Part shown: one piece after another, positions 1-64,000 of the stretch
How positions within the stretch are numbered: the stretch's first letter is position 1
Layout of the letters: the number at the start of each line of letters is the position of its first letter
From: Quercus robur
Taxonomy: Eukaryota > Streptophyta > Magnoliopsida > Fagales > Fagaceae
Length of the DNA: 64,000 bases
Direction: 5' to 3'
NCBI RefSeq assembly: GCF_932294415.1
Contig: NC_065535.1
Span: 25,384,782 to 25,448,781, forward strand
Made by a program: the position numbers and the translations under genes
Notes under the pieces: model-generated
What the model saw: only the letters and a program-made list of their open reading frames with translations
Told to the model about the DNA's origin: nothing
The model's database searches: none

Positions 1-288
1 CAATGCGGTGGATAAATGGGTAAGTTCAGGATAACAAAAGAACTCTGAAGTTAGAATGCAAAAATAATTTTACAAAACTTCTTTCTGAAGGTAACCATGG
101 ACATGACCATCCAGGGTTCCCGTCTGTTCAGTTGCATTAACAATGATTTCCTCTATCTCACCCCCTCAATAGTATCAGCACCTTGTATATGGTCAGCATT
201 GAGCCACTGAAATTGCTTTTGTTCAGTACATTATAGTGTGGTCACAATGCTATCTAAATTAACCTAGGTCTATCTACCTGATGCCTGT
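1..288. other. 3' flank of the RNA-binding-protein gene
   Basis: Presumed 3' UTR and downstream DNA of the minus-strand gene. Unique-looking AT-rich sequence with no coding signal; no clear poly-A signal was pinned down. Confidence 0.4.
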
Positions 289-3200
289 TCACCTCTTACC
301 ACGAGATCCAGAGCCAGACCTTGGACCTGGGTATCGCGAAAACTGCAGCCGCAAGTAACTAGAATCAGCATCATTTTCATCCATTTTATAACCTGTGCAA
401 TCCAATTCAATCCAAATATACAGTCAGCATATCGATGAATTTTAGATAACCAGTTACATAGGTAAATATATCAAGCAAGAAATCTAATCCTAGATTTTGA
501 TTGCCCACCTAAGAGCAATGATTAGTCAGTCAATCTTAATCACAATTTCCAGACTAAATTATTCTCTAGTCGAAGCATACACGTAAACTCCCATGCCCCC
601 ATACCCTATTTATGCCACTCATGCTAGAATATATATATATATATATATATATCATGAAAACTTTACAAAGCACTTAGCAGACATTCTAGACAACCAGGCA
701 CTTATACAAACAATTGTTGGGTAAATAAATCAAGCAAGGAGTTACATCATACATTTTGATGGGTCCACCTAAAAGCAATCACGTTCGTAACTGTAATTTT
801 GATCACAAATACCCATCTATAGCATTCATTGGCAGACAATTCAACATGTAAAAATAAGCTTCTGTGCACACATAACATTCCACCCTATTACACCTCTCAT
901 GCTTAGCACAACATCCTTGAAAAAATAATTTTTAACGTGATCAGATAAAATACTAAAATCCTGAGACTTTGCAAATATACAAAGAAGCACAGAGCAGACA
1001 CTATATTATATTGTCTTGATTGCCTGATCACAACTTGACAAGATTTTTTTTTTTTTTTTTTTTGGGTTGATAAATTCAATAATTCGAAAAGGGAGGGGGC
1101 ATTTGAACCCTAGAAGTCTCCATTGGAAATACCAGGAGGTGCTAGTTGAGCTACAAGGGTCTTGGCAACTTGACAAGAAAATACAATGATAAAAAGATGA
1201 AAATAATTCCCCCAACATTGGAACTATAAGAGTGAAGAAGAGCAAAGTCATCACCTTGCAAAGCACTCATAGCAGTTGCTGCACAAGCTGGATTTACAAA
1301 ATCCACAAAACCAAGGATAAGAGGATCTCCACCACGCTGGATTATGAATGAATCAGTTTAGTATGAAGAAGTCACTCTTCTGACAAATTATGACAGTGTG
1401 ACAACCCAAATCAAACTAAGCAGCCCAAATGGATTACAATTCAAGGTCCACTTACGTGTTTGGATTCTTTGCTCACAAGTCTCACTTCTTTATATCCAAC
1501 AAAAGGGCGGAAAATATCTAAAGATCCGGTAAAGGAAATGTTAACAACTAGATCAAAAACAGTCAAGTTTGACAATTAAAAGACTCAGATGAGGGGACAA
1601 AGATCAATGTAATTTCTTAGCAGGATCAAAACACAATTAAGGATACGTGCCACCTCCCTCTTTGAACTGTCAGGAGGAAGTCCTTCAACATATAAAGTGT
1701 TGGAAGCATCTGGAGGTAGAGATTGTGTTTCACGACCCCGCCTAGTCGTGTCCAGTGGAAGCTGACTACTCAGGCTAACATTTCGACCATTTAGTGCTAG
1801 ATCAGGACCAACAGCCCCAGGACGACCCAACAAAGCAGGATCAGCTATTGGGAGACCAGGCATTCCAGCACTAGAGATCCTTCCCAACCCAACTCCACGA
1901 AGTGTACTTGCTTCTCCAGAAGCAGATGAAGGAAGTTGCTTCAAAAGCAATTATGATGAACTTTTAGCAGACATATAGGTGAATGCATGAAAGAAAAAGT
2001 AAGCACAGCTTATAGGTTTATCAGGTTACCGCACTCTGGAGATAGCGGTCATAAGCTGATCCAATTGTTTTTGTGTCCTTTACTGCCTGATGACCACTGC
2101 GATCATCATCTCGTGCTAGATAGTTATGCATCTCATGACCTGAAGGCAGCCCAGAAGGCACAAGATCTGCAAAATTATAAATACAGATGAACAGAATTCT
2201 TGAACTCAATGATCTGTCTTAAACAAGATGCAGATATACAATGCACCAAATTCTTAAAACTGTTCATAGACACACCTGTACATACATCAGCCATACTGAA
2301 AGAAGGTAAAATAAAAGTTAAAAAAATAGGAAAGACCAAATCCAAGAACAGAAGGCGCCTTTTATTTGATTTGTAGATTTAGATGAGCAGGAGAAGCACA
2401 GCCTAAAACTTGAAACATGATAACAGAAGCTAACTTTAGGTGTGGGGGCGGAGGATTAATTACAGTAGAGGGAGAATACAATTTGATAACTTCAAGAAGG
2501 TTAATTTTTAGAATTAGTTTTTGATGTGAATCAATTATTATCTACATTAGATAAACAACGTATTAGCCCTAGACATGGACAATCTGGTGGGCTTCTTTTG
2601 AGCCAATCACATTTTGAGAGAGCTTTGGCCACGAATAGTGAAACACTCAAAATTGACAATCTTAGCAGTCGATGCATGCTATGTATGGCCCACAGCCGAC
2701 ATCAGAAAAAAAGAAAATAACGATGATTCACAGAATATAAATGAAGGACAAAACACAATGTGGTATAATCATACTAGAAGAAGCTCAGGATGAAAATTTT
2801 AGAAAAGATAATCTAATATTTGAGTAAAAGATGCATTAGGAAGAGTGGCTTGCACCCTGGAACCAACTTCAAAATTTTTCCTGATATGGAACACTGTCAT
2901 AGACTATTAACATGTAACAGCTGATCACACACAAACTAGAAACAAAAGGTAGAAGCATTTCTTAAAGATGTACTGTCGTGGGAATTTTTTATCTGCAAAT
3001 CAATGCTGTGAGATGCTCAGATGCAAAGAGGTCACAGAATATCTAATACGTGAAAAAGAAAATGACATAAAGAGCAGACCAAACATTGAAGCAATAGAAA
3101 CGGTTGCAAATAAATACAATACAGCTCAACATATAAAAGAAAAAGAAAAAAAATCACCAGAATCACTAATGGTTAAATGGTTTGTATCTGTTCTGACATG

Positions 3201-6200
3201 TCTCGGTATTGGAAATGATATGGTTATTGATATCAAACATCCCTAAACTAAATTAAAACGAAACAAATGACTACCTATGATATTTTTCTACAACAACAAC
3301 AGCATTTGGAATGTAAAGGGATTTACTAAAGATACCCAAAGGTTTTCCTGGCTAGAGGCGAGTCCAAAGAGCTCTTCTTTGGAAAGGTTCCCTATGTTAT
3401 CACCAAAAAAAAAAAAAACAAAAAAACAAAAAAGGGAGCAAAACAAAACAAATATTAAGGGAAAATGCAGCCATACCCCTCCAACTTTGGGTCGGTTTCA
3501 AACTAACCTCTTGAGGTTCTACATTTTACATTCTAGATCCCTAAATTCATCACAACAGTAAAATTGCTCCTTCCATTCCATTCCGTTAGTTGAATGGACA
3601 GAAAGTACTGTGCACCACATGATTACAAACGTGTGCAACAGCCCATTACCAGTTCCTACAACAAAATGGGAGAGTTAACGAGGAGAGCTTGCAGCTCCAC
3701 ACCCCTGACCAACCTTACTCTCACAGCACACCCTCAGCCAAACCCAACGCAAGCTCCCACCATCAAACCCTTCTCACACAGCAACTCTCTTCCAACTAAC
3801 AATCCATAGCAGCCCCAAATCATAACACAATGCCACATCAAGCGGCCAAAGCAACAGACCAGCTTTTCTCAAAAAAAAAATAAAAATAAATAAATAACAA
3901 GAAGAAGAAGAAGCAACAGACCAGCGCAGCCACCCTTGTTGCAATTCCCATGATAAAGCCATTGCCACAAACATACTTGTTTTTTGATAGGCAAATCATT
4001 CGATTAATTGCCAATGTGCTACAGCAGAAACAAAAACAAGCCAGACCCAATTAAACCTCCACCCAAATCTACTAACTCAAACAAAAAATATCCAATCGCC
4101 ACTGCTGGCCAAACCCAAAAAAACACCCATATTGCCAAGACCACAGCAGCCCTTGTAGCCAAACAGCCCAAATCCTCAATCCATTAGTTGAAATCCACCA
4201 CTTCATTGAGAGCCTATCACGCCAGCAAGAAACCTAGCCCAGTTAACCGCCACAATGCTGTTTTTGATAGGGGTGAGGCTGACCACTGACTAGAGAGACT
4301 GAGAGAGGGGGGGGGGGGGGTGGTGGGAGGGGATGAGAGAAAACAAGATTAGATGAGAAGTAAAAAAAAGTAAATGAAAGGAGACAAAAGCAGCAAGAAG
4401 AAGAGAGAAGAAACATTGATGCCAATGGCGATGAAGAGGAAGTCGATCAGGCAAACCCCTCGCCAAGCACCCAAGACCATAATAAACACCCAAAACTTGC
4501 ACAACTACCATCTTTCCACAAAAGCCAAATTGCCACCATGAAGCAGAGGCATCCAACAGAGAGAAAGTAATGAAGTGGTCAAAGGAGAATTTGTCTTTGT
4601 ACTTGTGGTGAGTTTAGATTAGGAGAATTTGTGGATCTAGGGTTTAGAATTATTGAAGAAAAGGCTATGGAGTTATGTTAGGAATTAAAAAGTGGATTGA
4701 TGAGTTATTTGATAGCTATTTGATAGAAGAAAGTATGTGGGTTTTGATAGGTAAAAGAAATGGATTGATTTGGGACTGTAAGGCAAAAGAAAAAAAGAAA
4801 GGATTTTATGGTGTTTAGTGATGTGGGCTGAGACCCACTAGGTTGGCAAAGTCAAAGATTCAACCAAATGATAAGATGGATAGTTCTAGGATGCCACTCA
4901 ACTAGAGGTAGCGGATACCACTCAATGCTACTAATCGCAAATGCCACTCAACGTGACCAAGTGACACACTTGATTGTTAGGAGGAATCACTCAACTCCAA
5001 AGCAATAACACTTGCAAATAATTATCTATATTAAATACTCCCTCTCTCCTTGTTTCTGATTTCTCATTGATATTTATAGGTGAATACATTGCATGGGAGA
5101 TAAATGCTTACAATTAAATGCTAGACAACTCCCTAGATTGGCTTCAAATCACCCTATGATAAGATTATTACATTGGAACAACTACCAACAAGACTCATAA
5201 TTAACTTTGATTGAATAATAAAGATAAATAAAAGACAACTGGACTTCTAAATAAATGACACATGTCGCTACCACATAAGTTGCCACTATGCTCTTGCATC
5301 ATTTAGTAGCTAATGAACAGTACATGTGAACGATACCACAAAAAAAGAAAAGAAAAAAAAGAGGGAAGAGAAAGGGAGAAATAAACGCATTAAGGCCAAC
5401 ATGCTTAATGCTCAAAATACTTAATATTTTTATTAACATCAACTCTTCTTTGATTCCATTGAGTGCGCGTGCACACACACACATATATATATATTAGAAA
5501 AAACCAAACCCAGTACACCAACAGTGTACTAAGAGAGAAGTACTATCAAGTCAAAAAACAATGATCAAACAAGTGTAAGAGAGAAAAACAAGGGGAGAGA
5601 AAATAGCTGCACTCCAATCCAACAAAGTAAGGAGGAAAAAGGCTTTAATTTCTAGGATATTTTGTTCACATCCCTCAAAACTCCTACAATTCCTTTCTTG
5701 CCAAAGATACCATATAATGCAATGTGGCACAACCTTCCAAAAAGCAATATTTCTATGCTTGCCGAAAGACCCCTGCCAAGCTGAAAACATAAACATATGA
5801 ATGACTGTCATTGGCATAACCCAATGGAGGCCAAATAAGCAAAACACCATATTCCATAGCTCCAAAGCTATAGGACAATGAAGAAGCAGGTGATCCACAG
5901 TCTCCCCACATTTTTTGCACATGCAGCACCAATCCAAGATCAACATACATCTCTTTCAGAGATTACTTATAGTTAGGATCTTCCCTAGAGCAATAGTCCA
6001 AGAGAAGAAGGCTATCCTAGATGGGACCTTTGAGCACCATACCATCTGCCATGGGAATGATATGCCATTAGTTCCCAAAGTTGAAGACCAAAACCCCTCC
6101 ATCCACTACCTGACTTCCCTTCTGGCACTATGATGGAACCCCTACGCCGCCCTTTCATCACATCTTAAATCAACAAATAGGAACCATTTGCATTTGAACC

Positions 6201-8716
6201 CTTATGAAGGATGAAGGCTTTATCGCTCTCTCTTATTAATCTAACAAATTGACCATCATTCTACGCTGATATCAATTCCTCAATGTTATGCACTAACCAG
6301 TTAGCACTCTCCTTGCCCAAAAAGATTGACCGCAACGAATCCTTGCCTCTTTCATATATGCGCAAATGCAAAGGTGAATCTGTTGATCATCTTTTACTGC
6401 ATTGCTCTATTGCTTCAGACTTATGGTCAATGATTTTGGGTTTGTTGGGAGTTTATTGGGTGATGCCAAAATCTGTTGTTGAACTTTTGGCTTACTAGCA
6501 AGGTTGGTTTGGTTATCATCGGAATGATAGGATCCTTACAGGTGAGAATTTGAGGGTTAGAGGGTTGGATTTTATCTACTGGTGTATCATGTGCCGTAGT
6601 AATGGGGAGACGGTGGATCATTTGTTACTACATTGTGGAAATGCTTATCGGTTGTGGAGTTTGGTGTTTAGACCTTTTGGGTTTTCTTGGGTCTTGCCAA
6701 GATCGGTTGCGGATACTCTATTCGGTTGGTGGAATTGGCCCAAAAAGCATTTGTCTAGCATTTGGAATTTAGCTCCATTATACTTGATGTGGTGTCTTTG
6801 GAGGGAGTGAAATAGGAGGACGTTTGAGGACATGGATAGTTCGGATGACCAGCTATTGGCCTCTTTCAGTGGCACTTTGTTTGACTGGTCTAGGGAAGGG
6901 AGACTCACCTCTAGTGATTCTCTCCCTGTGTTCCTTAGCTCTCTCCTGTATACTTAGTATCTTTTCTTGTCTTTATCTTTACACTCTTTCTTTTCCCTTT
7001 GTATTTTTCTCTCTGCCTTATGTTTTTCTGCATAAGGTAGTGTTCTTGAATATAAATCTTTATTACCTATCAAAAAAAAAATTATCGGAATGGTCATATT
7101 TGGATGGTTATCCCCCATTGCCTGATATGGTGCATCTGGAGGGAATGGAATAGCATGAGTTTTGAAGACACCGAAAGTTCTATGCCTGACCTCAAATTGT
7201 TCTTTTTTAGAACTTTATTGGATTGGTTGTCAACCACAAGGAACCTTTCTTTATTTTCTATTGTTTATTTATTAGATTTATGCAATTTGTGTAACTGATT
7301 GTTTACCCTAGTATACTTCCTATAAACTTGGGAGACTCATTTTCCTAATTTATACAAGTTTATTACTTATCCATATATATATATATATATGTGCAACAAG
7401 TAATAATTACCACCCTCAACCAAGAATTCAAACGATTTTGATTCAATGAAGACAAAAACAGAACCCCCCCCCCCCCCCTTCCCATCTCATCAGGGAAAAA
7501 AAAAAAAAAAAAAAAAGATAGGAAAAAAAAACAGTGAAGCCAAAAAATGTGAGAAATCTATGGCTAATTCGAGGTAGCCAGACCTCATTTATGACTAATT
7601 CGAGGTAGTTAGGACTATGACTAATTAAGGACTCTTTCTTAGAATCAAAGAAATTAAAACCTACAATAATTATGATCTCCTAGAAATTCTATACTTAACT
7701 ATATTACCAAAATACCCTTAATTTGAAAGGATTACAAAAGCTACAAATTTTCCCTGGATTCAGAATGACCCTACCTTGTTAAATAAAAGACAAAAATGCA
7801 AATTGCAACCCTAAAGTTTGGGTAATTTTGATTTTGCCCCTAACATTTAAAAATTTTGATTGGCAGTCCTCCCATTAATGGTTGTGTTGATGTGCTCATT
7901 AAGTGAAACCTACACCTGCCACATGTATTAGACTATTAGTTTGTCCAATCAAATTATGCCATGTCAATTAAATGAATTAATCATGTCACATCACTTAAAT
8001 AACCTAAAAAAATTAAAATAATTCTATACACACACACATATATACATATATAATAAATGCATACAATAAATTAAATCATTCCCAACATTTTCTTGAAAGC
8101 ACTTTTTTAGCATCGAAACGGAATTTATGTAGTGAAGAAAGAAGAATCAAAGAAACCAATAAATAAATAGGTTTACAAACACATACTATTATACTAAATA
8201 ATCTTGCAAACAGCCAAACATTAATGAATCCCATATCACACAATACATCAGAATCTTTGGCAAATCTTATAGATTGCTATCACCTCACTTTCTTGTCTCA
8301 CTTTCTCTACCCAATTCTCTCTTACCAAGGCCTCCAAGCCACTTGCCACCGCCATCAACAGCGGTGGCTCCAAAATTTCTCCTCTCTCTCCAAAGCGAAC
8401 CATCTCTAGATTGATGTCTTGTGGCATGTGGGTCATAGACTCGTGAAGTAAGGTCATGAGGCCATGGGGATGAGTGAAAGAGTGAGTGGAAAATGATGTT
8501 GCAGAAGCACATGGAGGCGTGTGGTTGCCATGGGAAAGACCTACGAGACGGATGCTGTCCTTCTGAATCTTAAAGCTCCATGTTCTCCTAGAACGTTGTC
8601 ATCCTCAACATCTCTATGAAACCCGGCTCAAATCCCAGATATTTGTCTCTATGAGCTTTGATTTTTAGGTTGGAGAGCCTAGATATATGATCCTTCAAGC
8701 TTTGAGTTTTAAATTC

Positions 8717-8758
<42 letters not shown>

Positions 8759-9563
8759 CATGGTTCTCTCTTGCCGTGACTGGTATTTTTATGTTTTGAT
8801 TCCTCTTCCTACTTGGTATAGTAGTTCTTAAGTCCTTATATTTGTTATTCTAGGAATAGGTTTATTCAGAGTAATAGTCCTAGGAAAGCATTTAATAAAA
8901 TCCTATATAAAGGCTATATTATAGTCAATAACATTGATAGAGAGATTGATTTTAAATAAAATTCCAGCAGCTTATTTTAAGCTTTAAGGGTGTGATCCCC
9001 TACCTAAATGTGATTGCTAAGGAAAACCAAGGCGTGATTGCCTAGTGTTTTATCCATCTTATTTCTTGTTCTATTCACTGTTTTAACACCAAACAACCAT
9101 CAACATATTCAAGATTCAATCTTTTCTTTCCCCAATCCCTTATAAACATCAATCTTTGTTCAAGCACCCTATAAGATCTTATCAAGCAATCTAATATAGT
9201 ACATTGGGAATGACCGAATTATAATGACAAAATCACATGCAGCACAAGATTATATACATTATATATAGATAGTGACAAAATCACAACGCTGGTTTTTGTA
9301 AGCCAGATTGTGAGACACCTAGTGATGTTAATGCATTAAAAATTTTGAATGCACTACAACAGAATTAGCATTTAGCTGAGTTTTTTTTCTTTTACAAGCA
9401 AAGAGTTTTTCAGTTTTCACAAATGCTAAAGAAATTGAACATTATAATGAATTTGAAAAGACGAACCGTATTCAGAACGAGGTCGTTTAAGCAAGCCGCC
9501 TGAAGGTAGTAGAGGCGGTTGATGTTGCTGTTGCTGCTGCCGATTCCAATAGCCATCCGTCAT
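289..9563 (-). CDS. Nuclear-speckle-type RRM RNA-binding protein, six exons
   Basis: Spliced gene reconstructed by hand: exons 9467-9563, 2030-2166, 1647-1938, 1456-1517, 1255-1336 and 289-392, all with GT/AG borders and matching phases, giving 774 nt (257 residues plus TGA). The start is MTDGYWNRQ followed by a Q-rich stretch. Residues 79-155 are G/P/L-rich. One RRM lies at about 158-245 with RNP2 LYVEGL (about 160-165) and RNP1-like LILGFVDF. The C-terminus is R/G/S-rich ([13 protein letters not shown]). This architecture matches plant nuclear speckle RNA-binding proteins (NSRa/b and Medicago RBP1, the ENOD40 partner), which bind RNA and influence alternative splicing; assignment is from memory of the family. 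Intron 1 is 7.3 kb and full of retroelement fragments. The reading frame has no lesion, so the gene looks functional. The main uncertainty is the exact paralog. Confidence 0.9.
1044..1165 (-). mobile_element. tRNA-derived SINE in intron 5
   Basis: A 122 bp insertion read on the minus strand: an A-box-like GTAGCTCAACTAGCACC, a B-box-like GGGTTCAAATGCC and a terminal A-run (poly-T at 1044-1063 on plus). It is flanked by a perfect 13 bp target-site duplication, CAACTTGACAAGA, at 1031-1043 and 1166-1178. These are hallmarks of a Pol III SINE mobilised by LINE machinery. It lies in the 119 bp-plus intron between exons 4/5 and 6 of the RRM gene and does not disturb splice sites. Confidence 0.85.
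5500..5950 (-). pseudogene. LINE remnant, zinc-binding RT C-terminal region
   Basis: A minus-strand frame of about 130 residues starts with [19 protein letters not shown], the zf-RVT signature found at the C-terminus of plant L1-type LINE ORF2 proteins, followed by W-rich [12 protein letters not shown]. The polymerase domain is absent, so this is a 5'-truncated, dead copy. The same fragment recurs at 36450-36865. Confidence 0.75.
6283..7300 (+). pseudogene. LINE remnant (zf-RVT) split by a younger LINE
   Basis: Plus-strand zf-RVT pieces: [18 protein letters not shown] at about 6367-6420, continuing after 7084 with [15 protein letters not shown] and [15 protein letters not shown]. The two halves are contiguous in the duplicate at 37260-37620, which shows the break at 6527 is an insertion. 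Premature stops (for example after LLAY near 6496) show it is dead. Confidence 0.75.
6527..7083 (+). mobile_element. 5'-truncated LINE inserted in an older LINE remnant
   Basis: A 557 bp insertion encoding the zf-RVT end of a LINE ORF2 ([20 protein letters not shown] at about 6580-6640), a 3' UTR, and an A-tail at 7072-7081. Both ends carry the target duplication ATCGGAATG (6518-6526 and 7084-7092). The corresponding site in unit B near 37430-37440 is empty. Strong 5' truncation is usual for target-primed reverse transcription. Confidence 0.88.
8716..8756. repeat. CT microsatellite
   Basis: Uninterrupted (CT)n of about 40 bases inside intron 1. Bases 7710-9466 otherwise hold AT-rich intron sequence with no protein signal. 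Confidence 0.9.
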
Positions 9564-9700
9564 TTCTTGTATCTGCAATTGAAGAGAGAGAGAGAGAGAG
9601 AGAGGTTTAGTTTGTGAGAAAATGAAATGGTAATTAGACAAAACAATACCATAATTTTTGAGAGTACCTTTTGGGTTGGGTTCGATGAAACCCTAAGCTG
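9564..9700 (-). promoter_or_regulatory. 5' leader of the RNA-binding-protein gene with a short leader intron
   Basis: Reading on the minus strand, a donor (AAG then GTACTC) at 9668/9667 and a branch/CT-rich acceptor ending TTGCAG at 9573 suggest a 95 bp intron in the 5' UTR, eight bases before the ATG. The (CT)n tract of this intron appears as the GA repeat at 9583-9603 on the plus strand. No in-frame ATG makes a better start. A poly-T run at 9773-9792 (plus strand) lies farther upstream. Transcription start and TATA box were not identified. Confidence 0.5.
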
Positions 9701-9879
9701 AAAATGCAAAAGCACAGTCTCTTTGTTTCTTTCTCTCTCGACTGGATCGCTATGCGTTTTGTTATGTGTTTGTTTTTTTTTTTTTTTTTTTTGGGGCTGA
9801 GAACAGAAAAGTTTCTCTTTGGTTTTTGGGGGTGGTACTGTCTGTGTACACACTGCCACTATCTCTGTCACACGCAATT

Positions 9880-12350
9880 GCGACTGCTAGGGGCCTTACT
9901 TCTTCACTTTGTAGGTACTTGGTACAACCAATTGTGCCCCACCACGTCATGGTTAATTACTTCGTGGCAACATGTGATACTACTATGTGGCGCCTGACCC
10001 TGTAGGTGCAAGCGCGGCCCGTCCCCTTGAATTTTTGAATACTCGGATCAGAAAATGTAAAAGAGCCCAGGCAAGTCTAGTTCGGTATTAAAAGTTTAAA
10101 ATTATTTATTTTTAAATAATAAGGTAGAATACCATATCATATTTTTGGTTCGTTTGTTATTTCATAAATATAAGTGTTTGTAGAGTGTGGAGAATAAAAG
10201 TTGGGATTTAAGTTTTCAGGAGGGAGTTTTACATACATATATACTTAGATTAGACATTTAGACTAGAATAAAATTTCTATCTTGTAAAAAAAAAAAATAA
10301 TAATAAGGTATAATTTTTTTTTTCAAAAAAAAATCTATTTTGATCATGAGCCAAGCTCGAGCTCATAACCAAACAAGATTTTATGTCCAAGTTTAACTCA
10401 TTTTCTTATCGAGTAAGTTTGAGTTTATTCAAAAGTTACTTAATTGACTTATTCTTTAAAATATATATATATATATATATATATTGTGAAATTATAACTT
10501 AAAATGTTTACCTCTTCAAAATTTTATGATTTTTTACTATGAAACTATGAATAGACTATTTATATAATCAATAAGTAACAAATTATTATTTAATATCATA
10601 TAAACATATTGATAAACTTATACAATCAAATTTTAGATCTATATAAATATATTTTTAGACAAATATACATATAAAACTGTTATATAGTTAAATAAAGTTA
10701 TCATGTTCACGAACACATTATTATGTTTGAATTTAACTCATATAATAATCGAGTCTAAACTTAAGGCTTGAACTTGGGTTGTTTTCTAAACAAACGAATA
10801 AAAAAAGTTTTTTTTTTTTTTTTTTTTCTTCTGAGCCCAGCTCAAGCTGTTCATAAATAGCTTGGTTCATTTACAGCACTAACTTTGATCAAAAATTATT
10901 TTGGTCATTTAAGTTTGAAGTTGATTATTTTAGTCTAGTAACTTTTTCCAAAAATCATTTTAGTGCTTTAAATTTGAAGTTGGTCATTTTAGTCTAGTAA
11001 CTTTGCTCACAAATTTTTTTAGTCCTTTAAGGACTCACTTAGTCGGATAATGTTGTAAAACCACTCAAAACTACTAACTTATAGGACTAGAATGATTTTT
11101 GGGGAAAGTTATTGGACTAAAATGATAATTTTTAAACTTAAAAGGACTTAAATGATTTTGAGGTAAAGTTATTGGGCTAAAGTGACAAACTTCAAACTTA
11201 AAGGATTGAAATGATTTTTTTGGGCAAAGTTAATAGTGATAATTGCATTTTTTGCTAAAAATAAACCTAAGATACTTATTAGGATCTCCTAAAAAATTTT
11301 AAACTCAAGCAAATTATCAAAATACCCTTGATTTGCAGGAATTGCAAAAAGTAAAAAATTTCTTTCAGAATATAAAATTAACCATACCTAATAAAATGAA
11401 ACCCAAATTAAAAATTGTTTTAACCCTAAAAGAGTCAAACTTAGACCATTAAAATGAAATGACCTTCACTTCAATTGGACTTCTAAGGAGGACCCAATAA
11501 AACAATTCTTGAATAGGTGATTTTGCAAAGTAATAGCATATCAATCTTCCATGACTTCATCATTCTCCTCTGATTAGAAGGAACTTGACCTCGAGTTTTA
11601 AAGTGTTGAAGTATAAGAACCTTCAAACTTGAAACTTGCGTATAAATTCTTCAATCCCCTTTGGAATCATCAAGAATAAAGAATCCAAAGGAGAGCATTT
11701 TGCAAAAAATGTACCAAAAGCTAATTTATTTATTTTAAGTTCCCAATTTAACAATACACCCCACATTTCATACTCTATTTTATGATACAATATATTAAAA
11801 TAATCTTTAAAAAATTCTACTTTATAATGCCCCATGCTTAACTCACCCAAAACAAAAACACAATACCCAACTCATGATTAAAAAATTAGAAAAGAAAAAG
11901 AGAGAGAAAAGAAATAGAGATTTATTTTTGCATCATGGCTCCATTTTAGCTCCCCAAATATAGGGGTGTTTGTACATTTTTCTTTTAATAGTGAGAATCA
12001 TTTTACATTTTGGCTCCCCAGATGAGAATGTTTTACCAATATTCGTTTTATTGACCAATAAATTGATATCAAATTTAAACCCATCTCAACTATACTCATC
12101 TCACCTACCTTAATTGAGGTGGGTTTTACGTGTCTCGCATGGCAAATGGGGTTGGGAAAGAGGTAAATTTTCTTTGTACCTGACTTGTTTATATTTAAAC
12201 AATTAAAAAATATTTTTTATAGATTTTTTATGAAGTGTATATATATGGGCTTTTAATCTTCAAACATTGAATCTATGGTGTCTATTAGTGTTGTATTATT
12301 CAATTTATATTTTTATGTTTTAACATTTAAATATTTTAATTTCTATATTC
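9880..12350. other. Gene-free interval upstream of the RRM gene, degraded repeats
   Basis: No host gene is visible. About 10340-10860 contains arms built around GAGCCAAGCTCGAGCT and GAGCCCAGCTCAAGCTG, typical of degraded plant MITEs. 10461-10484 is an AT microsatellite. 11480-12100 resembles minus-strand retroelement debris with no intact frame. Confidence in individual identities is low. Confidence 0.4.
10877..11239. mobile_element. Fold-back MITE with repeated arms
   Basis: The two halves are inverted repeats of each other: the left edge CACTAACTTTG faces CAAAGTTAATAGTG on the right. Each arm holds two or three copies of a phrase around TTTTAGTCTAGTAACTTT, so the ~363 bp unit could fold into a long imperfect hairpin. 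No coding potential. I could not define a target duplication. Confidence 0.65.
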
Positions 12351-12838
12351 TGATGGGACTAACGAAATTAACTACCGACGAACCCAGTATTACAGACGAG
12401 ACCATCCTCTTGGAAGAACCCAAACAAGTGCCCCCATCACCGACGAAGGTATCAAGACCATTCAATACTGCCAGTAACACCTCGGATGGTTACAACAACA
12501 ACTACACAGACCGTTGAAAGCACATTAAAGCCCCATTACTAAGCAGGAGGCGTTACCAAGAAAGACATTAACATCCCATTATTAACCACAACGGTTAGAA
12601 TCCAAGGCAACATATATAAAGCTCTCACATTACCAACACAAGGTACATAGACATACTCAGATATATTTCTTGCTTTGTCATATTGCATTATTCTTTTTGA
12701 ACGAACTTCTTGATATTGACTTTGGTATCGGAGACGTTGTGGTAGGCACCACACCGGTGACCATCTTGAGGATACAATCACCCGGGCTAAAGATTGGTTC
12801 CATCTGCCTTCTCTGACTGACGAACTTACGCTTCATCA
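12351..12838 (+). repeat. 5' LTR
   Basis: Starts TGATGGGACT and ends CTTCATCA. A TATA-like ACATATATAAAGC lies near 12609-12621. It differs from the 3' LTR at about 23 of 488 positions by hand count (about 4.7%), roughly 21 of them transitions, so the insertion is not recent. Confidence 0.95.
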
Positions 12839-12862
12839 GTTTGGCACCGTCTATAGGGACGA
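12839..12862 (+). other. Putative primer-binding site
   Basis: Immediately after the 5' LTR is GTTTGGCACCGTCTATAGGG. Its position and likeness to the TTGGCGCCGTC-type primer-binding sites of Tat elements support this. I do not assign the tRNA. Confidence 0.6.
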
Positions 12863-12914
12863 CATTTTTAGATTCATATTTGAAAACGTAGTTTCCATCA
12901 ACTTCTATATTCAA

Positions 12915-14130
12915 ATGGAATCCAGTCCAGATTCCGCAGCCTTGGCCCAGCAAGTTCAAGCTCTTGCAACCACCACTGAAGAACTCACCAAACAAAATCA
13001 GGAAATGAAGCTACGGCTTCAACAGGTTTAACAAGCTCAACAGGAAGAGAATCGGTCCAAGGATAACACGGAGGGGGAAGGGGATAGCCATAGGAGGAGT
13101 ATTCATCAAAGACCTACTACTCCGGACGAGCAGAATTCAGATCTCCTTCGAGAGATGAGAAAGGAGATGGACGAATTGAGGAATGCCATTAAGGGGAAGA
13201 CAGACCGAAGCGTAGACAAAATTGTAAGGGCCACAGATTCGCCTTTCACTACAGCAGTCCTTGAATGCCCCTTGTCATCAAAGTTTCGTTTACCTCAACT
13301 TAAGCCGTTCGACGGGCTCAAAGACCCTCAGGATCACCTTAATACATTCAAAACGATACTAAGCCTTCAACAGCCACCTGACGAGATACTGTGTCATTCC
13401 TTTCCCACCACTCTCAAAAGGGCTGCAAGGGAATGGTTCACGAAGTTGCCCACATCATTCATCGACAACTTCGAGCAGTTAAGCAGCGCTTTCTTGTGTC
13501 ACTTCATTGGGGGGCAGCATCCTAAGAAGCCAGCGGACCACTTACTCACCATTAAGCAGGGGGAAAAGGAAACCTTGAGGTCATACATGAAACGTTTTAC
13601 TCGGGAGACCCTCGAGGTAGACGAAACTGATGACAAAGTACAGCTGACGACCTTTAAAGCAGGACTGAGATCCAGAGATCTCATGGCTTCACTCGTGAAG
13701 AACCCTCCAAAGACGATGGCAGAAATGCTCCTAAAAGCACAGAAGTACATGAATGCTGAAGACGCTTTAACAGCCATAAAGGACGTAGAGAAGCCAGGAG
13801 ACAAAGGTAGAAGGGATGACGGGGTCAAAAGAGGGAACGCCTAGATCGTCGGAATAATGACGGGAACAGAAGAAAAGAAGACAAAGGTCCTCGGACGATA
13901 AAATTTACCTCTCTAGTTATGCCTGTTGACAAAATTTTAATGCAGATTAAGGACGAACACTATCTCAAATGGCCGAGACCATTACACTAATCTCCTAACG
14001 TCCGTGATAAGAACAAGTACTACCGATTCCACAAGGATCATGGCCACAACACGGAAGATTGTAGGGACCTAAAGGAACAGATAGAAGAGTTGATACGGAA
14101 AGGCAAATTACAGAAATACGTGAAGGATCC
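12915..14130 (+). pseudogene. gag: gag (decayed)
   Basis: The frame from ATG at 12915 runs through a coiled-coil-like N-terminus, hits TAA at 13029-13031, then continues from 13155 to TAG at 13842-13844. The retrotransposon gag core is clear (FDGLKDPQDHLNTFKTILSL, then WFTKLPTSFIDNFEQLSSAF). A zinc-knuckle-like [15 protein letters not shown] lies at about 14014-14060 in the same frame. About 70 bases later the protease begins, with no long linker, suggesting an internal deletion at about 14125-14135. Confidence 0.9.
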
Positions 14131-14132
14131 TT

Positions 14133-17100
14133 GTGGACAACGATAGCTCTGTAGACATCATCTACCTCCTTACCTTCCAACAGCTGAAGCTAGATCCAAG
14201 GAGACTGCGTTCATTTGACTGCCCCTTCGTCAGTTTCAGTGGAGATAGGGTATATCCCAGGGGCATAGTGACGCTGACAGTAACAGTGGAGACCTACCCG
14301 GTGCAGTTGTCCCGTCAATTAGACTTCCTGGTAGTAGATTGCCCCTCATCTTACAATGTGATCATTGGGAGGCCCACACTCAACAAATGGAAAGCAGCCA
14401 CGTCAACCTATTACTTGAAGGTAAAATTCCCAACGGATAACGGTGTCGGCAAAGTAAAAGGAGATCAAGTCTTAACCAGGGAGTGTTATCAAGCTGTCTT
14501 GGACGCAAAGGAGAATCACACATGAATGATCGAAGGGAATGACGAGAACAAAATGGAAGCCTTGGAAACAGTAGAACTGGTCGAAGGAGAGGCAACCAAG
14601 ACCACGAAGATAGGGACGACATTAAGCCCTGAGATGAGAACAAGGCTCATCCAATTCCTTAAAGAAAACCGAGACGTCTTCACATGGAGCCACGAGGACA
14701 TGCTAGGCATAGCTCCAAAAGTCATTCAGCATAAGTTGAATGTGAACCTGGAAAGAAAACCCGTCCAGCAAAGACGAAGAGTCTTCGCCCCAGAACGAGA
14801 CCAAGCAGTTACAGACGAAGTTACCAAACTATTGGCGGCAGATTTCATCCGGGAAATACACTATCTTGAATGGCTCGCAAACGTCGTCCTAGTAAAGAAA
14901 ACAAATGGGAAATGGAGAATGTGCGTGGATTTCACAGACCTGAACAAGGCATGCCCGAAGGACAGTTTCCCCCTACCAAGAATAGATTAGCTTGTAAATT
15001 ATATGGCCGGATACAAGTTGCTGTCGTTCATGGACGCTTTCTCAGGATATAACCAGATAAGGATGGCTGAAGAAGATCAGGAGAAGACTGCTTTCATCAC
15101 GAGTTAAGGACTCTATTGTTACAAGGTAATGCCTTTTAGACTGAAGAATGCCGGAGCTACGTATCAAAGACTAGTGAACAAAATGTTCAGCAAACAAATT
15201 GGCAGGAACATGGAAGTATACGTGGATGATATGCTTGTCAAGAGTGAAGAAGAGCTTGCGCATCTGGACGACCTAAAAGAGATGTTTGCCACCTTCAAAC
15301 AATACCAGATGAAGTTGAATCCAAGTAAGTGCATTTTTGGTGTAGTTTCAGGGAAGTTCTTGGGCTTTATGGTGTCCCAAAGAGAAATAGAAGCAAACCT
15401 GGAGAAAGTTCAAGCCATAATCAATATGGCATCGCCTAGAACAGTCAAGGAAGTCCAGAAACTCACAGGAAGGATTGCAGCCTTAAATAGGTTCGTCTCT
15501 AGAGCGACAGACAAGTGTCTACCTTTTTTCAAGACTTTGAAGCAGGCTTTCGCCCAGATCGACGAATGTGAAGCAGCGTTCTAAGAACTTAAACGTTACC
15601 TGAGTAATCCACCCCTCTTAAGTCCGTCCAAGTAGGGGGAAAACCTATATTTGTACTTGGCAGTATCAGCTACAGCAGTGAGTGCAACCTTGATTAGAGA
15701 AGAAGACAAGAAACAGCTCCCAGTTTACTACGTTAGCCAAGCTTTCCAAGGGCTGAATCCAAGTATCCCCGGATTGAAAAGATTGCGTTCGCGTTAATAG
15801 TAGCCTCACAAAAACTAAGGCAATATTTTCAGGCAAATCCTATCTTGGTGATGACGAACCAACCCATCAAAAAATCCATGAACAAACTTGAGGCAACCGG
15901 AAGAATGGTCCAGTGGGCAATTGAACTTAGCCAATTTGACATTGAGTACCATCCCAGAACAGCCATCAAGGCACAAGTTTTGGCAGACTTCATCGCCGAG
16001 TTCACCTTTCCAGACGAAGACGGTCTCACCAACGAAGCCGAACGATGGACGATACAAACTGATGGTTCGTTAGCCCAAAAACATGGGGGAGTAGGGGTCG
16101 TCATAACCACCCCAGACGGAGAAATGCTCAAATACGGAGTTCAACTGAAATTTCTTGCTACCAATACTGACGGGGTTGAGGCTCGGAAAGGCGCTTGGAG
16201 CTAAGAACCTGTTAGTCCAAAGTGATTTAAAGTTGGTGATCGAGCAAATCAAGGGAGAGTACGAAGCAAAAGAAGAGGGAATGTAGAAATACCTTAGGCT
16301 GACGAAACATCTTACTCAGGAGTTTGATAAGGTGGAATTCGTTCAGATCCCCAAAAGCCAGAACATGGTGACAGACGAAGTCTCGAAGCTAGCATCGTCA
16401 GAAGAAGGGGGGGGGGGGATAAGCATGGGCTTGGCAATAGAAGTCCAGAAATACCCTAGCATTGAAGAAGTTCCAACTTTCACAATCCAGAGCACAAACA
16501 GCTGGATGACACCATTAGTTTCTTTCCTCCAGGACGGGCACCTCCCTCAGAATACAAAAGAGGCCAAAAAAATCAAGAAGAGGGTGGCCAGATTTACGAT
16601 CCTTAATGACACCTTATACAAGAGAGGCTTCTCCATGCCTTACTTGAAATGTGTTGACGAAGAAGAAACCAAGTACATACTGGAAGAAATCCACGAAGGA
16701 ATTTGCAGTGACCATGCCGGCCCCAGGTCCCTAGTAAACAAGGTAATACGAACAGGTTATTTCTGGCCTACTATGTAGGTGGACGCAGTGGAGCTCGTCA
16801 AGAAGTGCGACAAGTGCCTACGATACGGGAATGTCCAGCGGCTTCCAACAGAGAAACTGACGACGATAGCCTTTTCGTGGCCATTCGCACGATGGGGAAT
16901 CGACATCGTCGGTCCACTACCCCAAGGTAAAGGTCAGGTAAAATTCCTACTAGTTGCTATTAACTACTTCACAAAGTGGGTCGAAGCAGAGGCTCTAGCA
17001 ACAATTACCGAGGCAAGAATTTGGAGCTTTGTGTGGAAGAATATAATTTGCAGGTTCGGGATTCCATTGACGATTATATCAGATAATGGGAGGCAGTTCG

Positions 17101-17735
17101 ACAGCGAAGGCTTTAGAGACTTCTGTTCAAATTTAGGCATCAAGAACCAATTCTCATCCCTAGGGCACCCCCAGGCAAATGGACAGACATAAGTAATGAA
17201 TCAGACATTGCTCAAGATTATCAAAACCAAGCTGGACGACGCGAAAGGTGCCTGGCCAGAAGAATTGCCTAATGTCATGTAGGCTTACAGAACCACAGCG
17301 AGAACCCCAACAGGAGAAACCCCCTTCAGGCTTACCTATGGCACTGAAGCAGTAATCCCAGTCGAAGTAGGAGTAACAAGCATCAGGTAAGAGATATTCA
17401 ACGAAGAGAGCAATGACGACACATTGCGACTCAACTTGGACTGTTTGGAAGAAGTAAGAGACAAAGCTTTCAGCAAAATGATGAAGTACCAGCAGAAGAT
17501 GGCCGAATACTACAATAAGAGGGTGAAACTCAGACGACTTGACATAGGCAACCTCGTCTTGCGCAAGGTTACCACAGCAACTAAAGACCCTGCCGAAGGA
17601 AAGCTTGGCCCCACATGGGAAGGACCTTACTGAGTCGTCCATTACTCTAGGCAAGACAGTTATCACCTGGAAACCATAGACGAACAGAGACTCCCTCAGC
17701 CATGGAACATTGAGCACTTGAAGAAGTACCACTAA
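14133..17735 (+). pseudogene. pol: pol polyprotein (protease, RT, RNase H, integrase), decayed
   Basis: Domains in order: aspartic protease with DNDSSVDI (expected catalytic DSG/DTG-type site altered) at about 14136-14160; RT at 14640-15590 with YVDD at 15219-15230; RNase H at 15600-16300 with TDGS; integrase with zinc-finger CDKCLR near 16810, core WGIDIVGPL near 16900 and ISDNGRQF near 17080; C-terminal end at WNIEHLKKYH, stop about 17733. Stops in the main frame are at 14988, 15105, 15582, 16776, 17190, 17280, 17388 and 17631; two frameshifts enclose 15770-16200. No active enzyme can be made. Confidence 0.93.
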
Positions 17736-17831
17736 TAGATGTAACAAATGAATATATTCATTCCTGAAATTAATAAAAGAATTATTCATCTAATGTCTTT
17801 ATGCAAGCAGGTCTAGTCAATCGTACAAAAC

Positions 17832-18173
17832 AAAATGGCCAAGTAACAAGATTCCCCTTTGACGGATGTAAGTTACTGACGAAACCAAATAAACACGACA
17901 AGATCTCTTAAATGGGTGAGTCATAAAATGGTCAAGTAACAAGATTCCACATTGACGGATATAAGATACTGACGAAACCAAACAAACACGAGAAAATCCC
18001 TTAAATGGGTGTAAGTCATAAAATGGACAAGTAACAAGATTCCGCCTTGATGGATGTAAGTTACCGACGAAGCCAAACAAACACGACAAGATCCCTTAAA
18101 TGGGTGTAAGTCATAAAATAGCCAAGTAACAAGATTCCATCTTGACGGATATAAGTTACTGACGAACCCAAAC
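17832..18173. repeat. ~94 bp tandem repeat downstream of pol
   Basis: The phrase AAGTAACAAGATTCC recurs at 17841, 17934, 18029 and 18124, giving periods of 93, 95 and 95 bp and about 3.6 units. Units share GACGGATGTAAGTTACTGAC and AAACACGACAAGATC. The array sits between pol and the antisense gene and is followed by an A-rich run at 18174-18200. Tandem arrays in this region are known from Tat/Ogre elements as a source of satellite DNA. Confidence 0.92.
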
Positions 18174-18683
18174 AAAAAAAAAAAAACAAAAAAAAAAAAA
18201 ATCCAAGGGGAAGGGGATAAAGAACCTTATAACAAATTAAAACAAAGCCAAGGCTGGATCTAGGCTCCCAACCAGTTCACCAGAACCCTCGACGAGACCC
18301 TTTGAAGGGGTTTGGGTTACAGGAAAACAACTAAGTAACAAGAAGCAAAACTATTGATGAAGAAGAAAGGCACAACTGAAAACTTTTGCTAAGTACAAAG
18401 TATGGACGAATCCCACAAACATATCATGAACCAACAAGTGTGCAACCATAGATACAAGTAACAAGTAAGTATGCAGCAAATTCAATTAAAGCCCAAAAAT
18501 CAAGGGCAATTACCATTGTTGTCATATCCAAAAAGACCCATAAACGCTAGGCCACAAATATTGTTCTCAAGACAGGATAACAAGCAATTGTTTTGAAATT
18601 AGATTTACAAAAAAAAAAAAAAAGGGGCCTAAAACATGACGGGCATCCACAAAAATGAAAAGAAATTTTCTTAAGTAACAAGA

Positions 18684-20281
18684 TCAGGCATCAACAGTGG
18701 AATTGTCACCAGTAGGGGAGCCACCAGCCGGAACGTCAGTAGCATTCTCAAGGACATCACCTTTAGGAGTTGAGGATTGAGTAGCTTCATCAATCACCAT
18801 CTCTTTGTCAATCTCCTCTAGGTCCAAGCTCTCTATGTCAACTCCAGTAGGATGCTTAACTAGATACCTCCTGAGAAGCTCAAAGCCTTTAAAGTACCAA
18901 CTAAAGAGTACTGTGTTGTACTCGTCAGTTGTTTGGAAGGCCTCAACAGATCTGGCAGCAATAGTTTTAAGCTTTTCCTTGGCGTTAAGAAGCTGTTCGT
19001 CCTTCTCCAGAGTCAACTTACGCTCGACTCTGAGGTCGTCATTCAGGGTCTTGACCTTCTCCTTTAAAGTGGTGGCCTCGTCCATAGAAACAATAAGATT
19101 CTTCTTCAGCTCAGAATTCTCTTTTTCCAAGGCCTCCATTCTAGATGTTAAGGATGCCACTTTAGCCTCTTGAGTAAAATATTCAGAGGTGATGTGAAGA
19201 CTTTCTCCTAACACCTAGAAGGAAGTTTGAAGTCGTCAATACCCAAAAAAAAAAAGAAAAAAAAGAGGGGTACGTGAACGCCCTACCTGAATGAGCCTGT
19301 GGACGTGACGAGAAGCAACCTCGTTGAGAGGCACGTCAGAGAGGGCCTTCAAGTCTGCCGCAGTCACGACCTTATAAGCCCTGTCCACCGCCAATCTCTC
19401 GTCATCCCATATAGTGGACGATCGAGAATCAACCTTCTCATTCTCCTTACTAGATATGCACGGCCTTTTGGAACCTGGAGTAGGGATCTCTTCAACCGAG
19501 GTGGTAGGAGAAGCCGTCTTCGTCGTCTCGATAATAGAAACTATGGGTTTGACGGAGACAATAGGGGCGACGGAAGGACCCTTCCCGGTGACACGCACTG
19601 TCTTCTTTCCAATGTTTAACAGCGTCTCATCCTTCTTGGACCTCATCTTCGCGTACATATCCTTGTTGAACTTGGTCGTCATTTTTGCAAGAGAAAAACA
19701 TTTAAAAGAAAATCCAAGTGTACATAAGAAGAGTCGATACTGACGAGGTCAATACTTACTCTTTTTTCCTTCAATACCAATATTGCGTAGAACGAAAGGA
19801 GACGGGTCAGGTCCAAGGTTGTAAAAGGCAAGGGTCTGTGGATCAACCAAATCGTCCCAACTTTCGATCGTCTGGGTATATCCTATCGCGGTTTCAACAC
19901 GCTCCTTATGCCTGCTTTTAAACTTAGGCCGTCTCTTAACTGTGCAGAACAAAAGATAAAGGAGTTAGTGACGATAAATAGCAAATACAACAAAACTAAA
20001 ACAACAGGGAGAAATATTGACGCACCTAAGGCCGAGGTTCCCCATCGACGAAGCAACCTCGAGATATCGCCCTAATCCCTACTGGATTGAGTTTCAAAAT
20101 CATCCCCGGACACAAAGAAAAATCTTGATTTCCAATACCTATCTCCCTCCACTAGGTCACCATTAAACGATAACCCAGTCTCGAGATCGTTAGACCTAAC
20201 CTCAGACATCGCCTCTCTATCTCTCACCAGACCCTCGAACCAGTTAAGCGATAGGCAAAGCAAAGGCAACAGGTCGGCCAA
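18684..20281 (-). pseudogene. Antisense spliced gene inside the retrotransposon (aORF)
   Basis: Four exons can be read on the minus strand. Exon 1 is about 20030-20281 (contains GDRYWKSRFFFVSGDDFE; a TAG interrupts it near 20072). Exon 2 is about 19755-19941 (SWDDLVDPQTLAFYNLG). Exon 3 is 19287-19682 (ends HVHRLIQ before GTAGGG). Exon 4 is 18684-19214 (about 110-residue coiled coil, then FKGFELLRRYLVKHP and an acidic tail). Exon 3/4 borders are canonical. The exon 3 acceptor reads TTGCAAAA, possibly a damaged AG. Extra antisense ORFs are known in Tat elements; these proteins resemble the 'putative gypsy type transposon' plant family. Function is unknown. Confidence 0.75.
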
Positions 20282-20937
20282 TACAACGCTTAAACAATTA
20301 CCCTAAAAAACGAAATCCTCTAAATGTGGGAAAACACCCAAAGACCCTCCTAGGCGCGCAAAAAGAAAGGAAATTGACGGGTAAACTATCCTAATCTCAG
20401 AGCTGCTAACCATGGAAATACAAAAAAAGCGCAAAGGGAAACAACACAAGCTAAATCCCTAAGAAATCAAAGACAAACAAAAGGAAAAAGAAGAAGAGAA
20501 TCAAAGGCTATATCGTAATAAGATGAAAAGGAAAGGTAAAAACATGAAAGAAAGAAAAAATGTACCTTAACAATGGCGAGTAAAAGAAGCACCAATACGC
20601 AGCACATCAGTTTGAAAAAGAGTTACAGAATGAGAGTTCGAAAAAATCGCTTAGAACAATGATTGGAAGTTATTTGAGAAAAGTGAAAGAAGTAAGAAGG
20701 GGAGAAGTTTTAAAAATCAAGACTCAAAATGACTAAAAAACAGCGGGAAGCCCAATAGTCCCACAAAGTGGAGCATTAACTCCACCAGTCAAAAAGCACC
20801 ACGTGGCCACTCCCTACGGAGAGCCGCCACTACACATTTTATACGGCGCGAAATCCCAAAGAGTTGCTTACAGTTCCAAAAAAAAAAAAAAAAACCCTTT
20901 TCACCTTCCATGGTTGTCATGACATGTCACGACGACC

Positions 20938-20955
20938 ACAGAATCCGGGGGCAGT
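20938..20955 (+). other. Polypurine tract before the 3' LTR
   Basis: Purine-rich AGAATCCGGGGGCAGT abuts the 3' LTR, the usual position of the plus-strand primer. Confidence 0.65.
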
Positions 20956-21443
20956 TGATGGGACTGACGAAATCAACTACCGACGAACTCAGTATTACAG
21001 ACGAGACCATCCTCTTGGACGAACCCAAACAAGTGCCCCCATCACCAACGAAGGTATCAAGACCATTCAATATTGCCAGTAACATCTCGGACGATTACAA
21101 CAATTGCTACACAGACCGTTGAAAGCACATTAAAGCCCCATTACTAAGCAGGAGGCATTACCAAGAAAGGCATTAACATCCCATTATTAACCACAATGGT
21201 CAGAATCCAAGGCAACATATATAAAGCTCTCACATTACCAACACAAGGTACATAGACATACTCAGATATATTTCTTGCTCTGTCATATTGCATTATTCTT
21301 TCTGAACGAACTTCTTGATATTGACTTTGGCATCGGAGACGTTGTGGCAGGCACCACACCGGTGACCATCTTGAGGATACAATCACCTGGGCTGAAGATT
21401 GGTTCCATCTGCCTTCTCTGACTGATGAACTTACGCTTCATCA
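20956..21443 (+). repeat. 3' LTR
   Basis: Same 488 bp length and same termini as the 5' LTR (TGATGGG...TTCATCA). Confidence 0.95.
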
Positions 21444-21700
21444 ATATGTATTATTATATTTGAGTTGTTTTAATATTTTCTTTTTCTGCAATCTTATAGC
21501 AAAGGACATGTCATCTTGCATTTTTTTAAAGCCTCAATCCAAGGGATAAGTGACACAAAAAGTCCAGTTTCAAGAGGTAGTCAATATTTTGGCTTCTAGT
21601 TTTATGGTTTCAAGTCTTTAGAAATAACTTTTTAGTTGACTTCCAAGAAGAATGAAATTTTTAGAAATGGTGATGGTTGGCCTCAAATTGCACAACATGA
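21444..21700 (-). pseudogene. 5'-flank relic of a third lectin-kinase copy
   Basis: Starting right after the 3' LTR, the sequence (ATATGTATT, CTGCA-TCTTATAGCAAA, AAGAGGTAGTCAATATTT, GTTGACTTCCAAGAA) follows the DNA just upstream of the start codons of the two lectin kinases (33475-33760 and 43650-43940), in the same orientation. The coding part that should lie to its left is gone and the retrotransposon occupies its place. Confidence 0.75.
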
Positions 21701-21793
21701 CCTTGAATCGCTCTTTTGGAACAACTAGCAGATATCTTATCCTATATACGAGTACATTATACATTTATGTGAAAAATATTTTGTAAAAAAATT

Positions 21794-22007
21794 GGGTAAA
21801 TTTCATTAAACTACACTGAGGTTTGAGCTAATACCAATTAGGTTCAAGACTTCTAAAATATGACCAACTTGATCCTTAAAAGACAAATTTGTTCTTGTCT
21901 CCATTAGCACTGTTACTTTAGCCCAAACCCTTCTCATCTCCTCATCTCAGACCCAAACCCTTCTCCTCTCTCTTTCTCTCTCTCAGAATTTGGCTCTTTT
22001 TTCTTTT

Positions 22008-22051
<44 letters not shown>

Positions 22052-22990
22052 TTATGGCGGCTCCCTCTCTCTCTCACCCACACCCACGACGGCTGAAGAC
22101 TCCTTTTTTCATGGCCAAAATCCATGTTTTTCCATTACCATCTTCCACTCTCTCTTCAAATCAGTGCCGTGGAGACATTTGGCTAGGGAATTTTGAGCTT
22201 CGCATCACCACCACTATTATTGTTCCTTGCCAACAGCTTTGATTTGGTGCCAAACATGTTTGGGTATTTGTTTGTGTTTGGGTTTATGTGCCAAATGTCA
22301 AGGGAACGTTTGGCAAAGACCCATGAGCTCCGCCACCACCATTGACAATCTCTATCCTCTTTCTCTGTTCTATTTTATGTTTTTTTATTTATTTCTTTTT
22401 TGGTTTGGGTCTTTGTTGGTTTGAGTCTTGGTCAATTTAGGGATTGGGTCTTTTTATAGTGATATAAGGATTTTGTGATTTGGGTTTGAAAGGGGTTTTG
22501 GGTATAGTCATTTGTAGATTTGTGGTTATTTTTTTATTTAGGGTTTGTCTCAAAATGGCATTAATATGGTGATTTTGTTGGTGTATGCATCTGAATTTGT
22601 GTGTATGATTGGTAATCTGGGATGATTTTTAAGGGTTTCAGGTTTTAGCATGACTATGTGTGTATGTTTATGTTCTATGACATGGTGTTGCTGTGTAATG
22701 TGATTTGTGCTCAAATCCATGCTCATATTAATGTAATCATAGCGAATAGAACTCAAAGATCTTAGCATGTAATAAACATTCACTAGAGAAGAGAAAATAT
22801 GAGAGAAGAGTGTGAAGAGAGGGGTTTGAGATGAGAAAGAGGAGAGAGAATAGAATGTGAGAATAAAGTAACTGTGTTAAATGGAGTTAGGGACAAAATT
22901 GTCTTTTAAGGACCAAGTCAGTCGTTTTTGAAAAGTTTTGGACCTAGTTGGTATTAGCCCAAATCTCAATGTAGTTTAGTGGAATTTACC
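21794..22990. mobile_element. MULE-like non-autonomous element, 1.2 kb
   Basis: Inverted termini of about 130 bp: GGGTAAATTTCATTAAACTA at the left faces the complementary TAGTTTAGTGGAATTTACC at the right. The flanks TAAAAAAATT (21784-21793) and TAAAAACCTT (22991-23000) fit a degenerate 10 bp target duplication. The middle holds a (CT)n leader-like tract (22013-22046) and a short frame starting MAAPSLSHPHP, reminiscent of a captured gene start, but nothing identifiable. No transposase. Confidence 0.75.
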
Positions 22991-23385
22991 TAAAAACCTT
23001 TAAACAATGTGATTTGAGCGCATGTTTATTAGGTGTTCGCAAAAATGGCTAAATAAGTTTTAGGCGAAAACACTATTTTGATCGATTCATCTTGGAATCG
23101 CAGTCAATTTGGTCTCTACATTTTAGTAGTAATTGATTAGTTCCTGTTATTTTTAACATGCAGTCAATTTAGTCTCAACCATTAACTTACTAACGGAATT
23201 GCCTATGTAGCAACCAGCTTACATAGCTGACAGCATATATGGCTAGTAAAACAATAAAAATATATTTAATTATTATTTTAAAAAAGCCAAGAATTAAAAA
23301 AAAAAATCTAAAAAATAAAATAAAATAAAATAATTGAAGGGTGTGAACTTAAAAAAATTTCTCCAGACTTTCTTACACTTTCTTT

Positions 23386-25139
23386 CGGATTTTTTTTTTA
23401 AATAACTATAAAAGCCAAACTATTTTATTAGTTAGCAATGTTTCCAAACTATTTAGAAAACTAACAACTCGAGTCTGTGAGACTCAATTTTACTGTAGCA
23501 AATTGAGCCTCAAAGACTCGATTTCTATGAGGTGTATAGCTGAGGTGGATAAAAAAATCCACGTGGAACTCAAGTCTTAGAGACTCGAGTTCCCTAAACC
23601 TAGAAATCTGAAAACACAAACCCACAACAAAACTGAAAACACAACCCACAACAAAAAATCCCAGAAAACACAAACCCATAGCAAAAAATCCTAGAAAACA
23701 CAAACCCAGAACTAAAAACACAAACCCACATGAAATCGTGATTTTTCAGTTGTCGAGTCCAAGTGCTACGCATAGTTGTGGGTCTTCCTCAGTCCCTCTT
23801 TTACCCACTTCTAGTTGTGGCATTGATATGGATCAAAGGGCTTCAATAATGGAGGAGATTCTATTTCTATTTCCGAAGCTCTCGTCCAACCCTTCCAACT
23901 GCAATGCTCAAGTTTAGGTACCTTTTTTTATTCACTCTTTGTTTGGAAAACCAAAGAAAATGAAACAAACCAAGTTTTGTGTGTTTTCTGTTTTGGTTTT
24001 TATTTTTTGGAAACTCAAGGGATCTAATAAGGGAATTGGAAGATGTTGGGTTCTAAGACTTTAGGTTTAAATGTATTAGAACTTCAATTTGTAATGTTGG
24101 CAAACTATAATCAAAACGTTTTAGTCTTGTTTAAACTTGCTCAAAGTATTTGCTTTTTATGTAAAGTTGGAATCGAGTTACTGCAGAATTTATTGTGCAA
24201 TTCTGTCTGGCTCGATCGATCGAGAATTAGACTCAATCGATCGAAAGTCGTGCATATTGTTTTTCTGCCGAAATTTCCAACTCAGTCCAAGCCCGTTTGA
24301 CATGTAGGGTTTTATGTTTTGTCTTAAGTATAAAAGGGAAAACCCTAGCCACGTTTTGGAGATGCTCCATATGTTGTGTGTGTGAATCTTTTGTGAGATC
24401 AATATGTGATTGCCTTTACACATACTTAGGGTTTCCAAGTTTCAAGATTATGTCAAGAACTTGGTGATCGATTCAGTTGCTGCATTAAGAGCTTAAAGAT
24501 ACATAAGCGGGGGTGCTTGTACTTGCTAGGAATCCAAGAAAGAAGTAGTCTATGGACTCGGAGCTGTTACGTGGTCGTGGTAGTAAGTTTTCTACTCGAG
24601 TTAGCAATAGGATGTTAGTGGTCTAAGTCGCTATTGTGTAAACTTCAATTCTTTTATAGTGGATTCAGTTTTACCTTGAGGATAGCTAGGTTAAATCTTC
24701 TCCAGTTTTTTACCAGTTTGGTTTTTCTAGGTTATCATATTGTTGTGTTCTTTATTTTCCGCACTTTACAATAATATGATATATGTGTGTTAACCTAGAC
24801 TTGATAATTTGACTAAACAATCACTTGGCTAATTATCTAGGTTAATCTGGTTGTGTTTTAAGGGGGTCTAAAAACATATAGAAGAGATAGATCCTAGGTC
24901 TTAAACACAAAATGGAGGAAAAAGATGACGAAAATTAAGTCTTAAAGAGTCGATTTCCACGTGGATTTTAATCCACCTCAGCCCTGCCAGCACACGGAAG
25001 TCGAGTCTCTTAAACTCAATTTGCTACAGGAACTCGAATCTAATAGACTCGAGTTGCTAGTTTCCTAAATAGTTTAGAAACATTGCTAACTAACAAAATA
25101 GTTTGGCTTTTATAGTTATTTTTTTTTTAAAAAAAATCC
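23386..25139. mobile_element. Inner long-TIR element nested in the outer MULE
   Basis: About 215 bp inverted repeats (23386-23600 against 24920-25139) sharing ATAACTATAAAAGCCAAAC and ACTCGAGTC-type phrases. Flanks ACTTTCTTT (23377-23385) and CCTTTCTTT (25139-25147) match a 9 bp target duplication with one mismatch. Unit B near 38085-38095 has the uninterrupted site. Before a solo LTR entered it, the element was about 0.9 kb. No transposase; a short frame (MEEILFLFPKLSS, about 23851-23889) is unidentified. Confidence 0.85.
24044..24880 (+). mobile_element. Copia-type solo LTR
   Basis: 837 bp from TGTTGGGTTCTAAGAC to GTCTAAAAACATATA, with CTTTATTTTCCGCAC in the U5-like part as in many plant Ty1/copia LTRs. 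A perfect 5 bp target duplication, GAAGA, flanks it (24039-24043, 24881-24885). No internal domain remains, so it arose by LTR-LTR recombination. It ends TA rather than CA, probably by mutation. It contains TCGATCGATCGA-like palindromes near 24213. Confidence 0.88.
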
Positions 25140-25957
25140 CTTTCTTTGCAACCAAACACAACCCAGATTTCAAACCCAAATTTAAAACCAAACACAATAG
25201 GGTGGATCTCTCCCTCTCTCGGGTTCATGAGCTCAGCCATGGCTCGTCTCTCTAGGAGACCCACCATAACAAAAAAGGGTCTCACAACAACGCTGCCACC
25301 ACCAGCCATCGCTCCTCATCTCCCTTTGCTTTTCTTTTTTCTTTTTTCCTTTTTTTTTTTTAATTTCTTTTTAATTTTTTCCTCTTATTTTTCTCATCCA
25401 TGATTGAAACTAATTTTGTATTTCATTTTCCTTTTTAATATAAATTTCTCCATTTTGGTTGATATAATGGGTTGGTTTTGTTTTAGTTGTGAGAAATTTT
25501 TTATTTGTGCTCGGGTTTACGAAGTGGGGTTTTGGCCTTTTGGGTCACTGTTAGTATTTGAGTTTGCTTCTTCCTCTCCTTCTTTGTCTGACCTTCTTTG
25601 TTGTTGGAGACGTTGAGCTTTTGGGTCCACTTGGCATTCTTTGAGCATATGGATGGTTGGTTTTTTGTTTGAATGACTATTTCAGTGGGTTTTCTTATTT
25701 CTTTGATGTGGGTTTACAAATGAAATTTCTGGTGAAGAGAGCTTCAATGTATGAGTTGAATTTCTGGGTTTTGGCTGGGTCCAGTTTGCAGAGAAGGTAA
25801 TATGATATGAGTGTTCTTTGTAGTGATTTCGAAGCATTATTTTCTTTCTTTAAAAATAAAAAGAATTGAGAAATTAATTTTTTGTTGTTTTTAATTTAGA
25901 TGTTGAAGTGGCATTTTAATTATAATTTTAGCAGCCATGTCATCATCAACTTTGCTA

Positions 25958-28900
25958 TGGTTAGTAGGAACAACTGTAGGGTGAGACAAATTAAAAGGGA
26001 GATTGAGGTGTTGCAAGATAGGGAAGCTACGATGTGGGCTCAATGATCATGAATTCTATGGGAAAATAAGGGGGATAAAAATACTAAATATTTTCATAGT
26101 TGTGCCACAAGGAGATTCAGGAAAAACTCAATGGAAGGTATTAGGGATGAGGGGGGTGTGTGGAGAACTAGTCAGGAGGATATTGGGGAAGTTATGGTGA
26201 ACTATTACAAGTCTCTTTTTGCCTCAACAGATGGGAGGATCTCCACAGGCATCTTAGATTGTGTGCCTACAGTGATTGATGAGAAGATGAATGAAAGTTT
26301 ATGTAGAGAGTTTGAAGCAAGTGAAGTAACTACTGCCCTCCAACAAATGGCGCCCCTCAAGGCACCTGGTCTGGATGGCATGCTTCTGTCCTTCTATCAA
26401 CATTTTTGGAGCACGGTAAATCATGATGTCACTTCATCCATCTTGTCATGGTTGAACTCATGTACTATACCTACTCCCCTAAACTGTACTTTTATCACAC
26501 TTGTTCCAAAAATAAACTCTCCTGAATATGCACACCAATTTCGTCCAATCAGCCTATGTAATGTCCTTTACAAAATTTACTCCAAAGTTCTTGCAAATTG
26601 CCTCAAAAAATTACTCCCATCCATCATCACATAACACCAATCAGCCTTCACCAAGGGTAGATTAATTTTTGATAATATTCTGGTGACCTTTGAGACTTTG
26701 CATAGTTTACAAAACTATAAGGGGGTAATTATGGTTATATGGCACTAAAACTGGATATGAGTAAGGCGTATGACCGGGTGAAGTGGTATTATTTAGAGGG
26801 GATAATGAGGAAGATGGGTTTTAGGGAGAGGTGGATAGATCTCATAATGGGTTGTGTGAAAACAGTATCATATTCGGTCTTGGTAAATGGAGAACCATGT
26901 GGGATGATTTTTCCTACAAGGGGGGATCAGGCAGGGAGACCCACTTTCCCTCTTCCTATTCCTTCTTTGTACAGAGGGGCTGAATGGTTTAATTAAAAAG
27001 GCGGAACTACAAGGTGATATCCATGGCTACTCCCTTTGTAAGAGGGGCCCAAAACTAACGCATCTGCTTTTTGCAGATGATAGTCTTATTTTTTGCAGGG
27101 CCATAATGGAGGAGTGTGATAATGTCTTGGAGATACTAAAAGAGTATAAAGAAGCCTCGGGTCAAAAAATGAATAGGAGTAAAACCTCCTTGTTCTTTAG
27201 CAATTCTATTTTGGAGGAGGTGAAGCATGGAATCAAGGTAGTCTTAGGTGTTCCAGAAATCTTGCACTATGAAAAATACTTTGGGCTGCCCTCCTTAGTT
27301 GGGAAGGGAAAAAAAGAAATTTTTAACTACATTAAGGAGAAGGTTTGACGGAAACTTCAAGGGTGGGAAGCAAAATTACTTTCACAAGCCGGAAGGAAAG
27401 TGCTCTTAAAGGTAGTCATACAAGCCATCCCTACTTACACTATGGAATGTTTCAAATTGAAGGTGAGTTTGTGCAATGAAATTGAGGCTCTAATCAAAAG
27501 ATTTTGGTGGGGCCAAAGGGGCGATCGTAGGAAAATCCATTGGGTTAAATGGGAAGAGATGACAAAATCTAAGACTATTGGAGGTATGGGCTTTTGAGAT
27601 CTTGCTATGTTCAATGATTCCCTTCTAGAAAAGCAAGCATGGCGGCTCTTGAATAATAAAACCTCACTCTTCTACAAAGTGTTAAAGCTCGTTTCTTTCC
27701 TAATTCATCACTTTTGGAGGCAGCTGACTCAAGGATGGGGCCTTATGCGTGGAGAGTATACTTAGAGGTCGAGACATCATTCAAAGGGGGACATTATGGA
27801 GGGTAGGGAGTGGAGAAAAAATAAACATTTGGCAGCAATGTTGGCTGCCAAGAAAACACCCAACGCTTCAGCCTATTTTCCCATTGGAGAGTTTCGAAAA
27901 TCATAACGGTTGACTCACTTATTGACCTAAGCACAAGAAGATGGAATGAACAGATGGTGGATGGATTATTTGTGGAAGAGGATGCTAAGTTGATCAAGAA
28001 AATTCCACTTAGTCGACATGTGATAGAAGGCACCTTGTATTGGCCTTGCTCTACCTCAGGAAATTACTCATGTAAGTCCGGATATAGGTTCCTCAAAGAA
28101 GAAGAGGAGCTGTAATTGAATGCTTAAACCCCTCCAATCTGTCATAAGCGTGTTTGGAAGGAAGTATGGCAGATGCAAGCCCCACCAAAGATAAAAAAAT
28201 TTTCTTTGGAGAGCTTGCCTTAATGTACTTCCAACCAAACAAGCATTGATGCGAAAGAAAATTTTAGAGGACCCAATCTATGAAAGGTGTAAAATGGTAG
28301 TAGAGGATTCGGTGCATACTTTTTGGTCATGTCCGGAGCTGGATGTTATGTGGGCTGATCAGGAAAAATGGGGGTTCAAAGGTGAAATTGATTCTCATGT
28401 GTAAAGGAGTTACTGTCATATGGATGATAAAAGAAGGAAAATCACTGAAGCTGCTAACATTCACGGCCTAGACTGTTTGGAATCAAAGGAACAAGGTGAG
28501 GCTCAATCTTCAAGCTAGTTCGCTGCACCAAGTTGCTGCACAGTCAGTAGAAATGTTGGCACAATTCAGAGCCAACACAGAAGTTTCAGGTATGCAGGTG
28601 AGGAGCAACGAAACTGGAGGAAACAGATGGCAAGCACCGCAAGCTAGTTTTGTGAAAGTGAACTTCGATGGAGCGGTCTTCAGTGAATTTAATAAGTCAG
28701 GTGTTGGAGGTGTTGGAGTTGTAATAAGGGACAACAATGGGGCTGTTTTAGCTTCATGTTCAGAGAAGATGTTTTAGAGGAGACAGAAGCATTAGCTGCT
28801 CGGAAAGCCTTGATGTTTGCTCATGAGTTGGAGTTCCAAAGTGTCATACTAGAAGGTGATGCTCTTGGTTTGTTTCAAGCTTAGTCACAAGAGCTGAACC

Positions 28901-29134
28901 TATGCCCATTGGGTCTGCTGGTGGGGGATGTGAAAGTTTACTTGAACCATTTTCAAAGAGTGTTGTATTTTCTTGTAAAGAGAAACGACAATAGTGTAGC
29001 TCATAGTTTGGCGAAACATGCTATAAGCATACCAGATTTACAAGTATAGATGGAAGATGTTCCTTCTCATATTGTTTCGTTTTTACATTTGGATGTAACT
29101 CATTTATATTAATAAAAGTACTTAAATTCTTTCT

Positions 29135-29171
<37 letters not shown>
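25958..29171 (+). mobile_element. 5'-truncated L1-type LINE, 3.2 kb, dead
   Basis: Encodes ORF2 fragments on plus: RT at 26131-27350 ([36 protein letters not shown], and LLFADDSLIF at about 27066-27095), zf-RVT region to about 28380, RNase H at about 28640-29060 (VKVNFDGAVF, GVVIRDNNGAVLAS), then a poly-A tail 29136-29171. Target duplication AACTTTGCTA at 25948-25957 and 29172-29181. Several stops and frameshifts break the frame. Endonuclease domain is missing. Unit B (about 39270) lacks it. Confidence 0.93.
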
Positions 29172-29175
<4 letters not shown>

Positions 29176-29323
29176 TTGCTACTTGTGTAAGCCGTATGCC
29201 ACGTAAACATTGACGTTAGTGAGTTAACGATAGGGACCAAATTGATTGCATGTTGAAAATAATAGAGACTAATTGACCGCTACCAAATGTATGGACCAAA
29301 ATGGTGTTTTCGCCTAAGTTTTA

Positions 29324-30536
29324 ATTGCGTTAACAGCTTCTACTTTGATGCCTCGTTCTTCCATTAAGTCCAGGGAATTTTTGCTGCTATGGGATGTGGT
29401 GTTGTGTGCTAATGGGATGGATGTGGGTATTGGAATTCTTATTTTGGAATCACGGTGAAGAATTGCTGCAACTTGCAATTGCAGCGCAAATGGGAGGTTG
29501 GTTTTTAAATAAGCAGCATAGCATGATTTGTGGCCTGGTACAAGCTCTTGAGATTTGCTAAGGAAATGAGTTTTAGCTCAATTGCACTTAGTATGACATC
29601 TTCTGATCTTCATCACATTTACAGTATTTAATGAACAAGAGATGACATGCCGATTTTTAACCACACAGGACATATACAGGAGGAGTGCCTCTTTTGTATA
29701 AATACTACTATTTAATTATAAAATTTCTAATTTTTTTACAAAAATTATAGCCAAACAAAGAAATTTGTAAATGTTTCTTTCTGAGGTCGCTTGATATATA
29801 ATACATGACATTTTACTTCATGACTTTTGACCTTATATATATGGAATAGAATCAAATTACACACAATGTAACCCTTTGATACTTTTATGCCATTGAATAA
29901 CCTTTAGCTGGATTAATATTCTAGGAATTCCATAATTGGATTAAACATTCCTGCTCTTCTTAACATGCCACTAAGTTTCGTATTGAAGAAATGATATTTG
30001 TATTATTCGATCCATGAACTTGTGGGCTGAAAAAAAGAAACAAGTATTCTGTGTTTGAGAAGAAAGAGGAATTACAAGCAGCTGCAGAATTAAGAGACAA
30101 GTTGCTGCTAAAGCTATAAGTCATTTTACTTCCTATGTAATAAGTAGCTTATAAGCTACAGGTAGTTTTATTAGTGTGTACTTAAGTGATTCCCACGTGA
30201 AGCACGTGCCACTTATGTCAGTGGGCTAATCTGTTTTTATGTTAGATTAGTGTTAGTTAGTTACAGCTGGTATATCATCCTTGGGTTGATGTATATAAAC
30301 TTATGGGCCGTTTGGAATTAGCATATTTTGTTGAAATTGAAATTTTTTTGCTGAAAGTATTATAAATAAAAGTAAAAGTTAGCTGAAATAGCACAATGAG
30401 ATTCATGAATAATACTAAAAAGTACAGTGAGGCCTATAAATAGTAGCAAAAATAAGCTGAATAGTAAAATAAGTTGGCAAAAATAATCTTTGCCTTAGTA
30501 CCCGTTTGGATACTGATTATTAGCGTATGCGTTTGC

Positions 30537-30577
<41 letters not shown>

Positions 30578-31335
30578 AAGTATGTTTTTGTGGCTATGGT
30601 GGCTCTTCCAGTGAGTCTTGTGTATTGTCTACGAGACTTTCAAACTTTTTTTTTTAGCAAAACTTTCATTAAAAATAGGTCTTATGACACTATTCATACA
30701 TTTAAAAATTATTTTGCTAGAGTGTTTTCAGTTTTTAGTTTTCAGCAAAATAAATGGTATCCAAACACACCCTTAGTGTTCGTTTGGGATCCACTTATTT
30801 TGCTGAAAGTACAGTGGGACCCATGAATAGTACCCACGAATAGACTCATAAATAATAGCAAAAATAAGCTAAATAGTAAAATAAGTTTGCAAAAAAAATC
30901 CATGCCAAACACATACTTAATCACATCAATAATAATCATTATGCATTCTTCATCAATTAGTTTCTCTTTCAAATTCAATATTCTGAGTATGCTTTAAATT
31001 AACAAAAATAAATTAAAAAAATCCATAAACCCGTGTCTTTATATTCTTTCGAAGTAGTTTCAACTTTCAAATTGCAATAAAGCAAATTAGAACCATGGTG
31101 ACGCTAATAGGATTTTTGAGTTTAACTTAAGCTAGATATTAATCAGGCAGTATAAAGCTAAATGGACACACAAAAAAAGAGTACATTGTGGCTAGCTAGT
31201 AACATATGGACTGCATTATGATATCACAGGAGAGCATAAGAATTTTCTTTAACTAAAAAATAAACCACTTCATTAATCAGTAAAACGAATTATTGGTCAT
31301 GGTGATTTTGGGTCCTAGCTACTTGGGTGCTGGGC
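29324..31335. other. Intergenic DNA downstream of the kinase pseudogene
   Basis: Matches 39465-41310 of unit B almost throughout, apart from the insertion at 30304-30916 here and the SINE there. No coding signal on either strand. Confidence 0.7.
30304..30916. mobile_element. Cluster of TTA-flanked MITEs
   Basis: 613 bp absent from the equivalent site in unit B (near 40440). It starts GGGCCGTTTGG and ends CCAAACACATAC with TTA on both sides (30301-30303, 30917-30919). Inner copies repeat TATTTTGCTGAAA and GCAAAAATAAGCT phrases, and there is a poly-T run at 30538-30573. Short non-autonomous elements of PIF/Harbinger (Tourist-like) type, probably one inside another. Confidence 0.75.
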
Positions 31336-33469
31336 TCAATTCACTTCCAAGGAACTGAGAAAGGATGTAGGACTAGGAGGAGCTGGTATCTCCACTGTCC
31401 CTTCCAACATCAGCATGCCTTCGACCACATATGATCTCTAACAACATGATCCCAAAGCTGTAGACATCAGCTTTCGCTGTTATGGGCAAATTTCCATGCC
31501 ACTCAGGTGCAACATACCCCCTTGTTCCTCTAATCCCAGTGTATGTCCTTGTTTGGTTAGGCATCAGCAGCTTGGCCAAACCAAAATCAGCAATTTTGGC
31601 ACACTTGTGTTCATCCATTAGTATATTTTCAGGTTTGATGTCGCAGTGGATGATCTGGGTCTCACACTCTTCATGTAAATAGAGGATGCCTCGAGCTACA
31701 TTCAAAGCTATTCTAGTTTTTTCCTCCCAACTTGGCTTTCTTTCAGATTTAAAGAGGAATTTTGCTAGTGAGCCATTGCTCATGTACTCATAGACCAAAA
31801 GCCATTTGTTTCCATCATGACAGTAACCAAACAACTTAACAAGATTTTTGTGATAAGTTCTCTCAATTGCTTTCATCTTATTCGAAATTCTCTTTCACCT
31901 TCAGCCACCACATTTTCTAGTCTCTTGATGGCCACCACTCTCCTGCCATTTGGTATGACCCCTTTATAAACTGTCCCGGAAGCTCCTCTACCCAATTCAT
32001 CCAAGAAACCATTAGTAGCCTTTTCAAGCTCCGCATATGTTTATGATCGTAGAGTAACATCTTCAATCAACCCATCATTCTCAATATTTTTGTTTTACAT
32101 GCACGATATCTGTAAATGAGAATACTGGTAATTGCAAGAACAATTAAGGGCAAAAACCAAAATTGTAACACTGCTAACTAAGAAAATTGGCAAACGTTTC
32201 TTTCTTTCCTTGCTTACCTTTGTTGTCTCAGAACTTCCTACGCCTACCTTGATTATACTTGTCCCAACCAAATCATCTTCTTTTCTTCTCCCATATCTTA
32301 GTGGTAGCTTTTGTTTTCTACCCTGGCGGTCTTTAAATAGTGCAACTTCACAGTTGCAGTCGCTCAAGCAGTCCTCTCTGCAATCAGCTTTGTTCGATGC
32401 GTTAGTAGAATATGGGTTGTCTTCCCATGAAATAGCTTCCAATTCCTGAAGAGAAAATGTTTCTCTATTCTTGTTGGTGCAAAGATCTGTGTGAAAATTT
32501 CTCATGCACCCCAAAATCTTTTGCTCCTGGTCAAATGAAACCAAAACCAGTAGGACACGTACAAACCGATTCCTGATCCATGAGAGTACAATATGCATTT
32601 GGGCCACAGAGGCCTTTAGGATCACATTTATTGGTAGTTGATGCCCACTCACTAACCCAATCATCTCCTTGATTCGAGCTATGAGAATACAACCGTAATA
32701 TTCCATCAACATCAATTGTCAAACGAGAGAAAGCTTTATCAGAATTGTTACTAGTTACTAGGCCGTTAAAATTCTTGATATTGAAAACAGTAGCATTGAG
32801 CAGGTAAAGCTGGCCATTACTACCAAGATTTAGACTCACATTATCTCCAGCGGTGAGTGTTTTTGAGTCCCAGTAAGCATAATCCTCTGAATCTATAGGA
32901 TTGTCTGTCGGGTATTGAACCAGGTTCCCATCAGTCTGCATGTTGAGTTTAAACTTTCCACTTGCATGTTTTGTCTCAGAGATGCTGGAGACGAGCACTT
33001 TTCCCGCCAAGAGACGTTGGCCTTGTAAAATGGTGTCTGTTGGAACTTCAAAAGTCTGCCACATGATTATTGAATCTGAATTGTAGAGTACAAAGTTTCC
33101 AGTATTGAGCATAGATGCCGAGGAAGCAGACTGAGGAGCATTTGCTAATGTTGTCTGTAAGCCTTGGTTCTGTTGCAAGATAAGTCTGCCATCTCTACTC
33201 AAAAGCAATTTGACATCTTCGGGAAGTGGCGGGTCGTCCCGGTTTGCTGTCCATATGACTGTTTTTTGCTGAATTGCTTCCATCCAGATGCCTAATGCAA
33301 AGCCATTGTCTTTCTTGTAGAAGCCAAAAGCAAACTGGCCAGAACTTGACAACCAATATGAATTGTTTTTTGGAGAGAGGGAAGAGCCCAAGCTAATATT
33401 GAGATTTCTTTCTTGAGCAATTGTAGTTGAGAATTGAGTAATTAGGAGGAAAAGAAATATTGCAGCCAT
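31336..33469 (-). pseudogene. Lectin receptor-like kinase pseudogene (unit A)
   Basis: Closely follows the intact kinase at 41314-43635 from signal peptide to stop, but carries several lesions. A net frameshift near 32530 makes a TGA right after the EGF-like region. A frameshift near 32085 lies in the juxtamembrane part. A TAA replaces a Tyr codon near 32042. A one-base loss near 31884 breaks the frame before the kinase C-helix. A 191 bp deletion at 31413 (missing 41394-41584 of unit B) removes the end of the kinase domain. The longest surviving pieces are the lectin half (312 codons, 32531-33469) and the catalytic core (31373-31876, with [10 protein letters not shown] and DFGLAKLL). A truncated lectin-only protein could in principle be made; no evidence for it. 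Confidence 0.92.
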
Positions 33470-35400
33470 TTTATCTAAATCTATAGCTCTTGTATGTATT
33501 TTTTTCCCTTTTCTCTTCTTTGCTGCAGTCTTATTGCAAACGGTAAGTGATCTTGTAATTTTTCAAAGCTTCAATCGACAGAAATTGCAGTCCAAAGAGG
33601 TAGTCAATATTTTTGTTTCTAGTCTTATGGTCAGCCAATACGCTTTACAAGTAGAAATAACAATATTAGGTACAGAAGTCAATATTCCCATAGAAATAAA
33701 GTATTTGAGCTTTTTTCCAAAGTCTTTAAAGAGATAAATTAGTTGACTTCCAAGAAGAATAGATAAATTAGTTAACCCCCTAGCCCCGCTGTCACGTACA
33801 CTTGCCCAACCCAAACTATACACTCCTTACCTATACTCCAATTCAACATACATATCCGTCAACAAGATTGTTTTCGATCCTATCAAGCAACCCAAAAGTA
33901 GGGGCAGTTAATTTTTAATTTGATGACTCTTGTAAAAAACACATGGATTTTTCAGAAGTTCCAATGGACTTGTTCTGTTCTGTTCTGTTTTGGCTCTCTC
34001 CCATCCCTTTTTTTTTTTTTTTTTGGTGGTTGAATACATGCCTCGTTTAATTAATAAGATCATAGAGACCTTTTTTTCTAATTCTACTTGATTAGCTAAG
34101 AGCTTGGTAATTCAATTGGCACCTGTCTCTCAGGTTCAAAATTTTCATCTCTTAACTATTATATTATCAACCAAAAAAAAAATCTTTTTTTTTTTTTTTT
34201 GCTAGGTTATTCTGCGGGGGCTAGAACCCCCGTGCATCAGGACACAAGGGTACCTAGGTGCCAATAGGCTACTGAGGCCAATGGCAAAATTAAAAAAAAA
34301 AAAAAAAAAAATCTTCTTTGATAAGTCATTTGAAATGTTAGACAAATATATAATCGATTTTATTACAAAAGTTTACAAACTAACATAATAATTAATGTAA
34401 TTGGTGGCACCTAGCAAAATAATAAAGAAATATGGTAATTAATTTTTAGTTTTGTATTTAAAAGTTAACAAACCAATTTGCCAAATTTATCTAGTAAAAT
34501 TTGTAACAACACTAATATCATTCTTTTTAAAAAATAATTTAATATTTAGTTTTTAGTTTGGATTTTAAGTTATTTGAATAAAATAAGAAAATACAAATTT
34601 ATTCTGGGGAAGAATTTATGAATGGATTAAGATTTATTACTATGTTAATTTAATTAAGACCAGGGTAAATTGTGAAGTATACTTCTAAAGTTTGAGGTTT
34701 GTTTAGATTTTACACCATGAAACTCCCCTCCATTAGCAAAATCAGCCCCTCCATTAGTGGATTTGCCTATGTGGCCGTCAAATGACATGCTGGCAACCGA
34801 AACACACTCTAGTTGTCTGATGTGTAATGTTTTTTGGGGTAAATTGCAAATTATACCCTTAGGGTCCGTTTGGATAGAACTTATTTTGCTGAAACTGAAA
34901 ACTGAAAACTGAATACACTGTAGCAAAATAATTTTTAAATATGTGAATAGTGCCGTGGGACCTTTTTTTTTTTTTATGAAAAAGTGACTAAAAAGTGAAG
35001 TTTGTGGGTTCGTGAACAATGCACGAGTGCACTGTTCACGGAAGACTTGGTCAACAACTGCGGCTGGGAAAAAAAAAAAAAGCTGAAAATGCGCTATAGT
35101 ACCAAACGTGGACGTGGACTTGTATCCAAACCCACACTTAAAGTCTAAGGTTGTTTAGATTTTACTCCCTGAAATCTAAAATTTGGATTTTATAACTTAA
35201 AGTTTCACTCTATTAGCAAAAGCAACCCCTTCGATAGTGGACTGGCCTATATGGCTATAGATACTTCATTTTGCAACTCTCATTTAACTTTACTTGCATT
35301 GCATCATGAATCTCATTACATATCACATCACAAAGAAGAACTATAATTTTGACCACATAATTTCAAATTACATTGCATGATATAAATCTTGAAGTCATTA
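33470..35400. other. 5' flank of the pseudogene and right end of unit A
   Basis: Corresponds to 43640-44933 plus 47287-47890 of unit B. Contains a tRNA-like SINE relic (GAGCTTGGTAATTCAATTGG...AGGTTCAAAATTTTCATC, about 34097-34170), an A-only insert at about 34170-34310 with a CCCCCG-stem, and MULE-type arms around GGGTAAATTGTGAAGTA (34665). No gene. Confidence 0.55.
34862..35137. mobile_element. TTA-flanked MITE, 276 bp
   Basis: GGGTCCGTTTGGATA at the left mirrors TATCCAAACCCACAC at the right, with TTA at 34859-34861 and 35138-35140. The equivalent position in unit B (about 47627) is empty. A hairpin-like GTGAACAATGCACGAGTGC stretch sits inside. Confidence 0.82.
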
Positions 35401-35404
35401 CATG

Positions 35405-36082
35405 ATGATGCATAGAATATAAATTAAGGACAAAACACAATGTGGTACAATCGTACTAGAAGAAGCTCAGGATAAAATTTTTAGAAAAGATAATCTAATA
35501 TTTGAGTAAAAGATGCATTAGGAAGAGTGGCTTGCACCCTGGAACCAACTTCTAAAAATTTCCTGATATGGAACACTGTCATAGAATATTAACAAGTAAC
35601 AGTTGATCACACACAAACTAGAAACAAAAGGTAGAAGCATTGCTTAAAGATGTACTGTCGTAGTAATTTTTCATCTGCAGATCAATGCTGTGAGATGCTC
35701 AGATGCAAAGAGGTCACAGAATATCTAATACATGAAAAAGAAAATTACATAAAGAGCAGGCCAAACATTGAAGCAATAGAAACGGTTGCAAATAAATACA
35801 ATACAGCTCAACATATAAAAGAAAAAGAAAAAAAATCAGAAGAATCACTAATGATTAAAAGGTTTGTATCTGTTCTGACATTTGTCGGTATTGGAAATGA
35901 TATGGTTATTGATATCAAACATCCCTAAACTAATTAAAACAGACACAAATGACTACCTATGATATTTTTCTACACCAACAACAGCATTTGGAATGTAAAG
36001 GGATTTACTAAAGATACCCAAAGGTTTTCCTGATTAGAGGCGAGTCCAAAGAGCTCTTCTTTAGAAAGGTTCTCTACGTTAT

Positions 36083-36118
<36 letters not shown>

Positions 36119-37701
36119 CCTATGATCAGATTATTACACTGGAACAACTATTAACAAGACTCATAATTGACTTTGAATAATGAAGATAATTAAAAGACAA
36201 CTGGATTTATAAACAAATGACACATGTCGCTGCCACATAAGTTGCCACTATGAACTTGCGTCATTTAGTAGCTAAATGAACAGTACATGTGAACAATACC
36301 ACGAAAAAGAAAAGAAGAAAAGAGGGAGGAGAAAGGGAGAAGTAAACACATTAAGGTCAACATACTTAATGCTCAAAATACTAAACATTTCTATTAACAT
36401 CAACTCTCCTTTGATTTTAGTGAGCACAAATATACAAACCCAGTACTTCGACAGTGTACTAGGAATGATCAAGTCAAAAAACAAGTGTAAGAGAGAAAAA
36501 CAAGGGGAGAGAAAATAGCTGCACTCCAATCCAACAAAGTACGGAGGAAGAAGGCTTTAATATCTAGGATATTTCGATCACATCCCTCAAAACTTCTAGA
36601 ATTCCTTTCTTGCCAAAGATACCATATAATGCAATGTGGCACAACCTTCCAAAAAGAAATATTTCTATGCTTGCCGAAAGACCCCTACCAAGCTACAAAC
36701 ATAAACATTTGAATGATTGTCATTAGCATAACCCAATGGAGGCCAAATAAGCAAAACACCATATTCCATAGCTTCAAAGCTATAGGAAAATGAAGAAGCA
36801 GGTGATCTATAGTCTCCCCACATTTTTTGCACATGCAGCACCAATCCAAGATCAACATACATTTCTTTCAGAGACTACTTATAGTTAGGGTCTTCCCCAG
36901 AGCAACAATGCAAGTGAAGAAGGCTACCCTAGATGGGACCTTTGAGCACCATACCATTTGCCATGGGAATGATATGCCATTAGTTTCCGAAGTTGAAGGC
37001 CAAAACCTCTCGATCCACAACCTGACTTCCTCTCCAGCACTATGATGGAACCCCTGTGCCTCCCTTTCATCAATTCTTAAATCAACAAATAGGAACCATT
37101 TGCATTTGAACCCTTATGAAGGATGAAGGCTTCATTGCTCTCTCTTATTACTTTAACAAATTATCCATCATTCTTCAGTGATATCAATTCTTCAATGTTA
37201 TACAATAACCAGTTAGCACTCTCCTTGCCCAAAAAGATTGACTGCAACGAATCCCTGCCTCTTTCATATATGCGCAAATGCAAAGGTGAATCTGTTGGCC
37301 ATCTTTTGCCGCATTGCTCTATTGCTTCAAACTAATGGTCATTGGTTTTGGGTTTGTTGGGAGTTTATTGGGTGATGCCAAAATCTGTCGTTGAACTTTT
37401 GGCTTGCTGGCAAGGTTGGTTTGGTTATCATCAGAATGGTCATATTTGGATGGTTATCCCCCATTGCTTAATATGGTGTGTCTGGAGGGAATGGAATAGC
37501 ACGAGTTTTGAAGACATCAAAAGTTCTATGCCTGATCTTAAGTTGTTCTTTTTTAGAACTTTATTGGATTGGTTGTCAGCCATGAGGAACCTTTGTTTAT
37601 TTATTAGATTTATGCAATTTTTGTAATTGATTATTTACCCTAGTATACTTCCTATAAACTTGGTAGACTCATTTTCCTAATTTATACAAATTTATTACTT
37701 A

Positions 37702-37738
<37 letters not shown>

Positions 37739-38050
37739 GCGCAACAAGTAATAATTACCACCCTCCTCAACCAAGAATTCAAATGATTTTGATTTAGTGA
37801 AGAAAAAAACAGAACCCCCCCCCCCCCTCCCCCTCTTCCCATCTCACCAAGAAAAAAAAAATCAATGAAGCCAAAAAAAGTGAAAAATCTATGACTAATT
37901 TGAGGTAGCCAGACCTTATTTATGACTAAACCGAGGTAGTTAGGACTATGACTAATTAAGGACTCTTTCTTATACTAGTAGTCTTAGGAGTTAGGACTTC
38001 TAATTTAAGTAGTAAACAAACTTCGACTCAAAGAAATTAAAACCCACAAT
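35405..38050. repeat. Segmental duplication, unit B, intron-1 part
   Basis: Copy of RRM-gene intron-1 DNA (2729-7710) without exons: includes the 92-codon frame (35650-35928), the minus-strand LINE remnant (36450-36865) and the plus-strand LINE remnant (37260-37620), here uninterrupted. It stops at about 38045, where it joins sequence matching 23350, so the DNA equivalent to 7710-23345 (with RRM-gene exon 1) was lost from this unit. Confidence 0.85.
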
Positions 38051-39464
38051 ACTTATAATTTCTCCGGACTTTCTTACACTTTCTTTGCAACCAAACACAA
38101 CCTAGATTTCAAACCCAAATTTAAAACCAAACACAATAGGGTGGATCTCTCTCTCGAGTTCGTGAGCTCAGCCATGGCTTGTCTCTCTACGAGACCCACC
38201 ATAACAAACAACGGTCTCATGACGGCGTCACCACCGCTAGTTGTAGCCATCACTCCTCATCTCTCATTGCTTTTTTTTTTTTTTTCTCATCTCCGACTAA
38301 AGCACATTTTGTATTTCATTTTCCTTTTTAATATAAATTTCTCTATTTTGGTTGATATAATGGGTTGGTTTTGTTTTAGTTGTGAGAAATCTTTGATTTG
38401 TGCTCGGGTTTACGAAGTGGGGTTTTGGCCTTTGGGTCACTGTTAGTATTTGAGTTTGCTTCTTCCTCTCCTTCTTTGTCTAACCTCGTATGTTGTTGGA
38501 GATGTTGAGCTCTTGGGTCTACTTGGTATTCTTTGAGCAAATGGATGGTTTGGGTTTTTTGTTTGAATGACTATTTCAATGGGTTTTCTTATTTCTTTGA
38601 TGTGGGTTTACAAACAAAATTTATGGTGAAGAGAGCTTCAATGTATGAGTTGAATTTCTGGGTTTTGGCTGGGTCCGGTTTGCAGAGAAGGTAATATGAT
38701 ATGAGTGCTCTTTGTTGTGATTTCGAAGCATTATTTTCTTTCTTTAAAAATAAAAAGAATTGAGAAATTATGGGTATGTTTGGTAACTGTTTTTTTCCTT
38801 TATTTTCTGTTTCTAAAAACAATTGTCTATTTTTGAGTCTAAAAAACTTGTTTGGCAACCCAAAATGGACATAAAACAAAAATTGTTCTCAAAACTCAAT
38901 TTGTGAAAGAAACTGAAAATATGTAAAAAGCTGTTTTTAGTTTCTAATTTTTAAAAGTCAATGAAAATATGCATTTAATTTAATGAATCTATCTTATTTA
39001 ATAAGTTAGCATTAGAGTTCAAATCCTAATAACAACATATTTAATTATTTTCTACTTTTTTCTTCAAAAAATTATCTTTTTAATTTCAACTAGCCAAACA
39101 TGTTTTTGATTTCAAAAATACAAGAAAATTGTTTTTTCTTTATATTTCCAAAAACAAGTTTTTGAAAATAGAAAACAAAAACTGTTACCAAACATAACCT
39201 AATTTTTTGTTGTTTTTAATTTAGATGCTGACATGGTATTTTAATTATAATTTTAGTAGCCATGTTATCATCTACTTTGCCACTTGTGTAAGCCGTTTGC
39301 CATATAGATAATTCCGTTAGTGAGTTAACGATAGGGACCAAATTTACTGCATATTGAAAATAACAGGGATTAAATTGACCGTTACTAAAATGTAGAGACT
39401 AAATTAAGTGCGACTCCAAAATATAGGGACCAAAATGGTATTTTCATCTAAGTTTTAATTGCGT
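38051..39464. mobile_element. Left-truncated copy of the outer MULE (unit B)
   Basis: Follows 23350-23385, then 25148-25947, then 29182-29323 of unit A, without the inner TIR element and without the LINE. It ends with the same right terminus and target sequence TAAGTTTTA (about 39451). Left terminal repeat is missing. Confidence 0.8.
38771..39199. mobile_element. MITE, 429 bp, unit-B specific
   Basis: Termini GGGTATGTTTGGTAAC and GTTACCAAACATAACC are near-perfect inverted repeats. TA (possibly TTA/CTA) flanks both ends. Unit A near 25873 has the uninterrupted sequence. No coding potential. Confidence 0.85.
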
Positions 39465-41313
39465 TAACAGCTTCGACTTTGGTGCCTTGTTCTTCCATTA
39501 AGTCCTGGGAATTTTCGTTGCTATGGGATGTGGTGTTGTGTGCTAATGGGATGGATGTGGGTATTGGAATTCTTATTTTGGAATCACAATGAAGAATTGT
39601 TGCATCTTGCAACTGCAGCGCAGATGGGAGGTTGGTTTTTAAATAAGCAGCATAGCATGATTTGTGCCCTGGTACAAGATCTTGAGATTTGCTAAGGAAA
39701 TGAGTTTTAGCTCAATTGCACTTTGTTTGACATCTTCTGATCTTCATCACATTAACAGTATTTGATGAAGAAGAGATGACATGCCGATTTTTAACCACAG
39801 GAAATATACTGGAGTGACTCTTTTGTATAAATACTACTATTAATTATAATTCTAAATTTTTTTACAAAAATTATAGCCAAACAAAGAAATTTATAAATGT
39901 TTCTTTCCGAGATTGCTTGATATATAATATGTAACATTTTACTTCATGAATTTTGACCTCATATAATTTATGGAATAGGATCAAATTACACACAATGTAA
40001 CTCTTTGATACTTTTATACCATTGAATAACCATTAGCTGGATTATTATTCTAAGAATTCCATAATTGGATTAAACATTCCTGCTCTTCTTAACGTGCCAC
40101 TAAGTTTCGTATTGAAGAAATGATTTTGTATTATTCGATCCATGAACTAGTATTTTGTGGGCTTACAAAAAAAAAAACAGGTATTCTGTGTTGAGACTTG
40201 AGAAGAAAGAAGAATTACAAGCTGCTGCAGAATTAAGAGACAAGTTGCTGCTAAAGATACAAGTCCTTTTACTTCCTATGTAATAAGTAGCTTATAAGCT
40301 ACAGGTAGTTTTATTAGTGTGTACTTAAGTGATTCCCACGTGAAGCACGTGCCACCTATGACAGTGGGCTAATCTGTTTTTATGTTAGATTACTGTTAGT
40401 TACAGCTGGTATATCAGCCTTGGGTTTATGCATATAAACTTAATCACATCAATAATAATCATTATGCATTCTTCATTAATTAGTTTCTCTTCCAAATTTA
40501 GTATTCTGAGTATACTTTAAAATAGCAAAAATAAAAAAATAAATATCCATAAACTGGTGTCTTTCTATTCTTTCGAAGTAGTTTCAAGTTTCAAATTGCA
40601 ATAAAACGCCAACGGGAGCTTGGCTCAATTGGTAAGGCCCGGATACTTCTTCTAATCACTTAGGTTCAAGTCCTGCTCCTAACAGAAGTCTGTTAGTGGG
40701 CATCCACACGGGTTGGCCCTAGTTTCTTTTCCAAATTCAGTATTCTGAGTATACTTTAAAATAGCAAAAATAAAAAAAATAAATATCCATAAACTGGTGT
40801 CTTTCTATTCTTTCGAAGTAGTTTCAAGTTTCAAATTGCAATAAAACGCCAACGGGAGCTTGGCTCAGTTGGTAAGGCTCGGATACTTCTTCTAATCCAC
40901 TTAGGTTCAAGTCCTGCTCCTAACAGAAGTCTGTTGGTGGGCATCCACACGGGTTGGCCCATGGGCTTTAACCTTAGCACTTACCCGAGGGCTAGCGTAA
41001 CCTAGCTAACTCCTATTTTTGTTAATAAAAAAAAAATTGCAATAAAGCAAATTAGAACCATGGTGACGCTAATAGGATTCTTGAGTTTAACTTTTAGTTA
41101 GATATTAATCAGGAAATCTAAAGCTAAATGGACACACACAAAAACGAAAAAAAAGAGAGTACATTGTGGCTAGCCAGTAACATACGGACTACATTATGAT
41201 ATCACAAGAGAGCATAAGAACTTTCTTTAGCTAAAACATTAACTACTTCATTAATCAGTCAAACAAATTATTGGTCATGGTGATTTTGGGTCCTAGCTAC
41301 TTGGGTGCAGGGC
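39465..41313. other. Intergenic DNA downstream of the intact kinase
   Basis: Counterpart of 29324-31335. Apart from the SINE and its partial duplication, no feature seen. Confidence 0.6.
40606..41033 (+). mobile_element. tRNA-derived SINE with partial tandem duplication
   Basis: The complete SINE is 40846-41033 (188 bp): A box TTGGCTCAGTTGG near 40860, B box GGTTCAAGTCC near 40906, A-rich tail 41027-41036. Target duplication AAATTGCAATAAA at 40833-40845 and 41034-41046; unit A has the empty site near 31070. Its first 114 bp plus about 125 bp of left flank are repeated in tandem (period 239-240 bp: 40481-40719, 40720-40959), so a second partial SINE lies at 40606-40719. The promoter boxes resemble a tRNA, but the 3' part is not tRNA-like. 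Confidence 0.9.
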
Positions 41314-43635
41314 TCAATTAACTTCCAAGGAACTGAGAAAGGATGTAGGACCAGGAGGAGCTGGTATGTCCACTGTCCCTTCCAACATCAGCACCACCTT
41401 CTTTATTGGAGGGCGAAGTGATGGCTCATCCTGGATGCACCAAAGTCCCACCCTAACCATTCTCTCCAACTTGTTCCTGTCCACCTCTTCATCCTTCACT
41501 AGCTTATCCAATTCACCAGCCTGAAAACAATCATAGACCCAATTTGCAAGAACCACTTCATCCTCTTGAAGATCCATATCCACATGCCTTCGACCACATA
41601 TGATCTCTAACAACATGATCCCAAAGCTGTAGACATCAGCTTTCGCTGTTATGGGCAAATTTCCATGCCACTCAGGTGCAACATACCCCCTTGTGCCTCT
41701 AATCCCAGTGTATGTCCTTGTTTGGTTAGGCATCAGCAGCTTGGCCAAACCAAAATCAGCAATTTTGGCACACTTGTGTTCATCCATTAGTATATTTTCA
41801 GGTTTGATGTCGCAGTGGATGATCTGGGTCTCACACTCTTCATGTAAATAGAGGATGCCTCGAGCTACATTCAAAGCTATTCTAGTTTTTTCCTCCCAAC
41901 TCGGCTTTCTTTCAGATTCAAAGAGGAATTTTGCTAGTGAGCCATTGCTCATGTACTCATAGACCAAAAGCCGATTGTTTCCATCATGACAGTAACCAAA
42001 CAACTTAACAAGATTTTTGTGATAACTTCTCCCAATTGCTCTCATCTCATTTCGAAATTCTCTTTCACCTTCAGCCACCACATTTTCTAGTCTCTTGATG
42101 GCCACCACTCTCCTGCCATTTGGTATGACCCCTTTAAAAACTGTTCCGAAAGCTCCTTTACCCAATTCATCCGAGAAACCATTTGAAGCCTTTTCAAGCT
42201 CCGCATATGTATATGATCGTAGAGTAACATCTTCAATTAACTCGTCATTCCCAATAATTTTGTACTTCCAAACACGGTATCTGTAAATGAGAGTACCAGT
42301 AATTGCTAGAACAATGAGCGCAAAAACCAAAATTGTGACACTGCTAACTAAGAAAATTGGCAAACGTTTCTTTCTTTCCTTGCTTACCTTTGTTGTCTCA
42401 GAACTTCCTATGCCTACCTTGATTATAGTTGTCCCAACCAAATCATCTTCTTTTCTTCTCCCATATCTTAGTGGTAGCTTTTGTTTTCTACACTGGTTGT
42501 CTTTAAATAATACAACTTCACAGTTGCAGTCCATCAAGCAGTCTTCTCTACAGTCAGTTTTGCTTGATGAGATATTTGAATACGGGTTGTCTTCCCATGA
42601 AATACCTTCGAATTCCTGAAGAGAAAATGTGTCTCTATTTTTGCTGATGCAACCATCTGTGCTAAAATTTCTCTTGCAGCCCAAATTCTTCTGCTCCTGG
42701 TCAATGAAAACAAAACCAGGACACGTACAAACCGGTTCCAGATCCATGAGAGTACAATATGAATTTAGGCCACAGAGGCCTTTAGGATCACATTTATTGG
42801 TAGTTGATGCCCACTCACTAACCCAATCATCTCCTTGATTCAAGCTATGAGAATACAACCGTAATATTCCATCAACATCAATTGTCAAACGAAAGAAAGC
42901 TTTATCAGAATTGTTACTAGTTACTGGGCCGTTAAAATTCTTGATATTGAAACCAGTAGCATTGAGCAGGTAAAGGTGGCCATTACTACCAAGATTTAGA
43001 CTCACATTATTTCCAGCGGTGAATGTTTCTGAGTTCCAGTAAGCATAATCCCGTGAATCTTTAGGATTGTCTGTCGGGTATTGAACCAGGTTCCCATCAG
43101 TCTGCATTTTGAGTTTAAACTTTCCGCTTGCATGGTTTGTCTCAGAGATGCTGGAGACGAGCACTTTTCCCGCCAAGAGACGTTGGCCTTGTAAAATGGT
43201 GTCTGTTGGAACTTCAAAAGTCTGCCACATGATTATTGAATCTGAATTGTAGAGTACAAAGTTTCCAGTATTGAGCATAGATGCCGAGGAAGCAGACTGA
43301 GGAGCATTTGCTAATGTTGTCTGTAAGCCTTGGTTCTGTTGCAAGATAAGTCTGCCATCTCTACTCAAATGCAATTTGACATCTTCGGGAAGTGGCAGGT
43401 CGTCTCGGTTTGCTGTCCATATGACTGTTTTTTGCTGAATTGCTTCCATCCAGATGCCTAATGCAAAGCCATTGTCTTTCTTGTAGAAGCCAAAAGCAAA
43501 CTGGCCAGAACTTGACAACCAATATGAATTGTTTTTTGGAGAGAGGGAAGATCCCAAGTTAATATTGAGATTTCTTTCTTGAGCAATTGTAGTTGAGAAT
43601 TGAGTAATTAGGAGGAAAAGAAATATTGCAACCAT
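41314..43635 (-). CDS. LECRK3: G-type lectin S-receptor-like Ser/Thr kinase, LECRK3 type
   Basis: Uninterrupted single exon of 773 residues, usual length for LECRK1-4 proteins. Signal peptide at 1-19; bulb-type (mannose-binding) lectin domain about 22-150; EGF-like CDPKGLCGLNSYC at about 281-312; PAN/apple-like cysteines about 319-390; transmembrane helix about 424-448 followed by RYRVWKYK; kinase about 486-765 with GKGAFGTVFKG, VAIKRLE (Lys about 513), [18 protein letters not shown] and APEW. HCD instead of HRD makes it a non-RD kinase, common in immune receptors. Family knowledge: plasma-membrane pattern or stress receptors; ligand unknown. The start is the first ATG before a clean signal peptide. 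Neighbour is the broken duplicate at 31336-33469. Confidence 0.95.
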   Translation of the reverse strand: MVAIFLFLLITQFSTTIAQERNLNINLGSSLSPKNNSYWLSSSGQFAFGFYKKDNGFALGIWMEAIQQKTVIWTANRDDLPLPEDVKLHLSRDGRLILQQNQGLQTTLANAPQSASSASMLNTGNFVLYNSDSIIMWQTFEVPTDTILQGQRLLAGKVLVSSISETNHASGKFKLKMQTDGNLVQYPTDNPKDSRDYAYWNSETFTAGNNVSLNLGSNGHLYLLNATGFNIKNFNGPVTSNNSDKAFFRLTIDVDGILRLYSHSLNQGDDWVSEWASTTNKCDPKGLCGLNSYCTLMDLEPVCTCPGFVFIDQEQKNLGCKRNFSTDGCISKNRDTFSLQEFEGISWEDNPYSNISSSKTDCREDCLMDCNCEVVLFKDNQCRKQKLPLRYGRRKEDDLVGTTIIKVGIGSSETTKVSKERKKRLPIFLVSSVTILVFALIVLAITGTLIYRYRVWKYKIIGNDELIEDVTLRSYTYAELEKASNGFSDELGKGAFGTVFKGVIPNGRRVVAIKRLENVVAEGEREFRNEMRAIGRSYHKNLVKLFGYCHDGNNRLLVYEYMSNGSLAKFLFESERKPSWEEKTRIALNVARGILYLHEECETQIIHCDIKPENILMDEHKCAKIADFGLAKLLMPNQTRTYTGIRGTRGYVAPEWHGNLPITAKADVYSFGIMLLEIICGRRHVDMDLQEDEVVLANWVYDCFQAGELDKLVKDEEVDRNKLERMVRVGLWCIQDEPSLRPPIKKVVLMLEGTVDIPAPPGPTSFLSSLEVN

Positions 43636-44933
43636 TTTATCTAAATCTATAGCTCTTGTATATGTATTGTTTTTCCTTTTCTCTTCTTTGCTGCAGTCTT
43701 ATAGCAAACGGTAAGTCATATTGTAATTTTTCAAGGCTTCAATCCAAGGGTAAGTGACAGAAATTGCAGTCCAAAGAGGTAGTCAATATTTTTGTTTCTA
43801 GTCTTTTCGTCAGCCAATACGCTTCACAAGTAGAAATAACAATATATATTCGGTACAGAAGTCAATATTCCCATAGAAATAAGTATCTGCGCTTTTTTCC
43901 AAGGTCTTTAAAGAGATAAATTAGTTGACTTCCAAGAATAGAAATGGTGATTATTGACCCACATTTCCCTGAACCGCTTTTTTTTGGGACCATTTGTTTC
44001 AATTTTCGTATAGTGCGTAAATGGACTCCTTACTTTTCGGTCATATTAAATTGGTTTTAGGGTCTTCTACCTTGAAATTAGTATCTCTCTAAACTTAGAT
44101 ATTTATTTAACTGGATTGGACAGAAAATCTCATAACATAATTAAGAGCGTGATTTGTTTTAATAGAAGAATTTTCGATCCTGATCTTTGCCTTCATTTTC
44201 GCATTTTCTCTCGTTGTGCTGGTGGCCTGCTGGTAGTTTTTTACCACAACTTAGAATGTCAAGTCGGTTCTCAACCCCCTAGCCCTGCTGTCACGTACAC
44301 TTTGCCAAACCCAAACTTTACGCTCCTTACCTATACTCCAATTCAACATACATCTCCATCAACAAGATTGTTTTCGATCCTATCAAGCAACCCAAAAGTA
44401 GGGGCAGTTAATTTTTAATTTGATGACTCTTGTAATGAACTTGTAAAAAACACATGGATTTTTCAGAAGTTCCAATGGACTTGCTCTGTTCTGTTTTGGC
44501 TCTCTCTCTCTCTCTCTCTCTCTCTTCTTTTTTTTTTTTTTTTTTCCTGGTTGAATACATGCCTTGTTTAATTAATAAGATCATAGAGACATTTTTTCTA
44601 AATCTACTTGATTAGCTAAGAGCTTGGCAATTCAATTGGCACCTCTTGGTATTTCTAAGTAAGACGTGTAAAGTTCAAAATTTTCATCTCTTAACTATTA
44701 AATTATCAAAAAAAAAAAAAAAAAAAAAACTTCTTTGATAAGTCATTTGAAATGTTAGACATATATAATTGATTTTATTACAAAAGTTTACAAACTAACA
44801 TAATAATTAATGTCATTGGTGGCACATAGCAAAATAATAAATAAATATGGTAATTAGTTTTTAGTTTTGTATTTAAAAGTTAACATACCAATTTGTCAAA
44901 TTTATCTGGTAAAATTTGTAACAACACTAATAT
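43636..44933. promoter_or_regulatory. 5' flank of the intact kinase
   Basis: Shared with the pseudogene flank and the relic at 21444-21700, so it probably contains the ancestral promoter. No TATA box could be fixed. Includes a CT microsatellite (about 44502-44525) and a tRNA-like SINE relic at about 44617-44730 (AGAGCTTGGCAATTCAATTG; poly-A 44709-44730). Confidence 0.45.
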
Positions 44934-47286
44934 TGTGAGAGACCACTCTACTTTGAGGGGTGCTCTCAAAAAAGAGATTTAGGTGCTTGTAATGCACCTC
45001 TCTTTTAGGTAGTGGTGTGGAGTCACCATTTTTTTTTTATACAAATGTCATTGATTGAATAAATAAAAAGATACAATTTTGGTAAATTAACCTTACAAGG
45101 CTTTGGTCCTAGTTACAATCTATGCAAAAGAATACAAAACTTTGGTTTTAGTTACAATCTACCAAAATTAAACGACAAAACACTAATCTACCTATCCAAA
45201 AATCCTAAACTTGGGGGCTAGGTTAGGAAATAGGAAGGTGTTAGACACTTAGACAGAGTCTGGTCTTCTAGACTCTAATGACTAATATACCCTTTTTGAA
45301 TGATGTTGAATAATATGTATAATGCACATGACAAACACTTGACAAAAATTAATTTAAATAAATTTTCCTTATGAATATGTCCTCTTTTTAAAGAAAAATC
45401 AGATATGTTTTGAAAATTAAAAAAAATAAAACATGATTTGTAAAAAAATCAAATTTGTTTTTTTGTAAAAGAAAACAATGAGATTTATTAAAAAGAATCA
45501 GATATGTTTTTGTAAAAAAAAAAAAAAAAAAAAAAAAAGAGAGAGATTTTTTAAAAAGAATCAGATCTGTTTTGAAAGTAAAAAAAAAAGGAGATTCGGT
45601 TTGTAAAAAAAAAAAAAAAAAAAAAGATCTGTTGTTGAAAACAAAAATAAAAAAGAAAGACTTTTGAAAGAGAATTAACATTCATGCGACAAACTTATTA
45701 AGCATGCTTCACATATTAAAAAAGAAAAGACTTTAACCTAGCTTTCAATCCCTTCTTTAAAATTTCAAAATTCGCACTTTTATAACAAAGAAAAACTTTC
45801 AGATATGTATGTAATGAAAATACAAATCTGTTTTGAGATCAGAAAAAATCAGACCTGTATGTAATGAAAATACAGATCAATTTTGAGTTTAAAAAAAAAT
45901 CAAATCTATATTTAATGAAAATACAAATCAATTTTGAATTTAGAAAGAAAAAAAGAAAGAAAGAAACTTTGGTGATCATTAGCAGTTGAAATCAAAGAGA
46001 AAGAATTAAAACAGACACTCATCTAAATAACATATCAAAGCAAATTCCAACAAAGTAACTAAGCATGGCAATTATATATTAAGAACAAGACACAATAAAA
46101 CATATTAATCACATTCATGAGACAAACAATAACATACTAATTAATGGAAAAAAAAAACAAAAAAAAAACTAAATGTGTCTTGCATGAATGTACTCTTCTA
46201 ATGAAAGAATATTTTAGAAATCAAAGAAGTTTGTTCACCTCTTTGAGATCTAAAATACTTTACTTACAAAAAATAAGTTCCTAAAGTAAAAGCCTTCAGA
46301 ATGTCTTTAACGTAAGGGGAGTAAAAAAGTCAAAAAAGAAGAGCCCTTAATTCTGATTTTTTTTCCCTCTATTTATAGTGGTTGGGATGCTTAAAAAATA
46401 AGCTAAATGAGATCATTTACGAATTGGAACACATCCTTATCTCTAAAAAGTCGAAAAAGATAGGCTTTATCTCAATCAAGAAGTCCTCAAGCCGAGCTGA
46501 AAGTTTGGGCCAATTGGTACTCCAAGAGGGTCGGATGGGTGCCAAGTCCACGTTTGAGTTTTGGTCTAATTTGGACTCCTTTTTTGAGGTTTTTTAAGCT
46601 AGAAATTGCACCTAGACATATTTTTAATCCATATTATAAAAATTAATCCATTTTTCTTGATATTTAGGTCTTTAAAGTGATAACTATCTTGTAGATAAAT
46701 ATTCCAAAAAGACTTGATTATCCACAACTTCTTTGTTATCTAATTATCCACTTTATTTTCATGCAAGCAGGTCTATTTTTGACACTAACCAACAACCAAT
46801 CACAAAATTGTTTAGTTAATTTTAATTTTTAACCAATCAGAATTAATTTAAATTAATTATGCGTGATCGGTTCCACTCAAACAAAAAGACTTGATTATCC
46901 ACAACTTCTTTGTTATCTAATTATCCACTTTATTCTCATGCAAGCAGGTCTATTTTTGACACTAACCAACAACCAATCACAAAATTGTTTAGTTAATTTT
47001 AATTTTTTAACCAATCAGAATTAATTTAAATTAATTATGCATGATCGATTCCACCCAAACAAAATGTATGTAGACTATGAAAACTTGATCTTATGATATC
47101 TTTCAATTCGACAGTCCGATTTGGGAATCAGACATACCGTCGCGATCATTAGAATCTCAAGATCATTTTTATGATATGCAATGAATGAATTAATGCATGT
47201 AATGCAACTTTAAAATTTGGGTATATGAATGGTCACTCTAGTCATCTTCCAAGATTAAATTATAGGTGCAAAATCAAGTGTCTACA
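44934..47286 (+). mobile_element. Long solo LTR S1, 2353 bp
   Basis: TGTGAGAGACC at the start, GTGTCTACA at the end, target duplication AATAT at 44929-44933 and 47287-47291. The corresponding site in unit A (about 34517) is intact. A TATA-like TATTTATAGTG is at 46371-46381. Contains poly-A/K-rich low-complexity stretches (45420-45650) and a 177 bp tandem duplication (46706-46882, 46883-47059). No coding domain. Confidence 0.88.
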
Positions 47287-47291
47287 AATAT

Positions 47292-48098
47292 CATTTTTTT
47301 TAAAAAGATTTTTTAATATTTAGTTTTTAGTTTGGATTTTAAGTTATTTGAATAAAATAAGAAAATACAAATTTATTCTAGGGATGAATTTATGAATGGA
47401 TTAAGATTTATTACTATGTCATTTTAATTAAGATCAGGGTAAATTGCAAAGTACATTTCTAAAGTTTGAGGTTTGTTTAGATTTTACACCATGAAACTCC
47501 CCTCCATGAGCAAAAACAGCCCCTCCATTAGTGGATTTGCCTATGTGGCTATCAAATGACATGCTGGCAATCGAAACACACTCTAGCCGTCTAACGTGTA
47601 ATGTTTTTAGGAGTAAATTGCGAAGTACACTCTTAAAATTTGAGGTTATTTGGATTTTACACCCTGAAATTTGAAATTTGGATTTTATAACTTAAAGTTC
47701 CACTTTGTTAGCAAAAGCACCACCTACATTAGCGGATTGGCCTATATGGCTATAGACGCTCCATTTTGCAACTCCCATTTAACTTTACTTGCATTGCATC
47801 ATGAATTCCATTACATATCGCATCACAAAGAAGAACTATAATTTTGACCACATAATTTCCAATTACATTGCATTATATAGATCTTGTTGTCATAACGATC
47901 AAAATGACAATTCATGAGGCTTAATTGAGCAACCAGATTAAAAGATATAAAAGAAATAAGTTTTAACAGTAAAGTGCACTTAAAATGAATCAAGTCTTGA
48001 CTGTATGCGATTATGATCTCTTAATTTTGAATGGTCTATTTTTAATCCAATTCAAATCAAATGATGTATCATAATACTATTGGTTGAGGATATAGTTT
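47292..48098. other. Right end of unit B
   Basis: Matches 34530-35400 of unit A minus the MITE. Contains MULE-type arm sequences (GGGTAAATTGCAAAGTAC at 47438; AAATTGCGAAGTACACTC at 47619). Homology with unit A ends near 47890, at GTCATAACGAT. Confidence 0.6.
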
Positions 48099-48103
48099 AT
48101 GGT

Positions 48104-50018
48104 TGTGAGAGACCACACCCCCAGTCCTTTTTTTTTAAATGTTAGGCCAAACTCACGTGAATGAGTGGAGTCGTGTTATTGTCTCTCAAAATGGAGGTTC
48201 AATTTATTATATTTTTCCCTTTAGATTAAGGGTTTTACAATGGAGTTGCCACTTATTTAATTATTGGAAAAAAAAAGAAAACCATAATTGAAAAACTTAT
48301 CATTTTAATAATTTGAAATTGAGTTTACAATCGTTATGGGAAATTATATGGCTTTGGTCCTTAATACAATCTAAGATAAAGTACAATTTAGAAATTGAAA
48401 ATTGCAAGGATAAACATTGATCTATCAAATTTTGATCTAAGCTTGGAGGCTATGTTATAAGGTGGGGAGGTGTTAGGCACCCAGCTTGGCTGATGAAACC
48501 ATTCTTCTAGACTATGTGGCCAACATTTATATCATATCATCCAATACGCTATCAATCAATTTGCATGTTGAATTCAATGTGTGTGCATGTCATAAACCCT
48601 AATTCAATTTATTAAGTATTGTATTTGGATTTGAAATAAATTCTAGTGAATGTGTGTGGATGGTAATATCTTAAATTCAAGGATTTAAAAGAATTATGAA
48701 ACAACCATCTTTTTCATATTTTTGATGTGAATTTAAGATCAAAACTAGTGTTATGCATGAACATGTGATGAACAACTAAGAACATGTGAAGAACACATAA
48801 GAGCATTTAAGAACAATCAAACATATTGAAGAAATTTAAATAAACATTAGCATGCTCTAATCTTAAATTAACATTATAGCAACATGAAAAATGAGTTAAG
48901 GATAGAGATTATACTTGCATACAAAATCCACATGGTGGAGGAAGAGATTCTTGGTAGAAATCCTAAGGGTGGAGGAGAAAAGAAGAATTAGGAGAGGGAG
49001 AGTAAGTTTTACTCAATATCTTAAGTCTTAGGAAGACTAAGATATGACAAGATTACTCAACTTCACTAGAACTTAAGAGAGGAGAAGAGAGGGTGTTTTT
49101 GTCCTTTAGAATGGAGGAGAGTGAATGTTTATATAGTAGTGGTGGAGAAAATATGAATGAAATGTCATTTAATGAAGGTTGACAAAGGATCAAAAAGAAT
49201 CATGAACCTAGACCTTATTTTAGACTTTGGCGAAATTTGGTGCATTAAATGTAGAGATTGGTGGGAGCAAAGGGCAAACAAAATTCGGTTTTCTTATAGC
49301 TACTGTAACAGTATGCAAAGCCAAATTAAAAATATATATCTTACTCAATTCTGATTGGAACCATCTCATTCTTGTGCTTAAATTGAAGTCCTGGATGTCT
49401 AGTTTCTGAGAAAACTAACCTCATTCATAGATTCAAAATATTTTGAGAGATATCAACGAAATGGTGAGCAGATGTCATTTGTTAGAAAATAATTTCAGTA
49501 CAATTAACATTAATAAGCCCCAACTTAGTTTCCAATTAACATTAATAAACTCCAATCAGTCCCATTTCAAACATAATTAGTTCTAAGTTTATCCTAATTA
49601 AAAAGAAAATTGCACAAATTACTTATTGAATAATTAATGTTTGACTATCTAATTAATTAAGTACATGCAACCTTACCATTAAATGTAGTCCTAACCAATC
49701 AAATTATGACACGTCATTAATTTCAAATTGATTATAATTATAACCAATTGGAATCGATTGTTCATAATCACATATAGTCGGACTCAATTTGTGATAATGT
49801 ATCTCAGCCATTAAAACTTGATTTAATGATAACTTTCAATTTGATGGTTCGATGAGGGATTATGACCAGTCTATTTGATAGTTACAACATCAAGATTATT
49901 TTGGTGAAATGAAATTAAGAATCTAATGGCCAAAATTAAGATGCAAATTTTCAAGGTGAAATTACCTTTTTACCCTCCATGTAAGATTAAATGCGGATTG
50001 TAAATTGGGGTATCAAAA
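48104..50018 (+). mobile_element. Long solo LTR S2, 1915 bp
   Basis: Starts TGTGAGAGACCAC like S1; GGGTTTTACAATGGAGTTGCC near 48228 is shared with S3. Ends GGGGTATCAAAA, a degraded form of the family end. Target duplication ATGGT at 48099-48103 and 50019-50023. TATA-like GTTTATATAG at about 49129. No gene. Confidence 0.8.
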
Positions 50019-50023
50019 ATGGT

Positions 50024-50498
50024 AAGGTTGCATGCATCTAATTTAATTTGGAAACAAAGCATTAATTGATTCTTTGAAAAGCTAGTAAAAATTGATTAAT
50101 TGTTGAGCTTGTGGACCAAGAAAGTCTAAAAAATGGTTGAAATTTTGAAAGAATAAGATGTAATTGAAACGGAAATTGATGAAATGAAAAAGGAAAAGAT
50201 TTGGAAGGATTTAGGACCAAGTGCCAATGAGTACTTGGACCAGATCCCCCAAATCTCCTTCTCTTTTTGCTCCGACTTGCTCTCCACTTAGTTTGACTTT
50301 GCCCCTATATTTTTCACTCAGAAAACCTAATTTTCTTGAGTCTCACATTGCCCAGAGACTTATTCCAAACCCCCCCCAGCATCCAGTATAAAATACCTCT
50401 CTCCATCAACAGTTTAAAGCACATCAAGTCCCAAATCCAAACTCTTTTCTCGTCATCTCTATTCTCTAGAGTTAGTAATAGGAAGGTGTCTTTGGGTG
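50024..50498. other. Interval between solo LTRs with a TATA-like site
   Basis: AGTATAAAATACCTCTC at about 50387 followed by a CT-rich leader-like stretch looks like a promoter in the plus direction. The DNA continues after S3 at 52771. It may be part of another, unrecognised LTR. No coding region follows. Confidence 0.35.
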
Positions 50499-52770
50499 TG
50501 TAAAAATGTGTTCCCCCCTAGATCGAGGGTTTTACATGGAGTCGCCACTTATTTTATTTTAAAAGGAAAAACAAGAAAACCTTTAATGAAAAATACTTCT
50601 GTTGTATTAATGTATATGACAATTTACATCGAATTTTGTAACAAAAATTTACAATGCTTTTTGTCCTAGGTACAATCTAAGAAAAGTAAATTACATTGCT
50701 TTATTTCCTAGTTACATTCTAAAAAAAAGTAAAATTGTAAATACAAGAGCATTGTCTAGAACCCTTGATCTTGGTTCGGAGGCTAATTTACGAGATGGGA
50801 AGGGATTAAGCACCCATCTCGCCCGGTAAAACCGGTCTCCTAGGTTAAGGTGGCCAATGTCATGTCATGTCAAACAAATACAAAGAATATGTCATATAAA
50901 CATGTGATCTGCAGGAAGTGTAAATAAACATATGTTAGGGGAATTTGACATAAAGAGAAAAAATAAAAAATAAAAAAAAACTTGTTAGATAACAAAAATG
51001 AAGGTAATGGCATGTTCATCCAAGAGATCAATATAAATAAAGAATTCCTAACCTAGACATGTTCATCTAAGCATGTGAGGGAAAAACAAAATTGTCATAT
51101 TATTTGTCATCAACATAATTGCAAAGAGAAGTAAATAAAAATAAAACCTTTAAGCATATTTGATCATCCAAGCAATTATGAAGAGAAGTAAAGGAAAAAC
51201 CCTAGACATGTTTATCTAGACAAAATCAAAATACTTTGACATGTTTGTTCAAGCATTTAAAAAAGTAAAACAACTACCTAGACATGTTCATCTAAGTATC
51301 AAAGAGAAAATTGTGTTTTAGCCTAGAAGTGCTCATCTAAGCATTCAAAAGAAAATTGTGTATTGGCCTAGAAGTGTTCATCTAAGCATGTAAGAGAAAA
51401 CCAATAAGACATAGGCATGTTCATCCAAGCATAGCATAAAAGAAGTGAATAATGATTTGTAAGCATTTATTCTACCATGTATAAAGAATTAAAAAAAGTT
51501 AACTACTTACTAGCATAAATTAAAAGGGGAAATGATCACCTAAAGGGCTAGGGAGAAAGCAAGGAAGTACTCAACTACAACCAAAGTAAGAACAACGGTT
51601 GCTCAATAACTTTTTTTTTCTGCTTTCTCCCTAGCTCTCTAGAGGGAATTCCGAGTCCAGAGAATGGAAGAGGTCTTCTTTATTTATAGGGGAAGGGATG
51701 GCTTAGCTTTAAAGCTAAATTATTAGCTTTCTTCTGAAGCTAAGGGAGGAGATAATCTGTTTAAATGAGCTGGGGACGGATTTGGTGTTGATCTCCATTC
51801 AAATTTTGAAATAATGCTGCACCTGCTTCGTATTTTGGCTCTAATTTTCCGCTCAAAATTCCAATTGATTCAAGATGGGTGTTTTTTGAAAGGAAATTCA
51901 ATTATCTACAACTTTTTCAGAAATAGAGAAAGCCAAATTTCAACGTTATTCATGCCAAAAATGTGTTTCAAATTGCTGCTGAAAATAGTAACGTATTTTG
52001 AGCATTTTTGAATTTTTTCATAGGCTGTATCTGTTTCTTTACCCAATTTATTTTTCAAAAATATTTCTTCTGAAGCAAAGGGAAAGGATAAGTCTATTAG
52101 ATAGGCTTGAACAGATTTGACGTTGAACTCATTTGGAATTTTGAGAGAAAATTGAAGATAATGCTGAATTTATGTTGTCTTCTGCACCTGTTTCGTATTT
52201 TGGCCATAACTTGCTGCTCAAAATTCCAATTGATTCGGGATTGATTTTTTTTGAAAGGAAATTTAATTCTCTACAACTTTTATAGAAAATAGAGAAATCC
52301 AAATTTCAACGTTTTTCTGACCAAAAATGTGATTCAAGTTTCAGCTGAAGATAATGACGTTTTTTTGAGAATTTTTTCTTTTCTTTTTGATTTTTTCATG
52401 GATCATATCTCTGGAATTTTTTCAAAAGAGCAGATAAGATACCATAAAGAAAAACATTTTTTATTATTTTCTTTTTTTTTTAAAAATGAAATAAAATGAA
52501 ATCCAATCAAAAATCACACTTGATTAATTTTAAATTAATTCTTGTGAGAACCAATCAAAATTAAGTGTTTAGAATAGGACGCGATCAGGCCCATCGTGTA
52601 GGCAGGCCATGATCATTGAAAATTGCTTGTATGATAACTTTTAATCAGGTGGTCCGATCAAAACCCATGACATACCATTATGATCGTTAGAACATCAAGA
52701 TTTGTTTTGTATCACAAATCTAAAGATCTACCGGTTGGTTAAATGCAAGTTATAAAATTGGGTGTCTACA
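50499..52770 (+). mobile_element. Long solo LTR S3, 2272 bp
   Basis: TGTAAAAATGTG at the start, GGGTGTCTACA at the end, perfect target duplication GGGTG at 50494-50498 and 52771-52775. Shares GGGTTTTACATGGAGTCGCC near 50528 with S2, and a TATA-like TATTTATAGGGG at 51681. Two related ~390 bp halves (51780-52020 and 52130-52400) look like an internal duplication. Confidence 0.87.
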
Positions 52771-52860
52771 GGGTGTCTTGGACCTTCTAGTCTCAATTCA
52801 CTAGAAATATTGATAGTTTGGTCCTCTTGATCTTGAGCTACGATTTCCTATTCACGGACC

Positions 52861-52882
52861 TCTCCCCCCCCCCCCCCCCCCC
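52861..52882. repeat. Poly-C tract
   Basis: About 20 C in a row followed by CT-rich sequence; slippage-prone. Confidence 0.9.
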
Positions 52883-52929
52883 TCCCCCTCCCCCTCTCTA
52901 GAGAAGCTTTCTTGCTTGGAGTGTTGGTG

Positions 52930-53529
52930 CATGCATGTAAGGTTTCTAACATTTCTTTTTATTATGCCCTAGTTCTGTCTAGTTCTTCACATGTTCTTGG
53001 TTGTTTAACATGTTAGATCTAAGTTGTTATATTCTTGCATTTTTTTTAAGGTTTCAAATCAAATAACATGTTTATATGCTCTTAGATTAGAGTTAATCAC
53101 AAATCACACACATATTCACCATGTTCTTCAATACCAATTCCTTGCATGCCTAGAATAAGGTTTTATCATGCTCTTACTTGTTTCAATCTTTGCAATAATA
53201 TGTTTTTAGATGATATAAACTCTTGAATGATTTGATATGATCATTAGTCACTAAAGTCTAGAAGATTGGTTTCACCAAGCAAGTTGAATGCCTAACATTT
53301 TTCCAATCTTGTAACCTAAACTCCAAACTTAGATCAAAGATTAGTAGATAATGATTTTCCTTATAATTTTCAATTTTTAGATAGTAATTAGGAAAAAAAA
53401 TCATGTACCTTTGTTTTAGATTGTATCTAAGACTAAAATCATGTGATTTTTTGGTTATTATCAAGAAATATACATTTTTCAATTCATCAATAAAAGTGAT
53501 GTATTTTTTCAAGTTATTTTTTTATTTTT

Positions 53530-53566
<37 letters not shown>

Positions 53567-54164
53567 TAAGTGGTGATGGCATTGTAAAACCCTTAACCTT
53601 GCAGGGAAGATAAAAGCAGTAGAACCTTCACTCTTGAGAGGCACACAACACGACTTCACTTATTCACAGGGATTATGTATTGCAGGGTGTGGAAACATCA
53701 AGAAGCAGAACATGTCTACTTCTAGAAAACAAGAAATAAAACACACTTGCTTCTAAAAATAACCTTGAATACACAAGAGTTCCTTGAATCTACAAGGAGA
53801 AAGGGTTTGGAATCACTAGAAAATAGAAAGACAAAAGTCTGAATTTTATTGATTGAATAATTATTAAAAACGTGTATAGACTTAGGGGCTTATTTAAAAG
53901 CTCCGTAAAACTTAACAGACAAGAAAATATATTCTAAAATAACTCTTAATTAATATCTAACCATAACAGGAATCAAATTTGACCTAAAAAGCATTAAATG
54001 TACCTAAAAATAAGGAAATAAATCACCTAAACCTAAAATAACGTTTTTTTATATAAAAATACCAATGATAATAAATTATAATAATTAAATAGTAAATTGT
54101 GTCTTACATCATTATGCCAAAACCTTTGTTTGAGAGGTTTGGGCTGAGAGTGTGGTCTCTCATA
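52930..54164 (-). mobile_element. Related LTR fragment S4 in reverse orientation
   Basis: The reverse complement follows S2 from its start (TATGAGAGACCACACTC at 54164, on minus) through AGGGTTTTACAATG near 53590 to the ACATGTGAAGAAC region near 52990. Interrupted at about 53668-54110 by unrelated DNA. Left boundary unclear. An AT microsatellite lies at 53532-53560. Confidence 0.6.
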
Positions 54165-54329
54165 GTGTTTGTTAAGTGACACGTTGGCAACTGAGATGCA
54201 CTTAAGTCGTCTAAGCGGAGGTGAGTTTTTGGATGTAAAATCTAAACAACTATTAAAAAAACTTAAAAAAAAAAAAAAAAAGCACATGTCAGACAGCTAA
54301 AGTGTGTCTCAATTGCCAGTGTGTCACTT

Positions 54330-54854
54330 GATGAAAGCATAGTCTAGTCCACTAATGAAGGGGCTGTTTTTGCTTACGGAATAAGAGCTTTAGAGTGTAA
54401 AATCCTTTTTTTTTTTTTTTTTAATTTTTTAATTTTAGGTTGTAAAATATAAACAACCATAAACTTTAAGAGTGTATTTTACAATTTATCCTTAAGACTA
54501 TTAGGTGTAATATAGTAATATATTGCTTTGTTAGAGTAAAATTTTTAATACTCATTGTGTGTTTTTAAATTCAAATTTAACAATTTCTATTTCATTTGAC
54601 GAAAGCATAGTCTAGTCCACTAACGAAGGGGCTGTTTTTGCTTACGGAATAAGAGCTTTAGAGTGTAAAATCTAATTTTTTTTTTTAAATTTTAGGTTGT
54701 AAAAAATAAACAACCATAAACTTTAAGAGTATATTTTACAATTTATCCTTAAGACTATTATGTGTAATATAGTAATATACTGCTTTGTTAGAGTAAAATT
54801 TTTAATACTCATTGTGTGTTTTTAAATTCAAATTTAACAATTTCTATTTCATTT
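54330..54854. repeat. 268 bp tandem duplication
   Basis: 54330-54597 and 54598-54854 are near-identical, starting GATGAAAGCATAGTC / GACGAAAGCATAGTC and ending AACAATTTCTATTTCATTT. They differ mainly in the length of a T-run. The unit contains a MULE-type arm (ACTTTAAGAGTGTATTTTAC). Confidence 0.92.
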
Positions 54855-55282
54855 ATCTGAATCCTTAAATTCAATGGAAGCTAAAAGTGAACTTCTCTCC
54901 AATTTTTTCCTCATTCGGTAAATTATACCCAAAATAACTAAAAAAATCTCACTCCACATAACCCTTCTTTTATTTAACATTCAAATGAAAAAGAAATGAT
55001 TTTGGATATATGTAAAAAAAAAATAATAATAATAAATAAAATAAAATAAAAACTTCTTTTATTTGTTTCTTTCTTGAGCATGTCAAGTTGTCAACACTAA
55101 ACAGAACAATAACATCTCTATTAAGGGGAAAAAAAAGTCCTTTTGTACTCAGAATCGTAATTCATATCTCCACTCCTCAATTATTGTAACAATTAAATTA
55201 TATTTAAAAAAAGAAAAGAAAAGAAAAGAAATATTCATACTAGACCAATTAGCAAATAAACATATTGTAGATTATTACACTT
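54855..55282. other. 3' flank of the U-box gene
   Basis: AT-rich, with A-rich simple repeats at 55015-55060 and 55205-55235. Presumably holds the 3' UTR of the minus-strand gene; nothing else seen. Confidence 0.5.
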
Positions 55283-56515
55283 TCAACAAGGCATGATATG
55301 AGTAGTCTTGGTCTCATACCTCCTCAACGCACCATCACCACCACTACCACCAACCTTGCACCCAACTCTCAAAGTCTTAACTAACTCTCCACACATCCTC
55401 CTCACGTGCCCCTCACACTCACTCTGCATCACCAGCAGTATCTTAGTCACTCCATTACTCTTCACCACCACGTCCTTCACCTTCTTCTCCCCATGCACGC
55501 AACACAATCCCCACAGCATCGCCACCGCGTCTTCCGTCCCCGCCTTCATCAGCCGCTCCACCACCGCCGCTACGCACTTTGGGGCCTCGCTTATCGCGGA
55601 CCGCCCCTCCGGGCACGTCGAAACTCTTGACAATAGCTTCACACACTTGCCAGCTGTGGAGAGTTTGGTGTTAGGGTTCAAGAGTTTTTCTGAGAGAATC
55701 GGAATGAGCCTGAACCGGACGAGCCGGGGTTTCACTGAACGAGTCACTGACACCGCGATTAAACACGACAAAACGGCGTCGCATAGGTTGAAATCATTCT
55801 CGGAAGCTAACAAACGGAGCAGCACAGTGAGTATTTCTTCTTCTTCAGCGATTCTGCGTTTGGATTCGGTTACCTCAAGAGCGGCTAGATATTCCAAAAC
55901 CCTAGCAGACTCGATCTTCGAGTTTACACTTCCATTTCGCAAAAGCAAACAAATCGAAGCGAACCATTTTTGGTGATTGCTTCTGAAAATGGAAGAGTAA
56001 ACTCGTTCCTTAACTCCATTTTGCGACATAATCAGATCCAAAACCCTAACAACTAATTCCACAACCTCCATCTCCGCAATTTTGCAAAGAACACCAACGA
56101 TCGCCTCAACAAAGCCATCGAAATCCGCCAAAAACCTCCGGTTCTCGTCGCGAGCATTAGCGAACTCCACAATTTTTTCAAGGCAATCACGGCGGTCAAC
56201 GTTCTCGGTTATATTCTCGATGAAAACCCGAACTTGGTGAGAAGAGATCAACGACGCCGTCGCGGCGGCAGCGGTGGAGTGGTGGAGCCAGAGGTGGATG
56301 AGGCGGTGGAGAGTGAGGTTAGGGACGAAAATCTTAGAGGGAAGGACCTGCATGGTGGCGGGACACGTGTCGTGGCCTGATTCGAGCCAGTGCTGGATGC
56401 TGGAGCGGTCGTAGGTGACACCGGTGCAGAGGCTCACAGGGGATTTCATCACCTCCATCGAGATTGGGCACTTGAAGAGACTCGGTACAGTTATGTGCAG
56501 TTCCTCTCTACCCAT
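55283..56515 (-). CDS. PUB27: U-box E3 ubiquitin ligase, PUB27/28 type
   Basis: Single intact exon of 410 residues, normal for the U-box/ARM class. U-box at about 11-85 (PSLFKCPISMEVMKSPVSLC, VTYDRSSIQHWLESG, CPATMQVLPSK), which recruits the E2 enzyme; the rest is alpha-helical, leucine-rich and fits armadillo-type repeats (about 120-385) for substrate binding. MGREELHITVPS just before the U-box is a characteristic start for this subgroup, supporting this ATG. Known relatives act in ubiquitination during stress and defence signalling; specific substrate not inferable. GC content is visibly higher than the surroundings, as expected for a functional exon. PUB27 versus PUB28 cannot be decided by eye. 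Confidence 0.93.
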   Translation of the reverse strand: MGREELHITVPSLFKCPISMEVMKSPVSLCTGVTYDRSSIQHWLESGHDTCPATMQVLPSKIFVPNLTLHRLIHLWLHHSTAAAATASLISSHQVRVFIENITENVDRRDCLEKIVEFANARDENRRFLADFDGFVEAIVGVLCKIAEMEVVELVVRVLDLIMSQNGVKERVYSSIFRSNHQKWFASICLLLRNGSVNSKIESARVLEYLAALEVTESKRRIAEEEEILTVLLRLLASENDFNLCDAVLSCLIAVSVTRSVKPRLVRFRLIPILSEKLLNPNTKLSTAGKCVKLLSRVSTCPEGRSAISEAPKCVAAVVERLMKAGTEDAVAMLWGLCCVHGEKKVKDVVVKSNGVTKILLVMQSECEGHVRRMCGELVKTLRVGCKVGGSGGDGALRRYETKTTHIMPC

Positions 56516-58330
56516 TGTTTCTTTTGTTTTTCTGAGTAAAGTTTGGAGAGAAAGAACAGGAAGGGAGGTTGTTTTTAGTTACTTGAATTTAAGGGAGGGT
56601 GGGTGGGTCAAAGCTCAAAGGAGTGTGAATGTGACGTCGTTTTTGAATTTAATACTAAGAGGTAGTCGTTAGTCAAATGTGTTATGGGTACCAAAGTCTG
56701 AGCGTGTACCATGTGTCGTGACTATTAAAGTGATGACCCGTGGGGCATGACAGGTGGCAAGGGCACATCGTTTTCACTACAATTTTACAATAAAATCGAG
56801 TTACTTTCTAAAGACTAGTCATGATTCAATTAGAGAAGTGTTTAATACGCTACTAGTCTTGTTGCTTACACTTTTATATGCATTAAAATTATACTAAAAA
56901 CGTGATTTGAAGTCAGGGCTTTCAAGTTAAAAATCTTGACCTGTTCAATGCAATTTTGCGTGTGTTTAACAATTATTTTCATTCCATTTCGGAGCAATTA
57001 CAGTATGGGGTATTTATTTCACAAGGCGTACATATGTTTTTATAAACAGAAAATGTAACTTTTTTTTTTTTTTTTCCAGTTATAAAAACTCAAGTATGTG
57101 TAAAATACTATGAATGCGTTTGGAATTTGAGAAAAATTTAGCTTAATTTTTTTAGCTTATTTTTACTCATAAAGTGGGTTTAATGGCATTATTAAGTGAG
57201 TCCTATTGCTCCAAAAGTTAGCTTTTAGTTTTTTTTTTTACATATTTTCAGCAAAAAAATTTCAATTTCAGTAAAATAAACGGTTCATAAACACATTTTT
57301 TTTTTTTAAATTTATTACAATATACTTTTTATTTTAATAAGATGTTATTGGTTCTTACCTAGATCCATCACTAATATATTTTTTTTCCCTGCTATTAACA
57401 ACTTATTGTCTGAACTTTTTAAATTGTTATGCTAATAGTTTTTCCCTATCATTAACAACTTATTATCTAAACTTTTTGAAATTGTTGTGTTAATAACTTT
57501 TAATATTGTGTCCGTAGCGTTATTCAGCAGAGGGACACTATTGTCTCACCTACCAGGGAGGACTCGCTGACTGACTCAAACTGAGGACTATAAATATAAT
57601 CAAAATTCAGTATTGAGAGCTTTCAAGTTTGAAAATTTCCTCTCCGCGTATGTGTGTGGACTGTGGACCGTGTATTCCACTGCTAGCGAAGTCTTCTTTA
57701 ATTTGGGTCGGCACTGACGAGAGACGACCAAAGACTCCATTTATTAATCTCATGGTTCAATTTTTCTACAAATCCCCCAATAAAATTTACGGTTATTTAT
57801 TTATAAAGTCAATTGAATTGGCGTAATTGGAACGAAAATCCTCTGTCAAGGACCAATGCTCCGGCTAGTACCTCGGTAAGCCTAGACTTAAGCCACGGTT
57901 CCCATCTTGTTGTGCCCAACACGTCTTGACTCTTGAGGTTAGATTTTCTCCAAACGATGATGTTTCGTTAGACAAAAATATTCGTTGAAATTGAAACATA
58001 AAAAGGAAGCTAAGAGCAAGGAAAAAGTTTACCCCTATGTCGGTTAATTTTGAAGAAATTTTTCCTCCAACTCATTACGCAACAATTGAAATGGGCAGTC
58101 ACATGAAATTTCTCTCCAACTCATTACGTTATAATTGAAATGGTTATCCATTTGTACTATTAGTCACATGATATTTTCAATAAGTCATATGATTTGTTTA
58201 AATAATATACGCGGATAATCTTATAAATGATCATGTATTGATTTGGACGAAAAATGTCTCTTTTAGAGAAACAAGTAAACAACAATTCTACAATCTTTGA
58301 GTTTAGTTTGATTTCAAATTGCATAAATTC
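56516..58330. other. Upstream of the U-box gene, repeats, no gene
   Basis: 56520-56700 is presumably its promoter and 5' UTR, without an obvious TATA box. A MITE-like stretch (57111-57290) uses the same TTTCAGCAAAA/AATTTCAATTTC phrases as 30304-30500. A ~60 bp near-duplication (CATTAACAACTTATT) lies at 57381-57498. A TATA-like CTATAAATATAATC at 57586 has no gene after it. Confidence 0.45.
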
Positions 58331-58339
58331 TATATGGGT

Positions 58340-58985
58340 TACTATACGGGGTAGGACCCAGTGGGCCTTGGACCCTAGCCTTGTGGCACCATATGGGGGA
58401 GGACCCCAGGCTCGTTGGGCCTTGGGCCCTGACCTTGAGATACAATGCCTGACCTTATCCCCATTGGATCAATGACCTCGATCCGAATGCACCTCGAAAC
58501 CTAGTCTGAGCCCCAAAACCATAATGAGGCCATTATGTCTTGAATGTCAAAAGCGAGCCCCTCCTGATTAGCTCTAACTTGGTCGGGAGTGTGATTGCTC
58601 GGGGATACAAGGTCACATTGGTCTGATATTGCTTTGGGGAGTATATCTATCGAACAGCCTTTTGGTGGCAAGAACCAATTCCAATGCCATTACCACTATT
58701 CCCAACGGTACCTCCACTTAGAAACGATGGAATTGGACCCCCATCCACACGAGTGAGATCAGAAAATAACCATAACATGTCCACTTACCTCCAACTATAA
58801 AAGGGAGGATAGGGTGAGAGGTTTGGGGGGTCGGCATGGCTAGAGGAAAAAGAAAACATAGAAAAGAAAGAGAGAGAGTAGCCATATCAAGAGAAAAGGG
58901 GAGTAATTCTGTGAGGAAAGAGAGAGGGGTTTGTAAAAACAAGAGTGTGTAATTAGGTTTCCGAGCAAAGGGACTACCTATAATA
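58340..58985. mobile_element. Possible LTR fragment
   Basis: Locally GC-rich stretch in AT-rich DNA, with repeated GGGCCTTGG-type phrases and ACTATAAAAGGGAGG at 58793 followed by a purine-rich leader, as in U3/R of some plant LTRs. Ends not defined and no target duplication found. Confidence 0.35.
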
Positions 58986-59606
58986 GGAAACTCAAAGCCC
59001 ACAATATAAATAAGTTGTGAGCCCAAGTATAGATTGAGCCTGCTGACTATATCTAGGGTGCGCATAGTTACATTTAGGGGTGTGCTTGAGTTGAGTTTGA
59101 GGGCTTTTTCAAATTTATCCAACTTTAACAAGGTGAGAAATTCCCAACCACCATATGTAGAAACAAAACCCATTCAAAGCATATTGGTTAGGTTGGGTTA
59201 CCGATTGGGCTTAAATGTTTCATGTCCTTATTAAAAAATTGGGCTCTCAGTTAATTATTTAAGTTTTTTATTTTCAAAAAAGTTGTTACTATTAACATTA
59301 CACACTTAAATTATATTCTAAATTTATCAAAACTAATTCTCAAAATACCAAAATAAATCAAATAAAAGAGTTAAAATAAAATTTTATAAAATTATCCTAT
59401 ATATATTGGTTAGATGAGTTGAAAAAATTACAATCCGAACTTGACTAAATTCGAGGCTAAAAACAAAAATTCCAACCAACCCAACCCAATTCAAGAGTTG
59501 GTTCAATTTTAGTCCCTTAAATTAGCCCAAAACCCATACAATGCATAGGAAAGTTATTAAACATGAAATCTAAACAATATCACCCCTTAATTTCAAAACT
59601 ATTAGG

Positions 59607-60256
59607 GTTTGTTTAGTAAGAGTATTTAAATATAGTGTTTTGTTTTGCAATCCATAAAATGGTGGGTCCCACACTTGAATTTATTGTTTGGCTGATGTTC
59701 TCTAGATACAATTTTCAAAAAATTGTATCCTATTTTCCTTGTTTAGAACATGATTTTGAAAACGGATAAGAGGGTGTTTTCAAGATACAAAAAATGCTTT
59801 TAATGATATAGTTAAATTAATTGAAAACAATAGACTCCATTGATTTGTCCAAACTCTTTTATTCCCTAAATTAAGGAGTTTATCTTTATCACAAAAAAAT
59901 TCTCATACTTCAAATTTGAAACTTATATATCATTATAAAAAAAAATAAAAAAATTAAAAAAGATACATGAGCTCTATTCACTTATCATTATCTAAAAAAA
60001 GTAATCTACAAATTTTACACGTTACTTTTTGTAATTTAAAAAAAAAATACATAAAAAATAGAAATGGTCTTGCAAACATTTTTTTTTTCAATATTTTGAA
60101 AATTGTTCTTAAAAGTGGGAGCCAAACACGTATAATGTAAAAATTATTATTCGAAAAGTAGTTTCAATTTCAATTTTTTGAAAATTATTTTCATACTGTT
60201 TAAAAAAAAACAAAAAAACAAAAAACAAAACAAAAATCTTCTTACCAAACAGGCAT
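59607..60256. mobile_element. Probable MITE or MITE cluster
   Basis: GGGTTTGTTTAGTAAGAG after TTA at the left mirrors CTTCTTACCAAACAGGCAT before TTA at the right. Interior is AT-rich with A-runs. Similar terminal GTTTGGTAA phrases to the elements at 38771 and 34862. Confidence 0.5.
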
Positions 60257-60743
60257 TTAACATTTTGAAAATAGCTTAGTGTTTTGCTCTGTTTTTTTAA
60301 AGTAGATTTTGATAAAACTGTTTGATAACATACCTCTTATTTTATCTCAATAGAAGACTATTTGATTTTATTCGTGCAGTAAGTCCAGCCAAACTTTCAT
60401 GGCCTATTTGGTTTTGCAATTGGTTTAATTTTTACATGTACCAGTGAGTAATTGGTCTATAAATTAGTTTTTTTTTTTTTTTTTTTGTTTTTAAGTTGTC
60501 TTTTTGCAGTATACTAACATTTCACTTTTAAATATTGGAAGACTTGGTGTTTGTTTATGAACAACTTACCTAGTTTTTTGTTGAAAATGTGCTAAAATAT
60601 ACTTGTACCTTGAAATTTTTTGAAAAAGTGAGAAAATGCGGATAAATGTGAGGTTCTAAAAAATTGTACATAAAAACTAAAAGCTAAAAGCTAAATCTGA
60701 TACCAAACAGACTCTTGGTTTGACTTAATCCTTTTTAATTGTT

Positions 60744-61649
60744 AGAGCATCCACGTTGGTGGAGCCATAATTTTAGTTATTTGACTCCACCAAAAGCTAT
60801 ATTTTATTTATTTTACCTTCTCACTTTACAAAACACCCAACATCAATAGTTTTATTTTAGCTTTCAACACAATAAAATTACATAAACAACACAATAAAAT
60901 AATAAAAAAACAAACACCACATCCAGCTCCACCAACAACCACAACCACCACTCTACTTTGGCAACCACAACACAATGTAGAAAAAAAAATAAAAAAACAA
61001 AAACAAAAACAAAAAAACAAAACCACAACCACAATCACAACTTCATCACCACCAGCCACCACAAAACCCATTGCCAAAGCCAAAATCATAAAATTAAAGT
61101 AAAGAAGAAATAGGGCCTGAGAAACTCACTGATAGCCCCCATAGAGGTGAGCAAGAAGTAGAATCCAAATAGGGTGAGCTTTGGAGTAGACTTGGATTTA
61201 GTGATGAAGTACAAGAAACCAAGGTAGGGAAACAAAGAAAAAGCAAAGAGCCGTGAAGCCCTTCTTTGTGAATCAATGTTGGGTGCCCATGGGTCAACTG
61301 GGAGCAATGCCTAACACACAATATCTCCCCTTCTCGTACCAACCAATCTCTCTATATAACACTTGGATTCCCTCCTTTTTCTACATAGGTTTTTTATGGG
61401 GTTTTGTAAGAAACTCACTGCCACCACCACTACCATAGCCAAAATCAACCACCACCGCCACAACCACCAAACCCATATGAAAACACACAAAAAAACCCAA
61501 TCACAGCAAAGAGATAAGAGAGATGGGCAGCGGCGGCTTGGGGCTTGGGTCGGCGAAGCTAGGTAGAGAGGGATGAGAGAGAGAGAGAGGAGATCCGATG
61601 GCAATAACAGGAGAGAGAGAGAGAGATGAGCTAAAAAAAAGTGGAGAAA

Positions 61650-61680
<31 letters not shown>

Positions 61681-61849
61681 TATTAAAGGGATTTGGCTAC
61701 ATGCTACAGTAAATAGGTACTAGTACATGTTTATCATAGCATGTAGCCAAACTTTTTTGGCTATGGCACCACCAATGTGCACAATATTTTGTAGTTTGAG
61801 GAGGCAAAAATAGCATTATAGCTATATGCCTCCACCAATAATGATGCTC
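60744..61849. mobile_element. TIR element with a captured gene fragment
   Basis: Left end GAGCATCCACGTTGGTGGAG and right end CTCCACCAATAATGATGCTC are imperfect inverted repeats of a type common in plant MITEs. TTA precedes and TTG follows, a possible decayed 3 bp target duplication. The interior contains CCA-rich sequence, a captured exon (61130-61297), AT and GA microsatellites (61658-61682; 61576-61625). No transposase, so it would move in trans. Confidence 0.65.
61130..61297 (-). pseudogene. Captured exon of a conserved plant membrane-protein gene
   Basis: On the minus strand a 168 bp open stretch reads DPWAPNIDSQRRASRLFAFS, then LFPYLGFLYFITKSKS and KLTLFGFYFLL, with hydrophobic helices like a multi-pass membrane protein. 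It is bordered by an acceptor (GCTCCCAG at 61298) and a strong donor (GTGAGT from 61129). 168 is a multiple of three, so phase is symmetric. The peptide looks like a conserved chloroplast-type membrane family (I think of DUF3593-like proteins, not verified). No neighbouring exons are present, so it is a fragment, not a gene. Confidence 0.55.
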
Positions 61850-64000
61850 TTGGATGAGATAGGTTATACTTAAAGGGAGAATAGAAAAGTGGGAGAATAA
61901 AAGATATTTAATTTTCTCCTATTTGTGTTTGGTTGAGAGGATGGAAAAGTGGAGAAAACTTATTTGTTTGGTTGAAAAGAAAAGTGAGGAGATAGAAAAT
62001 AAAGTTTATATAAATTTACAATTATGTCTCCATTAAATAAATAAATAAATAAAACACATTTTTTTAGCAAAAAAATTGTGTACGTGCAAGGACGAAAAAA
62101 AAAAAGAAAAAAAAGAAGCAACCCAATGTTGGACAAACTGGGCATTTTTGTTAATTAGCCCAGTTCATCCTCTCCCCTTCCCACAGTTTCTCCCCATTTT
62201 GTGAAGAAAACTTTTTGGTGAGTCTGAAGAGAAAACACCTGGGTCCCATCACAATTTTTTTCTCTCCCCCTCCCAACCAAACATCAATTAAAAATCATTC
62301 CTCTCCTATTTTCTCTCATTTATTTTTTATCTACCTTATTTCACCTCCAAACAAATACATCCTTAGTCTGTTCCATTTTGTAGTTGTTCTATTCCATCAT
62401 ATGAATTTAATGATAATAAATCATAATAGAAAAACAATGTTTAATATATTATTTGATTTGATAATAATAAATATTAATCTCTAAGCCTTTCAACAAAATC
62501 AAAGGTAAGGTTATTTATGTTGTGGGATGTCTTTAATATAATTATTAAGATGTAGTTGATCCAATGGTGTCTATGCTGAAGGTTGAGAATTGAGATGGCT
62601 CCCTAGAATGCACAGATGCAAGAGATTTAAGAGGAAATTGAACTCGCTGCAATGAACTATATGAAGATCATGCTATCGGAATTTATGCACATTGTGATAC
62701 AAATTACAAATATTGAGAGCACAAATATTGGTGCGATGATCACTCCATATGTATAAATGCTTGTGGGGTGTGGGAGGAGGAAGAGCCGATATTCAAGTAT
62801 CCATAAGAGAGCTTCACATATATATACACTTAGATTAGGTTAAAATAGAATTTATATCTTGTAAAACAAAATAAAAAATAAAAAAATACACCGTCAACAA
62901 GGTGAAAACTAATACCTACTGTCATTACGTAAGCAAGTAATGGCAGACAATAACTCCAGCGGCCTTGATCTTTTTCTCATAAAAATCATAAAAAAACGAT
63001 ACTATTTTTTAAGCCTATGTCAAAAACTCATAAAAATCTCAAAAACATAAATTACTAATTTCCAAAAGCCTCCTCTTTGTTATAATTAAGGCTCTCAAAA
63101 CAATATGAAACCTTATTTGATAGTAGTTGATAGTTGATACCGATGTCTATGTTATATGCATATATGGCATGTACGCTCAATATATTTTGAATGAAATGGC
63201 AGAATATGAGTGTTAGTTTTGGTAGCAAAAACAATAGCCAACCAAAATGCTCACACTACTACATATACTACTACATATGATCTCATTTTTACTAAATTCA
63301 ACTTTAGATTACTGAAACTAAACTTCTCAAAAAAAAAAAAAAAAAAAAAAAATTTACTGAAACTAAAGAAGAAGATTATTTAATTTATTAAGTTGAAATT
63401 TTCTTTTTCTACTTCTTCGAGGAAGTTAATAAGGATATTTCTTTTACCAATTAATAATCTATGTGAATAAAGAGACTACTCATGAGGGCTGTCTATGCTA
63501 GAGGATACGGAAGATGATTCCAAAATTGCCTAATTTCAAGAATTTCAAAATGAAAAAGTTGGCTTCTTGATCAAGAAACTGCTAGAAGATACAAATTGTC
63601 AAGACAATTTAAAATATGAGACCCACGTAAATAGACTTGGCAGATTTAAACAGTTGATACTCCAAATCCATTGCATTCATTAAAAACAAAATTTTGAGTA
63701 TTTGGTTTTTACAATTTGCGATAAATGCTACCTCAAAATTTAGAATTAAATTCACAAAATAACTCATTTGTCACAAAAAATGGACAAAATGGGCTTCTGC
63801 CATTTTCAGGCAAATTAATTAGCCTTTTGCCCTTCTTCCCAAACTAAATAAGGAAATGCCCCTCTTTTGAAAATCGACTTTTTCAAGGACCTATAGTGAC
63901 GTTTTCAAGGACCTATAGTGATGTTTTTAAGAACCTATAGTGGCGTTTTGTAACTTGATATCCATAAAATCGAGTTATAGGCGATTTTGAGAAAGTTGAT
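61850..64000. other. Gene-free right end of the window
   Basis: AT-rich with a probable MITE at about 61880-62370 (GGGAGAATAGAAAAG against CCTCCAAACAAATACATCC) and a poly-A run at 63330-63350. No coding region supported. Confidence 0.45.
63882..63947. repeat. Three-copy 22 bp tandem repeat
   Basis: TTCAAGGACCTATAGTGACG plus TT repeats three times with a few substitutions in the second and third units. Confidence 0.9.

Follow-up and report, generated by a model that had tools for sequence, protein, structure and literature searches.

The 64,000 nucleotides of Quercus robur DNA analyzed here (the window) hold two neighboring copies of a segment, one edge of which lies in an intron of an RNA recognition motif (RRM) gene and the other beside a lectin receptor-like kinase gene. 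The arrangement raises the question of how such a segment came to stand twice in direct succession, by what kind of join, and how the gene in which it begins came through the event whole.

Gene content of the window

The window is 64% A+T and contains no N. Profile matches within it comprise a U-box/ARM protein, G-type lectin kinases, the RRM gene, and LTR and LINE retroelements. The U-box/ARM protein is encoded at 55283-56515 (PF04564 and PF25598, the latter described as a plant model), near a local tandem repeat at 54324-54854 (period 257, 2 copies, 92% matches). Ten further open frames, mainly in the right flank and in stretches private to one copy of the segment, gave no Pfam match (0/10), and neither RNA families (at gathering thresholds) nor tRNAs (ARAGORN) were found within the window.

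The RRM gene (289-9563, minus strand) has six coding exons (9563-9467, 2166-2030, 1938-1647, 1517-1456, 1336-1255, and 392-289, stop included) that join, across introns with AG/GT borders, into one open frame of 257 aa. A single RRM occupies residues 160-229 of the 257 aa (PF00076 RRM_1; E = 1.2e-9). Among 12 sequence matches, the closest relatives of solved structure are RNA-binding proteins, RBPMS2 among them (E = 1e-6), and one scan of viral contigs for relatives returned four pattern matches, none of which was confirmed. The gene is possibly one for a nuclear-speckle RNA-binding protein (NSR). Among the eudicots examined, members of the NSR family have a C-terminal RRM and five to six exons, according to an excerpt of one family study (PMC7073835). 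With its C-terminal RRM and six coding exons, the gene in the window has this feature set, both parts of which other RRM proteins share.

Two collinear units in direct tandem

Self-BLASTN of the window gave 128 matches, of which those with at least 80 aligned bases were examined. Together with block alignment, these delimit unit A (2725-35398, plus strand) and unit B (35404-47891, plus strand). The units are collinear and on the same strand over 16 blocks, running from 2722-3433 in A (35404-36114 in B) to 35133-35398 in A (47628-47893 in B), and the largest blocks have E = 0.0. This collinearity rules out chance repeats as the source of the similarity. The end of one copy and the start of the next lie 5 bases apart, which, with collinear copies on one strand, is the arrangement that defines a direct tandem segmental duplication. 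Such a duplication had been reported in an earlier note on this DNA, with intron-1 DNA of the RRM gene recurring at 35405-38050 directly after unit A and with each unit ending in a lectin kinase and its flank. Self-BLASTN bears this out: the intron copy (plus strand, homologous to A from 2722 to about 7690) was found from 35404 to about 38070, its right edge being approximate, and starts 5 bases past the last base of unit A (35398), and the kinase and its flank are seen at the end of both units. Block-wise alignment of A and B covers 8,466 sites, about 60 of which are counted twice through block overlaps, with 582 differences and 93.1% identity. The K2P distance is 0.072 overall and uneven by block (0.041 to 0.162). 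We infer a single-copy ancestor for both units.

The same geometry (x-y-y'-z) would arise if assembly had placed two haplotypes in series. However, A and B mismatch at 6.9% of the aligned sites (7.6% outside the kinase), they carry separate insertions, unit B has no exon 1 of a gene that is open in A, and it is in A that the kinase is broken; moreover, the junction between the units fits a join at an 8-mer common to both outer breakpoints. Given a divergence of 7.6%, private insertions, and an exon 1 confined to one unit, misplaced haplotypes are unlikely, and we give an assembly artefact hardly any weight.

Breakpoints and junction

The sequence ATAACGAT stands on the plus strand at both outer breakpoints, at 2717-2724 on the left and at 47892-47899 on the right; elsewhere in the window it has no further plus-strand copy and one minus-strand copy, at 48330. 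The left breakpoint falls within the first coding intron of the RRM gene (intron 1; 2167-9466, 7,300 bases). A breakpoint inside a host intron had been proposed in the earlier note and holds, the exon model being an open frame, as does the proposed 8-mer shared by the two breakpoints, which had been placed at 2718 and 47894, off by 1 to 2 positions. At the duplication junction (35399-35403, plus strand), 5 bases separate the last aligned base of unit A from the first aligned base of unit B. We compared the observed sequence at 35337-35465 with a predicted join of 128 bases, in which the right end of unit B is followed by ATAACGAT and then by the start of unit A, and the two differ by one 2-base gap and 11 substitutions. 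The present join reads ATTACATGAT, so that ATAACGAT is no longer intact there, with one substitution and a 2-base gain; such erosion is expected for an old junction, though it is no proof of one.

The two outer breakpoints thus share a short exact match that is in register with the join, as microhomology would have it. Among random breakpoint pairs, an in-register exact match of at least 8 bases has a frequency of 0.00037. Once a slack of 5 bases and offsets of up to 3 in register are allowed, the frequency of a match of at least 8 bases is 0.0043 for random pairs, 0.0095 (183/19,356) when the left site is kept fixed, and 0.0030 (58/19,355) when the right one is. The ATAACGAT match itself could be a product of chance, at up to about 1%.

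Extended similarity was sought in the 1-kb sequences round both outer breakpoints, and none was found; these sequences share chance-level matches only, the best of 40 at E <= 10 being 21 bases long (E = 0.036) and lying off the breakpoints. Likewise, the left flank (1-2716) and the right flank (47901-64000) show no similarity at E <= 1e-3, and matches between flanks and units are short, dispersed, and away from the breakpoints (18 for the right flank and one of 30 bases for the left). These results weigh against unequal crossing over, that is, nonallelic homologous recombination between repeats on either side of the segment, for which long repeats at the breakpoints would be looked for. Nonallelic homologous recombination is named as the main cause of plant copy-number variants in an excerpt of PMC12073271, and the flanking repeats may since have decayed or gone, but with no such repeats at hand we consider this origin very unlikely.

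Another route to direct copies is reversed-ends transposition of a hAT element, which would have made the duplication and been excised later. Reversed-ends events in maize yield tandem direct duplications with 8-bp target-site duplications, as set out in the excerpted part of PMC3744419, and ATAACGAT is also 8 bases long. However, the 5-base junction holds no element and leaves no space for one, no hAT end was noticed by eye at the junction or at the outer breakpoints, and the model, as we read it, does not predict 8 bases common to the outer native breakpoints. The likelihood of a hAT origin is accordingly slight in the extreme.

Since no homology of greater length was found at the breakpoints, microhomology-type joining is the best candidate mechanism for the junction; of the microhomology-mediated joining proposed in the earlier note, the compatibility of the junction with a join at ATAACGAT stands, and the mechanism itself stays a candidate. 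For this old tandem duplication in a plant, the join and both outer breakpoints are resolved almost to the base, which makes it a clean case and one in which the mechanism can be argued. Very probably, a single direct tandem duplication joined the right end of the segment to its left end at the 8 bases of ATAACGAT, one copy of which lies in RRM intron 1, and the locus decayed later. At the time of duplication, the segment perhaps measured about 19 kb, a length obtained by subtracting from unit A five presumed later insertions, of which two have clear target-site duplications. The joining would probably have involved either two sister chromatids or homologues, by microhomology-mediated end joining, or microhomology-mediated template switching in replication. 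This mechanism, the order of events, and the age of the duplication are inferred.

The region absent from unit B

The alignment of unit B follows A from 2722 to about 7690 and resumes at A 25140, so that about 17.4 kb of A has no counterpart. This A-only block (7690-25139, left edge approximate, plus strand) takes in the remainder of intron 1, a Gypsy-type element, and coding exon 1 of the RRM gene together with the DNA upstream of it. That exon is present a single time in the window, within unit A, and its reading frame continues cleanly into exon 2 across the intron that bears the breakpoint; at E <= 1, neither it nor any other part of the RRM protein matched a second place in the window. 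We also considered that unit A had been inserted into the RRM intron, a reading that is ruled out by the presence of exon 1 within unit A.

The simplest reading of the missing 17.4 kb is a loss from unit B, in which later deletion would have removed the RRM front end and neighboring DNA; the Gypsy-type element in the block may postdate the duplication, and the loss may then be smaller. In the earlier note, unit B had likewise lost the exon 1 region, of which the absence from B is plain and the loss has the standing of a simplest reading. The note went on to conclude that the original gene stayed intact as a result of this loss, a step that is invalid, because the left copy of a tandem duplication keeps its left flank regardless. 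The RRM gene would have stayed whole for that reason, whatever unit B lost. The earlier interpretation was otherwise mostly right, with this one faulty inference, and the observation of the duplication was right and is unusually well resolved.

Alternatively, unit B never held the region. In one complex event, a compatible variant of the single tandem duplication favored here, template switching would have skipped the exon 1 region, and replication-based models permit two or more switches per event (PMC12073271, in the part excerpted). Two switches would be needed here, however, and the second junction, at the unit B edge of the missing block (about 38050-38079), shows no clear microhomology and contains about 13 bases of unclear origin. 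We regard a skip of this kind as rather unlikely, though still worth serious consideration, beside the later deletion that the simplest reading favors.

Mobile elements and private blocks

After the single tandem duplication, transposable elements would have entered A and B separately. The Gypsy-type element within the A-only block is an LTR retrotransposon (12351-21443, plus strand; 9.1 kb, TGATG...CATCA) with gag, RT, RNase H, and integrase core in order, and with LTRs of 488 bp that are identical at 465/488 positions (95.3%). No clear target-site duplication was found for it, nor a matching 5-bp one, hinting at recombination or deletion at one edge; the history of the A-only block is therefore not simple. 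A tandem array lies inside the element at 17832-18176 (period 95, 3.7 copies).

Two more elements are private to A, both on the plus strand: a LINE-type fragment (zf-RVT; 6527-7083) with an A-run and a 9-bp target-site duplication, ATCGGAATG, and a LINE (RVT_1; 25958-29171) with a poly-A tail and a 10-bp target-site duplication, AACTTTGCTA. Private to B, again on the plus strand, are a MITE-like element (38771-39199), with TTA/TAA flanks and terminal arms in inverted orientation (43 nt, 79% complementary), and an insert at 40606-41033 with a 13-bp target-site duplication, AAATTGCAATAAA, which overlaps a local 240-bp tandem repeat. The latter we call SINE-like from our reading of its sequence, ARAGORN having found no tRNA in it. 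Target-site duplications of at least 9 bases are present in 3 of the 11 insertion candidates tested, and seven others have matches of 5 to 7 bases only. Among these seven, ACTTA (30304-30914) and AATAT (44934-47286) lie at or near the expected edges and the other five are off position; the remaining candidate, of 48 bases in B, is a self-overlap artefact. Within RRM intron 1, an A-only block of 1.7 kb (3434-5145) has no clear target-site duplication, and the corresponding place in unit B is occupied by a run of 31 A. The B-only block of 2.35 kb at 44934-47283 contains an internal tandem pair (46705-47064; period 177, 97% matches).

The kinase pair

Kinase B (41314-43635, minus strand) is an open frame of 773 aa that carries B_lectin, S_locus_glycop, and Pkinase, and with the three domains in one frame it is a G-type lectin receptor-like kinase. 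One scan for its relatives in a genome contig collection without plant genomes gave 11 pattern matches, none confirmed. Kinase A (31336-33469, low end approximate, minus strand) is a broken copy, its domains split between two open frames. Compared with B, it differs by single-base indels at four places (A 32535, 32147, 32095, and 31883), has 3 extra bases at 32553 and a stop at 32043, and lacks about 190 bases near 31415. After the duplication, kinase A would have broken and kinase B stayed open. Over 702/774 codons, Ks is 0.060 (bootstrap 0.037-0.087), Ka is 0.043, and Ka/Ks is 0.72 (0.45-1.22).

Differences between the two kinases are distributed as a mosaic. A divergent tract at A 31960-32605 has 64 differences in 640 sites (10%), against 43 in 1,697 sites (2.5%) in the rest of the block (31414-33756), and three of the four single-base lesions of kinase A, together with the stop, fall within it. 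The scan statistic for the tract (25.9) was reached in none of 100 shuffles, which were scanned at a coarser step and had a maximum of 9.0. Synonymous differences follow the same division: codons 315-472 carry 18 over about 97 sites, and the remaining codons carry 8 over about 357 (Fisher p = 8e-8, for a split chosen post hoc). A run of 234 bases free of differences (32970-33203) was reached in none of 1,000 shuffles, whereas the run test confined to synonymous codons was weak, with the observed run reached in 131 of 2,000 shuffles. Outside the tract, the kinases differ less than their surroundings do (7.6% mismatch), and inside it they differ more. On this pattern of differences, the mosaic suggests gene conversion between the copies, in which case the divergent tract may have escaped conversion or come from another kinase, and selection is a possible alternative contributor.

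We also speculate on the effect of the RRM front end in unit B. Before its loss, the promoter and exon 1 would have lain 5' of kinase A on its strand, potentially giving a temporary kinase transcript driven by the RRM promoter or fused to exon 1. The loss of the front end and the death of kinase A would then reflect selection against misexpression and not chance decay, a proposal that we think improbable.

Comparison with known systems

The event is of an ordinary kind and changes no general view. In it, one duplication took a part of the RRM gene and copied the kinase gene whole. In Drosophila yakuba, tandem duplications shuffle regulatory DNA and make chimeric genes (PMC5460883, as excerpted). 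The intragenic breakpoint in the window is alike in that it would have put a front end upstream of a gene on the same strand, and differs in that unit B today has no RRM front end.

Standard models of tandem duplication, as given in excerpts of PMC3744419 and PMC12073271, are nonallelic homologous recombination, microhomology-mediated break-induced replication (MMBIR), and fork stalling and template switching (FoSTeS). Duplications formed by MMEJ or by FoSTeS/MMBIR resemble the one described here in their direct copies, a short match at the join, and no flanking repeats found; in contrast to them, the duplication here is old and decayed, and its mechanism is read from one junction only.

Tandem duplication accounts for part of the expansion of G-type lectin kinases, and in Populus about 38% of G-type genes lie in tandem clusters, according to an excerpt of PMC5007699. 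The kinases in the window resemble those of Populus as neighboring copies with the G-type domain set. Unlike the Populus arrays, they number two in this window, one of them broken, and the breakpoint of the duplication that made the pair can be read nearly to the base.
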